Below, piece by piece: positions 1-64,000 of a DNA stretch of 64,000 nucleotides. The notes beneath the pieces are model-generated. The model saw nothing but the letters and a program-made list of their open reading frames with translations, had not been told where the DNA came from and made no database searches. The position numbers were made by a program, and so were the translations under genes. This DNA comes from Hirudinaria manillensis (Eukaryota; Annelida; Clitellata; Hirudinida; Hirudinidae), in NCBI GenBank assembly GCA_034509925.1, contig CM067535.1, positions 5,001-69,000 of the forward strand. The letters run 5' to 3'. The number at the start of each line of letters is the position of its first letter. Position 1 is the first letter of the stretch.

Positions 1-313
1 GATAAAAAAGAATTTAAGAACAAAAGTGAAAAAAGCAATTAAAAAATTACGCTAAGAAATACCATTAAATTGCAACGCATAAAATGGTATCGAAGCAAAA
101 TAGAAGCAAGCACGTGTGTTTTGAACAAAACACTGATAACCACTAAGAAATATCTTAGGATTATCAAGCGACAAAAATACGAATACTTCAACAGACAAAA
201 TACAAGGCAAAATACCGTTAATACGATTAAACTCACTAGGCCCTCGGCAGTTCTGCCCTCTAAGGTGAGCGAATAAGCGAAAAACGTAAAGATCGAAAAG
301 CGGAAAATATTGT

Positions 314-350
314 CCTTATATAGCCGAGGAAGGTCCAGTGTTGACCAATA
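314..350 (-). promoter_or_regulatory. Pol II promoter in the element 3' region (copy 1)
   Basis: On the minus strand an inverted CCAAT box (ATTGG) lies 22 nt before the TATA box TATATAAGG. The same 37-nt arrangement occurs in all seven units that include this region. It lies in the 3' part of the element, so its transcript would leave through the 3' tip and enter the next unit. Transcription start is predicted about 30 nt downstream. Confidence 0.65.
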
Positions 351-533
351 GGAGACTCCTGAGCGGCGGTGGGAGCACTGCTTCCCCTGTCCTTTGAAGT
401 GTTCATGCTGGCTAGCTTCTCTCTCCTCTAGAGGGGAGGTGGTGTCCTAGGAACTAGTTAATTAGTTATGCAGGCGTGACTCATTACATCGAGTTCAGGC
501 CAGTCATTGTGTAATGCATCCTTGGCCTAGAAC

Positions 534-2191
534 TAGGCGGTAAGATGGCTACGTTCCTTCGGACAGAAGTAACTTCCTTTTTCGAACGCCAAGATGACGG
601 TGAGGTTCCTGAAGAGTTCATCCCTGGGGTGAACATTCCTGATGCTATCTTCTGTTGTTGTCTCCTGTCGTTCCCAGTGGTTTTTACCCAAAGGAACTAT
701 AACGGGTAAGACTTTAAAATACTACTTAGACGATCGTCAGAAGCATTTGTAATTTCTATGAGAATACTTCTCAAAGTTAGGTGATTGTACAGTGGCGAAA
801 TATCTTTGTCGATAAGTTCAATAGAATTTTCTAAGTAATATTCATTCTTAGAAGGTGATCTAATGAAACTATTGATTTCTGAGATAGCTGGATACCCAAA
901 CATATAATTTTGGGTGGCATGATTCAGCATTTTTTATAAGGAAAGAAATCTCTAATTAATCTCCTTCTTTATTAAGAAATGTATTCGTATCAAGAATTAT
1001 CAAGTTCACGGAAACCCGTTACATCCAAAAGATAATTATTGTCATAATATACTCCAAATTTTTTGAAAATTAATTTTTCAAAAATACAGAAATTTATTCT
1101 TAAAAAATTAAATTTTAAAAATAAATTCTTTTGTTTTATTCTAATAGATTCCTCAAAGTTACGCGGCCTCGAATGATCCGTTCCAATTATCGTTCTTGGT
1201 ATATCTAACGATAATATGACGTTGAGGTTCCCGACGAATTCCGTCATAGGAGACAAATCATCAATTATCCTCCTGGTTAATCGAAGAGAGTTATGAATGG
1301 TAAGAATTTCTTATATTCGAAAAAAAATGTCTTGACGATCGTCACAGGCATAGTGATTGTAACTTAGTGGAGTATATAAGGGGAGTATTCAGTCGACCAA
1401 GAAAATCTTTTTAAGATAATCTTTATATCGAATGAGATGTGAATTGATACAACCACTTTTATTGGTTAGCATGATTCAGCATTTTTTCAATAAGAAATCT
1501 CTTATTGGAAATCTCAGAAAAGATAATTATTGTCATAATATACTCCAAATTTATTGAAAATTATTTTTCAAAAATTTATTATACAAAAATTTATTCTTAA
1601 AAAATTAATTTTTAAAAATAAATTCTTTTGTTTTATCCTTGTAGATTCCTCAAAGTTACGCGGTCTCGAATGATCCGTTCCAATTATCGTTCTTTGTATA
1701 TCTAACGATAATATGACGTTGAGGTTCCCGACGAATTCCGTCATAGGAGACAAATCATCAATTATCCTCCTGGTTTATCGAAGAGAGTTATGAATGGTAA
1801 GAATTTCTTATATTCGAAAAAAATGTCTTGACGATCGTCACAGGCATAGTGATTGTAACTTAGTGGAGTATATAAGGGGAGTATTCAGTCGACAAAGAAA
1901 ATCTTTTTAAGATAATCTTTATATCGAATGAGATGTGAATTGATACAACCACTTTTATTGGTTTAGCATGATTCAGCATTTTTTCAATAAGAAATCTCTT
2001 ATTGGAAATCTCAGAAGTGTTATTTAGTTGATATTAGCGTACAAAAGATAATTTTTATAATTATTCTGCTCACCATGTGTACAAATAATTCCTTTTCTTA
2101 AAAATCAATTATGATTTTCATTCGGTACAGGCTACAAGAGGTTTAGCATCATCGAGATGGATGTCCAGAATATCATCAAGAGTCCATTCGT
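534..2191 (-). repeat. Decayed tandem copies of the ORF2 3' end (copy 1)
   Basis: Downstream of the ORF2 stop the element holds three further degenerate versions of the last 350-400 nt of ORF2, spaced about 500 nt. Each carries recognisable echoes of the ORF2 tail: a GCTGAATCATGC-type start, a CATTCGATATAAAGATTATCTT segment in two of them, and a GACGATCGTC motif. The most distal version (about 534-930) still reads RSPSKNEYYLENSIELIDKD, parallel to RLSSKNEYFLKTSNELIHKQ in ORF2. All are broken by stops and frameshifts, so they act as 3' untranslated sequence. Confidence 0.75.
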
Positions 2192-3961
2192 TCAGAAGAA
2201 TTTCGAGAGGAGATTACTTCCTTTTTCGAAGGCTGAGACGATCGTGAAGTTTCTGAAGAAATCATCTTCGGAGAGAACTCTTCTAACGCTGTTTACTGCC
2301 TTCCTCGAGGTTTCACCAAAAGGAATTACAAAAGGTAAGATTTTCTTATCTTTATTTTTACTTGGACGATCATCCGAAGCATTCGCTACTTCTCTGAGAA
2401 TTTTTCTCATAGTTTGGCGATTGTAACCCAGCGAAATTTGTTTGTGGATAAGCTCATTAGAGGTTTTAAGGAAGTATTCATTCTTAGAAGATAATCTTTT
2501 ATATCGAATGAATTGTGATTTAACAATACCACCAAAAGTATGTTTTGGGTGGCATGAGTCCGGGTTTAAAAGAAGTCTATTGTTAGTCTCCTTAAAAAAC
2601 ACCTTTGTACCAATGGAGTTATCTGGTTCGCGGAATACCGTTACATCCAGAAAATTGATTGCGTTTTTATCGCATTGTAATTCAATTTTAATGTCCGTTA
2701 TTACATTGTTCATTGCAGATTCCAGAAGAGTAGCATCATCCGATGAACCCTTCCAGATCATGAAAATATCATCCAGATACCTAAGGTAGATTTTGGGTTT
2801 TAATTGATAATTTAGAACTAAATTATCTAACGCTCTTAAGTAGAGGTTGGCTAAACCCGGTGAGTACTTTTTACCCATGGCACAACCACAAACTTGGAGG
2901 AAATAATCACCATTAAATTCAAAATCATTTCTTTTCAAGGTGAATTCGAGCAGATCGATGATCAAAGAATCAGGGCGGTTACCGACCGGGTGCTTGTTAA
3001 ACCAACGTTTAATGACAGCAACCGTTCTATTCAAATTCATATTGGTGTATAACGAACTAACGTCACCCGTTATAAAAATGTCATTATCATCCAAATGAAT
3101 CCCTTTAATCTTTTGAATAAAATCGAAGCTATCCCTCACATAAGAGGGAAGGTGTTGTGCGTATTTATTGATATGGTAATCAATAAATTGAGCAATACGT
3201 GACGATTCCGTTTTGATATCGGAAACTATCGGTCGACCGGGTGGGCAATTAGGATCAAACCATTTACTCTTCGGTTTATGAACCTTAGGTAAAAAGTAGA
3301 ATTTTCTACTATTAAACGGTCTTGGGCCCGTAAGAAATTTAAACAATTTCGAACTAATTTGGTGTGTATCCAAGGCATTTTTCAATTTTTGTTCCAATAG
3401 TCGAGCGTTTTCTGGTTGTATTGACTTTGTCAATTTAACGTAGAATTTCGTATCATTTAATTGCCGAATTGCCTCATCGAGGTATTTCTGTTTATCAAGG
3501 ATTACAAAGGACGAACCTTTATCGGCCTTACGAATAGTAATTGACTTGTTATTAGCAATTTTATTGATACTTGCGTAATCAGAAAACCCATGTGTGATTT
3601 CGTTCAAAGTTCGAAAGGACGTCCGACTAGAATCGGTAGCATCTCTTACAATAAAATTATTCATTGTTTGGTAGAACTTATTTGTTACTTCATCGAGAAT
3701 TAACCTCGTGTTGTAATCAAGACATTCGAGAGGTGGTTCCCACTCACTCGGTATTCTAAAGCTATCACTTTTAGGTAAATCACTTTTGAAAAACGCTTTT
3801 AATTTTAGCGTTCTAATAAAACGTTTAATAGCTTCATGGATTCTTTGTGAATTCACTTTACTATAACACGGAACAAAGTAAATGCCCTTCTGTAAGACAT
3901 TCAATTCTTTATTGTTAAACACAAAGTTAGAAAGGTTGAATGTCCTATTATCTGGATCCAG
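2192..3961 (-). CDS. PLE reverse transcriptase (ORF2), copy 1
   Basis: This frame follows directly from the ORF1 TGA (3964-3962) with no stop and no ATG until 99 codons later. Counting from the GTG at 3922, the visible PLE motifs are ADKGSSFVILD (133-143), FYFLPKVHKP (208-217), GRPIVS (229-234), motif A GDVSSLYTNM with Asp287, motif B CGCAMGKKYSPGLANLYL (345-362), motif C YLDD (382-385), and the PLE-typical tail HPKHTFGGIVKSQFIRYKRL (458-477). The protein ends about 100 residues later with no GIY-YIG endonuclease, so priming probably uses an existing 3' end such as a telomere overhang. PLE reverse transcriptases are the retroelement enzymes closest to telomerase (established knowledge). The lack of an initiator suggests expression by stop-codon readthrough of ORF1, or by splicing. 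Confidence 0.88.
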   Translation of the reverse strand: MDPDNRTFNLSNFVFNNKELNVLQKGIYFVPCYSKVNSQRIHEAIKRFIRTLKLKAFFKSDLPKSDSFRIPSEWEPPLECLDYNTRLILDEVTNKFYQTMNNFIVRDATDSSRTSFRTLNEITHGFSDYASINKIANNKSITIRKADKGSSFVILDKQKYLDEAIRQLNDTKFYVKLTKSIQPENARLLEQKLKNALDTHQISSKLFKFLTGPRPFNSRKFYFLPKVHKPKSKWFDPNCPPGRPIVSDIKTESSRIAQFIDYHINKYAQHLPSYVRDSFDFIQKIKGIHLDDNDIFITGDVSSLYTNMNLNRTVAVIKRWFNKHPVGNRPDSLIIDLLEFTLKRNDFEFNGDYFLQVCGCAMGKKYSPGLANLYLRALDNLVLNYQLKPKIYLRYLDDIFMIWKGSSDDATLLESAMNNVITDIKIELQCDKNAINFLDVTVFREPDNSIGTKVFFKETNNRLLLNPDSCHPKHTFGGIVKSQFIRYKRLSSKNEYFLKTSNELIHKQISLGYNRQTMRKILREVANASDDRPSKNKDKKILPFVIPFGETSRKAVNSVRRVLSEDDFFRNFTIVSAFEKGSNLLSKFF

Positions 3962-5440
3962 TCACCGTAGGGAGCGAGGCTCATCTCTTACGAGTCCTCT
4001 TGTTACTTTCCACCAGGGTTCCTGTGAAAAGAGTTCATTGAAGGTCAATTTCAGTCTAGAAACTCTAAGTTTATAGCCCACACAAACAAAACTATCGGAT
4101 ACCATAGATTTGCTTATATGGATGGCCCAATCACGTAGCTCAATAATCGAATATTGTGAGGGGATCCTCTCACAACATTTTAAAGAATTATGGATTTCTG
4201 GGTTGATTTTCCCATTCAGGAAAGCCCACTCAGAATCCCGGTTTACCCCAAATGCTACTTTAAGTAGGCTGAGGACGACGTCGGCAATCACCGATACCGT
4301 GGAAAACCTCTTTAGTTTCACAGTACTAATACCATGGATTAAGCACAAACCTGTGTTAGGAGGACCACTGGGAACCCTGGTGGTCCTCGTGTTCATTTCC
4401 TCATTGGTTGGTACGATAGTAGGTCCGACGGTTGGTACGATAGTAGGTCCGACGGTTGGTTCGACGGTTGGTTCGATGGTTGGTCCGAGGGTAGGTCTGT
4501 TTGGGGAAGGGATGGAAAGGGATTCCATTTCCTTCTCCAAGGAGTCGTCGAGTAAGCTCGGATCAAATGGGGGAGACAGGGGGCGGGCAGGGGTACTAGT
4601 GGATGGAATTGGGGGAGGCACCTCCACGGATTCCAAGAAAGGTATAGTGGTTTCCCTGCTAACCTTAACCTCAGGTCCACGAATCCTGCGTTTTTTTGCA
4701 GGAGCGACCTGTGCAGGGGTATCCTCAGCAGGTCGTTTTTCACCCAAGAGAGATCTCCAGGCTGTGAGAGCCTGGGGAATTTCTAAATAAGAAGTATGTT
4801 TGCACGGAGAATCCTCCAGTACAAAATCAAAGATGGATTTCTCCATTTCATTGAACCTCTCATTATCCCAGCTGTCATGCTTCTTACTGACTTTCTTATA
4901 GGAGAACGCCTGCATCAGAATTTCTTCATCCACAGTCACTCCACTATTAAGGACCGCCCGTAATTCGCAGACAGACTGGTTGTGCTTGTTTAGCACAAAC
5001 GCTAGATTCGTGTCGAACATTATGTTCGCCATAACTCTAGCCGCCTCCTCACGCACTCTGATATATTCCTCATCGAATCCCGGGACCTTGGGACCGAAGG
5101 TAGAGGTCATTGTCTCCACGGTCTTGGAGAACTCCACAGACCTCCCGTTGTCCATGTAAAACCGGTACTGGATGATCCGGAAGATGATGTCCCCGATCTT
5201 CCGGTGCAATTCCCAAGTTTTAGGCTCGTGCTCCTTATGTTTCGGGAAAACCCGAACAGAAGGAGCAGGTGTAATCTTGGCAGAAGCCGCAACAGTAGGA
5301 GGTTGGACCAGATCTGGTCTCCTCCTTTGCGGCACTGCTTTACCATTGGTACGTCCCTTGTAAGGGAAATACTTCCTTGTACCCACATCTCTGGTCATTG
5401 GTTGACCCTTCAAGTTCCCTCTTTCATTGCCACGATTCAT
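3962..5440 (-). CDS. PLE ORF1 protein, intact copy (492 aa)
   Basis: The 492-residue protein starts at an ATG 39 nt inside the element's 5' tip. I recognise no enzyme domain. The N-terminus (about 1-70) is basic and proline-rich. A predicted helical region follows (about 75-235), including TWELHRKIGDIIFRIIQYRF near 75-94. A nuclear-localisation-like cluster AKKRRIR lies near 248-254, then a low-complexity Pro/Ser/Thr linker (270-345) with GPTIVPTV-type repeats at 319-345. The C-terminal block (365-492) is well conserved in copies 2 and 3. ORF1 proteins of retroelements often bind RNA or deliver the particle to its target, so a nuclear or telomere-directed role is inferred, not shown. The frame ends in TGA and continues in the same frame into ORF2, so this may be the N-terminal part of a readthrough polyprotein. 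Confidence 0.8.
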   Translation of the reverse strand: MNRGNERGNLKGQPMTRDVGTRKYFPYKGRTNGKAVPQRRRPDLVQPPTVAASAKITPAPSVRVFPKHKEHEPKTWELHRKIGDIIFRIIQYRFYMDNGRSVEFSKTVETMTSTFGPKVPGFDEEYIRVREEAARVMANIMFDTNLAFVLNKHNQSVCELRAVLNSGVTVDEEILMQAFSYKKVSKKHDSWDNERFNEMEKSIFDFVLEDSPCKHTSYLEIPQALTAWRSLLGEKRPAEDTPAQVAPAKKRRIRGPEVKVSRETTIPFLESVEVPPPIPSTSTPARPLSPPFDPSLLDDSLEKEMESLSIPSPNRPTLGPTIEPTVEPTVGPTIVPTVGPTIVPTNEEMNTRTTRVPSGPPNTGLCLIHGISTVKLKRFSTVSVIADVVLSLLKVAFGVNRDSEWAFLNGKINPEIHNSLKCCERIPSQYSIIELRDWAIHISKSMVSDSFVCVGYKLRVSRLKLTFNELFSQEPWWKVTRGLVRDEPRSLR

Positions 5441-5479
5441 TTTTTGTAGATAAATCTAATAACAAAGATGGTATTAGGC

Positions 5480-5920
5480 AGGGTTAGGGTTAGAATAGAA
5501 AATATAAATAAAACTGCACTTCCACTTTCTTTGTTAGTAGACAATCTAGCAAATTATGTATCGTGGTCGTCAAAAACACACAATATAAGTCTAACTAAAT
5601 TAACAATGCATCAAGAGACAATATATCGGCAATTGATGATATAAACTGGCATTAAAGTTAATGGGAACCCATAAAAATAAGAGCCAGATATGGACAGAAT
5701 GTTTAACTACAACGCCAAGAATTGCTAAGCAAGCTTGGAATTAAAGTAGTATTCGAGAGTCGTATGTTCTCAAAAAATTCTTAAAACGTGTTTATCGTAG
5801 AAAGAACCTAAGGAGAAAATAACGAAACCGATTGCAAATTCACTTAATAAATAATTAATTACCCGTCGAAGCACGTTTTTTTTAAAAAAAACTATTAGAT
5901 TAATAAGGGATGATAAATCA
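5480..5920 (-). mobile_element. 3' end fragment of an upstream PLE, minus orientation
   Basis: This matches, in reverse complement, the last roughly 430 nt of the autonomous element (compare 7330-7770 and 27270-27707). Its 3' terminus ends in two telomeric repeats (5480-5493) and then meets the 5' tip of copy 1. It is therefore the 5'-truncated upstream member of a head-to-tail tandem. It is cut off at 5915-5920, where the orientation of the whole region flips. Confidence 0.8.
5915..5920. other. Head-to-head junction with 6-bp microhomology
   Basis: Left of here the elements are minus-sense; right of here they are plus-sense. The sequence matches the minus-strand element up to AAATCA and matches the plus-strand element (compare 19590-19620) from AAATCA onward, so the two fragments share six bases. 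The minus-strand side ends within GATGATTTATCATC, an inverted repeat with a two-base loop. Confidence 0.8.
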
Positions 5921-7770
5921 ATAGTTTCATTAGATCACCTTCTAAGAATGAATATTACTTAGAAAATTCTATTGAACTTATCGACAAAGATATTTCGCCA
6001 CTGTACAATCACCTAACTTTGAGAAGTATTCTCATAGAAATTACAAATGCTTCTGACGATCGTCTAAGTAGTATTTTAAAGTCTTACCCGTTATAGTTCC
6101 TTTGGGTAAAAACCACTGGGAACGACAGGAGACAACAACAGAAGATAGCATCAGGAATGTTCACCCCAGGGATGAACTCTTCAGGAACCTCACCGTCATC
6201 TTGGCGTTCGAAAAAGGAAGTTACTTCTGTCCGAAGGAACGTAGCCATCTTACCGCCTAGTTCTAGGCCAAGGATGCATTACACAATGACTGGCCTGAAC
6301 TCGATGTAATGAGTCACGCCTGCATAACTAATTAACTAGTTCCTAGGACACCACCTCCCCTCTAGAGGAGAGAGAAGCTAGCCAGCATGAACACTTCAAA
6401 GGACAGGGGAAGCAGTGCTCCCACCGCCGCTCAGGAGTCTCCTATTGGTCAACACTGGACCTTCCTCGGCTATATAAGGACAATATTTTCCGCTTTTCGA
6501 TCTTTACGTTTTTCGCTTATTCGCTCACCTTAGAGGGCAGAACTGCCGAGGGCCTAGTGAGTTTAATCGTATTAACGGTATTTTGCCTTGTATTTTGTCT
6601 GTTGAAGTATTCGTATTTTTGTCGCTTGATAATCCTAAGATATTTCTTAGTGGTTATCAGTGTTTTGTTCAAAACACACGTGCTTGCTTCTATTTTGCTT
6701 CGATTCCATTTTATGCGTTGCAATTTAATGGTATTTCTTAGCGTAATTTTTTAATTGCTTTTTTCACTTTTGTTCTTAAATTCTTTTTTATCGTGAAATA
6801 CGCTTTAGAATTTTGTAGAACTTTTATATAATATATAATATATATTATATATTTCGGTATAGCTTTGATACTTGTAATGCGAAGCATTTCCTGGTATTTT
6901 TTAGCATTTTAATATACCTCGCTCGTCATTCTCAAAAATCTTTAACGTTAAATACGTTTTTAGATTTTTTTTGAAAAACGCACGTTATAAACTATTTTAT
7001 TTTAATTTATTGTATTTTTGGTTTTTAAAAAATTTTTTTTGGGTTCCCAATAATTTTTTTTACCAAATAAATAACCTTTTTCTTTGGTTTCTTCAAGGGC
7101 TGAGATTTCATCTCTTGTTGTTACACTAATTTATCGTTCATTGATGAATTCGTTGTAAAACTACTAAGTTAATTTAATTGCATCTTTGGTTTTAATTTTT
7201 GGGTTCCCAATAATTTTTTTACCAAATAAACAACTTATTTCTGTGGTTTTTCCAAGGGCTGAGATTTCATCTCTTGTTGTTACACTAATTTATCGTTCAT
7301 TGATGAATTCGTGGTAAAACTACTAAGTTAATTTGTTGTTTTGGGCGATGATTTATCATCCCTTATTAATCTAATAGTTTTTTTAAAAAAAACGTGCTTC
7401 GACGGGTAATTATTTATTAAGTGAATTTGCAATCGGTTTCGTTATTTTCTCCTTAGGTTCTTTCTACGATAAACACGTTTTAAGAATTTTTTGAGAACAT
7501 ACGACTCTCGAATACTACTTTAATTCCAAGCTTGCTTAGCAATTCTTGGCGTTGTAGTTAAACATTCTGTCCATATCTGGCTCTTATTTTTATGGGTTCC
7601 CATTAACTTTAATGCCAGTTTATATCATCAATTGCCGATATATTGTCTCTTGATGCATTGTTAATTTAGTTAGACTTATATTGTGTGTTTTTGACGACCA
7701 CGATACATAATTTGCTAGATTGTCTACTAACAAAGAAAGTGGAAGTGCAGTTTTATTTATATTTTCTATT
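5921..7770 (+). mobile_element. 5'-truncated PLE 3' fragment, plus orientation
   Basis: This corresponds to the last 1.85 kb of the autonomous element. It begins inside the most distal decayed ORF2-tail copy, which ends near 6260. Then follow the promoter block, an AT palindrome near 6828-6851, two tandem repeats of about 190 bp (near 7030-7330, each with GGGTTCCCAATAATTTTTTT and a CATCTCTTGTTGTTACAC block), and the terminal segment ending CTATTCTAACCC. It runs straight into telomeric array 1. It has no reverse transcriptase of its own. Confidence 0.85.
6443..6479 (+). promoter_or_regulatory. Pol II promoter in PLE 3' fragment
   Basis: Inverted CCAAT box at 6443 and TATATAAGG at 6471-6479, with the same spacing as in the other units. 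Just downstream, GGCCTAGTGAGTTT (about 6550) resembles a splice donor and could start a leader intron. Confidence 0.65.
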
Positions 7771-8227
7771 CTAACCCTAACCCTAACCCTAACCCTAACC
7801 CTAACCCTAACCCTAACCCTAACCCTAACCCTAACCCTAACCCTAACCCTAACCTAACCCTAACCCTAACCCTAACCCTAACCCTAACCCTAACCCTAAC
7901 CCTAACCCTAACCCTAACCCTAACCCTAACCCTAACCCTAACCCTAACCCTAACCCTAACCCTAACCCTAACCCTAACCCTAACCCTAACCCTAACCCTA
8001 ACCCTAACCCTAACCCTAACCCTAACCCTAACCCTAACCCTAACCCTAACCCTAACCCTAACCCTAACCCTAACCCTAACCCTAACCCTAACCCTAACCC
8101 TAACCCTAACCCTAACCCTAACCCTAACCCTAACCCTAACCCTAACCCTAACCCTAACCCTAACCCTAACCCTAACCCTAACCCTAACCCTAACCCTAAC
8201 CCTAACCCTAACCCTAACCCTAACCCT
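7771..8227 (+). repeat. Telomeric array 1, (CCCTAA)n
   Basis: About 76 CCCTAA units, almost perfect, with one CCTAA variant near 7851. The strand is that of a left-hand chromosome end. On the left it joins a complete PLE 3' terminus; on the right it joins the interior of a short-element minisatellite, so the right neighbour is 5'-truncated. Confidence 0.97.
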
Positions 8228-9548
8228 TTTATTACCAGAAATCGTCAACGTTTTATACGTTTGATAGATTTTTTTAAAAATAGAAAGCGCTTATTTTAAT
8301 TGCATTCTGGTTTTAATTTTATTTGGGTTTCCAATAATTTTATTACCAGAAATCGTCAACGTTTAATACGTTTTGATATATTTTTTTAAAATAAAAAGCG
8401 CTTATTTTTATTTTTATTTATTTCATTGCATTCTGTTTTTAATTTTATTTGGGTTTCCAATAATTTTATTACCAGAAATCGTCAATGTTTAATACGTTTT
8501 GATAGATTTTTTAAAAAATAAAAAGCGCTTATTTTAATTGCATTCTGGTTGTAATTCACAACTTTGTCATTGCATTCTGGTTTTAATTTTATTTGGGTTT
8601 CCAATAATTTTATTACCAGAAATCGTCAACGTTTAATACGTTCTGATAGATTTTTTAAAAATAAAAAGCGCTTATTTTAATTGCATTCTGGTTTTAATTT
8701 TATTTGGGTTTCCAATAATTTTATTACCAATTTTGCAACTAAAAATCGTCAACGTTTAATACGTTTTGATATATTTTTTAAAAACAAAAAACGCTTATTT
8801 TAATTTATTTTAATTTATTTTATTGCACTCTGGTTTTAATTTTATTTGGGTTTCCATTAATTTTATTACCAGAAATCGTCAACGTTTTATACGTTTGATA
8901 GATTTTTTTAAAAATAAAAAGCGCTTATTTTAATTGCATTCTGGTTGTAATTTTATTTGGGTTTCCAATAATTTTATTACCAATTATACAACTAAATTCT
9001 TTGGTTTCTTTAAGAGCTGAGTTTTCATCTCTTGTTTTAACACTGATTTATCGCTCCTTGACAAATTTGTGGTAAAACTACTAGGGTAATTTGTTAGTTG
9101 TATAGCTTTAATTTATAAGTGATGATTTATCATCTCTTGCTGTCTTAATGTGCTTTGACGAGTTTTTAATAAGTGAATATGCAATCTATGTGTCATTTTT
9201 TCCAAAATTTCTTTTCACGATAAATACGTCTGAAGAATTTTTTTGGAACATACGACTCCCTGTTACTGCATTATTTCAATTCTTGCGTTGCAATTCTTGG
9301 TAGTGCAGTTAACATTTTTTGTCCTAATCTGCTTTAACTTTAATGGGTTCCCAATATCTTTAATGCCAGATATCTAACTAGTCTTATTACATTCATCAAT
9401 TGCCGACTCATGGTCTCTTGATGCATTGTGAATTTAGTTATGTTTATATTGTGTTTTTGACGAATACGGTACATAATTTGCTTGATAATCTATTGACAAG
9501 GAAAGTGGAAGTGCAGTTTTATTAATTCTCGTCTTTAACCCTAACCCT
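8228..9548 (+). mobile_element. Short non-autonomous PLE, 5'-truncated copy
   Basis: This copy begins within the AT-rich minisatellite (8228 to about 8990). It continues through the conserved 3' segment (about 8990-9535) to ATTCTCGTCTTTAACCCTAACCCT, then meets the next unit's 5' tip at 9549. The 5' tip, small ORF and promoter are missing. The 3' segment is a diverged relative of the autonomous element's tail: both share AATTTGCT...GGAAGTGCAGTTTTATT and end in telomeric repeats. Confidence 0.82.
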
Positions 9549-9586
9549 GCCTAATACCATCTTTGTTATTAGATTTATCTGCAATT

Positions 9587-9700
9587 ATGAATCAATCGAA
9601 AGGACTAGAGATGATATTCTCTAGGAACCTTTCCGTCATCTTGGCGTTCAAAAAAGGAAGTAATCTCCTTCCTAAGGGACGTAGCCATCTTGCCGCCTAG
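9587..9700 (+). CDS. 37-aa fusion ORF of the short PLE
   Basis: ATG at the same place as the ORF1 start, ending TAG after 37 codons. It starts MN like ORF1, then reads FSRNLSVILAFKKGSNLL, which resembles the very end of ORF2 (FFRNFTIVSAFEKGSNLL). It therefore looks like a deletion scar that fuses the ORF1 start in frame to the decayed ORF2 end. The same ORF recurs at 12637 and 31333. Too short for a domain call; it could be translated or merely inherited. Confidence 0.45.
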   Translation: MNQSKGLEMIFSRNLSVILAFKKGSNLLPKGRSHLAA

Positions 9701-9880
9701 TTCTGGGCCAATGATGCATTACACAATGACTGGCCTGAACTCGATGTAATGACTCACGCCTGCATAACTAATTAACTAGTTCCTAGGACACCACCTCCCC
9801 TCTAGGAGAGAGAAGCTAGCCAGCATGAACACTTCAAAGGACAGTGGAAGCAGTGCTCCCACCGCCGCTCAGGAGTCTCC

Positions 9881-9917
9881 TATTGGTCAACACTGGACCT
9901 TTCTCGGCTATATAAGG
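9881..9917 (+). promoter_or_regulatory. Pol II promoter of short PLE unit B1
   Basis: Inverted CCAAT box at 9881 and TATATAAGG at 9909-9917. The flanking block (ACTCACGCCTGCATAACTAA through CCACCGCCGCTCAGGAGTCT) is nearly identical to that of the autonomous element, so both are likely controlled alike. Confidence 0.65.
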
Positions 9918-10339
9918 ACAATATTTTCCGCTTTTCGATCTTCTCGTTTTTCGCTTATTCGCTCACCTTAGAGGGCAGAACTGCCGAGGGCCTAGTGAGT
10001 TTAATCGTATTAACGGTACTTTGCCTTGTATTTTGTCTGTTGAAGTATTCGTATTTTTGTCGCTTGATAATCCTAGGATATTCTTAGTGGTTATCAGTGT
10101 TTTGTTCAAAACACACGTGCTTGCTTCTTTTTTGCTTCGATACCATTTTTTTGCGTTGCAATTTAATGGTATTTCTTAGCATAATTTTTTAATTGCTTTT
10201 TTCACTTTTGTTCTTAAATTCTTTTATCGTTAATACGCTTTAGAATTTCATTGAACACTGAGATTATATTTTGGTGTAGCCTGGATACTAGTAATGCGTA
10301 GCATTTTCTGGTATTTTTTAGCATTCCAATACACCCCAC

Positions 10340-12035
10340 TCGTCGTTCTTAAAAATCGTCAACGTTTAATACGTTTTGATGGATCTTTTTAAATAAGAAG
10401 CACATATTTTAATTTATGGCATTATGGTTTTAATTTTATTTGGGTTTCCAATACTTTTATTACCAATTAAAAAGCGCTTATTTTAATTTATTTCATTGCA
10501 TTCTAGTTTTAATTTTATTTGGGTTTCCAATAATTTTATTACCAGAAATCGTCAACGTTTAATACGTTTGATAGATTTTTTTAAATAAAAAGCGCTTATT
10601 TTAAATTCTGGTTTTAATTTTATTTGGGTTTCCAATAATTTTATTACCAGAAATCGTCAACGTTTAATACGTTTTGATATTTTTTTAAAAATAAAAAGCG
10701 CTTATTTTAATTTATTTCATTGCATTCTAGTTTTAATTTTATTTGGGTTTCCAATAATTTTATTACCAGAAATCGTCAACGTTTAATACGTTTTGATATA
10801 TTTTTTTTAAATAAAAAGCGCTTATTTTTATTTTTATTTTTATTTATTTCATTGCATTCTGTTTTTAATTTTATTTGGGTTTCCAATAATTTTATTACCA
10901 GAAATCGTCAATGTTTAATACGTTTTGATAGATTTTTTAAAAAATAAAAAGCGCTTATTTTAATTGCATTCTGGTTGTAATTCACAACTTTGTCATTGCA
11001 TTCTGGTTTTAATTTTATTTGGGTTTCCAATAATTTTATTACCAGAAATCGTCAACGTTTAATACGTTCTGATAGATTTTTTAAAAATAAAAAGCGCTTA
11101 TTTTAATTGCATTCTGGTTTTAATTTTATTTGGGTTTCCAATAATTTTATTACCAATTTTGCAACTAAAAATCGTCAACGTTTAATACGTTTTGATATAT
11201 TTTTTAAAAACAAAAAAACGCTTATTTTAATTTATTTTATTGCACTCTGGTTTTAATTTTATTTGGGTTTCCAATAATTTTATTACCAGAAATCGTCAAC
11301 GTTTTATACGTTTGATAGATTTTTTTAAAAATAGAAAGCGCTTATTTTAATTGCATTCTGGTTTTAATTTTATTTGGGTTTCCAATAATTTTATTACCAG
11401 AAATCGTCAACGTTTAATACGTTTTGATATATTTTTTTAAAATAAAAAGCGCTTATTTTTATTTTTATTTATTTCATTGCATTCTGTTTTTAATTTTATT
11501 TGGGTTTCCAATAATTTTATTACCAGAAATCGTCAATGTTTAATACGTTTTGATAGATTTTTAAAAAATAAAAAGCGCTTATTTTAATTGCATTCTGGTT
11601 GTAATTCACAACTTTGTCATTGCATTCTGGTTTTAATTTTATTTGGGTTTCCAATAATTTTATTACCAGAAATCGTCAACGTTTAATACGTTCTGATAGA
11701 TTTTTTAAAAATAAAAAGCGCTTATTTTAATTGCATTCTGGTTTTAATTTTATTTGGGTTTCCAATAATTTTATTACCAATTTTGCAACTAAAAATCGTC
11801 AACGTTTAATACGTTTTGATATATTTTTTAAAAACAAAAAACGCTTATTTTAATTTATTTTAATTTATTTTATTGCACTCTGGTTTTAATTTTATTTGGG
11901 TGTCCATTAATTTTATTACCAGAAATCGTCAACGTTTTATACGTTTGATAGATTTTTTTAAAAATAAAAAGCGCTTATTTTAATTGCATTCTGGTTGTAA
12001 TTTTATTTGGGTTTCCAATAATTTTATTACCAATT
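10340..12035 (+). repeat. AT-rich minisatellite of short PLE unit B1
   Basis: Tandem repeats of roughly 105-140 bp. Each contains AAATCGTCAACGTTTAATACG, a T-run, AAAAAGCGCTTATTTT, a GCATTCTGG element and GGGTTTCCAATAATTTTATTACCA. Variant units recur in a fixed order, giving a higher-order period near 630 bp (for example the GTAATTCACAACTTTGTC variant at about 10976 and 11609). Confidence 0.85.
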
Positions 12036-12636
12036 ATACAACTAAATTCTTTGGTTTCTTTAAGAGCTGAGTTTTCATCTCTTGTTTTAACACTGATTTA
12101 TCGCTCCTTGACAAATTTGTGGTAAAACTACTAGGGTAATTTGTTAGTTGTATAGCTTTAATTTATAAGTGATGATTTATCATCTCTTGCTGTCTTAATG
12201 TGCTTTGACGAGTTTTTAATAAGTGAATATGCAATCTATGTGTCATTTTTTCCAAAATTTCTTTTCACGATAAATACGTCTGAAGAATTTTTTTGGAACA
12301 TACGACTCCCTGTTACTGCATTATTTCAATTCTTGCGTTGCAATTCTTGGTAGTGCAGTTAACATTTTTTGTCCTAATCTGCTTTAACTTTAATGGGTTC
12401 CCAATATCTTTAATGCCAGATATCTAACTAGTCTTATTACATTCATCAATTGCCGACTCATGGTCTCTTGATGCATTGTGAATTTAGTTATGTTTATATT
12501 GTGTTTTTGACGAATACGGTACATAATTTGCTTGATAATCTATTGACAAGGAAAGTGGAAGTGCAGTTTTATTAATTCTCGTCTTTAACCCTAACCCTGC
12601 CTAATACCATCTTTGTTATTAGATTTATCTGCAATT

Positions 12637-12750
12637 ATGAATCAATCGAAAGGACTAGAGATGATATTCTCTAGGAACCTTTCCGTCATCTTGGCGTTCA
12701 AAAAAGGAAGTAATCTCCTTCCTAAGGGACGTAGCCATCTTGCCGCCTAG
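12637..12750 (+). CDS. 37-aa fusion ORF of the short PLE (unit B2)
   Basis: Same 37-codon frame as at 9587. Its preservation in three units may simply reflect recent duplication. Confidence 0.42.
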   Translation: MNQSKGLEMIFSRNLSVILAFKKGSNLLPKGRSHLAA

Positions 12751-12930
12751 TTCTGGGCCAATGATGCATTACACAATGACTGGCCTGAACTCGATGTAAT
12801 GACTCACGCCTGCATAACTAATTAACTAGTTCCTAGGACACCACCTCCCCTCTAGGAGAGAGAAGCTAGCCAGCATGAACACTTCAAAGGACAGTGGAAG
12901 CAGTGCTCCCACCGCCGCTCAGGAGTCTCC

Positions 12931-12967
12931 TATTGGTCAACACTGGACCTTTCTCGGCTATATAAGG
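12931..12967 (+). promoter_or_regulatory. Pol II promoter of short PLE unit B2
   Basis: Inverted CCAAT box at 12931 and TATATAAGG at 12959-12967. Confidence 0.63.
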
Positions 12968-13399
12968 ACAATATTTTCCGCTTTTCGATCTTCTCGTTTT
13001 TCGCTTATTCGCTCACCTTAGAGGGCAGAACTGCCGAGGGCCTAGTGAGTTTAATCGTATTAACGGTACTTTGCCTTGTATTTTGTCTGTTGAAGTATTC
13101 GTATTTTTGTCGCTTGATAATCCTAGGATATTCTTAGTGGTTATCAGTGTTTTGTTCAAAACACACGTGCTTGCTTCTTTTTTGCTTCGATACCATTTTT
13201 TTGCGTTGCAATTTAATGGTATTTCTTAGCATAATTTTTTAATTGCTTTTTTCACTTTTGTTCTTAAATTCTTTTATCGTTAATACGCTTTAGAATTTCA
13301 TTGAACACTGAGATTATATTTTGGTGTAGCCTGGATACTAGTAATGCGTAGCATTTTCTGGTATTTTTTAGCATTCCAATACACCCCACTCGTCGTTCT

Positions 13400-15105
13400 T
13401 AAAAATCGTCAACGTTTAATACGTTTTGATGGATCTTTTTAAATAAGAAGCACATATTTTAATTTATGGCATTATGGTTTTAATTTTATTTGGGTTTCCA
13501 ATAATTTTATTACCAATTAAAAAGCGCTTATTTTAATTTATTTCATTGCACTCTGGTTTTAATTTTATTTGGGTTTCCAATAATTTTATTACCAATTATA
13601 CAACTAGAAATCGTCAACGTTTAATACGTTTTGATGGATTTTTTTAAAAATAAAAAGCGCTTATTTTACATTCTGGTTTTAATTTTATTTGGGTTTCCAA
13701 TAATTTTATTACCAGAAATCGTCAACGTTTAATACGTTTTGATATTTTTTTAAAAATAAAAAGCGCTTATTTTAATTTATTTCATTGCAATCTAGTTTTA
13801 ATTTTATTTGGGTTTCCAATAATTTTATTACCAGAAATCGTCAAAGTTTTATACGTTTTGATAGATTTTTTTTAAATAAAAAGCGCTTATTTTTATTTTT
13901 ATTTTTATTTATTTCATTGCATTCTGTTTTTAATTTTATTTGGGTTTCCAATAATTTTATTACCAGAAATCGTCAATGTTTAATACGTTTTGATAGATTT
14001 TTTAAAAAATAAAAAGCGCTTATTTTAATTGCATTCTGGTTGTAATTCACAACTTTGTCATTGCATTCTGGTTTTAATTTTATTTGGGTTTCCAATAATT
14101 TTATTACCAGAAATCGTCAACGTTTAATACGTTCTGATAGATTTTTTAAAAATAAAAAGCGCTTATTTTAATTGCATTCTGGTTTTAATTTTATTTGGGT
14201 TTCCAATAATTTTATTACCAATTTTGCAACTAAAAATCGTCAACGTTTAATACGTTTTGATATATTTTTTAAAAATAAAAATCGCTTATTTTAATTTATT
14301 TCATTGCACTCTTGTTTTAATTTTATTTGGGTTTCCAATAATTTTATTACCAGAAATCGTCAACGTTTTATACGTTTGATAGATTTTTTTAAAAATAAAA
14401 AGCGCTTATTTTAATTGCATTCTGGTTTTAATTTTATTTGGGTTTCCAATAATTTTATTACCAGAAATCGTCAACGTTTAATACGTTCTGATAGATTTTT
14501 TTAAAAATAAAAAGCGCTTATTTTTATTTTTATTTATTTCATTGCATTCTGTTTTTAATTTTATTTGGGTTTCCAATAATTTTATTACCAGAAATCGTCA
14601 ATGTTTAATACGTTTTGATAGATTTTTTAAAAAATAAAAAGCGCTTATTTTAATTGCATTCTGGTTGTAATTCACAACTTTGTCATTGCATTCTGGTTTT
14701 AATTTTATTTGGGTTTCCAATAATTTTATTACCAGAAATCGTCAACGTTTAATACGTTCTGATAGATTTTTTAAAAATATAAAGCGCTTATTTTAATTGC
14801 ATTCTGGATTTAATTTTATTTGGGTTTCCAATAATTTTATTACCAATTTTGCAACTAAAAATCGTCAACGTTTAATACGTTTTGATATATTTTTTAAAAA
14901 CAAAAAACGCTTATTTTAATTTATTTTAATTTATTTTATTGCACTCTGGTTTTAATTTTATTTGGGTTTCCATTAATTTTATTACCAGAAATCGTCAACG
15001 TTTTATACGTTTGATAGATTTTTTTAAAAATAAAAAGCGCTTATTTTAATTGCATTCTGGTTGTAATTTTATTTGGGTTTCCAATAATTTTATTACCAAT
15101 TATAC
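13400..15105 (+). repeat. AT-rich minisatellite of short PLE unit B2
   Basis: Same repeat family as 10340-12035. The GTAATTCACAACTTTGTC variant recurs at about 14041 and 14667, a higher-order step of about 626 bp. Confidence 0.83.
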
Positions 15106-15651
15106 AACTAAATTCTTTGGTTTCTTTAAGAGCTGAGTTTTCATCTCTTGTTTTAACACTGATTTATCGCTCCTTGACAAATTTGTGGTAAAACTACTAG
15201 GGTAATTTGTTAGTTGTATAGCTTTAATTTATAAGTGATGATTTATCATCTCTTGCTGTCTTAATGTGCTTTGACGAGTTTTTAATAAGTGAATATGCAA
15301 TCTATGTGTCATTTTTTCCAAAATTTCTTTTCACGATAAATACGTCTGAAGAATTTTTTTGGAACATACGACTCCCTGTTACTGCATTATTTCAATTCTT
15401 GCGTTGCAATTCTTGGTAGTGCAGTTAACATTTTTTGTCCTAATCTGCTTTAACTTTAATGGGTTCCCAATATCTTTAATGCCAGATATCTAACTAGTCT
15501 TATTACATTCATCAATTGCCGACTCATGGTCTCTTGATGCATTGTGAATTTAGTTATGTTTATATTGTGTTTTTGACGAATACGGTACATAATTTGCTTG
15601 ATAATCTATTGACAAGGAAAGTGGAAGTGCAGTTTTATTAATTCTCGTCTT

Positions 15652-16088
15652 TAACCCTAACCCTAACCCTAACCCTAACCCTAACCCTAACCCTAACCCT
15701 AACCCTAACCCTAACCCTAACCCTAACCCTAACCCTAACCCTAACCCTAACCCTAACCCTAACCCTAACCCTAACCCTAACCCTAACCCTAACCCTAACC
15801 CTAACCTAACCCTAACCCTAACCCTAACCCTAACCCTAACCCTAACCCTAACCCTAACCCTAACCCTAACCCTAACCCTAACCCTAACCCTAACCCTAAC
15901 CCTAACCCTAACCCTAACCCTAACCCTAACCCTAACCCTAACCCTAACCCTAACCCTAACCCTAACCCTAACCCTAACCCTAACCCTAACCCTAACCCTA
16001 ACCCTAACCCTAACCCTAACCCTAACCCTAACCCTAACCCTAACCCTAACCCTAACCCTAACCCTAACCCTAACCCTAACCCTAACCC
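15652..16088 (+). repeat. Telomeric array 2, (CCCTAA)n
   Basis: About 73 units with one shortened CCTAA unit near 15805. The left side joins the intact 3' end of unit B2. The right side joins the middle of a PLE ORF1 at ACCAGGGTTCCC, with a few shared bases (CCC/ACC) at the join. Confidence 0.97.
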
Positions 16089-16508
16089 ACCAGGGTTCCC
16101 AGTGGTCCTCCTAACACAGGTTTGTGCTTAATCCATGGTATTAGTACTGTGAAACTAAAGAGGTTTTCCACGGTATCGGTGATTGCCGACGTCGTCCTCA
16201 GCCTACTTAAAGTAGCATTTGGGGTAAACCGGGATTCTGAGTGGGCTTTCCTGAATGGGAAAATCAACCCAGAAATCCATAATTCTTTAAAATGTTGTGA
16301 GAGGATCCCCTCACAATATTCGATTATTGAGCTACGTGATTGGGCCATCCATATAAGCAAATCTATGGTATCCGATAGTTTTGTTTGTGTGGGCTATAAA
16401 CTTAGAGTTTCTAGACTGAAATTGACCTTCAATGAACTCTTTTCACAGGAACCCTGGTGGAAAGTAACAAGAGGACTCGTAAGAGATGAGCCTCGCTCCC
16501 TACGGTGA
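16089..16508 (+). pseudogene. PLE ORF1, C-terminal fragment (copy 2)
   Basis: Encodes only the last roughly 139 residues of ORF1, from the end of the proline-rich linker to the TGA at 16506-16508. The N-terminus was removed where telomeric array 2 begins. It remains in frame with ORF2 across the TGA. Confidence 0.8.
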
Positions 16509-18278
16509 CTGGATCCAGATAATAGGACATTCAACCTTTCTAACTTTGTGTTTAACAATAAAGAATTGAATGTCTTACAGAAGGGCATTTACTTTGTTCC
16601 GTGTTATAGTAAAGTGAATTCACAAAGAATCCATGAAGCTATTAAACGTTTTATTAGAACGCTAAAATTAAAAGCGTTTTTCAAAAGTGATTTACCTAAA
16701 AGTGATAGCTTTAGAATACCGAGTGAGTGGGAACCACCTCTCGAATGTCTTGATTACAACACGAGGTTAATTCTCGATGAAGTAACAAATAAGTTCTACC
16801 AAACAATGAATAATTTTATTGTAAGAGATGCTACCGATTCTAGTCGGACGTCCTTTCGAACTTTGAACGAAATCACACATGGGTTTTCTGATTACGCAAG
16901 TATCAATAAAATTGCTAATAACAAGTCAATTACTATTCGTAAGGCCGATAAAGGTTCGTCCTTTGTAATCCTTGATAAACAGAAATACCTCGATGAGGCA
17001 ATTCGGCAATTAAATGATACGAAATTCTACGTTAAATTGACAAAGTCAATACAACCAGAAAACGCTCGACTATTGGAACAAAAATTGAAAAATGCCTTGG
17101 ATACACACCAAATTAGTTCGAAATTGTTTAAATTTCTTACGGGCCCAAGACCGTTTAATAGTAGAAAATTCTACTTTTTACCTAAGGTTCATAAACCGAA
17201 GAGTAAATGGTTTGATCCTAATTGCCCACCCGGTCGACCGATAGTTTCCGATGTCAAAACGGAATCGTCACGTATTGCTCAATTTATTGATTACCATATC
17301 AATAAATACGCACAACACCTTCCCTCTTATGTGAGGGATAGCTTCGATTTTATTCAAAAGATTAAAGGGATTCATTTGGATGATAATGACATTTTTATAA
17401 CGGGTGACGTTAGTTCGTTATACACCAATATGAATTTGAATAGAACGGTTGCTGTCATTAAACGTTGGTTTAACAAGCACCCGGTCGGTAACCGCCCTGA
17501 TTCTTTGATCATCGATCTGCTCGAATTCACCTTGAAAAGAAATGATTTTGAATTTAATGGTGATTATTTCCTCCAAGTTTGTGGTTGTGCCATGGGTAAA
17601 AAGTACTCACCGGGTTTAGCCAACCTCTACTTAAGAGCGTTAGATAATTTAGTTCTAAATTATCAATTAAAACCCAAAATCTACCTTAGGTATCTGGATG
17701 ATATTTTCATGATCTGGAAGGGTTCATCGGATGATGCTACTCTTCTGGAATCTGCAATGAACAATGTAATAACGGACATTAAAATTGAATTACAATGCGA
17801 TAAAAACGCAATCAATTTTCTGGATGTAACGGTATTCCGCGAACCAGATAACTCCATTGGTACAAAGGTGTTTTTTAAGGAGACTAACAATAGACTTCTT
17901 TTAAACCCGGACTCATGCCACCCAAAACATACTTTTGGTGGTATTGTTAAATCACAATTCATTCGATATAAAAGATTATCTTCTAAGAATGAATACTTCC
18001 TTAAAACCTCTAATGAGCTTATCCACAAACAAATTTCGCTGGGTTACAATCGCCAAACTATGAGAAAAATTCTCAGAGAAGTAGCGAATGCTTCGGATGA
18101 TCGTCCAAGTAAAAATAAAGATAAGAAAATCTTACCTTTTGTAATTCCTTTTGGTGAAACCTCGAGGAAGGCAGTAAACAGCGTTAGAAGAGTTCTCTCC
18201 GAAGATGATTTCTTCAGAAACTTCACGATCGTCTCAGCCTTCGAAAAAGGAAGTAATCTCCTCTCGAAATTCTTCTGA
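16509..18278 (+). CDS. PLE reverse transcriptase (ORF2), copy 2
   Basis: Intact frame, nearly identical to copy 1; one visible difference is Val for Ile just after GRPIVSD. All catalytic motifs are present, including motif A GDVSSLYTN and motif C YLDD. As in the other copies the frame opens immediately after the ORF1 TGA and has no ATG for 99 codons. With most of ORF1 lost, this copy probably cannot make the full readthrough product, but its transcript could still serve as template. Confidence 0.85.
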   Translation: MDPDNRTFNLSNFVFNNKELNVLQKGIYFVPCYSKVNSQRIHEAIKRFIRTLKLKAFFKSDLPKSDSFRIPSEWEPPLECLDYNTRLILDEVTNKFYQTMNNFIVRDATDSSRTSFRTLNEITHGFSDYASINKIANNKSITIRKADKGSSFVILDKQKYLDEAIRQLNDTKFYVKLTKSIQPENARLLEQKLKNALDTHQISSKLFKFLTGPRPFNSRKFYFLPKVHKPKSKWFDPNCPPGRPIVSDVKTESSRIAQFIDYHINKYAQHLPSYVRDSFDFIQKIKGIHLDDNDIFITGDVSSLYTNMNLNRTVAVIKRWFNKHPVGNRPDSLIIDLLEFTLKRNDFEFNGDYFLQVCGCAMGKKYSPGLANLYLRALDNLVLNYQLKPKIYLRYLDDIFMIWKGSSDDATLLESAMNNVITDIKIELQCDKNAINFLDVTVFREPDNSIGTKVFFKETNNRLLLNPDSCHPKHTFGGIVKSQFIRYKRLSSKNEYFLKTSNELIHKQISLGYNRQTMRKILREVANASDDRPSKNKDKKILPFVIPFGETSRKAVNSVRRVLSEDDFFRNFTIVSAFEKGSNLLSKFF

Positions 18279-19937
18279 ACGAATGGACTCTTGATGATAT
18301 TCTGGACATCCATCTCGATGATGCTAAACCTCTTGTAGCCTGTACCGAATGAAAATCATAATTGATTTTTAAGAAAAGGAATTATTTGTACACATGGTGA
18401 GCAGAATAATTATAAAAATTATCTTTTGTACGCTAATATCAACTAAATAACACTTCTGAGATTTCCAATAAGAGATTTCTTATTGAAAAAATGCTGAATC
18501 ATGCTAAACCAATAAAAGTGGTTGTATCAATTCACATCTCATTCGATATAAAGATTATCTTAAAAAGATTTTCTTTGTCGACTGAATACTCCCCTTATAT
18601 ACTCCACTAAGTTACAATCACTATGCCTGTGACGATCGTCAAGACATTTTTTTCGAATATAAGAAATTCTTACCATTCATAACTCTCTTCGATAAACCAG
18701 GAGGATAATTGATGATTTGTCTCCTATGACGGAATTCGTCGGGAACCTCAACGTCATATTATCGTTAGATATACAAAGAACGATAATTGGAACGGATCAT
18801 TCGAGACCGCGTAACTTTGAGGAATCTACAAGGATAAAACAAAAGAATTTATTTTTAAAAATTAATTTTTTAAGAATAAATTTTTGTATAATAAATTTTT
18901 GAAAAATAATTTTCAATAAATTTGGAGTATATTATGACAATAATTATCTTTTCTGAGATTTCCAATAAGAGATTTCTTATTGAAAAAATGCTGAATCATG
19001 CTAACCAATAAAAGTGGTTGTATCAATTCACATCTCATTCGATATAAAGATTATCTTAAAAAGATTTTCTTGGTCAACTGAATACTCCCCTTATATACTC
19101 CACTAAGTTACAATCACTATGCCTGTGACGATCGTCAAGACATTTTTTTTCGAATATAAGAAATTCTTACCATTCATAACTCTCTTCGATTAACCAGGAG
19201 GATAATTGATGATTTGTCTCCTATGACGGAATTCGTCGGGAACCTCAACGTCATATTATCGTTAGATATACCAAGAACGATAATTGGAACGGATCATTCG
19301 AGGCCGCGTAACTTTGAGGAATCTATTAGAATAAAACAAAAGAATTTATTTTTAAAATTTAATTTTTTAAGAATAAATTTCTGTATTTTTGAAAAATTAA
19401 TTTTCAAAAAATTTGGAGTATATTATGACAATAATTATCTTTTGGATGTAACGGGTTTCCGTGAACTTGATAATTCTTGATACGAATACATTTCTTAATA
19501 AAGAAGGAGATTAATTAGAGATTTCTTTCCTTATAAAAAATGCTGAATCATGCCACCCAAAATTATATGTTTGGGTATCCAGCTATCTCAGAAATCAATA
19601 GTTTCATTAGATCACCTTCTAAGAATGAATATTACTTAGAAAATTCTATTGAACTTATCGACAAAGATATTTCGCCACTGTACAATCACCTAACTTTGAG
19701 AAGTATTCTCATAGAAATTACAAATGCTTCTGACGATCGTCTAAGTAGTTTTTTAAAGTCTTACCCGTTATAGTTCCTTTGGGTAAAAACCACTGGGAAC
19801 GACAGGAGACAACAACAGAAGATAGCATCAGGAATGTTCACCCCAGGGATGAACTCTTCAGGAACCTCACCGTCATCTTGGCGTTCGAAAAAGGAAGTTA
19901 CTTCTGTCCGAAGGAACGTAGCCATCTTACCGCCTAG
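18279..19937 (+). repeat. Decayed tandem copies of the ORF2 3' end (copy 2)
   Basis: Three degraded repeats of the ORF2 tail. ATGCTGAATCATGC marks their starts at about 18490, 18987 and 19540 (period about 500-550 nt). The last ends in a frame reading FRNLTVILAFEKGS before TAG at 19935, parallel to the true ORF2 C-terminus. Confidence 0.75.
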
Positions 19938-20119
19938 TTCTAGGCCAAGGATGCATTACACAATGACTGGCCTGAACTCGATGTAATGAGTCACGCCTGC
20001 ATAACTAATTAACTAGTTCCTAGGACACCACCTCCCCTCTAGAGGAGAGAGAAGCTAGCCAGCATGAACACTTCAAAGGACAGGGGAAGCAGTGCTCCCA
20101 CCGCCGCTCAGGAGTCTCC

Positions 20120-20156
20120 TATTGGTCAACACTGGACCTTCCTCGGCTATATAAGG
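20120..20156 (+). promoter_or_regulatory. Pol II promoter in the 3' region of PLE copy 2
   Basis: Inverted CCAAT box at 20120 and TATATAAGG at 20148-20156. Only about 1.3 kb of the copy 2 tail separates it from the 5' tip of copy 3 at 21467, so it is well placed to transcribe copy 3. Confidence 0.68.
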
Positions 20157-21477
20157 ACAATATTTTCCGCTTTTCGATCTTTACGTTTTTCGCTTATTCG
20201 CTCACCTTAGAGGGCAGAACTGCCGAGGGCCTAGTGAGTTTAATCGTATTAACGGTATTTTGCCTTGTATTTTGTCTGTTGAAGTATTCGTATTTTTGTC
20301 GCTTGATAATCCTAAGATATTTCTTAGTGGTTATCAGTGTTTTGTTCAAAACACACGTGCTTGCTTCTATTTTGCTTCGATACCATTTTATGCGTTGCAA
20401 TTTAATGGTATTTCTTAGCGTAATTTTTTAATTGCTTTTTTCACTTTTGTTCTTAAATTCTTTTTTATCGTGAAATACGCTTTAGAATTTTGTAGAACTT
20501 TTATATAATATATAATATATATTATATATTTCGGTATAGCTTTGATACTTGTAATGCGAAGCATTTCCTGGTATTTTTTAGCATTTTAATATACCTCGCT
20601 CGTCATTCTCAAAAATCTTTAACGTTAAATACGTTTTTAGATTTTTTTTTGAAAAACGCACGTTATAAACTATTTTATTTTAATTTATTGTATTTTTGGT
20701 TTTTTAAAAAATTTTTTTTGGGTTCCCAATAATTTTTTTACCAAATAAATAACCTTTTTCTTTGGTTTCTTCAAGGGCTGAGATTTCATCTCTTGTTGTT
20801 ACACTAATTTATCGTTCATTGATGAATTCGTTGTAAAACTACTAAGTTAATTTAATTGCATCTTTGGTTTTAATTTTTGGGTTCCCAATAATTTTTTTAC
20901 CAAATAAACAACTTATTTCTGTGGTTTTTCCAAGGGCTGAGATTTCATCTCTTGTTGTTACACTAATTTATCGTTCATTGATGAATTCGTGGTAAAACTA
21001 CTAAGTTAATTTGTTGTTTTGGGCGATGATTTATCATCCCTTATTAATCTAATAGTTTTTTTAAAAAAAACGTGCTTCGACGGGTAATTAATTATTTATT
21101 AAGTGAATTTGCAATCGGTTTCGTTATTTTCTCCTTAGGTTCTTTCTACGATAAACACGTTTTAAGAATTTTTTGAGAACATACGACTCTCGAATACTAC
21201 TTTAATTCCAAGCTTGCTTAGCAATTCTTGGCGTTGTAGTTAAACATTCTGTCCATATCTGGCTCTTATTTTTATGGGTTCCCATTAACTTTAATGCCAG
21301 TTTATATCATCAATTGCCGATATATTGTCTCTTGATGCATTGTTAATTTAGTTAGACTTATATTGTGTGTTTTTGACGACCACGATACATAATTTGCTAG
21401 ATTGTCTACTAACAACGAAAGTGGAAGTGCAGTTTTATTTATATTTTCTATTCTAACCCTAACCCTGCCTAATACCA

Positions 21478-22759
21478 TAAAGAGGGAACTTGAAGGGTCA
21501 ACCAATGACCAGAGATGTGGGTACAAGGAAGTATTTCCCTTACAAGGGACGTACCAATGGTAAAGCAGTGCCGCAAAGGAGGAGACCAGATCTGGTCCAA
21601 CCTCCTACTGTTGCGGCTTCTGCCAAGATTACACCTGCTCCTTCTGTTCGGGTTTTCCCGAAACATAAGGAGCACGAGCCTAAAACTTGGGAATTGCACC
21701 GGAAGATCGGGGACATCATCTTCCGGATCATCCAGTACCGGTTTTACATGGACAACGGGAGGTCTGTGGAGTTCTCCAAGACCGTGGAGACAATGACCTC
21801 TACCTTCGGTCCCAAGGTCCCCTAGAGTTATGGCGAACATAATGTTCGACACGAATCTAGCGTTTGTGCTAAACAAGCACAACCAGTCTGTCTGCGAAGT
21901 ACTGGAGGATTCTCCGTGCAAACATACTTCTTATTTAGAAATTCCCCAGGCTCTCACAGCCTGGAGATCTCTCTTGGGTGAAAAACGACCTGCTGAGGCT
22001 ACCCCTGCACAGGTCGCTCCTGCAAAAAAACGCAGGATTCGTGGACCTGAGCTTAAGGTTAGCAGGGAAACCACTATACCTTTCTTGGAATCCGTGGAGG
22101 TGCCTCCCCCAATTCCATCCACTAGTACCCCTGCCCGCCCCCTGTCTCCCCCATTTGATCCGAGCTTACTCGACGACTCCTTGGAGAAGGAAATGGAATC
22201 CCTTTCCATCCCTTCCCCAAACAGACCTACCCTCGGACCAACCATCGAACCAACCGTCGAACCAACCGTCGGACCTACTATCGTACCAACCGTCGGACCT
22301 ACTATCGTACCAACCAATGAGGAAATGAACACGAGGACCACCAGGGTTCCCAGTGGTCCTCCTAACACAGGTTTGTGCTTAATCCATGGTATTAGTACTG
22401 TGAAACTAAAGAGGTTTTCCACGGTATCGGTGATTGCCGACGTCGTCCTCAGCCTACTTAAAGTAGCATTTGGGGTAAACCGGGATTCTGAGTGGGCTTT
22501 CCTGAATGGGAAAATCAACCCAGAAATCCATAATTCTTTAAAATGTTGTGAGAGGATCCCCTCACAATATTCGATTATTGAGCTACGTGATTGGGCCATC
22601 CATATAAGCAAATCTATGGTATCCGATAGTTTTGTTTGTGTGGGCTATAAACTTAGAGTTTCTAGACTGAAATTGACCTTCAATGAACTCTTTTCACAGG
22701 AACCCTGGTGGAAAGTAACAAGAGGACTCGTAAGAGATGAGCCTCGCTCCCTACGGTGA
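21478..22759 (+). pseudogene. PLE ORF1, damaged copy 3
   Basis: ORF1 sequence is present from near its start, but the initiator ATG and leader are deleted. A 41-nt deletion at about 21823 shifts the frame straight into TAG, and 47 codons are removed in frame at about 21898. The last roughly 310 codons are open to the TGA at 22757-22759 and include the KKRRIRG cluster, the proline-rich linker and the conserved C-terminal block. Such a copy would need a helper for ORF1. Confidence 0.82.
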
Positions 22760-24529
22760 CTGGATCCAGATAATAGGACATTCAACCTTTCTAACTTTGT
22801 GTTTAACAATAAAGAATTGAATGTCTTACAGAAGGGCATTTACTTTGTTCCGTGTTATAGTAAAGTGAATTCACAAAGAATCCATGAAGCTATTAAACGT
22901 TTTATTAGAACGCTAAAATTAAAAGCGTTTTTCAAAAGTGATTTACCTAAAAGTGATAGCTTTAGAATACCGAGTGAGTGGGAACCACCTCTCGAATGTC
23001 TTGATTACAACACGAGGTTAATTCTCGATGAAGTAACAAATAAGTTCTACCAAACAATGAATAATTTTATTGTAAGAGATGCTACCGATTCTAGTCGGAC
23101 GTCCTTTCGAACTTTGAACGAAATCACACATGGGTTTTCTGATTACGCAAGTATCAATAAAATTGCTAATAACAAGTCAATTACTATTCGTAAGGCCGAT
23201 AAAGGTTCGTCCTTTGTAATCCTTGATAAACAGAAATACCTCGATGAGGCAATTCGGCAATTAAATGATACGAAATTCTACGTTAAATTGACAAAGTCAA
23301 TACAACCAGAAAACGCTCGACTATTGGAACAAAAATTGAAAAATGCCTTGGATACACACCAAATTAGTTCGAAATTGTTTAAATTTCTTACGGGCCCAAG
23401 ACCGTTTAATAGTAGAAAATTCTACTTTTTACCTAAGGTTCATAAACCGAAGAGTAAATGGTTTGATCCTAATTGCCCACCCGGTCGACCGATAGTTTCC
23501 GATATCAAAACGGAATCGTCACGTATTGCTCAATTTATTGATTACCATATCAATAAATACGCACAACACCTTCCCTCTTATGTGAGGGATAGCTTCGATT
23601 TTATTCAAAAGATTAAAGGGATTCATTTGGATGATAATGACATTTTTATAACGGGTGACGTTAGTTCGTTATACACCAATATGAATTTGAATAGAACGGT
23701 TGCTGTCATTAAACGTTGGTTTAACAAGCACCCGGTCGGTAACCGCCCTGATTCTTTGATCATCGATCTGCTCGAATTCACCTTGAAAAGAAATGATTTT
23801 GAATTTAATGGTGATTATTTCCTCCAAGTTTGTGGTTGTGCCATGGGTAAAAAGTACTCACCGGGTTTAGCCAACCTCTACTTAAGAGCGTTAGATAATG
23901 TAGTTCTAAATTATCAATTAAAACCCAAAATCTACCTTAGGTATCTGGATGATATTTTCATGATCTGGAAGGGTTCATCGGATGATGCTACTCTTCTGGA
24001 ATCTGCAATGAACAATGTAATAACGGACATTAAAATTGAATTACAATGCGATAAAAACGCAATCAATTTTCTGGATGTAACGGTATTCCGCGAACCAGAT
24101 AACTCCATTGGTACAAAGGTGTTTTTTAAGGAGACTAACAATAGACTTCTTTTAAACCCGGACTCATGCCACCCAAAACATACTTTTGGTGGTATTGTTA
24201 AATCACAATTCATTCGATATAAAAGATTATCTTCTAAGAATGAATACTTCCTTAAAACCTCTAATGAGCTTATCCACAAACAAATTTCGCTGGGTTACAA
24301 TCGCCAAACTATGAGAAAAATTCTCAGAGAAGTAGCGAATGCTTCGGATGATCGTCCAAGTAAAAATAAAGATAAGAAAATCTTACCTTTTGTAATTCCT
24401 TTTGGTGAAACCTCGAGGAAGGCAGTAAACAGCGTTAGAAGAGTTCTCTCCGAAGATGATTTCTTCAGAAACTTCACGATCGTCTCAGCCTTCGAAAAAG
24501 GAAGTAATCTCCTCTCGAAATTCTTCTGA
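22760..24529 (+). CDS. PLE reverse transcriptase (ORF2), copy 3
   Basis: Intact frame with the same motifs as copies 1 and 2: the LPKVHKP block, GRPIVS, motif A, motif B CAMGKKYSPGLANLYL, YLDD and HPKHTFGG. One difference from the others is Val for Leu in the DNVVLNY segment before motif C. The frame starts directly after TGA (22757-22759), which is followed by CTG. There is no GIY-YIG domain before the stop at 24527. The near identity of three copies indicates recent amplification or homogenisation. Confidence 0.87.
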   Translation: MDPDNRTFNLSNFVFNNKELNVLQKGIYFVPCYSKVNSQRIHEAIKRFIRTLKLKAFFKSDLPKSDSFRIPSEWEPPLECLDYNTRLILDEVTNKFYQTMNNFIVRDATDSSRTSFRTLNEITHGFSDYASINKIANNKSITIRKADKGSSFVILDKQKYLDEAIRQLNDTKFYVKLTKSIQPENARLLEQKLKNALDTHQISSKLFKFLTGPRPFNSRKFYFLPKVHKPKSKWFDPNCPPGRPIVSDIKTESSRIAQFIDYHINKYAQHLPSYVRDSFDFIQKIKGIHLDDNDIFITGDVSSLYTNMNLNRTVAVIKRWFNKHPVGNRPDSLIIDLLEFTLKRNDFEFNGDYFLQVCGCAMGKKYSPGLANLYLRALDNVVLNYQLKPKIYLRYLDDIFMIWKGSSDDATLLESAMNNVITDIKIELQCDKNAINFLDVTVFREPDNSIGTKVFFKETNNRLLLNPDSCHPKHTFGGIVKSQFIRYKRLSSKNEYFLKTSNELIHKQISLGYNRQTMRKILREVANASDDRPSKNKDKKILPFVIPFGETSRKAVNSVRRVLSEDDFFRNFTIVSAFEKGSNLLSKFF

Positions 24530-26189
24530 ACGAATGGACTCTTGATGATATTCTGGACATCCATCTCGATGATGCTAAACCTCTTGTAGCCTGTACCGAA
24601 TGAAAATCATAATTGATTTTTAAGAAAAGGAATTATTTGTACACATGGTGAGCAGAATAATTATAAAAATTATCTTTTGTACGCTAATATCAACTAAATA
24701 ACACTTCTGAGATTTCCAATAAGAGATTTCTTATTGAAAAAATGCTGAATCATGCTAAACCAATAAAAGTGGTTGTATCAATTCACATCTCATTCGATAT
24801 AAAGATTATCTTAAAAAGATTTTCTTTGTCGACTGAATACTCCCCTTATATACTCCACTAAGTTACAATCACTATGCCTGTGACGATCGTCAAGACATTT
24901 TTTTCGAATATAAGAAATTCTTACCATTCATAACTCTCTTCGATAAACCAGGAGGATAATTGATGATTTGTCTCCTATGACGGAATTCGTCGGGAACCTC
25001 AACGTCATATTATCGTTAGATATACAAAGAACGATAATTGGAACGGATCATTCGAGACCGCGTAACTTTGAGGAATCTACAAGGATAAAACAAAAGAATT
25101 TATTTTTTAAAAATTAATTTTTTAAGAATAAATTTTTGTATAATAAATTTTTGAAAAATAATTTTCAATAAATTTGGAGTATATTATGACAATAATTATC
25201 TTTTCTGAGATTTCCAATAAGAGATTTCTTATTGAAAAAATGCTGAATCATGCTAACCAATAAAAGTGGTTGTATCAATTCACATCTCATTCGATATAAA
25301 GATTATCTTAAAAAGATTTTCTTGGTCAACTGAATACTCCCCTTATATACTCCACTAAGTTACAATCACTATGCCTGTGACGATCGTCAAGACATTTTTT
25401 TTCGAATATAAGAAATTCTTACCATTCATAACTCTCTTCGATTAACCAGGAGGATAATTGATGATTTGTCTCCTATGACGGAATTCGTCGGGAACCTCAA
25501 CGTCATATTATCGTTAGATATACCAAGAACGATAATTGGAACGGATCATTCGAGGCCGCGTAACTTTGAGGAATCTATTAGAATAAAACAAAAGAATTTA
25601 TTTTTAAAATTTAATTTTTTAAGAATAAATTTCTGTATTTTTGAAAAATTAATTTTCAAAAAATTTGGAGTATATTATGACAATAATTATCTTTTGGATG
25701 TAACGGGTTTCCGTGAACTTGATAATTCTTGATACGAATACATTTCTTAATAAAGAAGGAGATTAATTAGAGATTTCTTTCCTTATAAAAAATGCTGAAT
25801 CATGCCACCCAAAATTATATGTTTGGGTATCCAGCTATCTCAGAAATCAATAGTTTCATTAGATCACCTTCTAAGAATGAATATTACTTAGAAAATTCTA
25901 TTGAACTTATCGACAAAGATATTTCGCCACTGTACAATCACCTAACTTTGAGAAGTATTCTCATAGAAATTACAAATGCTTCTGACGATCGTCTAAGTAG
26001 TTTTTTAAAGTCTTACCCGTTATAGTTCCTTTGGGTAAAAACCACTGGGAACGACAGGAGACAACAACAGAAGATAGCATCAGGAATGTTCACCCCAGGG
26101 ATGAACTCTTCAGGAACCTCACCGTCATCTTGGCGTTCGAAAAAGGAAGTTACTTCTGTCCGAAGGAACGTAGCCATCTTACCGCCTAG
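24530..26189 (+). repeat. Decayed tandem copies of the ORF2 3' end (copy 3)
   Basis: Same organisation as in copies 1 and 2. The block downstream of the ORF2 stop repeats the ORF2 tail three times in degraded form, with SKNEYYLENSIELIDKD legible near 25870-25920. Confidence 0.75.
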
Positions 26190-26371
26190 TTCTAGGCCAA
26201 GGATGCATTACACAATGACTGGCCTGAACTCGATGTAATGAGTCACGCCTGCATAACTAATTAACTAGTTCCTAGGACACCACCTCCCCTCTAGAGGAGA
26301 GAGAAGCTAGCCAGCATGAACACTTCAAAGGACAGGGGAAGCAGTGCTCCCACCGCCGCTCAGGAGTCTCC

Positions 26372-26408
26372 TATTGGTCAACACTGGACCTTCCTCGGCT
26401 ATATAAGG
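26372..26408 (+). promoter_or_regulatory. Pol II promoter in the 3' region of PLE copy 3
   Basis: Inverted CCAAT box at 26372 and TATATAAGG at 26400-26408. Here the sequence downstream leads into telomeric array 3, so any transcript would be a short RNA ending in CCCTAA repeats. Confidence 0.66.
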
Positions 26409-27707
26409 ACAATATTTTCCGCTTTTCGATCTTTACGTTTTTCGCTTATTCGCTCACCTTAGAGGGCAGAACTGCCGAGGGCCTAGTGAGTTTAATCGTA
26501 TTAACGGTATTTTGCCTTGTATTTTGTCTGTTGAAGTATTCGTATTTTTGTCGCTTGATAATCCTAAGATATTTCTTAGTGGTTATCAGTGTTTTGTTCA
26601 AAACACACGTGCTTGCTTCTATTTTGCTTCGATACCATTTTATGCGTTGCAATTTAATGGTATTTCTTAGCGTAATTTTTTAATTGCTTTTTTCACTTTT
26701 GTTCTTAAATTCTTTTTTATCGTGAAATACGCTTTAGAATTTTGTAGAACTTTTATATAATATATAATATATATTATATATTTCGGTATAGCTTTGATAC
26801 TTGTAATGCGAAGCATTTCCTGGTATTTTTTAGCATTTTAATATACCTCGCTCGTCATTCTCAAAAATCTTTAACGTTAAATACGTTTTTAGATTTTTTT
26901 TTTTGAAAAACGCACGTTATAAACTATTTTATTTTAATTTATTGTATTTTTGGTTTTTTAAAAAATTTTTTTTGGGTTCCCAATAATTTTTTTACCAAAT
27001 AAATAACCTTTTTCTTTGGTTTCTTCAAGGGCTGAGATTTCATCTCTTGTTGTTACACTAATTTATCGTTCATTGATGAATTCGTTGTAAAACTACTAAG
27101 TTAATTTAATTGCATCTTTGGTTTTAATTTTTGGGTTCCCAATAATTTTTTTTACCAAATAAACAACTTATTTCTGTGGTTTTTCCAAGGGCTGAGATTT
27201 CATCTCTTGTTGTTACACTAATTTATCGTTCATTGATGAATTCGTGGTAAAACTACTAAGTTAATTTGTTGTTTTGGGCGATGATTTATCATCCCTTATT
27301 AATCTAATAGTTTTTTTAAAAAAAACGTGCTTCGACGGGTAATTAATTATTTATTAAGTGAATTTGCAATCGGTTTCGTTATTTTCTCCTTAGGTTCTTT
27401 CTACGATAAACACGTTTTAAGAATTTTTTGAGAACATACGACTCTCGAATACTACTTTAATTCCAAGCTTGCTTAGCAATTCTTGGCGTTGTAGTTAAAC
27501 ATTCTGTCCATATCTGGCTCTTATTTTTATGGGTTCCCATTAACTTTAATGCCAGTTTATATCATCAATTGCCGATATATTGTCTCTTGATGCATTGTTA
27601 ATTTAGTTAGACTTATATTGTGTGTTTTTGACGACCACGATACATAATTTGCTAGATTGTCTACTAACAAAGAAAGTGGAAGTGCAGTTTTATTTATATT
27701 TTCTATT

Positions 27708-28174
27708 CTAACCCTAACCCTAACCCTAACCCTAACCCTAACCCTAACCCTAACCCTAACCCTAACCCTAACCCTAACCCTAACCCTAACCCTAACCCTA
27801 ACCCTAACCCTAACCCTAACCCTAACCCCTAACCCTAACCCTAACCCTAACCCTAACCCTAACCCTAACCCTAACCCTAACCCTAACCCTAACCCTAACC
27901 CTAACCCTAACCCTAACCCTAACCCTAACCCTAACCCTAACCCTAACCCTAACCCTAACCCTAACCCTAACCCTAACCCTAACCCTAACCCTAACCCTAA
28001 CCCTAACCCTAACCCTAACCCTAACCCTAACCCTAACCCTAACCCTAACCCTAACCCTAACCCTAACCCTAACCCTAACCCTAACCCTAACCCTAACCCT
28101 AACCCTAACCCTAACCCTAACCCTAACCCTAACCCTAACCCTAACCCTAACCCTAACCCTAACCCTAACCCTAA
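27708..28174 (+). repeat. Telomeric array 3, (CCCTAA)n
   Basis: About 78 units with one CCCCTAA variant near 27826. It follows the copy 3 3' terminus and ends in a short inverted PLE fragment. Confidence 0.97.
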
Positions 28175-29107
28175 AAATCTAAAAACGTATTTAACGTTAA
28201 AGATTTTTGAGAATGACGAGCGAGGTATATTAAAATGCTAAAAAATACCAGGAAATGCTTCGCATTACAAGTATCAAAGCAGGATTTTTAGATTTTTTTT
28301 GAAAAACGCACGTTATAAACTATTTTATTTTAATTTATTGTATTTTTGGTTTTTAAAAAATTTTTTTTGGGTTCCCAATAATTTTTTTACCAAATAAATA
28401 ACCTTTTTCTTTGGTTTCTTCAAGGGCTGAGATTTCATCTCTTGTTGTTACACTAATTTATCGTTCATTGATGAATTCGTTGTAAAACTACTAAGTTAAT
28501 TTAATTGCATCTTTGGTTTTAATTTTTGGGTTCCCAATAATTTTTTTACCAAATAAACAACTTATTTCTGTGGTTTTTCCAAGGGCTGAGATTTCATCTC
28601 TTGTTGTTACACTAATTTATCGTTCATTGATGAATTCGTGGTAAAACTACTAAGTTAATTTGTTGTTTTGGGCGATGATTTATCATCCCTTATTAATCTA
28701 ATAGTTTTTTTAAAAAAAACGTGCTTCGACGGGTAATTAATTATTTATTAAGTGAATTTGCAATCGGTTTCGTTATTTTCTCCTTAGGTTCTTTCTACGA
28801 TAAACACGTTTTAAGAATTTTTTGAGAACATACGACTCTCGAATACTACTTTAATTCCAAGCTTGCTTAGCAATTCTTGGCGTTGTAGTTAAACATTCTG
28901 TCCATATCTGGCTCTTATTTTTATGGGTTCCCATTAACTTTAATGCCAGTTTATATCATCAATTGCCGATATATTGTCTCTTGATGCATTGTTAATTTAG
29001 TTAGACTTATATTGTGTGTTTTTGACGACCACGATACATAATTTGCTAGGTTGTCTACTAACAAAGAAAGTGGAAGTGCAGTTTTATTTATATTTTCTAT
29101 TCTAACC
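28171..29107 (+). mobile_element. PLE 3' fragment with inverted 5' end
   Basis: Positions 28171-28279 are the reverse complement of a PLE segment equivalent to about 26795-26897 (GCGAAGCATTTCCTGG and CTCGTCATTCTC are legible in reverse). From about 28280 the element resumes in the plus direction exactly where the inverted piece began (TTTTTAGATTTTTTTTGAAAAACG). It continues to the 3' terminus TTCTATTCTAACCC at about 29106. Inversion at a truncated 5' end is a known product of target-primed reverse transcription in other retroelements (twin priming). Confidence 0.8.
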
Positions 29108-31294
29108 CCACTCGTCGTTCTTAAAAATCGTCAACGTTTAATACGTTTTGATGGATCTTTTTAAATAAGCACATATTTTAATTTATTGCATTATGGTTTT
29201 AATTTTATTTGGGTTTCCAATAATTTTATTACCAATTAAAAAGCGCTTATTTTAATTTATTTTAATTTATTTCATTGCACTCTGGTTTTAATTTTATTTG
29301 GGTTTCCAATAATTTTATTACCAATTATACAACTAGAAATCGTCAACGTTTAATACGTTTTGATAGATTTTTTAAAAATAAAAAGCGCTTATTTTACATT
29401 CTGGTTTTAATTTTATTTGGGTTTCCAATAATTTTATTACCAATGATACAACTAAAAATCGTCAACGTTTAATACGTTTTGATATTTTTTTAAAAATAAA
29501 AAGCGCTTATTTTAATTTATTTCATTGCATTCTAGTTTTAATTTTATTTGGGTTACCAATAATTTTAAAACCACAAATCCACAACGTTTAAAACGTTTCG
29601 ATAGATATTTTAAAAATAAAAAGCGCTTATTTTAATTGCATTCTGGTATTAATTTTATTTGGGATTCCAATAATTTTATTACCAATTATGCACCTAAAAA
29701 TCGTCAACGTTTAATACGTTTTGATATATTTTTTTAAAATAAAAAGCGCTTATTTTTATTTTTATTTTTATTTATTTCATTGCATTCTGTTTTTAATTTT
29801 ATTTGGGTTTCCAATAATTTTATTACCAGAAATCGTCAATGTTTAATACGTTTTGATAGATTTTTTAAAAAATAAAAAGCGCTTATTTTAATTGCATTCT
29901 GGTTGTAATTCACAACTTTGTCATTGCATTCTGGTTTTAATTTTATTGGGGTTTCCAATAATTTTATTACCAGAAATCGTCAACGTTTAATACGTTCTGA
30001 TAGATTTTTTAAAAATAAAAAGCGCTTAATTTAATTGCATTCTGGTTTTAATTTTATTTGGGTTTCCAATAATTTTATTACCAATTTTGCAACTAAAAAT
30101 CGTCAACGTTTAATACGTTTTGATATATTTTTTAAAAACAAAAAACGCTTATTTTAATTTTTATTTTTATTTATTTCATTGCATTCTGTTTTTAATTTTA
30201 TTTGGGTTTCCAATAATTTTATTACCAGAAATCGTCAATGTTTAATACGTTTTGATAGATTTTTTAAAAAATAAAAAGCGCTTATTTTAATTGCATTCTG
30301 GTTGTAATTCACAACTTTGTCATTGCATTCTGGTTTTAATTTTATTTGGGTTTCCAATAATTTTATTACCAGAAATCGTCAACGTTTAATACGTTCTGAT
30401 AGATTTTTTTAAAAAAAAAAAGCGCTTATTTTAATTGCATTCTGGTTTTAATTTTATTTGGGTTTCCAATAATTTTATTACCAATTTTGCAACTAAAAAT
30501 CGTCAACGTTTAATACGTTTTGATATATTTTTTAAAAAACAAAAAACGCTTATTTTAATTTATTTTATTGCACTCTGGTTTTAATTTTATTTGGGTTTCC
30601 AATAATTTTATTACCAGAAATCGTCAACGTTTAATACGTTTTGATAGATTTTTTTAAAAGTAAAAAGCGCTTATTTTAATTGCATTCTGGTTGTAATTTT
30701 ATTTGGGTTTCCAATAATTTTATTACCAATTATACAACTAAATTCTTTGGTTTCTTTAAGAGCTGAGTTTTCATCTCTTGTTTTAACACTGATTTATCGC
30801 TCCTTGACAAATTTGTGGTAAAACTACTAGGGTAATTTGTTAGTTGTATAGCTTTAATTTATAAGTGATGATTTATCATCTCTTGCTGTCTTAATGTGCT
30901 TTGACGAGTTTTTAATAAGTGAATATGCAATCTATGTGTCATTTTTTCCAAAATTTCTTTTCACGATAAATACGTCTGAAGAATTTTTTGGGAACATACG
31001 ACTCTCTGTTACTGCATTATTTCAATTCTTGCGTTGCAATTCTTGGTAGTGCAGTTAACATTTTTTGTCCTAATCTGCTTTAACTTTAATGGGTTCCCAA
31101 TATCTTTAATGCCAGATATCTAACTAGTCTTATTACATTCATCAATTGCCGACTCATGGTCTCTTGATGCATTGTGAATTTAGTTATGTTTATATTGTGT
31201 TTTTGACGAATACGGTACATAATTTGCTTGATAATCTTTTGACAAGGAAAGTGGAAGTGCAGTTTTATTAATTCTCGTCTTTAACCCTAACCCT
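29107..31294 (+). mobile_element. Short non-autonomous PLE, 5'-truncated unit B3
   Basis: It begins at CCCCACTCGTCGTTC, an internal position of the short element (compare about 10336), fused to the 3' terminus of the preceding PLE fragment at a shared run of C. It holds the minisatellite (about 29108-30735), the conserved 3' segment, and two telomeric repeats at 31282-31294. The tip, small ORF and promoter are missing. Confidence 0.82.
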
Positions 31295-31332
31295 GCCTAA
31301 TACCATCTTTGTTATTAGATTTATCTGCAATT

Positions 31333-31446
31333 ATGAATCAATCGAAAGGACTAGAGATGATATTCTCTAGGAACCTTTCCGTCATCTTGGCGTTCAAAAA
31401 AGGAAGTAATCTCCTTCCTAAGGGACGTAGCCATCTTGCCGCCTAG
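31333..31446 (+). CDS. 37-aa fusion ORF of the short PLE (unit B4)
   Basis: Same 37-codon frame as at 9587 and 12637, still uninterrupted although the neighbouring leader segment has diverged. Confidence 0.42.
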   Translation: MNQSKGLEMIFSRNLSVILAFKKGSNLLPKGRSHLAA

Positions 31447-31626
31447 TTCTGGGCCAATGATGCATTACACAATGGCTGGCCTGAACTCGATGTAATGACT
31501 CACGCCTGCATAACTAATTAACTAGTTCCTAGGACACCACCTCCCCTCTAGGAGAGAGAAGCTAGCCAGCATGAACACTTCAAAGGACAGTGGAAGCAGT
31601 GCTCCCACCGCCGCTCAGGAGTCTCC

Positions 31627-31663
31627 TATTGGTCAACACTGGACCTTTCTCGGCTATATAAGG
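31627..31663 (+). promoter_or_regulatory. Pol II promoter of short PLE unit B4
   Basis: Inverted CCAAT box at 31627 and TATATAAGG at 31655-31663, with unchanged spacing despite divergence downstream. Confidence 0.63.
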
Positions 31664-34258
31664 ACAATATTTTCCGCTTTTCGATCTTCTCGTTTTTCGC
31701 TTATTCGCTCACCTTAGAGGGCAGAACTGCCGAGGGCCTAGTGAGTTTAATCGTATTAACGGTATTTTGCCTTGTATTTTGTCTGTTGAAGTATTCGTAT
31801 TTTGTTCACTTGATAATCCTGGGATTTTCTCAGTGGTTATCGGTGTTTTGTTTGAAAAACACTTGCTTGCTTCTATATTGCTTCGATACCATTTCATGCG
31901 TTGCAATTTTATGGTATTTCTCTGCATAACCTTATAATTGCTTTTATTCACTTTGTTCTTAAATTCTCTTATCGTTAATACGCTTTGGAATTTCATTGAA
32001 CACTGAGATTATATTTTGGTGTAGCCTGGATACTAGTAATGCGTAGCATTTTCTGGTATTTTTTAGCATTCCAATACACCCCACTCGTCGTTCTTAAAAA
32101 TCGTCAACGTTTAATACGTTTTGATGGATCTTTTTAAATAAGCACATATTTTAATTTATTGCATTATGGTTTTAATTTTATTTGGGTTTCCAATAATTTT
32201 ATTACCAATTAAAAAGCGCTTATTTTAATTTATTTTAATTTATTTCATTGCACTCTGGTTTTAATTTTATTTGGGTTTCCAATAATTTTATTACCAATTA
32301 TACAACTAGAAATCGTCAACGTTTAATACGTTTTGATAGATTTTTTAAAAATAAAAAGCGCTTATTTTACATTCTGGTTTTAATTTTATTTGGGTTTCCA
32401 ATAATTTTATTACCAATGATACAACTAAAAATCGTCAACGTTTAATACGTTTTGATATTTTTTTAAAAATAAAAAGCGCTTATTTTAATTTATTTCATTG
32501 CATTCTAGTTTTAATTTTATTTGGGTTTCCAATAATTTTATTACCAGAAATCGTCAACGTTTAATACGTTTCGATAGATTTTTTAAAAATAAAAAGCGCT
32601 TATTTTAATTGCATTCTGGTTTTAATTTTATTTGGGTTTCCAATAATTTTATTACCAATTATGCAACTAAAAATCGTCAACGTTTAATACGTTTTGATAT
32701 ATTTTTTTAAAATAAAAAGCGCTTATTTTTATTTTTATTTTTATTTATTTCATTGCATTCTGTTTTTAATTTTATTTGGGTTTCCAATAATTTTATTACC
32801 AGAAATCGTCAATGTTTAATACGTTTTGATAGATTTTTTAAAAAATAAAAAGCGCTTATTTTAATTGCATTCTGGTTGTAATTCACAACTTTGTCATTGC
32901 ATTCTGGTTTTAATTTTATTGGGGTTTCCAATAATTTTATTACCAGAAATCGTCAACGTTTAATACGTTCTGATAGATTTTTTAAAAATAAAAAGCGCTT
33001 ATTTTAATTGCATTCTGGTTTTAATTTTATTTGGGTTTCCAATAATTTTATTACCAATTTTGCAACTAAAAATCGTCAACGTTTAATACGTTTTGATATA
33101 TTTTTTAAAAACAAAAAACGCTTATTTTAATTTTTATTTTTATTTATTTCATTGCATTCTGTTTTTAATTTTATTTGGGTTTCCAATAATTTTATTACCA
33201 GAAATCGTCAATGTTTAATACGTTTTGATAGATTTTTTAAAAAATAAAAAGCGCTTATTTTAATTGCATTCTGGTTGTAATTCACAACTTTGTCATTGCA
33301 TTCTGGTTTTAATTTTATTTGGGTTTCCAATAATTTTATTACCAGAAATCGTCAACGTTTAATACGTTCTGATAGATTTTTTTAAAAAAAAAAAAAAAGC
33401 GCTTATTTTAATTGCATTCTGGTTTTAATTTTATTTGGGTTTCCAATAATTTTATTACCAATTTTGCAACTAAAAATCGTCAACGTTTAATACGTTTTGA
33501 TATATTTTTTAAAAAACAAAAAACGCTTATTTTAATTTATTTTATTGCACTCTGGTTTTAATTTTATTTGGGTTTCCAATAATTTTATTACCAGAAATCG
33601 TCAACGTTTAATACGTTTTGATAGATTTTTTTAAAAGTAAAAAGCGCTTATTTTAATTGCATTCTGGTTGTAATTTTATTTGGGTTTCCAATAATTTTAT
33701 TACCAATTATACAACTAAATTCTTTGGTTTCTTTAAGAGCTGAGTTTTCATCTCTTGTTTTAACACTGATTTATCGCTCCTTGACAAATTTGTGGTAAAA
33801 CTACTAGGGTAATTTGTTAGTTGTATAGCTTTAATTTATAAGTGATGATTTATCATCTCTTGCTGTCTTAATGTGCTTTGACGAGTTTTTAATAAGTGAA
33901 TATGCAATCTATGTGTCATTTTTTCCAAAATTTCTTTTCACGATAAATACGTCTGAAGAATTTTTTGGGAACATACGACTCTCTGTTACTGCATTATTTC
34001 AATTCTTGCGTTGCAATTCTTGGTAGTGCAGTTAACATTTTTTGTCCTAATCTGCTTTAACTTTAATGGGTTCCCAATATCTTTAATGCCAGATATCTAA
34101 CTAGTCTTATTACATTCATCAATTGCCGACTCATGGTCTCTTGATGCATTGTGAATTTAGTTATGTTTATATTGTGTTTTTGACGAATACGGTACATAAT
34201 TTGCTTGATAATCTTTTGACAAGGAAAGTGGAAGTGCAGTTTTATTAATTCTCGTCTT

Positions 34259-34566
34259 TAACCCTAACCCTAACCCCTAACCCTAACCCTAACCCTAACC
34301 CTAACCCTAACCCTAACCCTAACCCTAACCCTAACCCTAACCCTAACCCTAACCCTAACCCTAACCCTAACCCTAACCCTAACCCTAACCTAACCCTAAC
34401 CCTAACCCTAACCCTAACCCTAACCCTAACCCTAACCCTAACCCTAACCCTAACCCCTAACCCTAACCCTAACCCTAACCCTAACCCTAACCCTAACCCT
34501 AACCCTAACCCTAACCCTAACCCTAACCCTAACCCTAACCCTAACCCTAACCCTAACCCTAACCCT
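34259..34566 (+). repeat. Telomeric array 4 (innermost), (CCCTAA)n
   Basis: About 51 units, with two CCCCTAA variants (about 34271 and 34453) and one CCTAA (about 34389), making it shorter and more degenerate than the others. To its right begins non-repetitive sequence carrying a broken gene, so this marks where the chromosome was originally capped. Confidence 0.97.
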
Positions 34567-34788
34567 GAACGTGTAAACTGTAGTACAAGTAGTACAAATC
34601 AATCCTCAAACAAATTATGAAGTGGGTCACGAAGATTGTTTACCCTGATTTAATTTGGCTTCCTGGCAAGTATTCATATTCAGCATTTTTAGTTTATTTT
34701 GTAATTCTCAAAACCTGATATTTTCTAAAATTATATTTCTATAATAACACAATGACTCCTTAAAATCTATTTCTGTAATAACACATAC
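34567..34788. other. Remnant intron 4 of the broken secreted-protein gene
   Basis: Lies between the innermost telomeric array and the last surviving exon at 34789. The corresponding intron of the paralogue is 467 bp (37389-37855). I find no convincing counterpart of the 38-nt exon 5; a minus-strand stretch near 34640-34670 is at best a weak match. Confidence 0.5.
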
Positions 34789-35606
34789 CATATCCGAAAT
34801 ATTTGGCTGGATGAGTAACTACTCCAAAGGACGACACCCCTAAGAGGACTTTATTCAAATGTAGCACTGGTGGTGTGGAGCGAAAAGAATCTTCAGGTAC
34901 TGTTAAAAACTTCAAATTAAAAAAAAAGTATTAATACTATTAATAAAATACTAAAATTGTTTAAAAACAGTTAATTGATGGTATATCATAGATTTAATGC
35001 ATATCAATCAACGGATCGTTGAAAATTGAAAATAATAACAATAGCTTTTAATATACGTGGAAAACAATTATAATAACAACAGTTTTATCAACGTTTCATT
35101 GATGTTCCATCTTCATTTGATAAAATTTTAATAATTTGAATTAATGAATTAACTTGAAAAATGGACAGAAAATATAGAATGAATATCAAAGTTTGAAACT
35201 TGTATCTCAGTAATTAGAAATTCTCCTCTGATGAACTCCTTCGCGTCTTCCTCGTTCTTTATTAAATAGAAAAAAATACAAATAAATCTTAATTGCCAAC
35301 CTGGGGAGAAAAACCATGCCCTACATACATTACCAATTACTTCCTGCCACTCCTTGTTCTGAACTTCGAAGCCTTGTCTACTAGCAATCTTGGAAGATGC
35401 TATTGGCATTAAGTAATTTATAACAACGTTGTACAGCATTAATATTTGAGTAGCTCACGAAATGTAAATTCGATAGTTACATACTTTTTTCAATGCTGTA
35501 AAAAATCAATTTCCTCCATGCCAACAAATTAAAAACAAATTCTATGCATATTATGCTTACCTGCATGAAATAATACGACAAACAGAAATAACTTGAAGTG
35601 AACCAT
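34789..35606 (-). pseudogene. Secreted-protein gene, 3' half lost at telomeric array
   Basis: Four minus-strand exons match the neighbouring gene in order, phase and mostly in length: 35606-35561 (46 nt, signal peptide MVHFKLFLFVVLFHA), 35399-35329 (71 nt, ASSKIASRQGFEVQNKEW), 35256-35200 (57 nt, NEEDAKEFIRGEF) and 34909-34789 (121 nt, LNKVLLGVSSFGVVTHPAKY). Exon 3 is six nucleotides longer because the paralogue's donor GAG|GT is GAG|AT here and the next GT is used. Exons 5-7 are missing; telomeric repeats begin 222 bp further on. Exon sequences are open, so the loss is probably recent, or the truncated product is tolerated. Confidence 0.78.
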
Positions 35607-36567
35607 TTTTTTAAAACATCGAAAGAGGATTTCCTGGTTCAGTAAAATGGCAACCGCTTTTTAAAGACTTAAAACAGTGCAAAGGTTGGACTCGAGTAAA
35701 TTCCGTTGGCATTACGTTATTAATTATTTCGGGGATTATTCTGTGGTAAACATTGTTTGGATTTTAGGACATAATCGTATAAAATTATTGATATATGTAA
35801 TATCTAATCTATAGTATTTTATAAAACATGAATTTAACGCAGGTTCCAGTTATTCTTTTTCCACTTTTTTGCAGACGTTATGTTTTATCTCATTCGCTGA
35901 TGCGGCCTAAGAAAGGATAAACTTGCAACAAACTTCTTAAATCGAGCGTTGAGCTTTGCCCACTTCGTAAACATTCTAGTGGTTTTTACTGCTCTTCAAA
36001 TCTTGATACATGAAATTACATACGTAAATACACAAGTAAATTTACACAAATATCCAAAAGGGCTGCAATTCTAAATTGATATGAGGCTATATGAGACAGA
36101 AATTGTGAATGAATTCAGTAAATACATCGTTGTACTTTAAAAATACATTTTAAAATGTGAAAATAAACAAAAAATTCCATCATTTTTAATTAACACGTCT
36201 CGGTTTTATTCTTGTCTCTGTTTTCTTAAAATAGTCCGAACAAGGTCCAAAACTGCAAGTTGTTGCACTTCTGTGTCGAGGTATTTTTGTATTAGATTCT
36301 GAAGTTCATTGTTCACAGAACATAAGAACACAGAACAGACAGCAAGGATATTATTTTTATGTTGTTGCTTTTGTTAAATAACTTTATGTTGAACTGCATA
36401 TTGAACCTCATAAACACGTTGAAGTTTTAAAAATGAAGTTCACACATTTTCATCTTTTTATTAATCAATCGTTTTACCAAAGCAGAATACCACCATATTA
36501 ACGGTAATGAATTTGAAATTTCGGTTCATTAAAAGTCATAAAGGTTGCGTTTCATTTCAGTTGTCAA
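35607..36567. other. Intergenic, no gene seen
   Basis: About 960 bp of AT-rich sequence between the tandem secreted-protein genes. It should contain the promoter of the broken copy and the 3' UTR of the intact one. I see no further coding signal. Confidence 0.5.
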
Positions 36568-37634
36568 TTATTCCAATTTATTAGGAACAAAAGTGGGCAA
36601 ATGAAGGAGCAATCCGTTGGCGTCCACCTCCAACTTAACGTGATCAAAAAAGTCTCGATGGCAACACGTGTACACGGTTACTCCGTTTTTGACGACCACA
36701 ATCTTGAGTGTGAGGAATTAAAAAATTATTAATGAATTTAAATATTATCAATAATCGTAAAAGTTTGTGATAGAATATGAATACAAGAATAGTAGTAAAT
36801 TTCTTAATCTCCTGCATTTTCAATATCTAAATATCATAAATAAAGTGTTTATTTGATTATTTTGCTTACTTTGAACTTTGAAATTTGCCCCAAAAAAAGT
36901 CAGATGCATTAATAAGTTAAATATTTCTCATAGTTCTAATGAATAGAATACTAAGGGAGTATAAGGTTTGTTTTTATCTAAATAGAAATTCAAAGAAAAT
37001 GGATCGTAGTTAGATTTAATATCAACGCAACTGCATCTTTAAGTTAAATAAGTGTTTTCACGTTTAAGCTGATTATTCATTGAAGCACTTTGAAATAATA
37101 AATTGAATCCTCATAACCTTGCACGAGGGCAAATGTTCCTTTATTGATGCAACCACTTCAGCGTAAGGCTAAAATGACAAAAAACATCTCGCCTTGAATT
37201 AATTCAAATATGATAAATTGAATTTCTTTTTAAATATTGATTTTTTTTATTAAATATCATTCACGGTTTTGATAAACATATTTTCTAGTTATAGCTGGTT
37301 TATAATAATATTATAATATTATGAATACGTTTTAAAACAATTACGATTACCTTTCCTACTGAATTCTGCAGAAACGTGAAATCGGGGACTGTGGATTCCA
37401 AGAGGCCAAGATTAGCATGAAATTAGTTGATTACGTTTTTATAAACATTCGTAATTGTACGATATGATTGTAATATTGTAACTATGAAAAAGAAATCAAA
37501 TCTTTTGCTCATGGAAAAAACTTTGCACTGCAATACAGTATTTCACACTTAGTAAAGTTGATAATAATAATAGCAATAACAATTATTATTACGTGTTATA
37601 AAATAAAAATATTTATTTTTTATATATTACGTAA

Positions 37635-37712
<78 letters not shown>

Positions 37713-38714
37713 TCTTTGTAAAACAAAAAAAAACATGGTGAATTCAGAAAAAATGGGCGGGGACATAATATAATATAAATAAAGTTTAAATCTCCAGGCC
37801 CCCATAACAAATACAAAGTTAGGTGCATGTTAAAGATCAGAAATCATTAACGTACCGTATCCGTAGTACTTAGCTGGGTATTTGACTTCTCCTGTTGATG
37901 ATACCCCCAGCATGACTTGATTCAGGTAACCCTCAGATGGAATGAATGGATAAGTTTCGTCCGATACTACTAAGAACTTAGGGAACAAAATATAACTAAA
38001 AATGAAATGACTTCTTATTAATAATAAGTTATTATTCATACGTTATTAACAAGCTATTAATAAGTTTTGCGCCGCGTTCGACTAAAATAATCCCTCAAAA
38101 ATCTATTTTAAACTCGTCACATAAAGTAACAAAATAAGTAATAACGAAATTGTTTGCAAATCTATCAACTTTTTTAAAGACAAGGGATCTGCTTTATAAT
38201 CGACATTTATATACATTGCGCATTTATTTTGCACTTTTTATTATTTTACCTCAATTGATGGTAAGTCCTCTTTTACAATACGTTTCGCTTCTTCCACATT
38301 CTACATGGTTCAAGAAAATTAAAAAAAAAATACTATAAAATAAACCATTAACGTAAACCATATATCGAGCTGAATTGGAAACGAAAACGTACTTTTCCAA
38401 CGACGTGTGTCCATTGCTTAGTTCTTATTACGAAACCATCCCTACCGACAATCATGCAAGATGCTGTCGACGTAAATCATTCTTAACATTTAAAAGTCAA
38501 TGCCATTTTACAAGGACGTCATGGGTGTGGTATGGTTACTTGATCTTTTCTCAAACAGTAAAAATATCTTGACTTTGATTATGTTTCCAATTCATTTTGA
38601 GAAACAAAATGTAGGACGGTAACTCTGACAACGACTTAGTTAATAAAAATACTAAACATTAAACATACCTGCATGAGCTAGCACAATCAGCAGAAACAAT
38701 TTCAAATGGATCAT
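36568..38714 (-). CDS. Small secreted protein, seven exons (170 aa), family not recognised
   Basis: Exons on the minus strand: 38714-38669, 38463-38393, 38300-38250, 37976-37856, 37388-37351, 37168-37118, 36702-36568. All introns are GT-AG, the phases close, and the total is 171 codons including TAA. The first 15 residues, MIHLKLFLLIVLAHA, are a classical signal peptide. The mature part includes GRDGFVIRTKQWTHVVGK, NVEEAKRIVKEDLPSIE, LNQVMLGVSSTGEVKYPAKY and PYAEVVASIKEHLPSCK, and ends in KNGVTVYTCCHRDFFDHVKL. It has few cysteines, one pair of them adjacent. I do not recognise a domain. The broken paralogue next door matches exon by exon, which strongly supports the model. Confidence 0.75.
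37634..37711. repeat. (ATT)n microsatellite
   Basis: About 26 uninterrupted TAT/ATT units inside intron 4 of the secreted-protein gene. Confidence 0.97.
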
Positions 38715-40509
38715 TTTGCAAGCTTCTGAAATAGACTGAGAAGCGACGTATGCTTTTGAAGACATTCAAATGATGCAAAGGTTAAACTCGAGCTGAAAAT
38801 AGACATTTCGCCGATGCTCACATGAGGACTTTGTATTTTATCTCACTTTAGAATGAAACTTTTAATTTGTATCATTTAATGTATTGATTCTCTGCGGCAT
38901 GTCTAATAACATCGCTAATATTAAACATAAAACATCTTGTTTCTTGCAAGGGCAGATTCATGCACCAATAGCTAATTTCTTCATTCCAAATACTGTTGTC
39001 ATCTTAACCACTTTTTAAAGAAGATACTGGCTATTATTGAATCAGCACTGGTTAAAGTATCGCATCTAATTTTAAAAAAGAAATTAAGCAAGCCTTGTTG
39101 AATCAAAATAGCTTGGAATATTTTTTAATTTTCTCATTTAGATCATACGGTAAGATTCGTTTGTAATTTATTATTACCAGTTTATTCAATGTTATTAACT
39201 ATTTATCAGCAACTTACGTATACCAAACAAACTAACTTATTGCAAAACTTGAAACTATCTGAAATTTAATTTTAAGCTGCAGATTTGATTGATTCGAAGT
39301 ATTTCAGCCTCCTTCGTCAATGATCTTAACTGCGAAATAGGGCAGTAGGACATGAAATAGTGATGGAAATAAGTGTTAATTCTCGATAAAAATGATTAAA
39401 CTCTTTCTTCGCTTTTTATTGGCTCATTAAGAAAAACTTCAGTTTGTTTACAATTTCAAACGACTTTTGAAACCATTGGCGACCCACGCAAACTACGAGA
39501 AAGCGAAAATGCTACATAATTAATTGTTCTTATTCGTCATGCTTTTAGACATTTTGCCAAATTGAACATGTATTTAAAAGATATTTTCAACTGGATTTTA
39601 ATCATGTTCATTTTGAGTGCTTGTTCACTATATTGTCTTAGAAATAAACTAAAAGTGAACAAACTAAATCCTTCTAATTATTAGAACTTCCTGAAGTGGC
39701 TTAATCCAACTGTTTTATCGGGATACGACACAACAAATTGAGATCCGACATAACAAAGAAAATTTGCAAAAAAACCAACCATGAAACGTGACTTTAGTCG
39801 TTGGCGAAAGATTTTAGTTTCTATATTACCTGACCATCTGATTGTTGGGTCCATTAAGTGTTATCCAAGATCCGATCTGCTGCCGGGTCACTGCACTTCA
39901 AACAAAGTTAACGAATTGACGGCAGCAAAAACGTTCACCATAATTACTAAATTTCACTAAAATCGACGAATTCGCAAAACACTCACAATCTCAAACCATC
40001 AGCGCACGCCGGGAAGTGAATTCCAATCTTAATGACTTAATCAAACGATGTCGCTGCCGTCATCCTCCCGAAATTTTAACCCATTTACATGTATTTATTA
40101 ATGGGAATTTAACCTTTCAGAAAGAATAACTAAAGGAATGCGTCCTCATGGGAAATTAGCCAAAAGTGTTCCCACGCAGGTGTTGGACTTCAGCACCTTT
40201 TGTCACAACAAACAGCAAAGTAGACCAACAGTGGCCACCACCAACTAGTGGCCATTGGTGAGTAAGTTGCAATTCATTATTGTGACTCATGCATTGTTAT
40301 GCAGGGAAGACATGATTTTTCACAATTAGAATTAAACTGGAATTAAATTCTGAATATTTGAATAAAATCAACAACTAGAAATACTCGTCTGCCATAATCT
40401 TAATTAATTAATATATAAAATTGAGTAATTATCTGATTAATTGCCAACATCTTTTGCAGTTATTAAATAATTTCATAATATTTCCAAGATTGATTTTGAC
40501 TAATATCGC
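38715..40509. other. Intergenic, no gene seen
   Basis: About 1.8 kb of AT-rich sequence with the 5' flank of the secreted-protein gene on the left and the 3' flank of PM20D2 on the right. No ORF with recognisable similarity. Confidence 0.5.
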
Positions 40510-43169
40510 TCATATATTATTTCTCTCCCTGAGATATTCTTGGTAGAAACTGCATTGCCTGAACTCGGACTTGATTGTTTCTACCAATCCTGGCTGACAA
40601 AACAACTCCACAGCCACACAGGCAAGAACTTTTGCCTCCCTCAGAGTGGCAGTTTGGGCCTCTGAACTACCTTTTAAGGGGAAGGGAAAGAATAAATATT
40701 ATTTAAAACATTATTTATTAATATTAATAACATTATTTATTCTACAAAGAGTTCATATGTACTAGTCTCAGAAATGAGATCTGGTTGTCTGCTTATGAAG
40801 CAAGATGCTTGGAATGCAAAAGCTCACATTTTTTGAGCCACAACGTTGTTGGAAAAGGAAGATAATATAAAACATGCCTGCCTGTCTGGCAAACTCCAGA
40901 GTGTGCTCCTTGAATCCATCTCCGATATTGAAGTAGGGATGCAGAGAGGGAACGACGTGAGACACGTTTCCCATGTCGGTGCTGCCGGTCGTGGCGTTCA
41001 GGAGTTCTTTGTCGAAGGCGAAGACGGTACCGAGTCGGACCGAGTTTTCCTCGTAGATCTTCAGCAGGTTCGCGTCAGATTCGACGGGAAGGAACTTCCT
41101 GGGACTCCAATCTATGTCGGCCTGGTATCAGTGGAGAGTGGTAAATCATTAGCATTATCGTGATCACGATAACCACGGTCCATTACCCTCTAGTAAGCAA
41201 ACTGAAGTCAATAAATATCAACTTTTTGAATCAACATCTTCACCAAGGATTTGTTTAATAATAAGAAACAAAAAATGAATGAAGGCACCACTTTGGGCAT
41301 AAATTTGGAATAAATCATACAAAGAAGCAGTTTCTTGAAAGGCTGTTTGAATGACAGCTTGTTTGGGTGGAACCAGAATATGTCAGAAAAATTACTTAAT
41401 GAAGCAGTATAACTACGTGTTAATTGTTAATTACCAACAGATAACAAAAAATTGTCAAATATCAATTTGCTTAATTAATAATTCAGTTATATCATTAAAA
41501 ATTAGCAGTATGCAAATTAGCACCAACTAGTGCAATGAGTTCCAACCAAATTAAAAAATAATTGATCGTTTAAATTCAGAACAAAACTGAACCTAACCTC
41601 ACAGCCACTGGCCACTGCTGCCCCCCTGAAGCAGGCCTCAACTCTGTCCTTCAGTTCAAAGAGTCTTTGGTAGGTGCTTGACCTGACACAAAACTTGACC
41701 TCAGCAATCCTTGGTATGATGTTAGTGGCTTCTCCTCCCCTGATAATGATCCCTTGGTGTGAAAAGGCATAAAAGTTAACTTTTATTACCTTAGTTAGTT
41801 TAAAAATTCAATTGTCATTTGATTGAGTACATGATTAATAAGTCATTTTGCTAATTAATCATACTATAATTTGATTTTAATTGCACAAATTTGAAAATGC
41901 AATTATCATTATTACTTTTTATTTATTTGAATACTCTGTGCTTACTGTGGACATAAATATAAAAAAATTACAAAAGGTGAGAACACATTTATTAAGACAT
42001 TTTATAAAGGCCACTATATTAGATTATAGAGTTCAGATTAATTCCTTAACTATATTTGATTGCTATAATCATCAGACAGAATTATTTGCTGAGGCAAACT
42101 ACAAAAATAAACACCATGTATTCTCGATGATTCATGGATTTGCTGTCTGAGACAAGAAATTGATGTATAGGACAGGACGGCAGCATCCAATGCATTGACA
42201 CCTTCCCAGGGGTTGGAGGCCGCATGGCTCTCTTTGCCAAAGTAAGTCACATTCACGCTGCATATCAAAACAAATCTTCGAATAAATCTGGTTCAATGTC
42301 ATTGTTTAAAATAATTTGTAGATTCTATGCCACTTTATCACAAGTTTATCTGGGCTTCTCTGATTAGCAACTCATAACCCTTATCTATGAAATAAAAATA
42401 ATCTTTACACACGACCATCATTTCAACAATTTTGCAAATAATTTTTAAAAGAGGAACTTATTGTCATTCATTTGTAAAATATACTGATCAAATGACTCTC
42501 TAGCAAGCATTAAAAATGGCATTTATTAAACTTGCTCACTCTTGTAGAGCAGAAAAGACAGGTTTAGAAGCTGCAAAGTGGGCTGGATGTGCCATGAGAG
42601 CCACATCTACGTCTTCAAATGCTCCTCCACTCACGAAATCCAGTTTTCCACCTGTGGATTCCTCAGCAGGAGTTCCGAATATAGTTATCTTGAAAACAAA
42701 AACAAAAATTCAGAAAACTTAAAATAACGTTACTCCTATTCAAACGCACCACTCCTCTTCTTCCACCGGGGCTTTCCAAAGCAGCTTTGACTGCCAAAGC
42801 CGCTCCAATTCCCACCTCCGCGATCAGATTGTGGCCGCAAGCGTGCCCTATTCCGGGGAGCGCATCGTATTCACAAAGAAAAGCTATGTTTGGTGAGGAA
42901 GAGAGGTCGCCTTTTGTGAACGTTGCCTTAAAGCCAGTTTCCAGAATGTAATTTCTATGAACATCGAAACCTTCCGATTCCAAAAACCCGGTCAAAAAGT
43001 CGTGAGCCTTAAATTCCGCATTCGACAATTCGGGGTTTCTCCAAATTTCTTGGCTTAAATCGTTAAGAAGCGCTGAGTTTGAGTCGACGTAAGAACAGGC
43101 GACAGCTTTGAGATCATTCATATTAAAGTTGGTTAGAGACTTGGAGTGTATGCTACCAGACAAAATCAT
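40510..43169 (-). CDS. PM20D2: PM20D2, M20-family dipeptidase (423 aa)
   Basis: Six minus-strand exons: 43169-42750, 42688-42540, 42257-42115, 41752-41598, 41121-40878, 40670-40510. Phases close to 424 codons including TGA, close to the human length of 436 aa. The M20 metallopeptidase core is visible: [15 protein letters not shown] (100-114, metal ligands Asp102/His113), TPAEES (146-151, general-base Glu), MAHPAH, a dimerisation part with [13 protein letters not shown], and [22 protein letters not shown] near the C-terminus with the last His ligand. Mammalian PM20D2 cleaves dipeptides such as beta-alanyl-lysine and acts in metabolite repair alongside carnosine synthesis; the same cytosolic role is inferred. 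Intron 5 uses a GC donor (CAG|GCATGT). A downstream Met at residue 17 is an alternative start. Confidence 0.93.
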
Positions 43170-43912
43170 TGAACTCGCTATTTTATGTTGTCTTTACAGA
43201 TAGCATGATTATGTAATCTCTTGGACTCTAACCTATTGCAAAAATCGCTTGTGAAAGCATGTAAAAAATTGCATTATATGAGGTAGGTATCGCTTCCCAC
43301 AATAAATAACTTTAGCTTTTCCCCTCAGTCAAATTCTATTAAGCAGTGGCTTTTCCTCTTTCTGCCATTTTCAAAATTGTTAAACAGAAACTAACAGATT
43401 CGGTCCATGCTCACAATTCTATTCAAATTCTCTAATGCAGATGTTCAACAACATGTTTCGATTAATCAAATTTACTTACAATATGATGATATCATTTTAT
43501 GTTGTGATAAAATTTAAACGTTTGGAATATGGAGGCTTTACATCTAATTCATTTATTTGATTGCATTTTTCAACATATCTTCTGCTCGTTCCTAAAAATA
43601 TAAAATTAATCATTATGCTACCTTTCAAAGTAGAAAATGCTGCTTTGTTTTTTGCCTTTAGAAATTTATTCAACAAGAAAAAAATACGTGAATTCAGCGA
43701 ATGGATATTTAATCATTGTAACGTAGCTTATAAATTATGTTGACAGTTTAAACACGTTACAATTTCTTTAGTTCTTTTGTAAAATTTTTAATAATTATAT
43801 TTATAATATTTAATATAAAAAGAATATGAATGAGTCCAATTTTCAACCTCTACTTTGGTTTCAAATCCGTTGTTTACATATCATAAATTCTGCGTTTATC
43901 GTTTGTTTTGGG
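43170..43912. promoter_or_regulatory. Shared head-to-head intergenic region PM20D2/CSTF2
   Basis: 743 bp between two divergent start codons. No clear TATA box that I would assign. It must hold both promoters and 5' UTRs. Confidence 0.5.
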
Positions 43913-46900
43913 ATGGCTGAGGAGCGTTCAGTTAGATCTGTTTTTGGTAATCTTATTTTTTATTACGGCGTAACATGTCTAATCGGAGGTTGAAGTTTTA
44001 TCTTTGTTTTTAGTCGGCAACATTCCTTATGAAGCCACCGAAGAACAATTGAAAAAAATCTTCAATCAAGTCGGACCAGTTGTCAGTTTTAGGTATTTTA
44101 TTTTGAAACTTTGACGCTTTTAGGCTGCTTAGAAAAGTAATAATAATATTAATGACTCGCTACATTTTTATTGTAAAATAGGGAACTAAATTGGGATCTG
44201 GTTACATATTTCTCCTCAATCAACTTTTAATCCAATCAAACTGTATCACACAAACACACAAAAATTAGAAATAAATTCATTCTGCAAATTAATTTGGATT
44301 TTTTTGGTTTATTTCCACCAAACAAATGGAAATGTTCAGAAACACTGAGGAAACCTGAAATTCTGAAATGTTTGAGTTGTTTCACCAAAAAAATTATATT
44401 AAACATATTTTATAAATTTAATACATGCTGTAAAATTTCTGATCTAAAATAAATCTTTTGATATGTTTCATGAATCTCCAGGCTGGTTTATGACAGAGAA
44501 ACAGGCAAACCAAAGGGTTATGGCTTCTGTGAATATCAGGACCAGGAGACCGCCCAAATAGCCATGAAAAATCTCAACAATCATGATTTTAATGGCCGAC
44601 CACTCAGGGTTGGTGTTGCTGCTGGGGACCAAGCCAAAGATGATCCAAAAGGTTAATATTAGTCCTTATTAAAATTGTTTATTAATTACTTATTGGTTTA
44701 CATCTTTATTTTACTTCATATTAAATGGAATAAACTTTAAACCCATGTTTTTTCTGTCACTTCAGTCAGCCAGCAAGTTGTCTTGTTTAAAAAAAGAGAA
44801 TAATTAGGAATTATTTATATTAGCATTTTGTAAACTATGTTAGTGACACAACGTAACAATAATTAAATTTAATTTGTTACTATTGTAGTCATGCAGCAGA
44901 TGTTTGGACCTGCTGTTGAAGTGAGTTTCAAGTCAATTTAACATCTTCAACATTTTCTTGCTTTTTGGAAAGAGTGTTAATTTAAGTTGGGCCATTTGCA
45001 AGAGAATGACCAACATTGTTTTAATGACCATATATTATCTTGATGAATTTAAATGTTAAATGATATCAATCATCTGAAGGTAAAGGATTAGTTGCATCTA
45101 CTTTTTGCCATTTTAATTGTGTTGCTTTAAGAGGCTAAATTTCATTCTGATTGAATTATGTTCTTGATTCAGCAGAAAATGATGCAGATTGCACTTGAAA
45201 AGATTGTAAAACAAACATTTTGCATCTTTGATTTTGAAAATTCTATTTGAATTGTTGCTGTAACTTGCTGCCTTGACCCGATTCTTCCCATTTCCGAATA
45301 GAGTCCTTATGGTGAACACTGCGACCCAGAAAAAGCCCCGGAGGCCATCAGCAGAGCAGTTGCGAGTCTTCCTCCGGAACAAATGTACGAACTCATGAAG
45401 CAGATGCAGGTGAATATCTCAAAGCGATATTTCTTTTAGAATGGATGCTTCGATTTACGTGCCGATTCATCTTAGTAATAATAACTACGATAACTTAAAA
45501 GCAGTAAATATTGGGGTGCCAATTAGTTAATGTTAGGATTCCAATGATATTGTGGGCTGTAAAATTATGCATCTTGTATTTATTGGCCTGGACTTTTCTT
45601 CACAAAAGAAATTCAAAAGAACAACATTTTTGAAGTTCTGAAATTGAATGTTATTATTTTGGTTAGAATATCAACAGTCCAATTGTATTTGGCAGCATCA
45701 GTCTTTTTTTAATAAAATAAAATTACATATAAAATATTAAGCTCTTAAAGTTTTTTTTAGATTCTTAAAATATGAAATCTCATTAAAAATAAACCGACTC
45801 TTTCGCTCAGATTTGCGTGAGGAACAACCCGAACGAGGCACGTAACATGCTCCTCCAAAACCCTCAGTTGGCTTATGCCCTTCTCCAGGCTCAGATCATC
45901 ATGAAAATGATCGACCCTCAGGCTGCTATGGTTGGTACATTCTGAAATATTTCGTTTTCTTTCTTATTTTTATATTTTGTTGAAAAGCGATTGCTTTATT
46001 TTGTTTCGAGCATTTGTTAGGTTTGACAGCAAGTTATGATACATTTGTTTTGATAATGACAATGCATTTCTTGAGACTTCATTATTGTAACTAGGTTTAT
46101 TTTATTCTACAAAATTATTATATATATAATACATAGATATAAAATATTACATGACAATTAATCAGATGAAGCATTCATTCACTTTTTAAACGAAGCAAGT
46201 GATTACTTCATTAACTGTCTAAATGGCACAATTATTAACTGCATAACTTTACTACTCAACCTGTCAACATCAGGGCATGCTCTACAAAAAGTCAGAAGCA
46301 GTGCCAGCTGTGATTCCAACCAACAACACCAACAATGTCATCATCAACAGCAACAACAACAGCCTTCCTCAGCCGAACATGGAGGTTCCCATACAGAGTC
46401 CTGTCTATGATCAGGCACCTCTGAGCCAAGGTCCTCCGGAATTTGGAAGTTTGTGTCCTTTTTTGCTTTTACAAATATTTATTTTAAGTTAGAGCCGGGT
46501 TTTGGTTACTCTTGTACTGCTTGTGGTCTGAACGCATGCCATCTGCATTGATTCTAGTGTACTGACCATGTTGTAAGACCATCGTAGCTGGTAGATGAAT
46601 TTGCTGTGCTGCACTGGTAATTTTAATTTGTTACAAAACAATATTATAATCTGTTATCATGTAATTAATAAGCTTCAAGAGGGCCTAGCAATGTGCAGAG
46701 ATCAAGGGGAGGTCTTCTTGGTGACATGCCCCCCCAGGGCTCTAGGCTAATGGCTCCACCATTCCCTGGAGATTCCAGAGGTACTTGTGGTTTCGAAGAT
46801 GTTAATAAGTTAAATGGGATTAATTAAATAATAAGTTAGGTCTCTTGACATAGACTTTATCATAAAGATTAATAAAAATTAAGGAGACAAATACCAAAAA

Positions 46901-47880
46901 TAAGCTCTTCAATGATGATTCAATGCTGAATGCATTCGTTTTAAAAGCATTATTGATGAATTTGTCGTTTTTTTGTAGGGCCCAGGCCTGAAGTCAACGA
47001 CCCTCGTGTGAACAACCCTGCCTACGGAAACAGGAACGAACCAAGGGATGCTCCCCCAATGAGAAGACCTGAGCTGGATGATAGGAGAGACATGAGGCAG
47101 GTGGATGTTGCCATGAACAAGAGACCTCCTCACGACCAGCCTGGCCCTCCTAGGGGTCCTAACCATGGTCCCCCCAATCGCGGAGGGCCAGCGAGGGGCA
47201 TGGACCTGGGGGGCCCTAGACCAATGGACCCGAGGTTTGGAGAAGATCGATACAGGGACAACAGGGGTCCTCCTGACATGGGAGGACCAAGAAACTTTAG
47301 GAGTCCTGTGTATGATTCCGGGGAGGATCCCAGAGGTTTCGAACCTGGCTACCGTGGCAACAACATGAGGAATGATCCCGGGATGAGAAGACATCTTGGG
47401 TCGCAGCAGCAACAAACTGGCCCCGAATCAATGGACACCGACCTCAGGTCGAGAGGAGCAGCACCAAACTTCCCTCAGAATCCTGGACCTCCACGCCAGA
47501 ATCAGGTTCTTATCTGTTATTTATGATTCCGGATATATGTGCACGGTAGGAGCATGCCCGACTCTTAGTCATACAAATAATTTGTTTTTGCATACTAAAT
47601 TCCTTTGAAAGGTATACTATCTATCTATGCACTGGCTGTGGTATGATATCTATGGAATGTTAACAATTAGCATACTTAATGACCAGAAAGTTCCATTGTG
47701 GCTGATTCTTTCTAGGAGCCACCAAGGGACCAGAATGTTTCTGTTCAGGACCAAGAAAAGGCAGCTCTGATCATCCAAGTCCTTCAACTCTCGGATGACC
47801 AGATTGCCCTTCTGCCTCCTGAACAGAGGCAGAGCATCCTTATCCTCAAGGAGCAGATTGCTAAGAGTTCTACAAACTGA
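43913..47880 (+). CDS. CSTF2: Cleavage stimulation factor subunit 2 (CstF-64), 505 aa
   Basis: Ten exons: 43913-43946, 44014-44092, 44482-44651, 44889-44920, 45302-45409, 45811-45930, 46274-46448, 46673-46780, 46979-47505, 47716-47880, in consistent phase. An N-terminal RRM (about 10-88) has RNP2 VFVGNI, split by the first intron, and RNP1 KGYGFCEY. The hinge domain (about 105-185) includes [20 protein letters not shown] and [20 protein letters not shown]. An Asn-rich then Gly/Pro/Arg-rich middle follows. The C-terminal three-helix domain ([20 protein letters not shown]) binds Pcf11. CstF-64 recognises U/GU-rich elements downstream of poly(A) sites in nuclear pre-mRNA 3' processing. A poly(A) signal AATAAA lies at about 47952. 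Confidence 0.95.
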
Positions 47881-48013
47881 TGAAACATTGAATGTTCAAT
47901 GCATGAAACTACATTGACTTTATTCTTTATTTTAAGGTCGATTAATGAAATTAATAAAAATTTCCAATCCATGAATTTCAAGTCTTTTTTGGCAATGTTG
48001 GCAATCAAATGGC

Positions 48014-50367
48014 TCAAGAGTGTCCAAGGACTTGATTGAAAGCTTGAAAGGAACTTTCAAGATCAAACAGGAGTTGCCTCACCTGCTGGACACTAAGCTC
48101 GTCTGAGGCCTGCATTCCTGCCATTGTCGACAACCTGAAATCGTTATCGGAAAATTTCAACATTAAGTCACTTTAAGAATATGCAAACAATGGAGGAATA
48201 TTCGAAAAGTGCACTTTTATGCTTTAAGCATTAGAGCTAGGAGTGGCCCTGGATATTTAGGATAACATTAAGAATGACAAAGTCATGCAGTACATGATAA
48301 CACTGAGCAGCAAAAAGCCTGGAGATGGTGCACAAATTGATTGAGAAAATCCCTATCATATCACCCTACTAGGAAAAATATGGGTTAAATGCAAGCTTGA
48401 ATCGACCATTCGGAAACTTTGATCTTCCCGTCAAAGTCTGACTTTAGGAGACTCAATCGATTCATGGTGTCCATCAACAACTTCAGGTCTGGTTGGAGCT
48501 GAACAAGTCAAAGCTGAGATTCAGGTTTAATGTAAAATGTTGATCATAATAAAATTATGAAAGCAAAAGATTGGTTAGAATAGCCTGAGGAGTAAAATTT
48601 TATAATCAAATCTGAAAGTTTTTTATAATTAAATAAATAAATAAACACAAAACAGGTAAACTCAGGTACTATTAGAGCTCTAAGTGGATAAGTTATAAAT
48701 TGATGATGAATATGGTAACAGACTATAATTTCATATTAAATTAGGCTGAAAAAACACACATCTTAAGCATTCTAAGATTTTCAAAAATAACCGACAACAT
48801 AACCAAATAATCAAGTAACCATAAAAAAGAAACATTGTAAAAAAATTATTATTATTATTGTTGACGTTATCCGTAATTCTATAAATAATTATGACCGAAA
48901 TAATAAGGTATCTGTACCAGGAAAATAAGGCATCAAAACACAAAAATGATAATAAAGACTCCCAGACCCACCTCATCCATGCACTTTATTTCTAAACGCA
49001 GTTTATCCATGATTGTGATGAACAACTGTGGATTAAATCAATTGGAAAAACTATGCATTAACAAGACACGGACCACAGCACTTTAAGCAAATATTTTGAT
49101 GTGGCACCATGATTAGAGTTTTAGACATTGCTCTTCATCACCACCATCATTGTTTTTCAGTAATTTGAATAAATAAATAATTGTTAAAAATATGTCGACT
49201 TAGAGTAACTAACCGATACAATGTCTGCAATGCATTTGCTCGAATTTCCTTTGTCGTCCTTGATTGTGATTGGTCGGTCCTCCTTGATCCTTTCAAGGGC
49301 AGCAGTGCAATTCATCTTGATCATGACATCACAATTTGTTATTATTACCACTATTAATTAATAATAACAACATTATCATTTTTTAGTAATAATATTACTA
49401 TAATGTGGCATATTTATAGATTTATAATATTCTACGACAGTTGAAAAGATTGAGTGCTTGAAATTTAATGAAATGAAACGACATGTAGCTGATCAATGCG
49501 AATGTATTGGATATCATTCAAGTAATTGACACTCAATGATTTTAATGCAATTAGTCACTTTTAATCAAATCTTCTCTTGGATGTCTACATCTATATGGTT
49601 AGCATCTTCATAAATATTTATGTTCCAACTGCAATGCTAATCTCAACATTCATCAATGATAATATGGTGATAATAAGGGAAAAAACATCTTTTTAATAAA
49701 AGTATTAACTTTTCTCTTCCTTGAAAATTCTTCAATCGACGAATATTCATCACTTTGAACTTGCTTGAAGGCCACCTTTATTTGAGCCAACAATTTAGAG
49801 CAGGCCCCTGTGTATCTGTTCATATTCACATAAAGGAAGCTTTTACTAATTTTAACAAATCTATAATGCCATAGCATAACTATACAGCTATTAATGTTCA
49901 ATATTTAGAAATATAACAGAAATATATTTTATCCAAGTCCAAATCATACGCTGAAGGATTGACGGAATCCTTCACATAAGCTTTTTCCAAACATTGAAGA
50001 GTATGTATGAGTGCATAGAGTTCTGCCAAATTGTCATATCTGTTAATAAAATTCATCAAGCTCAATATTTATGAGATTTAACAAAAATTTTAATCAACGT
50101 TCATCAATAAAAAACCTCAATAATTTCACTAACTTTTCTCTTTCCCTGGCATTGCCATATAACTTTACTTCCTATTAAATAAATTTGTTATAAACTAAAT
50201 TAATGATTATATCCAATACGGAACTTGTAGCTCCAAAACCAAGCGAGTTGAAACCTCATAAAGTTCCGGCCTGTTATCTAGATTTAAAACAAAATAAATA
50301 GTTATAATTCAAGGTGCTACATATCAGTGTAATAACTTTGAAACGAAACCTTACTCTGAGCAGACAT
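48014..50367 (-). CDS. VPS28: VPS28, ESCRT-I subunit (212 aa)
   Basis: Nine minus-strand exons: 50367-50355, 50277-50255, 50171-50134, 50039-49950, 49815-49710, 49315-49214, 49025-48972, 48498-48407, 48134-48014. They give 213 codons with stop, against 221 aa in human. The N-terminal core ([39 protein letters not shown]) binds TSG101. [17 protein letters not shown] lies at the domain boundary. The C-terminal four-helix domain ([32 protein letters not shown]) contacts ESCRT-II and cargo. It acts in endosomal multivesicular-body sorting. Intron 8 uses a weak donor (GAATG|GTCGAT), chosen because it restores the conserved SEW-LS frame. Its 3' UTR must overlap that of CSTF2. Confidence 0.93.
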
Positions 50368-50788
50368 TATGAAACCAACGCAAGCACCGAATGATTGCTT
50401 TTCTCTTTGTTGACAAATAGTTTGGTTAGCGATTAATTAATAAGTTCTTTTAAATGATTTTTTTTTGTATTTTATTGCCATTCAGTTATATTTAAATTCA
50501 AAGTTTAACAAATAAACTTAAGATCAAGTTGAGAAAGCAAAATTTAAAAAAATGTTAATAGTAATGATGATTTTTTAAAATAAGTTTGAGCAATCTAACA
50601 TTAACAATATTTTTATTTAGTGAACCCCAAAAGCAATATATATGTAAAATTTAAATTTTATTAATTGTAATAAATTATTTATCGCCATTAAGTATCTTTG
50701 CCTTCGGTCGTGCTGATAACCAATTTTTGTTGTAGTTGGACGCTGATTGCTTAACGCCAAGAAATATATCAATCAAATAATAACAAAA
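50368..50788. promoter_or_regulatory. Shared head-to-head intergenic region VPS28/LUC7L3
   Basis: 421 bp between divergent start codons, AT-rich, with no unambiguous core element. Likely a bidirectional promoter of two housekeeping genes. Confidence 0.5.
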
Positions 50789-53633
50789 ATGGTTTCTTAC
50801 GCATCCGCTTTATTGGATGAGTTGATGGGACGCAATCGCAATAATGACCCTAATGAAAAACCTAAAGATTTGAATTGGGCCGATCCAGAGGTTAGTGGGC
50901 CAATCTTCAATTTTTTATGGATCTTAAAGAATAATCAATCGCAATCTTATAAATTAATGCAATTTTTGATTGGTTGCAATGTGTTTAATTAATCTTTAAT
51001 AATTCCTGAAATTATAATTTAAACCCTTTGTAATATATTTGTAGGTATGCAAGCACCACATATGTTCATTTTGTCCTCACGAATTGTTCACAAACACTAA
51101 AGCAGACTTGGGAGTTTGCAACAAGATACATGATGATGAATTAGCTAGAAAGTAAGTAGAGAGGTTTTTATGCAAATATGATTTCTGATTTACATTTCTA
51201 TTATTGTTTACTTTACTATTGCCATGGAATTGTGGAATAGCAGACTGCATCACTTGATAAATTTCCCGACAAACCTTGTGTATGGAAATATTATTTCATG
51301 ACTTATGCTGATGTTCATTGTTCTTATTGGGTAATTTGATAATAATTTAATTATAAACTTAATTGATAATCCAACAGCTACAGAAAAAGCACTCGTTACA
51401 TGAAGATGGGATATGAGGAGGATTTCCTGCTCTACCTGGAAGGATTGGCTGCTGAGGTTGATAGGAGAATCAAGAGGGGCCATGCCAGACTTGCATTGAA
51501 TGCTGCTCATCATGCTGTGAGCTATTTACATTTTTTGCATTGATTGATAAGATTGTCATGATTGACCATACCCTACAGACATTGTTATGTCTTAGTTGTT
51601 CAAAGCTACTGATGTTATATAGCTTAACCTTTTGACAATTAACATTTTAATTTTGTAGCAACAAATGCAGGGAGTCACACAAGCACAAGAGGAAAGAATA
51701 CAGTTGCTGTCTGATGAAATCAACAGCTTGATTCAAAAGGTTTGTCTCAATCTGATCACAACCATTATTTGCACATTATTTGCCCAACTTCATTAAAGTT
51801 ATAAGGATTGAAATCAATGTGCTTTACAATAACCAACATAGTAATGATTAACACAATTTATTTCTCAATCAGGCCGAACAGCAAGGATGCGAAGGTCTCG
51901 TTGACGAGGCAAAGGCCACTATGACACTGTGCGACCAGAAGAAGGAAGAAAGGAAAGTACTCGAAGATGCCAAAGTAAGATTGCTCTTTGTTGAAAGTTA
52001 TGCATATTTATACAAATCTTCTGGCCAATTAAATTTAGGTCACACATAGTTCAACCTAGTCTTTAGCTCAAGTACTTTCTTGTGTTAAATTTCATTTAAA
52101 TCTGACCCAGTTGGGTTCCATACCAACTTGAAGACTTTAGGGACAATTACAGTTACCCCAGTTATAATTACTTTAATAAGTATTATTATTATTATTTGTT
52201 CAGAATCATCCACAAAACCTCAATGCGCCAAAAGAAATGGAAGTCTGTCAAATTTGTGGGGCCTTCCTTGTGGTCGGGGATGCTATCCAGAGAGTGGAGG
52301 AACATTTGCAGGGCAAACAGCACATTGGGTATTCAAGGGTCAGAGAGACCATCGAAATTATCAAGGTATGTAGCTTTTATTAACTATATAGTTTATATTA
52401 TTTAATACTTCTCTGCATGGTTTGCCATGCTTAATTGCTTCATATTTGATTATAGTTTATATTATTAGTGCTAATAATTTACTTCAATGCTTTTAGCAAT
52501 TAATACCTTTAATAATTACAATAGACATTATCGAAATAGGCACAATAATGACATTTTTTTAAACTTTTACAGAAAAGGCTCAAGGGTGAAGACCCTGAAC
52601 GTGAAGCGCGTTTGAAAAAAGAGAGAGAGGAACGAGAGAAGATCAAGGATAAGCAGAGGAATGAGGAAAGAGAGAGGAGGGTGTCGAAGGAGGACGTTGA
52701 GAGGCCACGAAACAGGAGCTCGTCACGCTCCAGACACTCCAGGTCCGACAAAAGGTCAAAGAGGAGCCGGTCGAGGGACAGGAAGTCTAGGAGGTCGCGA
52801 AGCCGGGAAGACAGGAGGGAAAAGAGGAGGAGGTAAGTGTTTGCTGTCAAGTATGGATGGATATGTTAATAATTTAGCTCGGCTAGTTGCATTCCCACTC
52901 GATGTTATGGAGTGTTGTGTTTGAGATGCAACTTCAAATGCAGGTAGCCTCCCAGGGGAGATCTGGGTGGTCTCCTATCTACTTGAAGGGGCATTATATA
53001 AATTTGCCAACTGATGGTATATGCTAGTATTTAAAAATCACTCCCATGTTTGCCATACACATTTACATTTAGAATGATTGAATTTTTCCCAGGGACTATT
53101 CTCCTGATAGGAAGCGATCAAGGAGGGAGGATTCATCGAGACACAGAGGTTCATATAATTGAATTACTGATGACCAAAATTGGGGAATTGCTTAGAATCT
53201 TGAATTGTATTTATAATAAACTTTGGCCATTTTTAATAGAAACTGTTTTTGACTGCTTGGTAGCTATAAAATAATTTATAATGTAGATTGGCTAATGATT
53301 GTTGATTTTAACTAATTTATTGGAATTAGTTATTAGTTATTAGTAATATTTAAATTGAAATGAATATATTGTGACATTTCTAAAAAACGTATTGGTTACT
53401 TAGAGTGACATTATTTTGAACGTAATAAAATTTTATGCTGACATTAAAAAAAGCCAGCAACCAACTACATAATTATTATGAACTAACATGAAAAATTACT
53501 GGGAAAAGTAATACATTTAAAAGAGAACCTTTTGACTTCAGAACATCATCATGGGTCTGATTCTCACCAAGAGAGGGATGTAAAGAGGAAAGAGGAGCAA
53601 GTCCAGGAGCAGAATGGTTGCGACAGGAAATAA
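50789..53633 (+). CDS. LUC7L3: LUC7-like U1 snRNP splicing factor, LUC7L3 type (366 aa)
   Basis: Nine exons: 50789-50890, 51045-51151, 51378-51516, 51659-51739, 51873-51974, 52204-52365, 52573-52832, 53093-53148, 53542-53633, phases closing at TAA. The start SYASALLDELMGRNRN matches the family. The first zinc finger is CCCH type (VCKHHICSFCPHELF...HDDE, about 35-65), followed by a helical coiled-coil region (RRIKRGHARLALNAAHHA onward). The second finger is C2H2 type (EVCQICGAFLVVGDA...EEHLQGKQH). The C-terminus from about 235 is charged, then RS-rich. LUC7 proteins sit on U1 snRNP and stabilise 5' splice-site pairing. The long RS tail fits LUC7L3, but it is shorter than in human. Alternative 3' exons downstream are possible. 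Confidence 0.92.
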
Positions 53634-54375
53634 GGTATCATCATCCAGTGATTCTACGTTTCGTTTGGAGGTAAGTCGAACTGCTGACCGTCAAATCCTT
53701 TTTTTTTTCTTAATTGCTAGTCACACGCTCGCATGCACTCATGTCCGTCGTTGCGCTCCGAGACTGAGGCTCAAGCAACAGGTTAGTTGCTTTGTGTTCA
53801 TGTCTGTGAGCGAGATGCTAGAGGCCACTCTCGGACGCTACTGAAACTGCAAACGAGTTCAAAATTGTTCGAATTGTTCTATCAGTTCTAATGTCCCTCA
53901 GTGATCCTTCAGAGATGCACCACCAGGTTTTTATGTCTATCTGTCTGTAATTTATGAATAAAAGTAATTTAATTTCAATTCATAACAAAGATGCATTGGG
54001 TAAATCCGTTTCCATCGTTAAAAAAATGAGTTTATTATTAGAAATAAATTGGGCTTGTGGGTTCTCTGCGAAGGATATTACCAAAAAAATAAGTATTAAG
54101 TGTTGGACCCACACTTTAATATAATCTAAGCATTTCTTTAAACTTTAAAGCAAACAAGTGGTATTGGGCCAACAGGCCATAGATAAATTCACTTGGAAAA
54201 GAACGTTTATTGACATTTTCTTTACACATTTGCTTGATACGAGAGGCTGTTAATTCCCATAGCAACTGTAGCGACAAATAACAAGGAATACCTCTGTCAT
54301 CGCTCTGTGGAGTCTGAGGTTCAATTATAAACTGATTGTCATTAAACTGATAAATTATTAATTAGCCAAATTGAA
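53634..54375. other. LUC7L3 3' flank, no further gene seen
   Basis: Contains plausible donor and acceptor sites (GGAGGTAAGTCG at about 53670, TTAATTGCTAG at about 53720), so the LUC7L3 transcript may extend here with alternative last exons. No domain is recognisable. Confidence 0.4.
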
Positions 54376-54510
54376 TTAATGCCCGCAGATGAATTTGCAT
54401 TTATCATCAATATTCATTAGTCTCGCTTCTTTGTCCAGATGTTCGACCTCCTTCATGAATGTGGCCGTATAGCCGTAAGCTGCAGGACCATCAAAAGAGA
54501 TGACATCAAA
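54376..54510 (-). other. Orphan exon-like open segment
   Basis: The minus-strand frame reads FDGPAAYGYTATFMKEVEHL, continues through LMNIDDKCKF and ends in TAA at 54376. Composition looks protein-like, but it has no start, and upstream lies the HECT remnant. Unassigned; possibly the last exon of a broken gene. Confidence 0.25.
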
Positions 54511-54754
54511 GGATTATCTAATCATATGTCTGTATTTGATGTCTTTGTATATAAACAGGAGAGCAATTGTTGTTTTGGATGATGATGTTAAATTGATAGT
54601 AAAATTTATACAGTTTCACATAATTTATCAACAAATTAAGTTTTAATTCAATTTAAATTGGCTAGTATGAAACAAGGAACACATAATTCAGAGTTATTGT
54701 TTAAAAAATTTTATTTAAATAAAATATATAAGACTGTTAAGAAGTGTTTCCGTG

Positions 54755-55085
54755 TCAGACAAGGTCAAATGTTCTGGTCCCTTCGTGGATGGCATACAAA
54801 AGTTTCTCTTTGGTTACTTCTAAATTGCTGTAGTCTGGCAAGTATAAACGATTGAAGCAGGTGGCAGCGATTGGCAAAGAAGAATCGGGATTGTCGCGTA
54901 TCATTCTTGATATCGCCAAAGGAGGGTCCAAGTTGGCTAAGCCTCCGAAGGGCAGAGATGGCATACTGGTTACAAACTTGAGGAAGGTTTTTTGGTCTTC
55001 ACTGTCAAATGATTCCAAGCATTGGAATAAAAATTGCACTGGCTGTGAACTGTCGTAAATGCAATGTTTCTTTAAGTCTACTTGA
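54755..55085 (-). pseudogene. HECT ligase C-lobe remnant (third tandem copy)
   Basis: About 105 codons of the C-terminal HECT lobe remain, from CIYDSSQPVQFLFQCLESFD to EGTRTFDLV. The active-site segment AATCFNRLYLPDYS is intact. The rest of the gene (about 730 residues) is absent upstream; the sequence diverges at about 55085. It is closer to the two full copies than expected for an old relic. A short-lived duplication truncated at its 5' side is the simplest view. Confidence 0.75.
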
Positions 55086-55413
55086 AATGATGTCGTCAAA
55101 ACCTGTCCTACCTTTATGACTCGCACTGTAGTTTGTCATTTTCACTATATAAACTTCATTCAGGCATATATTAAAAAGAGATTAAAAAATATTATTTTAA
55201 AAACACGGGAATTAGGGTTATTTCATACACTAAGGTTTGTTAAAGTTGATTTTTATTTATTTTCCAAAAAACATATTTTAAATATTTCCTCATTACCAAT
55301 TTAAATATCTAATAATGTTTTTAACGGTAAAACAAGGCACATAAGTCAAAGTTATAGTTTAAAAAAATGTTATTTAAATAAAATATATAAGAATCTTAAG
55401 AAGGGTTTCCGTG

Positions 55414-57924
55414 TCAGACAAGGTCAAATGTTCTGGTCCCTTCGTGGATGGCATAAAAAAGTTTCTCCTTGGTTACTTCTAAATTGCTGTAGTCTGGCAA
55501 GTATAAACGATTGAAGCAGGTGGCAGCGGTTGGCAAAGAAGAATCGGGTTGATCGCGTATCATTCTTGATATCGCCAAAGGAGGGTCCAAGTTGGCCAAA
55601 CCTCCGAAGGGCAGAGATGGCGTGCTGGTTACAAACTTGAGGAAGGTTTTTTGGTCTTCACTGTCAAATGATTGCAAACATTGGAATAAAAATTTCACTG
55701 ACTGTGAACTGTCGTAAACGCAGTAATCGTGTAAATCTTCTTCAGTCAATCTCTTGAATTGCTCGCAAAAGATTAAATTCTTTATCTCCTCAGGAAGCAA
55801 CAAATCAATGGATCCATTAAGCAAGACTTTATTGAACCCATGCATGATCGAAGCGACATAACGTTCATTTTCGGAATCAAGCTGAAGCTTGTGACTCTGT
55901 AATTTCTCCAAATACAAGTCTATGTTGGTCGGGCAGAGTATGACGTCTCGTCCACCTTCCATTAGTTCCACATCTGAGCCTGGAACTGTGAAGTTGAGGT
56001 ACAAGTCATCGAATGAGCTTCCATCATCGAATGTGAGATTATTGATTAATTCGTTCTTCTTTTGCTTTGAAAGGCCGACCTCCGATCGTATGGTTTCCAC
56101 TTTCCTTTTCACAGAGATTAACTGATTGAAAATGGGCTTCAAAAGTGGGAATGTTCGTGGCAAATCGTAATGATCCTTTCTTAAATGGGCGTGTTTCGGC
56201 GGTCTTATTCTCTGGAAGAATTCTTCAGTTACTGGCATGTCGAGCAAATAACCGTCCAGAATGACCTTTGCCATTACTTGTCCGAGAAATATGAGTTCCT
56301 GTGTTTCTTTGTTTTTGTGAGTAGCTCCATTGGAAGATATTTCTCCGTCTTGTTTCGGTAAAAGTGTGAAGTCGTTTTTTTGTAATTCTTGGGACAAAAG
56401 AGAGTAAACCTCCTTTGTTACTCCAGGGCCACTTCCGATTTCACCTGATAAGACGAACTCCCAAGAAGACGTGTGGTCCCTATATAGTTTGAAAATTCCA
56501 GAAACTTCTTTCAACACATCGCTTCTTGGCACAACAAAGATTTCATGATTCGTTTCCAAAGGTAATGTTTCTCTAAATAATTCAAGTCTCGTTTCCGAAC
56601 TAACAGCGATGGGGCATATTTCCGTCATTTTTACGAGCCATGGCAATCTTCCACTTTCATCATCAAGCTCCATTTCCAACACCAAGTTGAAAATGTAGCT
56701 TTCAAATAATTCTTCGTCAATTAACTTTTTCTCCTCTGCAATGTCAAACCATTGGTACCAGCTGCTGTTCAAAACGTATAGGGCTTGTAGAAGGTTCAAT
56801 AATACGTCGATATCCTTCTCGCATTCCTCAATAACACCCAGGGATGCTTTGGGATGCATGTTCTCGTGGCACGAGAGAGTTCTCTCTACAACTGAGAGAA
56901 AGAATTCCAGAGTTTCGACAACGAGGCATACCAGAGTCTCAAACAGACATCCAGTCCATTTGTAGTCTTCAGTACATGACTCAAACTTTAAGATAACAGT
57001 GAGAAAGTCTTTAATATGATTTCCATTTGTTAATTGACCATCTCCAGCAGGACTACACAACATCGATTGAAGTTTATAAATCACTCCAGTTTGTATGAAT
57101 TGTTGTATACATATAGTTTTATTTTCGATGGTATCTGCTATGCATTTCAGAGCCGAAGCATTTTCATTTTGAAACATTTGCGAAGCATCAAGTAACAATT
57201 TCCACGTTGGGATAGTCCTTTCAATGTGATCTTCAAATCTCAAAACGTTATAAATGCTCTTCAGATAATTTATAAATGGACATCTAGTATCTCCATTTCT
57301 GATCACTATTAGTCTAATTTGGAGGATGGTTTTGGATTTCAAGAAACTTTCAAGAAGCCAATCTTTTGACATTCGTCTGCCTAATACGGTGAGTAATCCC
57401 ATAAAAGTGTGAGATTCTTCGTGGCAGCATGGATGCAAATGTTGATCCATGAAAATGGACAATTGGTCCGAGAACAAATCCTTGTTTTCATCTAAGGTCG
57501 TTTCACTGGCATAGAAAACGACTTTTAGGAATGCCTTGGATAGAAATGGTAGAGTGAACCCGTTCAAACGGTGACATATCTCAAACAATGGTCTTATAAT
57601 TACAGCTATCAACTTGTTGATCTGGATTAGGTTAATGCAATAACTCGAATAATTTGTAGGGAAAGCAAAGCTCTTATTGAGCTCATCTTCGACGAAATTT
57701 GGCATCGGTGGAATTATCGCGCTCAGTATAGTTGCATATTTTGTAATATTTTCATCGATAAAGTCTTTATTTTCGATTTCGTCAGTCATGCAACTAGAGA
57801 GTGCCTCCCCAAAACCACATAGAAGCCAGTTGTCCAGCGACTTGGATCCAAAAATCATCTCCAACCCTGCCAAGGGATTTGAAACCTTAACGGATGCATT
57901 CTTGATGCTGTCTTTTAGGTCCAT
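55414..57924 (-). CDS. HECT-domain E3 ubiquitin ligase A (836 aa, intronless)
   Basis: A single open frame from ATG at 57924 to TGA. The HECT domain covers about 475-836: N-lobe start RSDVLKEVSGIFKLYRD, SGEIGSGPGVTKEVYSLLSQEL (as in the UFD4/TRIP12/HECTD1 class), ELIFLGQVMAKVILDGYLLD, and C-lobe active site AATCFNRLYLPDYS with catalytic Cys803. HECT enzymes accept ubiquitin from E2 on this Cys and pass it to substrates. The N-terminal 470 residues are helical-looking and unassigned; no ARM, WWE or ankyrin pattern is visible. Lack of introns among intron-rich genes suggests origin by retroposition followed by tandem duplication. A TATA box (TATATAAAC, minus strand, 58021-58029) lies about 100 nt upstream of the ATG. 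Confidence 0.88.
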   Translation of the reverse strand: MDLKDSIKNASVKVSNPLAGLEMIFGSKSLDNWLLCGFGEALSSCMTDEIENKDFIDENITKYATILSAIIPPMPNFVEDELNKSFAFPTNYSSYCINLIQINKLIAVIIRPLFEICHRLNGFTLPFLSKAFLKVVFYASETTLDENKDLFSDQLSIFMDQHLHPCCHEESHTFMGLLTVLGRRMSKDWLLESFLKSKTILQIRLIVIRNGDTRCPFINYLKSIYNVLRFEDHIERTIPTWKLLLDASQMFQNENASALKCIADTIENKTICIQQFIQTGVIYKLQSMLCSPAGDGQLTNGNHIKDFLTVILKFESCTEDYKWTGCLFETLVCLVVETLEFFLSVVERTLSCHENMHPKASLGVIEECEKDIDVLLNLLQALYVLNSSWYQWFDIAEEKKLIDEELFESYIFNLVLEMELDDESGRLPWLVKMTEICPIAVSSETRLELFRETLPLETNHEIFVVPRSDVLKEVSGIFKLYRDHTSSWEFVLSGEIGSGPGVTKEVYSLLSQELQKNDFTLLPKQDGEISSNGATHKNKETQELIFLGQVMAKVILDGYLLDMPVTEEFFQRIRPPKHAHLRKDHYDLPRTFPLLKPIFNQLISVKRKVETIRSEVGLSKQKKNELINNLTFDDGSSFDDLYLNFTVPGSDVELMEGGRDVILCPTNIDLYLEKLQSHKLQLDSENERYVASIMHGFNKVLLNGSIDLLLPEEIKNLIFCEQFKRLTEEDLHDYCVYDSSQSVKFLFQCLQSFDSEDQKTFLKFVTSTPSLPFGGLANLDPPLAISRMIRDQPDSSLPTAATCFNRLYLPDYSNLEVTKEKLFYAIHEGTRTFDLV

Positions 57925-58250
57925 TGTTGTTGCTTTCGCTTTCTGTAAAAATGTTTGAAAGATATACGCAAAAAATATTTAACGACGAGTATCTGTGCTC
58001 AATGATTAGTTTTGCGCACCGTTTATATAGCATGACCGAGGCGAAAAAAGATTCTGGAAAATAATCCTGAATTAATTAATTTTTAATTTAGTATTTTTTT
58101 CATTTGAATTGAAGGAAAAATTATTTTTCGATGAATATCCTTTAAAAGTTCGACTTATTTTCTTAATATTATAATTTTCTTGTTATTTCATCAACTTTAT
58201 TCGTTATTGTATTTTTTTATTAGAAATAATTTTTCAAGCTCATGAACTAT
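57925..58250. promoter_or_regulatory. Upstream region of HECT ligase A
   Basis: Contains the minus-strand TATA box at 58021-58029. A CGTCGTTAAATA motif (57979-57990) also precedes gene B at 62199-62210, so the two genes share promoter ancestry. Confidence 0.5.
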
Positions 58251-58254
58251 TTAC

Positions 58255-58340
58255 TACGGCTTCTCGGCCTTATGGCTAAGATCAAAGTGTGGCTAAGATC
58301 AAAGTGTGGCTAAGATCAAAGTGTAGTTCTCACTTTGATC
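58255..58340 (+). pseudogene. U2 snRNA-like head with a 17-bp triplication
   Basis: GGCTTCTCGGCCTTATGGCT followed by AAGATCAAAGTGT matches the first 35 or so nucleotides of metazoan U2 snRNA with small changes. GGCTAAGATCAAAGTGT then occurs three times in tandem before TAG resumes the U2-like order. Sequence beyond (58340-58560) is not U2. It is either a rearranged U2 pseudogene or the head of an snRNA-derived SINE. Confidence 0.7.
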
Positions 58341-58667
58341 TAGCTCCCGCGACACGCGTATTTGCTCGGTCTGCCCCGCAATTTACGCCGTTGCTCGCCC
58401 GACAGTCCTCGGGACCAGTCCAAAGAGTAGCTCCAATGGAGCCCACTCTCTCCCGTGGCATCCACCTCCCCTCTCCCCCCCAGAAAGCAAACTTAGCTGC
58501 TCTTTCCCGCAGTAATGACAGTTGCTCTCCCACCCCCGCGGCACGCGTATTGGCTCACATTGATCCTTCAAGTTTTACACTTTATTTGAAAAATAAAAAC
58601 GATTTAATTAAGGATATAATAATTGATGAGGTCATACTAATTAAAGAGCCCAGTATGTTTGAGCATC

Positions 58668-58765
58668 ACCTCGGCGGGATACATACCGGGGCTCGAACGA
58701 TCGGCCCGTGACGTTATGCACGGGCGTCAGAACCACTCAGCCACCAAAGCCGGAACCAATGGCGG
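58668..58765 (-). repeat. tRNA-derived SINE head (Pol III promoter)
   Basis: On the minus strand TGGCTGAGTGG fits an A box and CGTTCGAGCCCC fits a B box about 40 nt later, the layout of a tRNA gene. A GC-rich stem (ACGCCCGTG...CACGGGC) lies between. I cannot draw a complete cloverleaf, so a SINE head is preferred over a working tRNA. A G-run (about 58764-58776) lies immediately to the right on the plus strand. Confidence 0.6.
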
Positions 58766-58839
58766 GGGGGGGGGGGACACTACAGTTAAGAGCAACTTTG
58801 TAACTCGTTACGCTAGAATCCAGCATAAGCTAGATCAAT

Positions 58840-59626
58840 AAAATTAATAGTTATAATATAATAATTATATGTTTTGTAAAAATAAATTATTCATTATTTT
58901 GCAAAAATGCATAATAGTCATGGAACATCCCATAATATCCTGAAAACTCTAAAAAGTCCAATATCATGTCATTTTATTGGTCTCAAAACATCCTATAAAA
59001 TTACGGTTGATTTAGATGGTTACAACTTGTAAAATATGCAATATAGCATTTCAGGGTCGTCCGTGAGCAACGAGGACATTCGTTTTTAGGACCATTAAAA
59101 CAAACAATTGTTGTTAGTTACGCAGAAGAAATAATTTTATGAAAATAACACTGGTATATACCAAATGAAAGCTAAAAAAATATTGAAGATCATAAAATTA
59201 TTCTCTACATTAAAGTTATTGAGAATAAAGAAAAATTTCTTATGAAAAAATTTTTTTTCATGTTTTCATTAATTTTCAACAATTTTTATTATTTTTTTGA
59301 AATGTTGGAAATGTCTTTCAACGTTCTCAGGCGCATCGAAATAACGTTTTGTGAAATTCTAAATAGATGAAAAAGTTAAAAAAAAAATTCCAAAATAATA
59401 AGAAATACTTTAATATGTATCAAATGTTCTTTAAAATAAAAAAAATTTTAATTATTACAAAATTATGGGTTGTACCCGTTATTTATCTGCACAAATAAAG
59501 AAACAATGAATAATGTTAAAATTAGTTTAAAGATTAAATAAAACACGAAAATCAGAGTTTTTGTTAAAAAATTTTTTATTTCAATTAAATAAAGTATATG
59601 AAACTGTTAAAGAACCTAGTGCCGCA
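58840..59626. other. AT-rich intergenic, no gene seen
   Basis: Spacer between the composite repeat and the end of HECT gene B. It holds long A and T runs and, near 59574, TTTATT on the plus strand, which is an AATAAA poly(A) signal for HECT gene B. Confidence 0.5.
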
Positions 59627-62143
59627 TCAGGCAAGGTCAAATGTTCTGGTCCCTTCGTGGATGGCATACAAAAGTTTCTCCTTGGTTACTTCTAAATTGC
59701 TGTAGTCTGGCAAGTATAAACGATTGAAGCAGGTGGCAGCGGTTGGCAAAGAAGAATCGGGATTGTCGCGTATCATTCTTGATATTGTCAATTTAGGGTC
59801 CAAGTTGGCCAAACCTCCGAAGGGCAGAGATGGCGTGCTGGTTACAAACTTGAGGAAGGTTTTTTGGTCTTCACTGTCAAATGATTGCAAACATTGGAAT
59901 AAAAATTTCACTGACTGTGAACTGTCGTAAACGCAGTAATCGTGTAAATCTTCTTCAGTCAATCTCTTGAATTGCTCGCAAAAGATTAAATTCTTTATCT
60001 CCTCAGGAAGCAACAAATCAATGGATCCATTAAGCAAGACTTTATTGAACCCATGCATGATCGAAGCGACATAACGTTCATTTTCGGAATCAAGCTGAAG
60101 CTTGTGACTCTGTAATTTCTCCAAATACAAGTCTATGTTGGTCGGGCAGAGTATGACGTCTCGTCCACCTTCCATTAGTTCCACATCTGAGCCTGGAACT
60201 GTGAAGTTGAGGTACAAGTCATCGAATGAGCTTCCATCATCGAATGTGAGATTATTGATTAATTCGTTCTTCTTTTGCTTTGAAAGGCCGACCTCCGATC
60301 GTATGGTTTCCACTTTCCTTTTCACAGAGATTAACTGATTGAAAATGGGCTTCAAAAGTGGGAATGTTCGTGGCAAATCGTAATGATCCTTTCTTAAATG
60401 GTCGTGTTTCGGCGGTCTTATTCTCTGGAAGAATTCTTCAGTTACTGGCATGTCGAGCAAATAACCGTCCAGAATGACCTTTGCCATTACTTGTCCGAGA
60501 AATATGAGTTCCTGTGTTTCTTTGTTTTTGTGAGTAGCTCTATTGGCAGATATTTCTCCGTCTTGTTTCGGTAAAAGTGTGAAGTCGTTTCTTTGTAATT
60601 CTTGAGACAAAAGGGAGTAAACCTCCTTTGTTACTCCAGGGCCACTTCCGATTTCACCTGATAAGGCGAAGTCCCAATAAAACGAAGGCATGAAGTCCCT
60701 ATATAATTTGAATATTACAGAAACTTCTTTCAACACATCGCTTCTTGGCACAACAAAGAGTTTTCGATTCATTTCCAAAGGTAATGTTTCCCTAAATAAT
60801 TCAAGTCTCAATTCCGAACTAGCTACGACGGGGCATATTTCCGTCATTTTTATGATCCATGGTAATCTTCCATTTTGGTCATCGATCTCCATTTGCAAAT
60901 GCAAGTTGAAAATGTAGCTTTCAAATAACTCTTCGTCAATTAATATTTTCTCCTCTGCAATGTCAAACCATTGGTACCAGCTGCTGTTCAAAACGTATAG
61001 GGCTTGTAGAAGGTTCAATAATACGTCGATATCCTTCTCGCATTCCTCAATAACACCCAGGGATGCTTTGGGATGCATGTTCTCGTGGCACGAGAGAGTT
61101 CTCTCTACAACTGAGAGAAAGAATTCCAGAGTTTCGACAACGAGGCATACCAGAGTCTCAAACAGACATCCAGTCCATTTGTAGTCTTCAGTACATGACT
61201 CAAACTTTAAGATAACAGTGAGAAAGTCTTTAATATGATTTCCATTTGTTAATTGACCATCTCCAGCAGGACTACACAACATCGATTGAAGTTTATAAAT
61301 CACTCCAGTTTGTATGAATTGTTGTATACATATAGTTTTATTTTCGATGGTATCTGCTATGCATTTCAGAGCCGAAGCATTTTCATTTTGAAACATTTGC
61401 GAAGCATCAAGTAACAATTTCCACGTTGGGATAGTCCTTTCAATGTGATCTTCAAATCTCAAAACGTTATAAATGCTCTTCAGATAATTTATAAATGGAC
61501 ATCTAGTATCTCCATTTCTGATCACTATTAGTCTAATTTGGAGGATGGTTTTGGATTTCAAGAAACTTTCAAGAAGCCAATCTTTTGACATTCGTCTGCC
61601 TAATACGGTGAGTAATCCCATAAAAGTGTGAGATTCTTCGTGGCAGCATGGATGCAAATGTTGATCCATGAAAATGGACAATTGGTCCGAGAACAAATCC
61701 TTGTTTTCATCTAAGGTCGTTTCACTGGCATAGAAAACGACTTTTAGGAATGCCTTAGATAGAAATGGTAGAGTGAACCCATTCGCACGGTAACATATAT
61801 CAAACAATGGCCTTATAATCAAATCTATCAATATATGGACCTTCTCTATGTCGGTGCAATAACTCGAATAATTTCTAGGCAATGCATTGTTGTTATTGAG
61901 TTCATCTTCGATGTAATTTGGTAACGGTGGAATAATTGCGTTCAGGATAATTGCATATTTTTCAATTTGCCCGCTATTAAAATAATTATTTTCGACTTCG
62001 TCAATCAAACAACTAGACAATGCCTCCCCGAAACCACATCGAAGCCAGTTACCTAATAACGGGGATCCAAGAATCGTCTCCAAACTTGCCAAAGGATTTG
62101 AATCTTTGACAATTGTATTCTTGATGCTGAGTTTTAGGTCCAT
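59627..62143 (-). CDS. HECT-domain E3 ubiquitin ligase B (838 aa, intronless)
   Basis: Tandem duplicate of gene A with the same architecture; the catalytic Cys is 805 in AATCFNRLYLPDYS. It matches gene A unevenly. Residues 1 to about 125 differ at roughly half the positions (SIKNTIVKDSNPLASLETIL versus SIKNASVKVSNPLAGLEMIF). About 125-410 is identical, 410-560 is diverged, and 560 to the end is nearly identical. Both catalytic regions are complete, so both may work, perhaps with different substrates through their N-termini. The pattern indicates gene conversion. Upstream it shares the CGTCGTTAAATA motif with gene A and has a TATA-like ATATATATT on the minus strand near 62190. Confidence 0.87.
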   Translation of the reverse strand: MDLKLSIKNTIVKDSNPLASLETILGSPLLGNWLRCGFGEALSSCLIDEVENNYFNSGQIEKYAIILNAIIPPLPNYIEDELNNNNALPRNYSSYCTDIEKVHILIDLIIRPLFDICYRANGFTLPFLSKAFLKVVFYASETTLDENKDLFSDQLSIFMDQHLHPCCHEESHTFMGLLTVLGRRMSKDWLLESFLKSKTILQIRLIVIRNGDTRCPFINYLKSIYNVLRFEDHIERTIPTWKLLLDASQMFQNENASALKCIADTIENKTICIQQFIQTGVIYKLQSMLCSPAGDGQLTNGNHIKDFLTVILKFESCTEDYKWTGCLFETLVCLVVETLEFFLSVVERTLSCHENMHPKASLGVIEECEKDIDVLLNLLQALYVLNSSWYQWFDIAEEKILIDEELFESYIFNLHLQMEIDDQNGRLPWIIKMTEICPVVASSELRLELFRETLPLEMNRKLFVVPRSDVLKEVSVIFKLYRDFMPSFYWDFALSGEIGSGPGVTKEVYSLLSQELQRNDFTLLPKQDGEISANRATHKNKETQELIFLGQVMAKVILDGYLLDMPVTEEFFQRIRPPKHDHLRKDHYDLPRTFPLLKPIFNQLISVKRKVETIRSEVGLSKQKKNELINNLTFDDGSSFDDLYLNFTVPGSDVELMEGGRDVILCPTNIDLYLEKLQSHKLQLDSENERYVASIMHGFNKVLLNGSIDLLLPEEIKNLIFCEQFKRLTEEDLHDYCVYDSSQSVKFLFQCLQSFDSEDQKTFLKFVTSTPSLPFGGLANLDPKLTISRMIRDNPDSSLPTAATCFNRLYLPDYSNLEVTKEKLLYAIHEGTRTFDLA

Positions 62144-63246
62144 TGTTTTTACTGCTTTCCGTAAATCATGTATATCATGGGAATATATATGTAGATGGAT
62201 ATTTAACGACGCATGTCAATGCTTAGTCTGCTCTGACTTTCGTTCGTCGAGGCGGTAAAAGATTCTGAAAAATAATCTACCACTAATTAATTTTTTGTTG
62301 GCTATTTTTTCTATCAAATTAATTTTCTTTTTTAAATTTACAAATAAATTACTTTACAATTTTTTCGCTTTTTTTCTACAAATTTTAATTTTTTAAAAAA
62401 ATTTATTGTTTTATTTTTTTTTAAATTTCGAAATATTCGAGCGAACAAGAGATAGCTGTTGGGTCTTAAAGTCAACTGAAGAAAAATATTCATTGTCAGT
62501 TTCTGAAGATTTGTTTGACAAGAGGCAGTTTTTTTCTAGGCGTGCTGTTCTTGTACTCGATTATCACCCACCATTATTTTAGGCAATTGTACTTGAATAT
62601 TAAGTGCTTGTTCTTGTTTTTGGACATTCGCTACCTGTTTTTGTGTCACTTAAAAGCATTTCAACTTGAATAAGAAACAGGGAGAGGGAAGAAAAATCTT
62701 TGAGGCATTAGTTGTGAAATTTTATCGTTTACAGGACAGGACATGTATTAATTTGATGTCATACTAAACATTTCGTTCAGTGGCATAACGAATTAAGCGG
62801 TCCGCATTTCGTCTGAAAGAGCTGGGTTGCGGCGTTTTGAAGGTGTGAAGCAAAGAATCTGAAATTACATAGAAACAGAAACTCCATCATTGGAGGACCA
62901 GCAAGAAATCCTCGAAGGAGTGTCCTTAAGCTCTGATCTCCTCTCTGGAGTTGGGCCGCACCCGATGATCAGTCGGATGTCCCTGCTATATCCTTGCGTT
63001 GTCGCCTTTCAGTTCTCCTTTAACGTCCGACTTTCTTGTCCCTCTTGTATCGACGAAAAAACTCGCAAACTGAGATCCGGATGATGATGATGGGGTTTAT
63101 AGTCTTGTTCATAACGAAGATGGTCAAGACTGTTTTAGTTAAGTTAAATGTTAATGATAATGATGGATATTAATAGGAAAGAACGTTAATAATAGCAATA
63201 ATGTTGTATTAGTTTAGTAAGATAATTTTCCACGTTTGTTGCAGAT
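62144..63246. other. Upstream flank of HECT B and possible LINE 3' UTR
   Basis: The first 60-70 nt include the shared promoter motif. Positions 62290-62440 are T/A runs. From about 62880 the base composition rises in GC and resembles the retroelement remnant to its right; it may be its 3' UTR. No gene seen. Confidence 0.4.
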
Positions 63247-63810
63247 TCACCGAAAAATGATTTCCATACTTGCTGGATTGCAAAACTTGGGGTTCATTTC
63301 GAAAAGACCTGTTTTTTGCATAATTTCTCTCCTCAGGCCTGATTGAGCCGGGCATTCCACGAGGAAATGCCGGACAGTTTCGTCAGTCAGAGGCATTTTC
63401 CAACTGCAGACCCGGCCCTCGTATTCTTCTCTTATGGAGGCCTTGCGCCGACCTTGTGGGAGGCTTTCGACTCTGGCACCTTATTGTCCCGCTTTCTTGG
63501 ATGACCTGAGGGTGTCATCCCTTCTATGTCGGCTGTGATAGACCGGTCATTTGCATTCTCCGGGAGATCTTTCCTTGGCGTTCGGCTTTTGTTTCTGGCA
63601 TACTGTGCCGCAACTTCTCGCAGGAAGGACATTCTCCTTTTTGGAGCTGATTATTTGCCTGTGAACAGGCGGCCTTCTTTGTTTCAACTACTACCTACAA
63701 AACCAGGTGGTGTCGCCACGTGAACCAAAATGGCGCTAAGGCATATTTGCAGCTTGACAGCACATGCCTAAGCGTCTGTACTTTTCCAAGCAGTTTGCAT
63801 CCGGTGTCCT
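63247..63810 (-). pseudogene. Decayed non-LTR retrotransposon C-terminal region
   Basis: The minus strand, in more than one frame, reads EDTGCKLLGKVQTLRHVLSS CK...TWRHHLVL and further on DETVRHFLVECPAQSGLRRE before a TGA at 63247. Patterns like TLxHVLSxC...TWRH and VxHFLxECP are typical of the zinc-binding C-termini of non-LTR retrotransposon proteins. Stops and frame changes show it is dead. The element continues beyond the right edge. Family not determined. Confidence 0.55.
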
Positions 63811-64000
63811 CCACCAGTCCGAATTTCCTCACGAGAGGGTACTTTATCATACAAAGATCTGATCACAAAAGTCAGTCGGGGCGGCGGCGTACTCCAAATA
63901 TCATTCCATGAGATGGAACTCTGCAGGGCTTGGTCCTACTTTGTCCATTGTCCTTGTTAGCCCTGCTGCACTGCTTTTATGATCCTGGTGTTTTCGATCT

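Follow-up and report, generated by a model that had tools for sequence, protein, structure and literature searches.

How is a chromosome end built in an animal that has TTAGGG repeats and a host TERT with an open reading frame, and whose tips also carry retroelements? The question is raised by a window of 64,000 nucleotides (GCA_034509925.1, CM067535.1, positions 5,001 to 69,000) found at the left end of one chromosome in the leech Hirudinaria manillensis (genome of 148.4 Mb, 13 chromosomes, 26 ends). A let-7-like hairpin and annelid erythrocruorin-linker genes in this genome rule out a ctenophore, which the count of 13 chromosomes had at first suggested. An earlier note on this stretch had proposed that the chromosome-end domain of such an animal contains an endonuclease (EN)-deficient Penelope-like element (PLE), and the analysis bears this out. 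Our overall explanation, to which we give a probability of about 0.8, is that the subtelomere has grown by alternating additions of elements and of telomere repeats. Contig bases 1 to 5000, just outside the window, are N, and the outermost sequence is hidden.

Two element families and an inverted outer part

Two families lie head to tail in the window, an autonomous A and a noncoding B. The complete A that we read spans 6,459 bp, and no sense-strand frame in it other than ORF1 and ORF2 reaches 150 codons; a complete B of 3,037 bp has 5' and 3' termini in common with A and is noncoding apart from one low-complexity frame of more than 60 amino acids. Neither resembles the Athena/Terminon units, which carry accessory ORFs and can reach 40 kb. 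Copies follow one another head to tail behind a partial 3' copy, a pLTR-like partial tandem as in PLEs, and the 3' region of A-like copies holds a degenerate ORF2 remnant (39 to 48% identity, dN/dS of 0.27 to 0.60). A conserved 3'-terminal fold was unsupported, no hammerhead core motif was found on the sense strand of A1, A4, or B2, and the Rfam hammerhead families gave no match at E values up to 5 (a search that divergent ribozymes could escape); the only three Rfam matches, all to one bacterial RNA, were far below the cutoff.

Read inward on the plus strand, the record begins with A2 (5915-7770), which is 5' truncated with a complete 3' end and is followed by a CCCTAA array of ~76 units (7771-8227). 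Next come B1, 5' truncated (8227-9535), and the complete, noncoding B2 (9549-12585, 3,037 bp, with internal repeats of 119 to 144 bp) and B3 (12599-15651), joined to one another by junctions of just two repeats (9536-9548 and 12586-12598), and then an array of ~73 units (15652-16088). A3 (16088-21453), truncated inside ORF1, is joined through two repeats (21454-21466) to A4 (21467-27707), which has both ends but lacks the ORF1 ATG owing to a small 5' deletion, and an array of ~78 units follows (27708-28174). After a stretch assigned to neither family (28175-28284), an A 3' fragment (28285-29108, 99.3% identical to 6957-7777), the 5'-truncated B4 (29108-31281), a two-repeat junction (31282-31294), and the complete B5 (31295-34258) lead to the innermost array of ~51 units (34259-34566), and we found no A or B match inward of it, in 34567-64000. 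All four arrays (51 to 78 units apiece) are on the plus strand, directly 3' of a complete element 3' end, and the 12-mer CCCTAACCCTAA occurs 261 times versus 0 expected from shuffles. The earlier note had seen reverse transcriptase (RT) elements running into CCCTAA every time and at all four of these places; the arrays are indeed there, but those at 15652 and 34259 belong to the noncoding B, and the head-to-tail junctions hold only two repeats.

It had also held that the orientation is always the expected one, which is true of the arrays in the window but not of bases 1 to 5920, which are on the minus strand, opposite to the remaining plus-strand array. Here A1 (1-5479) has its 5' end at 5479, with the start GCCTAATACC, and its 3' end past the left window edge; by self-BLAST it is 99.9% identical, reversed, to 16087-20469 and 21899-26721. 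Upstream of A1 lies the 3' end fragment of a second A copy (5493-5920, minus strand), with a two-repeat spacer (5480-5492, minus strand) separating the 3' end of an outer copy from the point where A1 begins; together, 5480-5920 are 98.9% identical to 7349-7784 reversed. Based on self-BLAST and reading of the sequence, the inverted part meets the plus-strand array head to head (5'-5') at 5915-5920. There is a serious chance, somewhat short of even, that this arrangement is an assembly error and not biology, given that tips are repetitive, that several contigs stop at round-number positions, and that the first 5,000 contig bases are N. Against an error, there is no gap at 5915, the structure is not a simple foldback (the left arm is a 3' end, and the right arm is midelement), and the end C1R has a similar 5'-5' arrangement. 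Twin priming was considered for the inverted outer part and rejected, as the same element region is present in both arms.

One frame, one TGA, and a reverse transcriptase

In A1, ORF1 (492 amino acids, 3962-5440, minus strand) ends at a TGA (3962-3964) in the context CGG TGA CTG GA, and ORF2, a 589-amino-acid frame for a PLE RT (2192-3961, minus strand), continues in the same frame directly 3' of it; the corresponding TGA and ORF2 frame are at 16506-16508 and 16509-18278 in A3 and at 22757-22759 and 22760-24529 in A4. The CGG-TGA-CTG-GA context is conserved in four subfamilies, for which the search patterns required CTG after TGA, the subfamilies having first been read without patterns. The first ATG of the RT frame is at residue 100. 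Because ORF1 and ORF2 are one frame divided by a single TGA that is kept in four subfamilies, we consider it likely that they are joined by UGA readthrough, and a conserved in-frame stop of this kind would let a PLE control the ratio of ORF1 to RT. Could ORF2 be reached in some other way? Termination-reinitiation at the CTG, or a spliced or separate RNA, seems to us a rather unlikely substitute: CTG does follow TGA in every subfamily seen, and non-AUG starts and splicing may be routes to ORF2, but the base three before the CTG is T, which in that position ahead of a start codon makes a poor context, and the indels that separate the subfamilies are in frame and leave ORF1 in the same frame. A predicted hairpin 3' of the TGA keeps its inner seven pairs in four of four distinct rows, with covariation not clearly above that of shuffles, and we do not claim it.

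ORF2 matches RVT_1 (E value of 1e-7), and its best full-length matches are GIY-YIG-bearing PLE-type proteins, 38 to 41% identical over ~98% of its length. We take these EN-containing proteins to be Neptune-like by the Cys-rich stretch ahead of their GIY-YIG. A Cys-rich domain is described for Neptune in a passage of PMC3846280, and other passages there give PLE RTs and telomerase a common ancestor. The predicted fold of ORF2 (pLDDT of 89.5) has telomerase chains as its eight best PDB matches in Foldseek, at a modest TM of ~0.4 and only a little ahead of LINE-1 and group II RTs. Thus, ORF2 resembles PLEs by sequence and telomerase by predicted fold.

The absence of a GIY-YIG nuclease, also proposed earlier, held up in every search. 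A profile of 80 PLE endonucleases found none in six frames of the window (it recovered three control proteins, all of which belong to the profile), and an EN-containing PLE query gave 59 scored matches in the genome that end by residue 612 of 764, with the query's GIY-YIG motif at 670; the domain was thus found in no copy in the window and reached by none of these matches. The motif, C or N terminal, is present in 80 of the other 110 database proteins among the matches listed, and the leech ORF2, like the database proteins that share its clade, stops where a C-terminal GIY-YIG would follow or slightly beyond.

The dN/dS values of ORF2 are 0.13 to 0.21 against the copies C2:18k and C8mid and one C10 piece, and those of ORF1 are 0.06 to 0.30 in the five comparisons with an estimable dS and 0.52 in a sixth; these ratios indicate past purifying selection on both ORFs between subfamilies. 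No internal stop interrupts any of ten near-identical, full-length ORF2 frames, and the element may be currently active. For ORF1, no homologue was found (one chance match to a PT-repeat Pfam family was weak and below the cutoff), and a single-sequence model was unusable (pLDDT of 37.6).

Distribution, junctions, and proposed growth at the tip

Are such copies a property of chromosome ends, or do most lie internally without adjoining CCCTAA? Among exact chromosomal 3' ends, counted with unplaced contigs excluded, 73 of 75 are in the terminal 60 kb of a chromosome, a zone that makes up 1.06% of chromosome length. They are present on 14 of the 26 ends, the exact motif being absent from the other 12; five of the 13 left ends have no A or B match of at least 150 bp in 10 kb, and four of these five have 2,500 masked bases. 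Most of the terminal 3' ends (62/73) have the 5' end outward, as tip-primed synthesis predicts, and 11 (on C1R, C2L, C3L, and C10L, the outer 5.9 kb of the window included) are wrongly oriented. All 36 of the 3' ends that enter at least three repeats are terminal, 34 of them correctly oriented; nine of the 75 are followed by no array and no element start. On the chromosomes, whole or partial ORF2 copies of at least 98% identity are all within 49 kb of an end (15/15), and 14 are correctly oriented. Identity of ORF2 declines with distance from the tip (29 copies, Spearman coefficient of -0.65, P = 1.2e-4) in a set of 35 rows merged by hand from 76 ORF2 matches, from which the six rows of the 39 to 48% remnant were dropped and unplaced contigs excluded. 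Old, diverged pieces are also found internally, on C8, C9, C10, C2, C6, and C7. At the real tips of C4 and C11, 1.2 to 1.5 kb of CCCTAA is followed immediately by 5'-truncated B and A.

The junctions obey a rule. The loci read contain 57 arrays of at least 5 units, of which 45 have no recognized element on the centromere side; the remaining 12 have a recognizable A or B start within 40 bp, and all 12 starts are 5' truncated. Conversely, all 30 chromosomal 5' starts, found with an exact motif that demands AACCC in front, lie 36 or 38 bp past another element's 3' motif, which amounts to two repeats, and none follows a long array. A complete 5' end thus goes with exactly two repeats, and a long array goes only with a 5'-truncated element; from this pattern we infer that telomere repeats were added onto truncated 5' ends. 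Such a rule would tell element-only growth from telomerase repair.

These observations are consistent with a model in which the A RNA would terminate in element-encoded (UAACCC)n and be copied by a TERT-like, endonuclease-less RT, either ORF2 alone or an ORF1-ORF2 fusion made through UGA readthrough, that would prime on the exposed chromosomal TTAGGG 3' end. Priming at the tip means that the 3' end of a copy faces the centromere and its 5' end faces the tip. We posit that B, which shares A termini, would be copied by A's enzyme. After an early stop, or on an eroded end, telomerase would recap the tip with TTAGGG, leaving a long array ahead of the next element; where synthesis ran all the way to the element's start, two repeats would link it to the copy added next.

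Might the domain instead be an inactive subtelomeric repeat, that is, former retrotransposons spread and homogenized by break-induced replication and unequal exchange, with telomerase healing? Copies on different chromosomes are 99 to 100% identical, the 106-kb contig C18 consists of tandem 3.87-kb units, and blocks are inverted at C10L, C1R, C2L, and C3L; given the near-identity between chromosomes and the C18 units, recombination evidently multiplies elements too. As the full account, we nonetheless judge it improbable in view of the purifying selection on both ORFs between subfamilies, the ten stop-free ORF2 frames, and the fact that 3' ends are complete while 5' ends are truncated at varied points, a signature of retrotransposition. 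Such spreading may account for some of the copies alongside our main explanation. Very unlikely is EN-dependent insertion in a fixed orientation inside long TTAGGG arrays, as for TRAS/SART in silkworm, with no exposed end: blocks in the window do have CCCTAA on both flanks, and orientation is mostly fixed genome-wide, but no endonuclease was found in the six-frame window search, none of the 59 scored genome matches of the EN-containing query extends into its endonuclease region, and interior insertion predicts complete 5' ends against long arrays, which were seen in 0 of 12 recognizable cases, complete 5' ends adjoining other elements by two repeats in 30 of 30.

Relation to known telomere systems

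The leech element is in known company: it is a telomere-associated, endonuclease-deficient PLE. The earlier suggestion of a separate system is not demonstrated, since two-ORF, endonuclease-deficient, telomere-attached PLEs are already described in passages of PMC6431247; ORF2 does form a distinct clade, which may or may not nest within EN-containing PLEs, in a tree whose root has an AU P value of 0.406 and which was built from TERT, nine proteins of the clade, and 35 of the 110 further database proteins listed, with no named Athena or Coprina sequence. In a wider tree (76 PLE rows plus TERT), absence of the EN motif takes seven changes, and short proteins without the motif also occur elsewhere; because EN may sit in another exon, its absence from a database protein is weak evidence alone. 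A search with a clade profile recovered one clade protein from outside the profile (P0009, already known) and no new members, and viral contigs scanned for PLE outgroups gave no relative. PMC3846280 cites an endonuclease-deficient PLE from kuruma shrimp; we found no annelid report of a telomere-associated one in the literature. The new details are the single ORF1/ORF2 frame split by a TGA and the rule of two repeats versus long arrays.

We speculate, with the odds clearly against us, that EN was lost here independently of Athena/Coprina, so as to give the leech a second self-sustaining telomere system in which the RT is a UGA-readthrough ORF1-RT fusion, full-length cDNA ends in element-encoded TTAGGG-like repeats that prime the next copy, telomerase serves only truncated tips, and B runs on the same enzyme. 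If so, element arrays could lengthen chromosomes without telomerase. More generally, EN-free PLEs that prime from chromosome ends are a living model of the relation between telomerase and retroelements, and an annelid that combines TERT, TTAGGG, and both A and B with a layered history at 14 of its 26 chromosome ends makes this interplay readable and testable.

A close likeness is that to Athena and the Terminons of bdelloid rotifers, where the comparison is with their descriptions and not with RT sequence: passages of PMC6431247 and PMC3846280 describe an EN-less RT, two ORFs in 4 to 6 kb, 3' telomeric repeats and telomere attachment, truncated 5' ends capped with telomere repeats, and head-to-tail arrays. 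In contrast, the rotifer host repeat is TGTGGG, according to part of PMC7943196, versus TTAGGG in the leech. A 3' hammerhead is reported for Terminons and none was found in the leech elements, which differ also in their noncoding partner B and in having ORF1-TGA-ORF2 in one frame. The EN-containing Neptune-like PLEs, 38 to 41% identical in ORF2, carry the GIY-YIG that the leech element lacks. In Drosophila, HeT-A/TART/TAHRE comprise coding and noncoding partners with shared ends. Like the leech elements, they are head to tail, with the 3' end centromere-ward and 5' erosion (passages of PMC5537684), but they are non-LTR elements that replace telomerase, whereas the leech PLE coexists with TERT and TTAGGG. 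TRAS/SART of silkworm and GilT/GilM of Giardia are likewise telomere-bound retrotransposons alongside telomere repeats; unlike the leech element, they have non-LTR enzymes, and TRAS/SART use an APE endonuclease, as other passages of PMC5537684 describe.

Organization of the chromosome end

The window (C10 bases 5001-69000) is located at a left chromosome end, and the 5,000 bases tipward of it (C10 bases 1-5000) read N. The assembly holds 148.43 Mb in 23 contigs, 13 of which span 8.3-14.8 Mb (C1, 14,755,599; C6, 11,463,318; C13, 8,303,845); the main text of the Hirudinaria manillensis genome paper gives 13 chromosomes, scaffolds of 14.76 to 8.30 Mb, an N50 of 11.46 Mb and a total of 148.59 Mb in 22 scaffolds (PMC10671345). 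Of eight hits to the erythrocruorin-linker domain of annelids in this genome, seven exceed the cut-off (0/14 control genomes), and a let-7-like hairpin scores 47.5 bits, below the family cut-off of 53.5 bits; together they mark the animal as an annelid.

CCCTAA arrays start at 7771, 15652, 27708 and 34259, just as the earlier note had read them, and the stretches between arrays are occupied by two element families, the autonomous A and its partner B. A complete A, measured on the copy at the right end of C7, is 6,459 bp long and codes for ORF1 (492 aa) and, in a 589-aa frame, a reverse transcriptase (RT). A complete B measures 3,037 bp and consists mostly of 119-144-bp repeats, with nothing obvious encoded in it. 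The two families share their 5' start, GCCTAATACCATCTTTGTTATTAGATTTATC, and a 3' stretch ahead of the telomere repeats, GGAAGTGCAGTTTTATT. The long 3' region of A also contains a degenerate second RT C-terminus (window 557-1028, minus strand; ~50% identical over 62 aa), which is adjoined by the stretch common to A and B; because its 3' region combines the two, A looks like a mosaic element.

From centromere to tip on the plus strand, the order is array, B5, truncated B4, A fragment, array, A4, truncated A3, array, B3, B2, truncated B1, array and truncated A2. The direction changes at 5915, where A1 follows on the minus strand; the tip part of the window, reversed from there outward, therefore contradicts the claim that element 3' ends always enter CCCTAA in the tip-primed orientation. 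Inverted 5'-5' blocks are found near several tips (window 1-5920; C1 right end, L029 762-1982; C2 and C3 left ends) and are either genuine end fusions or inversions, or else assembly errors. Window positions 34567-64000 show no match to A or B; this subtelomere carries two adjacent, single-frame HECT-domain genes on the minus strand (55414-57924 and 59627-62143; 836 and 838 aa, 90.8% identical). Elsewhere, a subtelomeric satellite of ~450-475 bp has TTAGGG units inside its copies, those of the C13 left end (L021) and the C4 right end (L032) being ~84% alike.

Distribution, junctions and proposed growth

The exact 17-mer of the element 3' end occurs 107 times in the genome; among the 100 matches listed, 75 are on the 13 chromosomes, and 73 of these lie at most 60 kb from an end, so that copies do not sit mostly at random internal sites, the arrangement that the earlier note had named as speaking against its reading. 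Among the matches listed, the 73 terminal ones are carried by 14 of the 26 chromosome ends, 62 of them with the 5' side outward. Exact matching is biased towards young copies, and a search with the ORF2 protein (76 scored matches) is less so: chromosomal copies or pieces of at least 98% identity all lie within 49 kb of an end (15/15), and 8 of the 14 below 98% sit more than 100 kb deep. Older pieces are also internal, particularly mid-chromosome on C8 and C9, where diverged ORF1/ORF2 pieces were read at C8:5085200-5089200 (L044) and C9:5170800-5177200 (L045), the latter as tandem units of about 1.4 kb. Telomere repeats (TTAGGG) are absent from the stretches read there, and the pieces are possibly centromere satellites or old fusion points.

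What joins one element to the next? Among the matches listed, the 75 chromosomal 3' ends are followed by at least three repeats in 36 cases, by another element's 5' start in 30 and by neither in 9. Chromosomal 5' starts, located by an exact motif that demands AACCC in front, all lie at a fixed 36 or 38 bp from the 3' motif of another element (30/30), a spacing that amounts to two repeats. The loci read contain 57 arrays with five units or more, 21 of them from one satellite. A recognized element 3' end stands on the tip side of 18 arrays, never more than 5 bp from the complete end; a recognizable A or B starts on the centromere side of 12, and all 12 are 5'-truncated (one is a 49-bp fragment only). 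At the complete-looking tips of C4 and C11, terminal CCCTAA abuts truncated elements directly.

We propose a model in which the ends would grow in two ways: telomerase would repair truncated ends, and at complete ends element would join element directly. Element RNA starting inside the 3' end of an upstream element would carry CTAACCCTAACCC, and elements might in this manner make their own primer ends. A variant first repeat, TAATCC, is common to two of the array-joined ends (on C2 and C3), which suggests that the element itself is the template for first repeats. Recombination would contribute extra copies, as on C18, an unplaced 106-kb contig whose first 10 kb contain tandem units of ~1.2 kb and which has many of 3.87 kb beyond, both derived from A.

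Coding capacity and the in-frame TGA

ORF1 and ORF2 lie in one frame, split by a single TGA (window 3962-3964, minus strand; 16506-16508 and 22757-22759, plus strand). The conserved Penelope-like element (PLE) motif NLS follows within about a dozen codons, and the first ATG comes only at residue 100 of the RT frame. CGG TGA CTG GA and the frame are also conserved in three diverged subfamilies (C2:18 kb, C8 middle, C9 middle), with in-frame indels and synonymous substitutions close by. With a pattern allowing any codon, TGA stands at every junction in the sequences read (14 rows, two of which are A1, hence 13 distinct copies; five of them are tandem units on C9). A genome pattern likewise open to any codon finds 20 junction sites, with TGA in 11/11 whose letters were printed and, once the sequences read are added, in 19 of 20, the twentieth being C11:12531, whose letters were not read. 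With no early ATG in the RT frame after a single conserved TGA, UGA readthrough joining ORF1 to the RT would be the simplest reading; reinitiation at the CTG after the TGA is its rival. In open-access papers we found no report of readthrough between ORF1 and RT in a PLE.

ORF2 dN/dS is 0.13-0.21 against C2:18k, the mid-C8 copy and one C10 piece; for ORF1, five of six comparisons yield 0.06-0.30 and the remaining one 0.52. Synonymous change has reached saturation in the C11 subfamilies (pS ~0.8), where pN is 0.16-0.23. These low ratios, and a pN well under saturated pS, indicate at the sequence level that both proteins have been under selection in the past. From the near-identity of copies we infer that the elements are active at present, although homogenization could have produced it instead.

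Relationship to known elements

In a database protein search, ORF2 matches the RTs of PLEs. The GIY-YIG endonuclease (EN) is missing from ORF2, from its best nine database matches (44-61% identity) and from fragment P0092 (49%). Among the matches listed, the motif is present in 80 of the other 110 proteins, mostly C-terminal and in a few N-terminal, and was not found in 30, some of them short and possibly missing just an exon. The EN-less group forms a single clade (support 100/100), and the test does not reject a tree in which all remaining PLEs are grouped against it (p 0.406). A profile of the group ranks its own members top and EN-bearing proteins next, and gained no new member. The leech genome showed no EN-bearing relative: matches to an EN-bearing query (59 scored of 70 candidates) all end at or before residue 612 of its 764 and fall on copies or pieces of the leech element family itself. 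An AlphaFold model of ORF2 (pLDDT 89.5) has telomerase as its best PDB match, with TM-scores of ~0.4 and other RTs close behind. The host telomerase RT lies at C10:6446931 (L042; RNA-binding domain match, E 1.1e-27), in an uninterrupted frame that exceeds 1,000 aa, apparently a gene with few or no introns.

Judged by titles and abstract openings, we found no report of telomere retrotransposons in annelids or leeches, and neither "telomer" nor "Penelope" occurs in the main text of the genome paper (PMC10671345). Passages of PMC6431247 describe two-ORF, EN-deficient PLEs of 4-6 kb and telomere-attached, EN-deficient PLEs with 5' truncation and head-to-tail arrays; a passage of PMC3846280 cites an EN-deficient PLE of kuruma shrimp. 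To the earlier note the leech element looked like a separate system; since two-ORF, EN-deficient PLEs and telomere-attached ones have already been described, it is a variant within a known kind.
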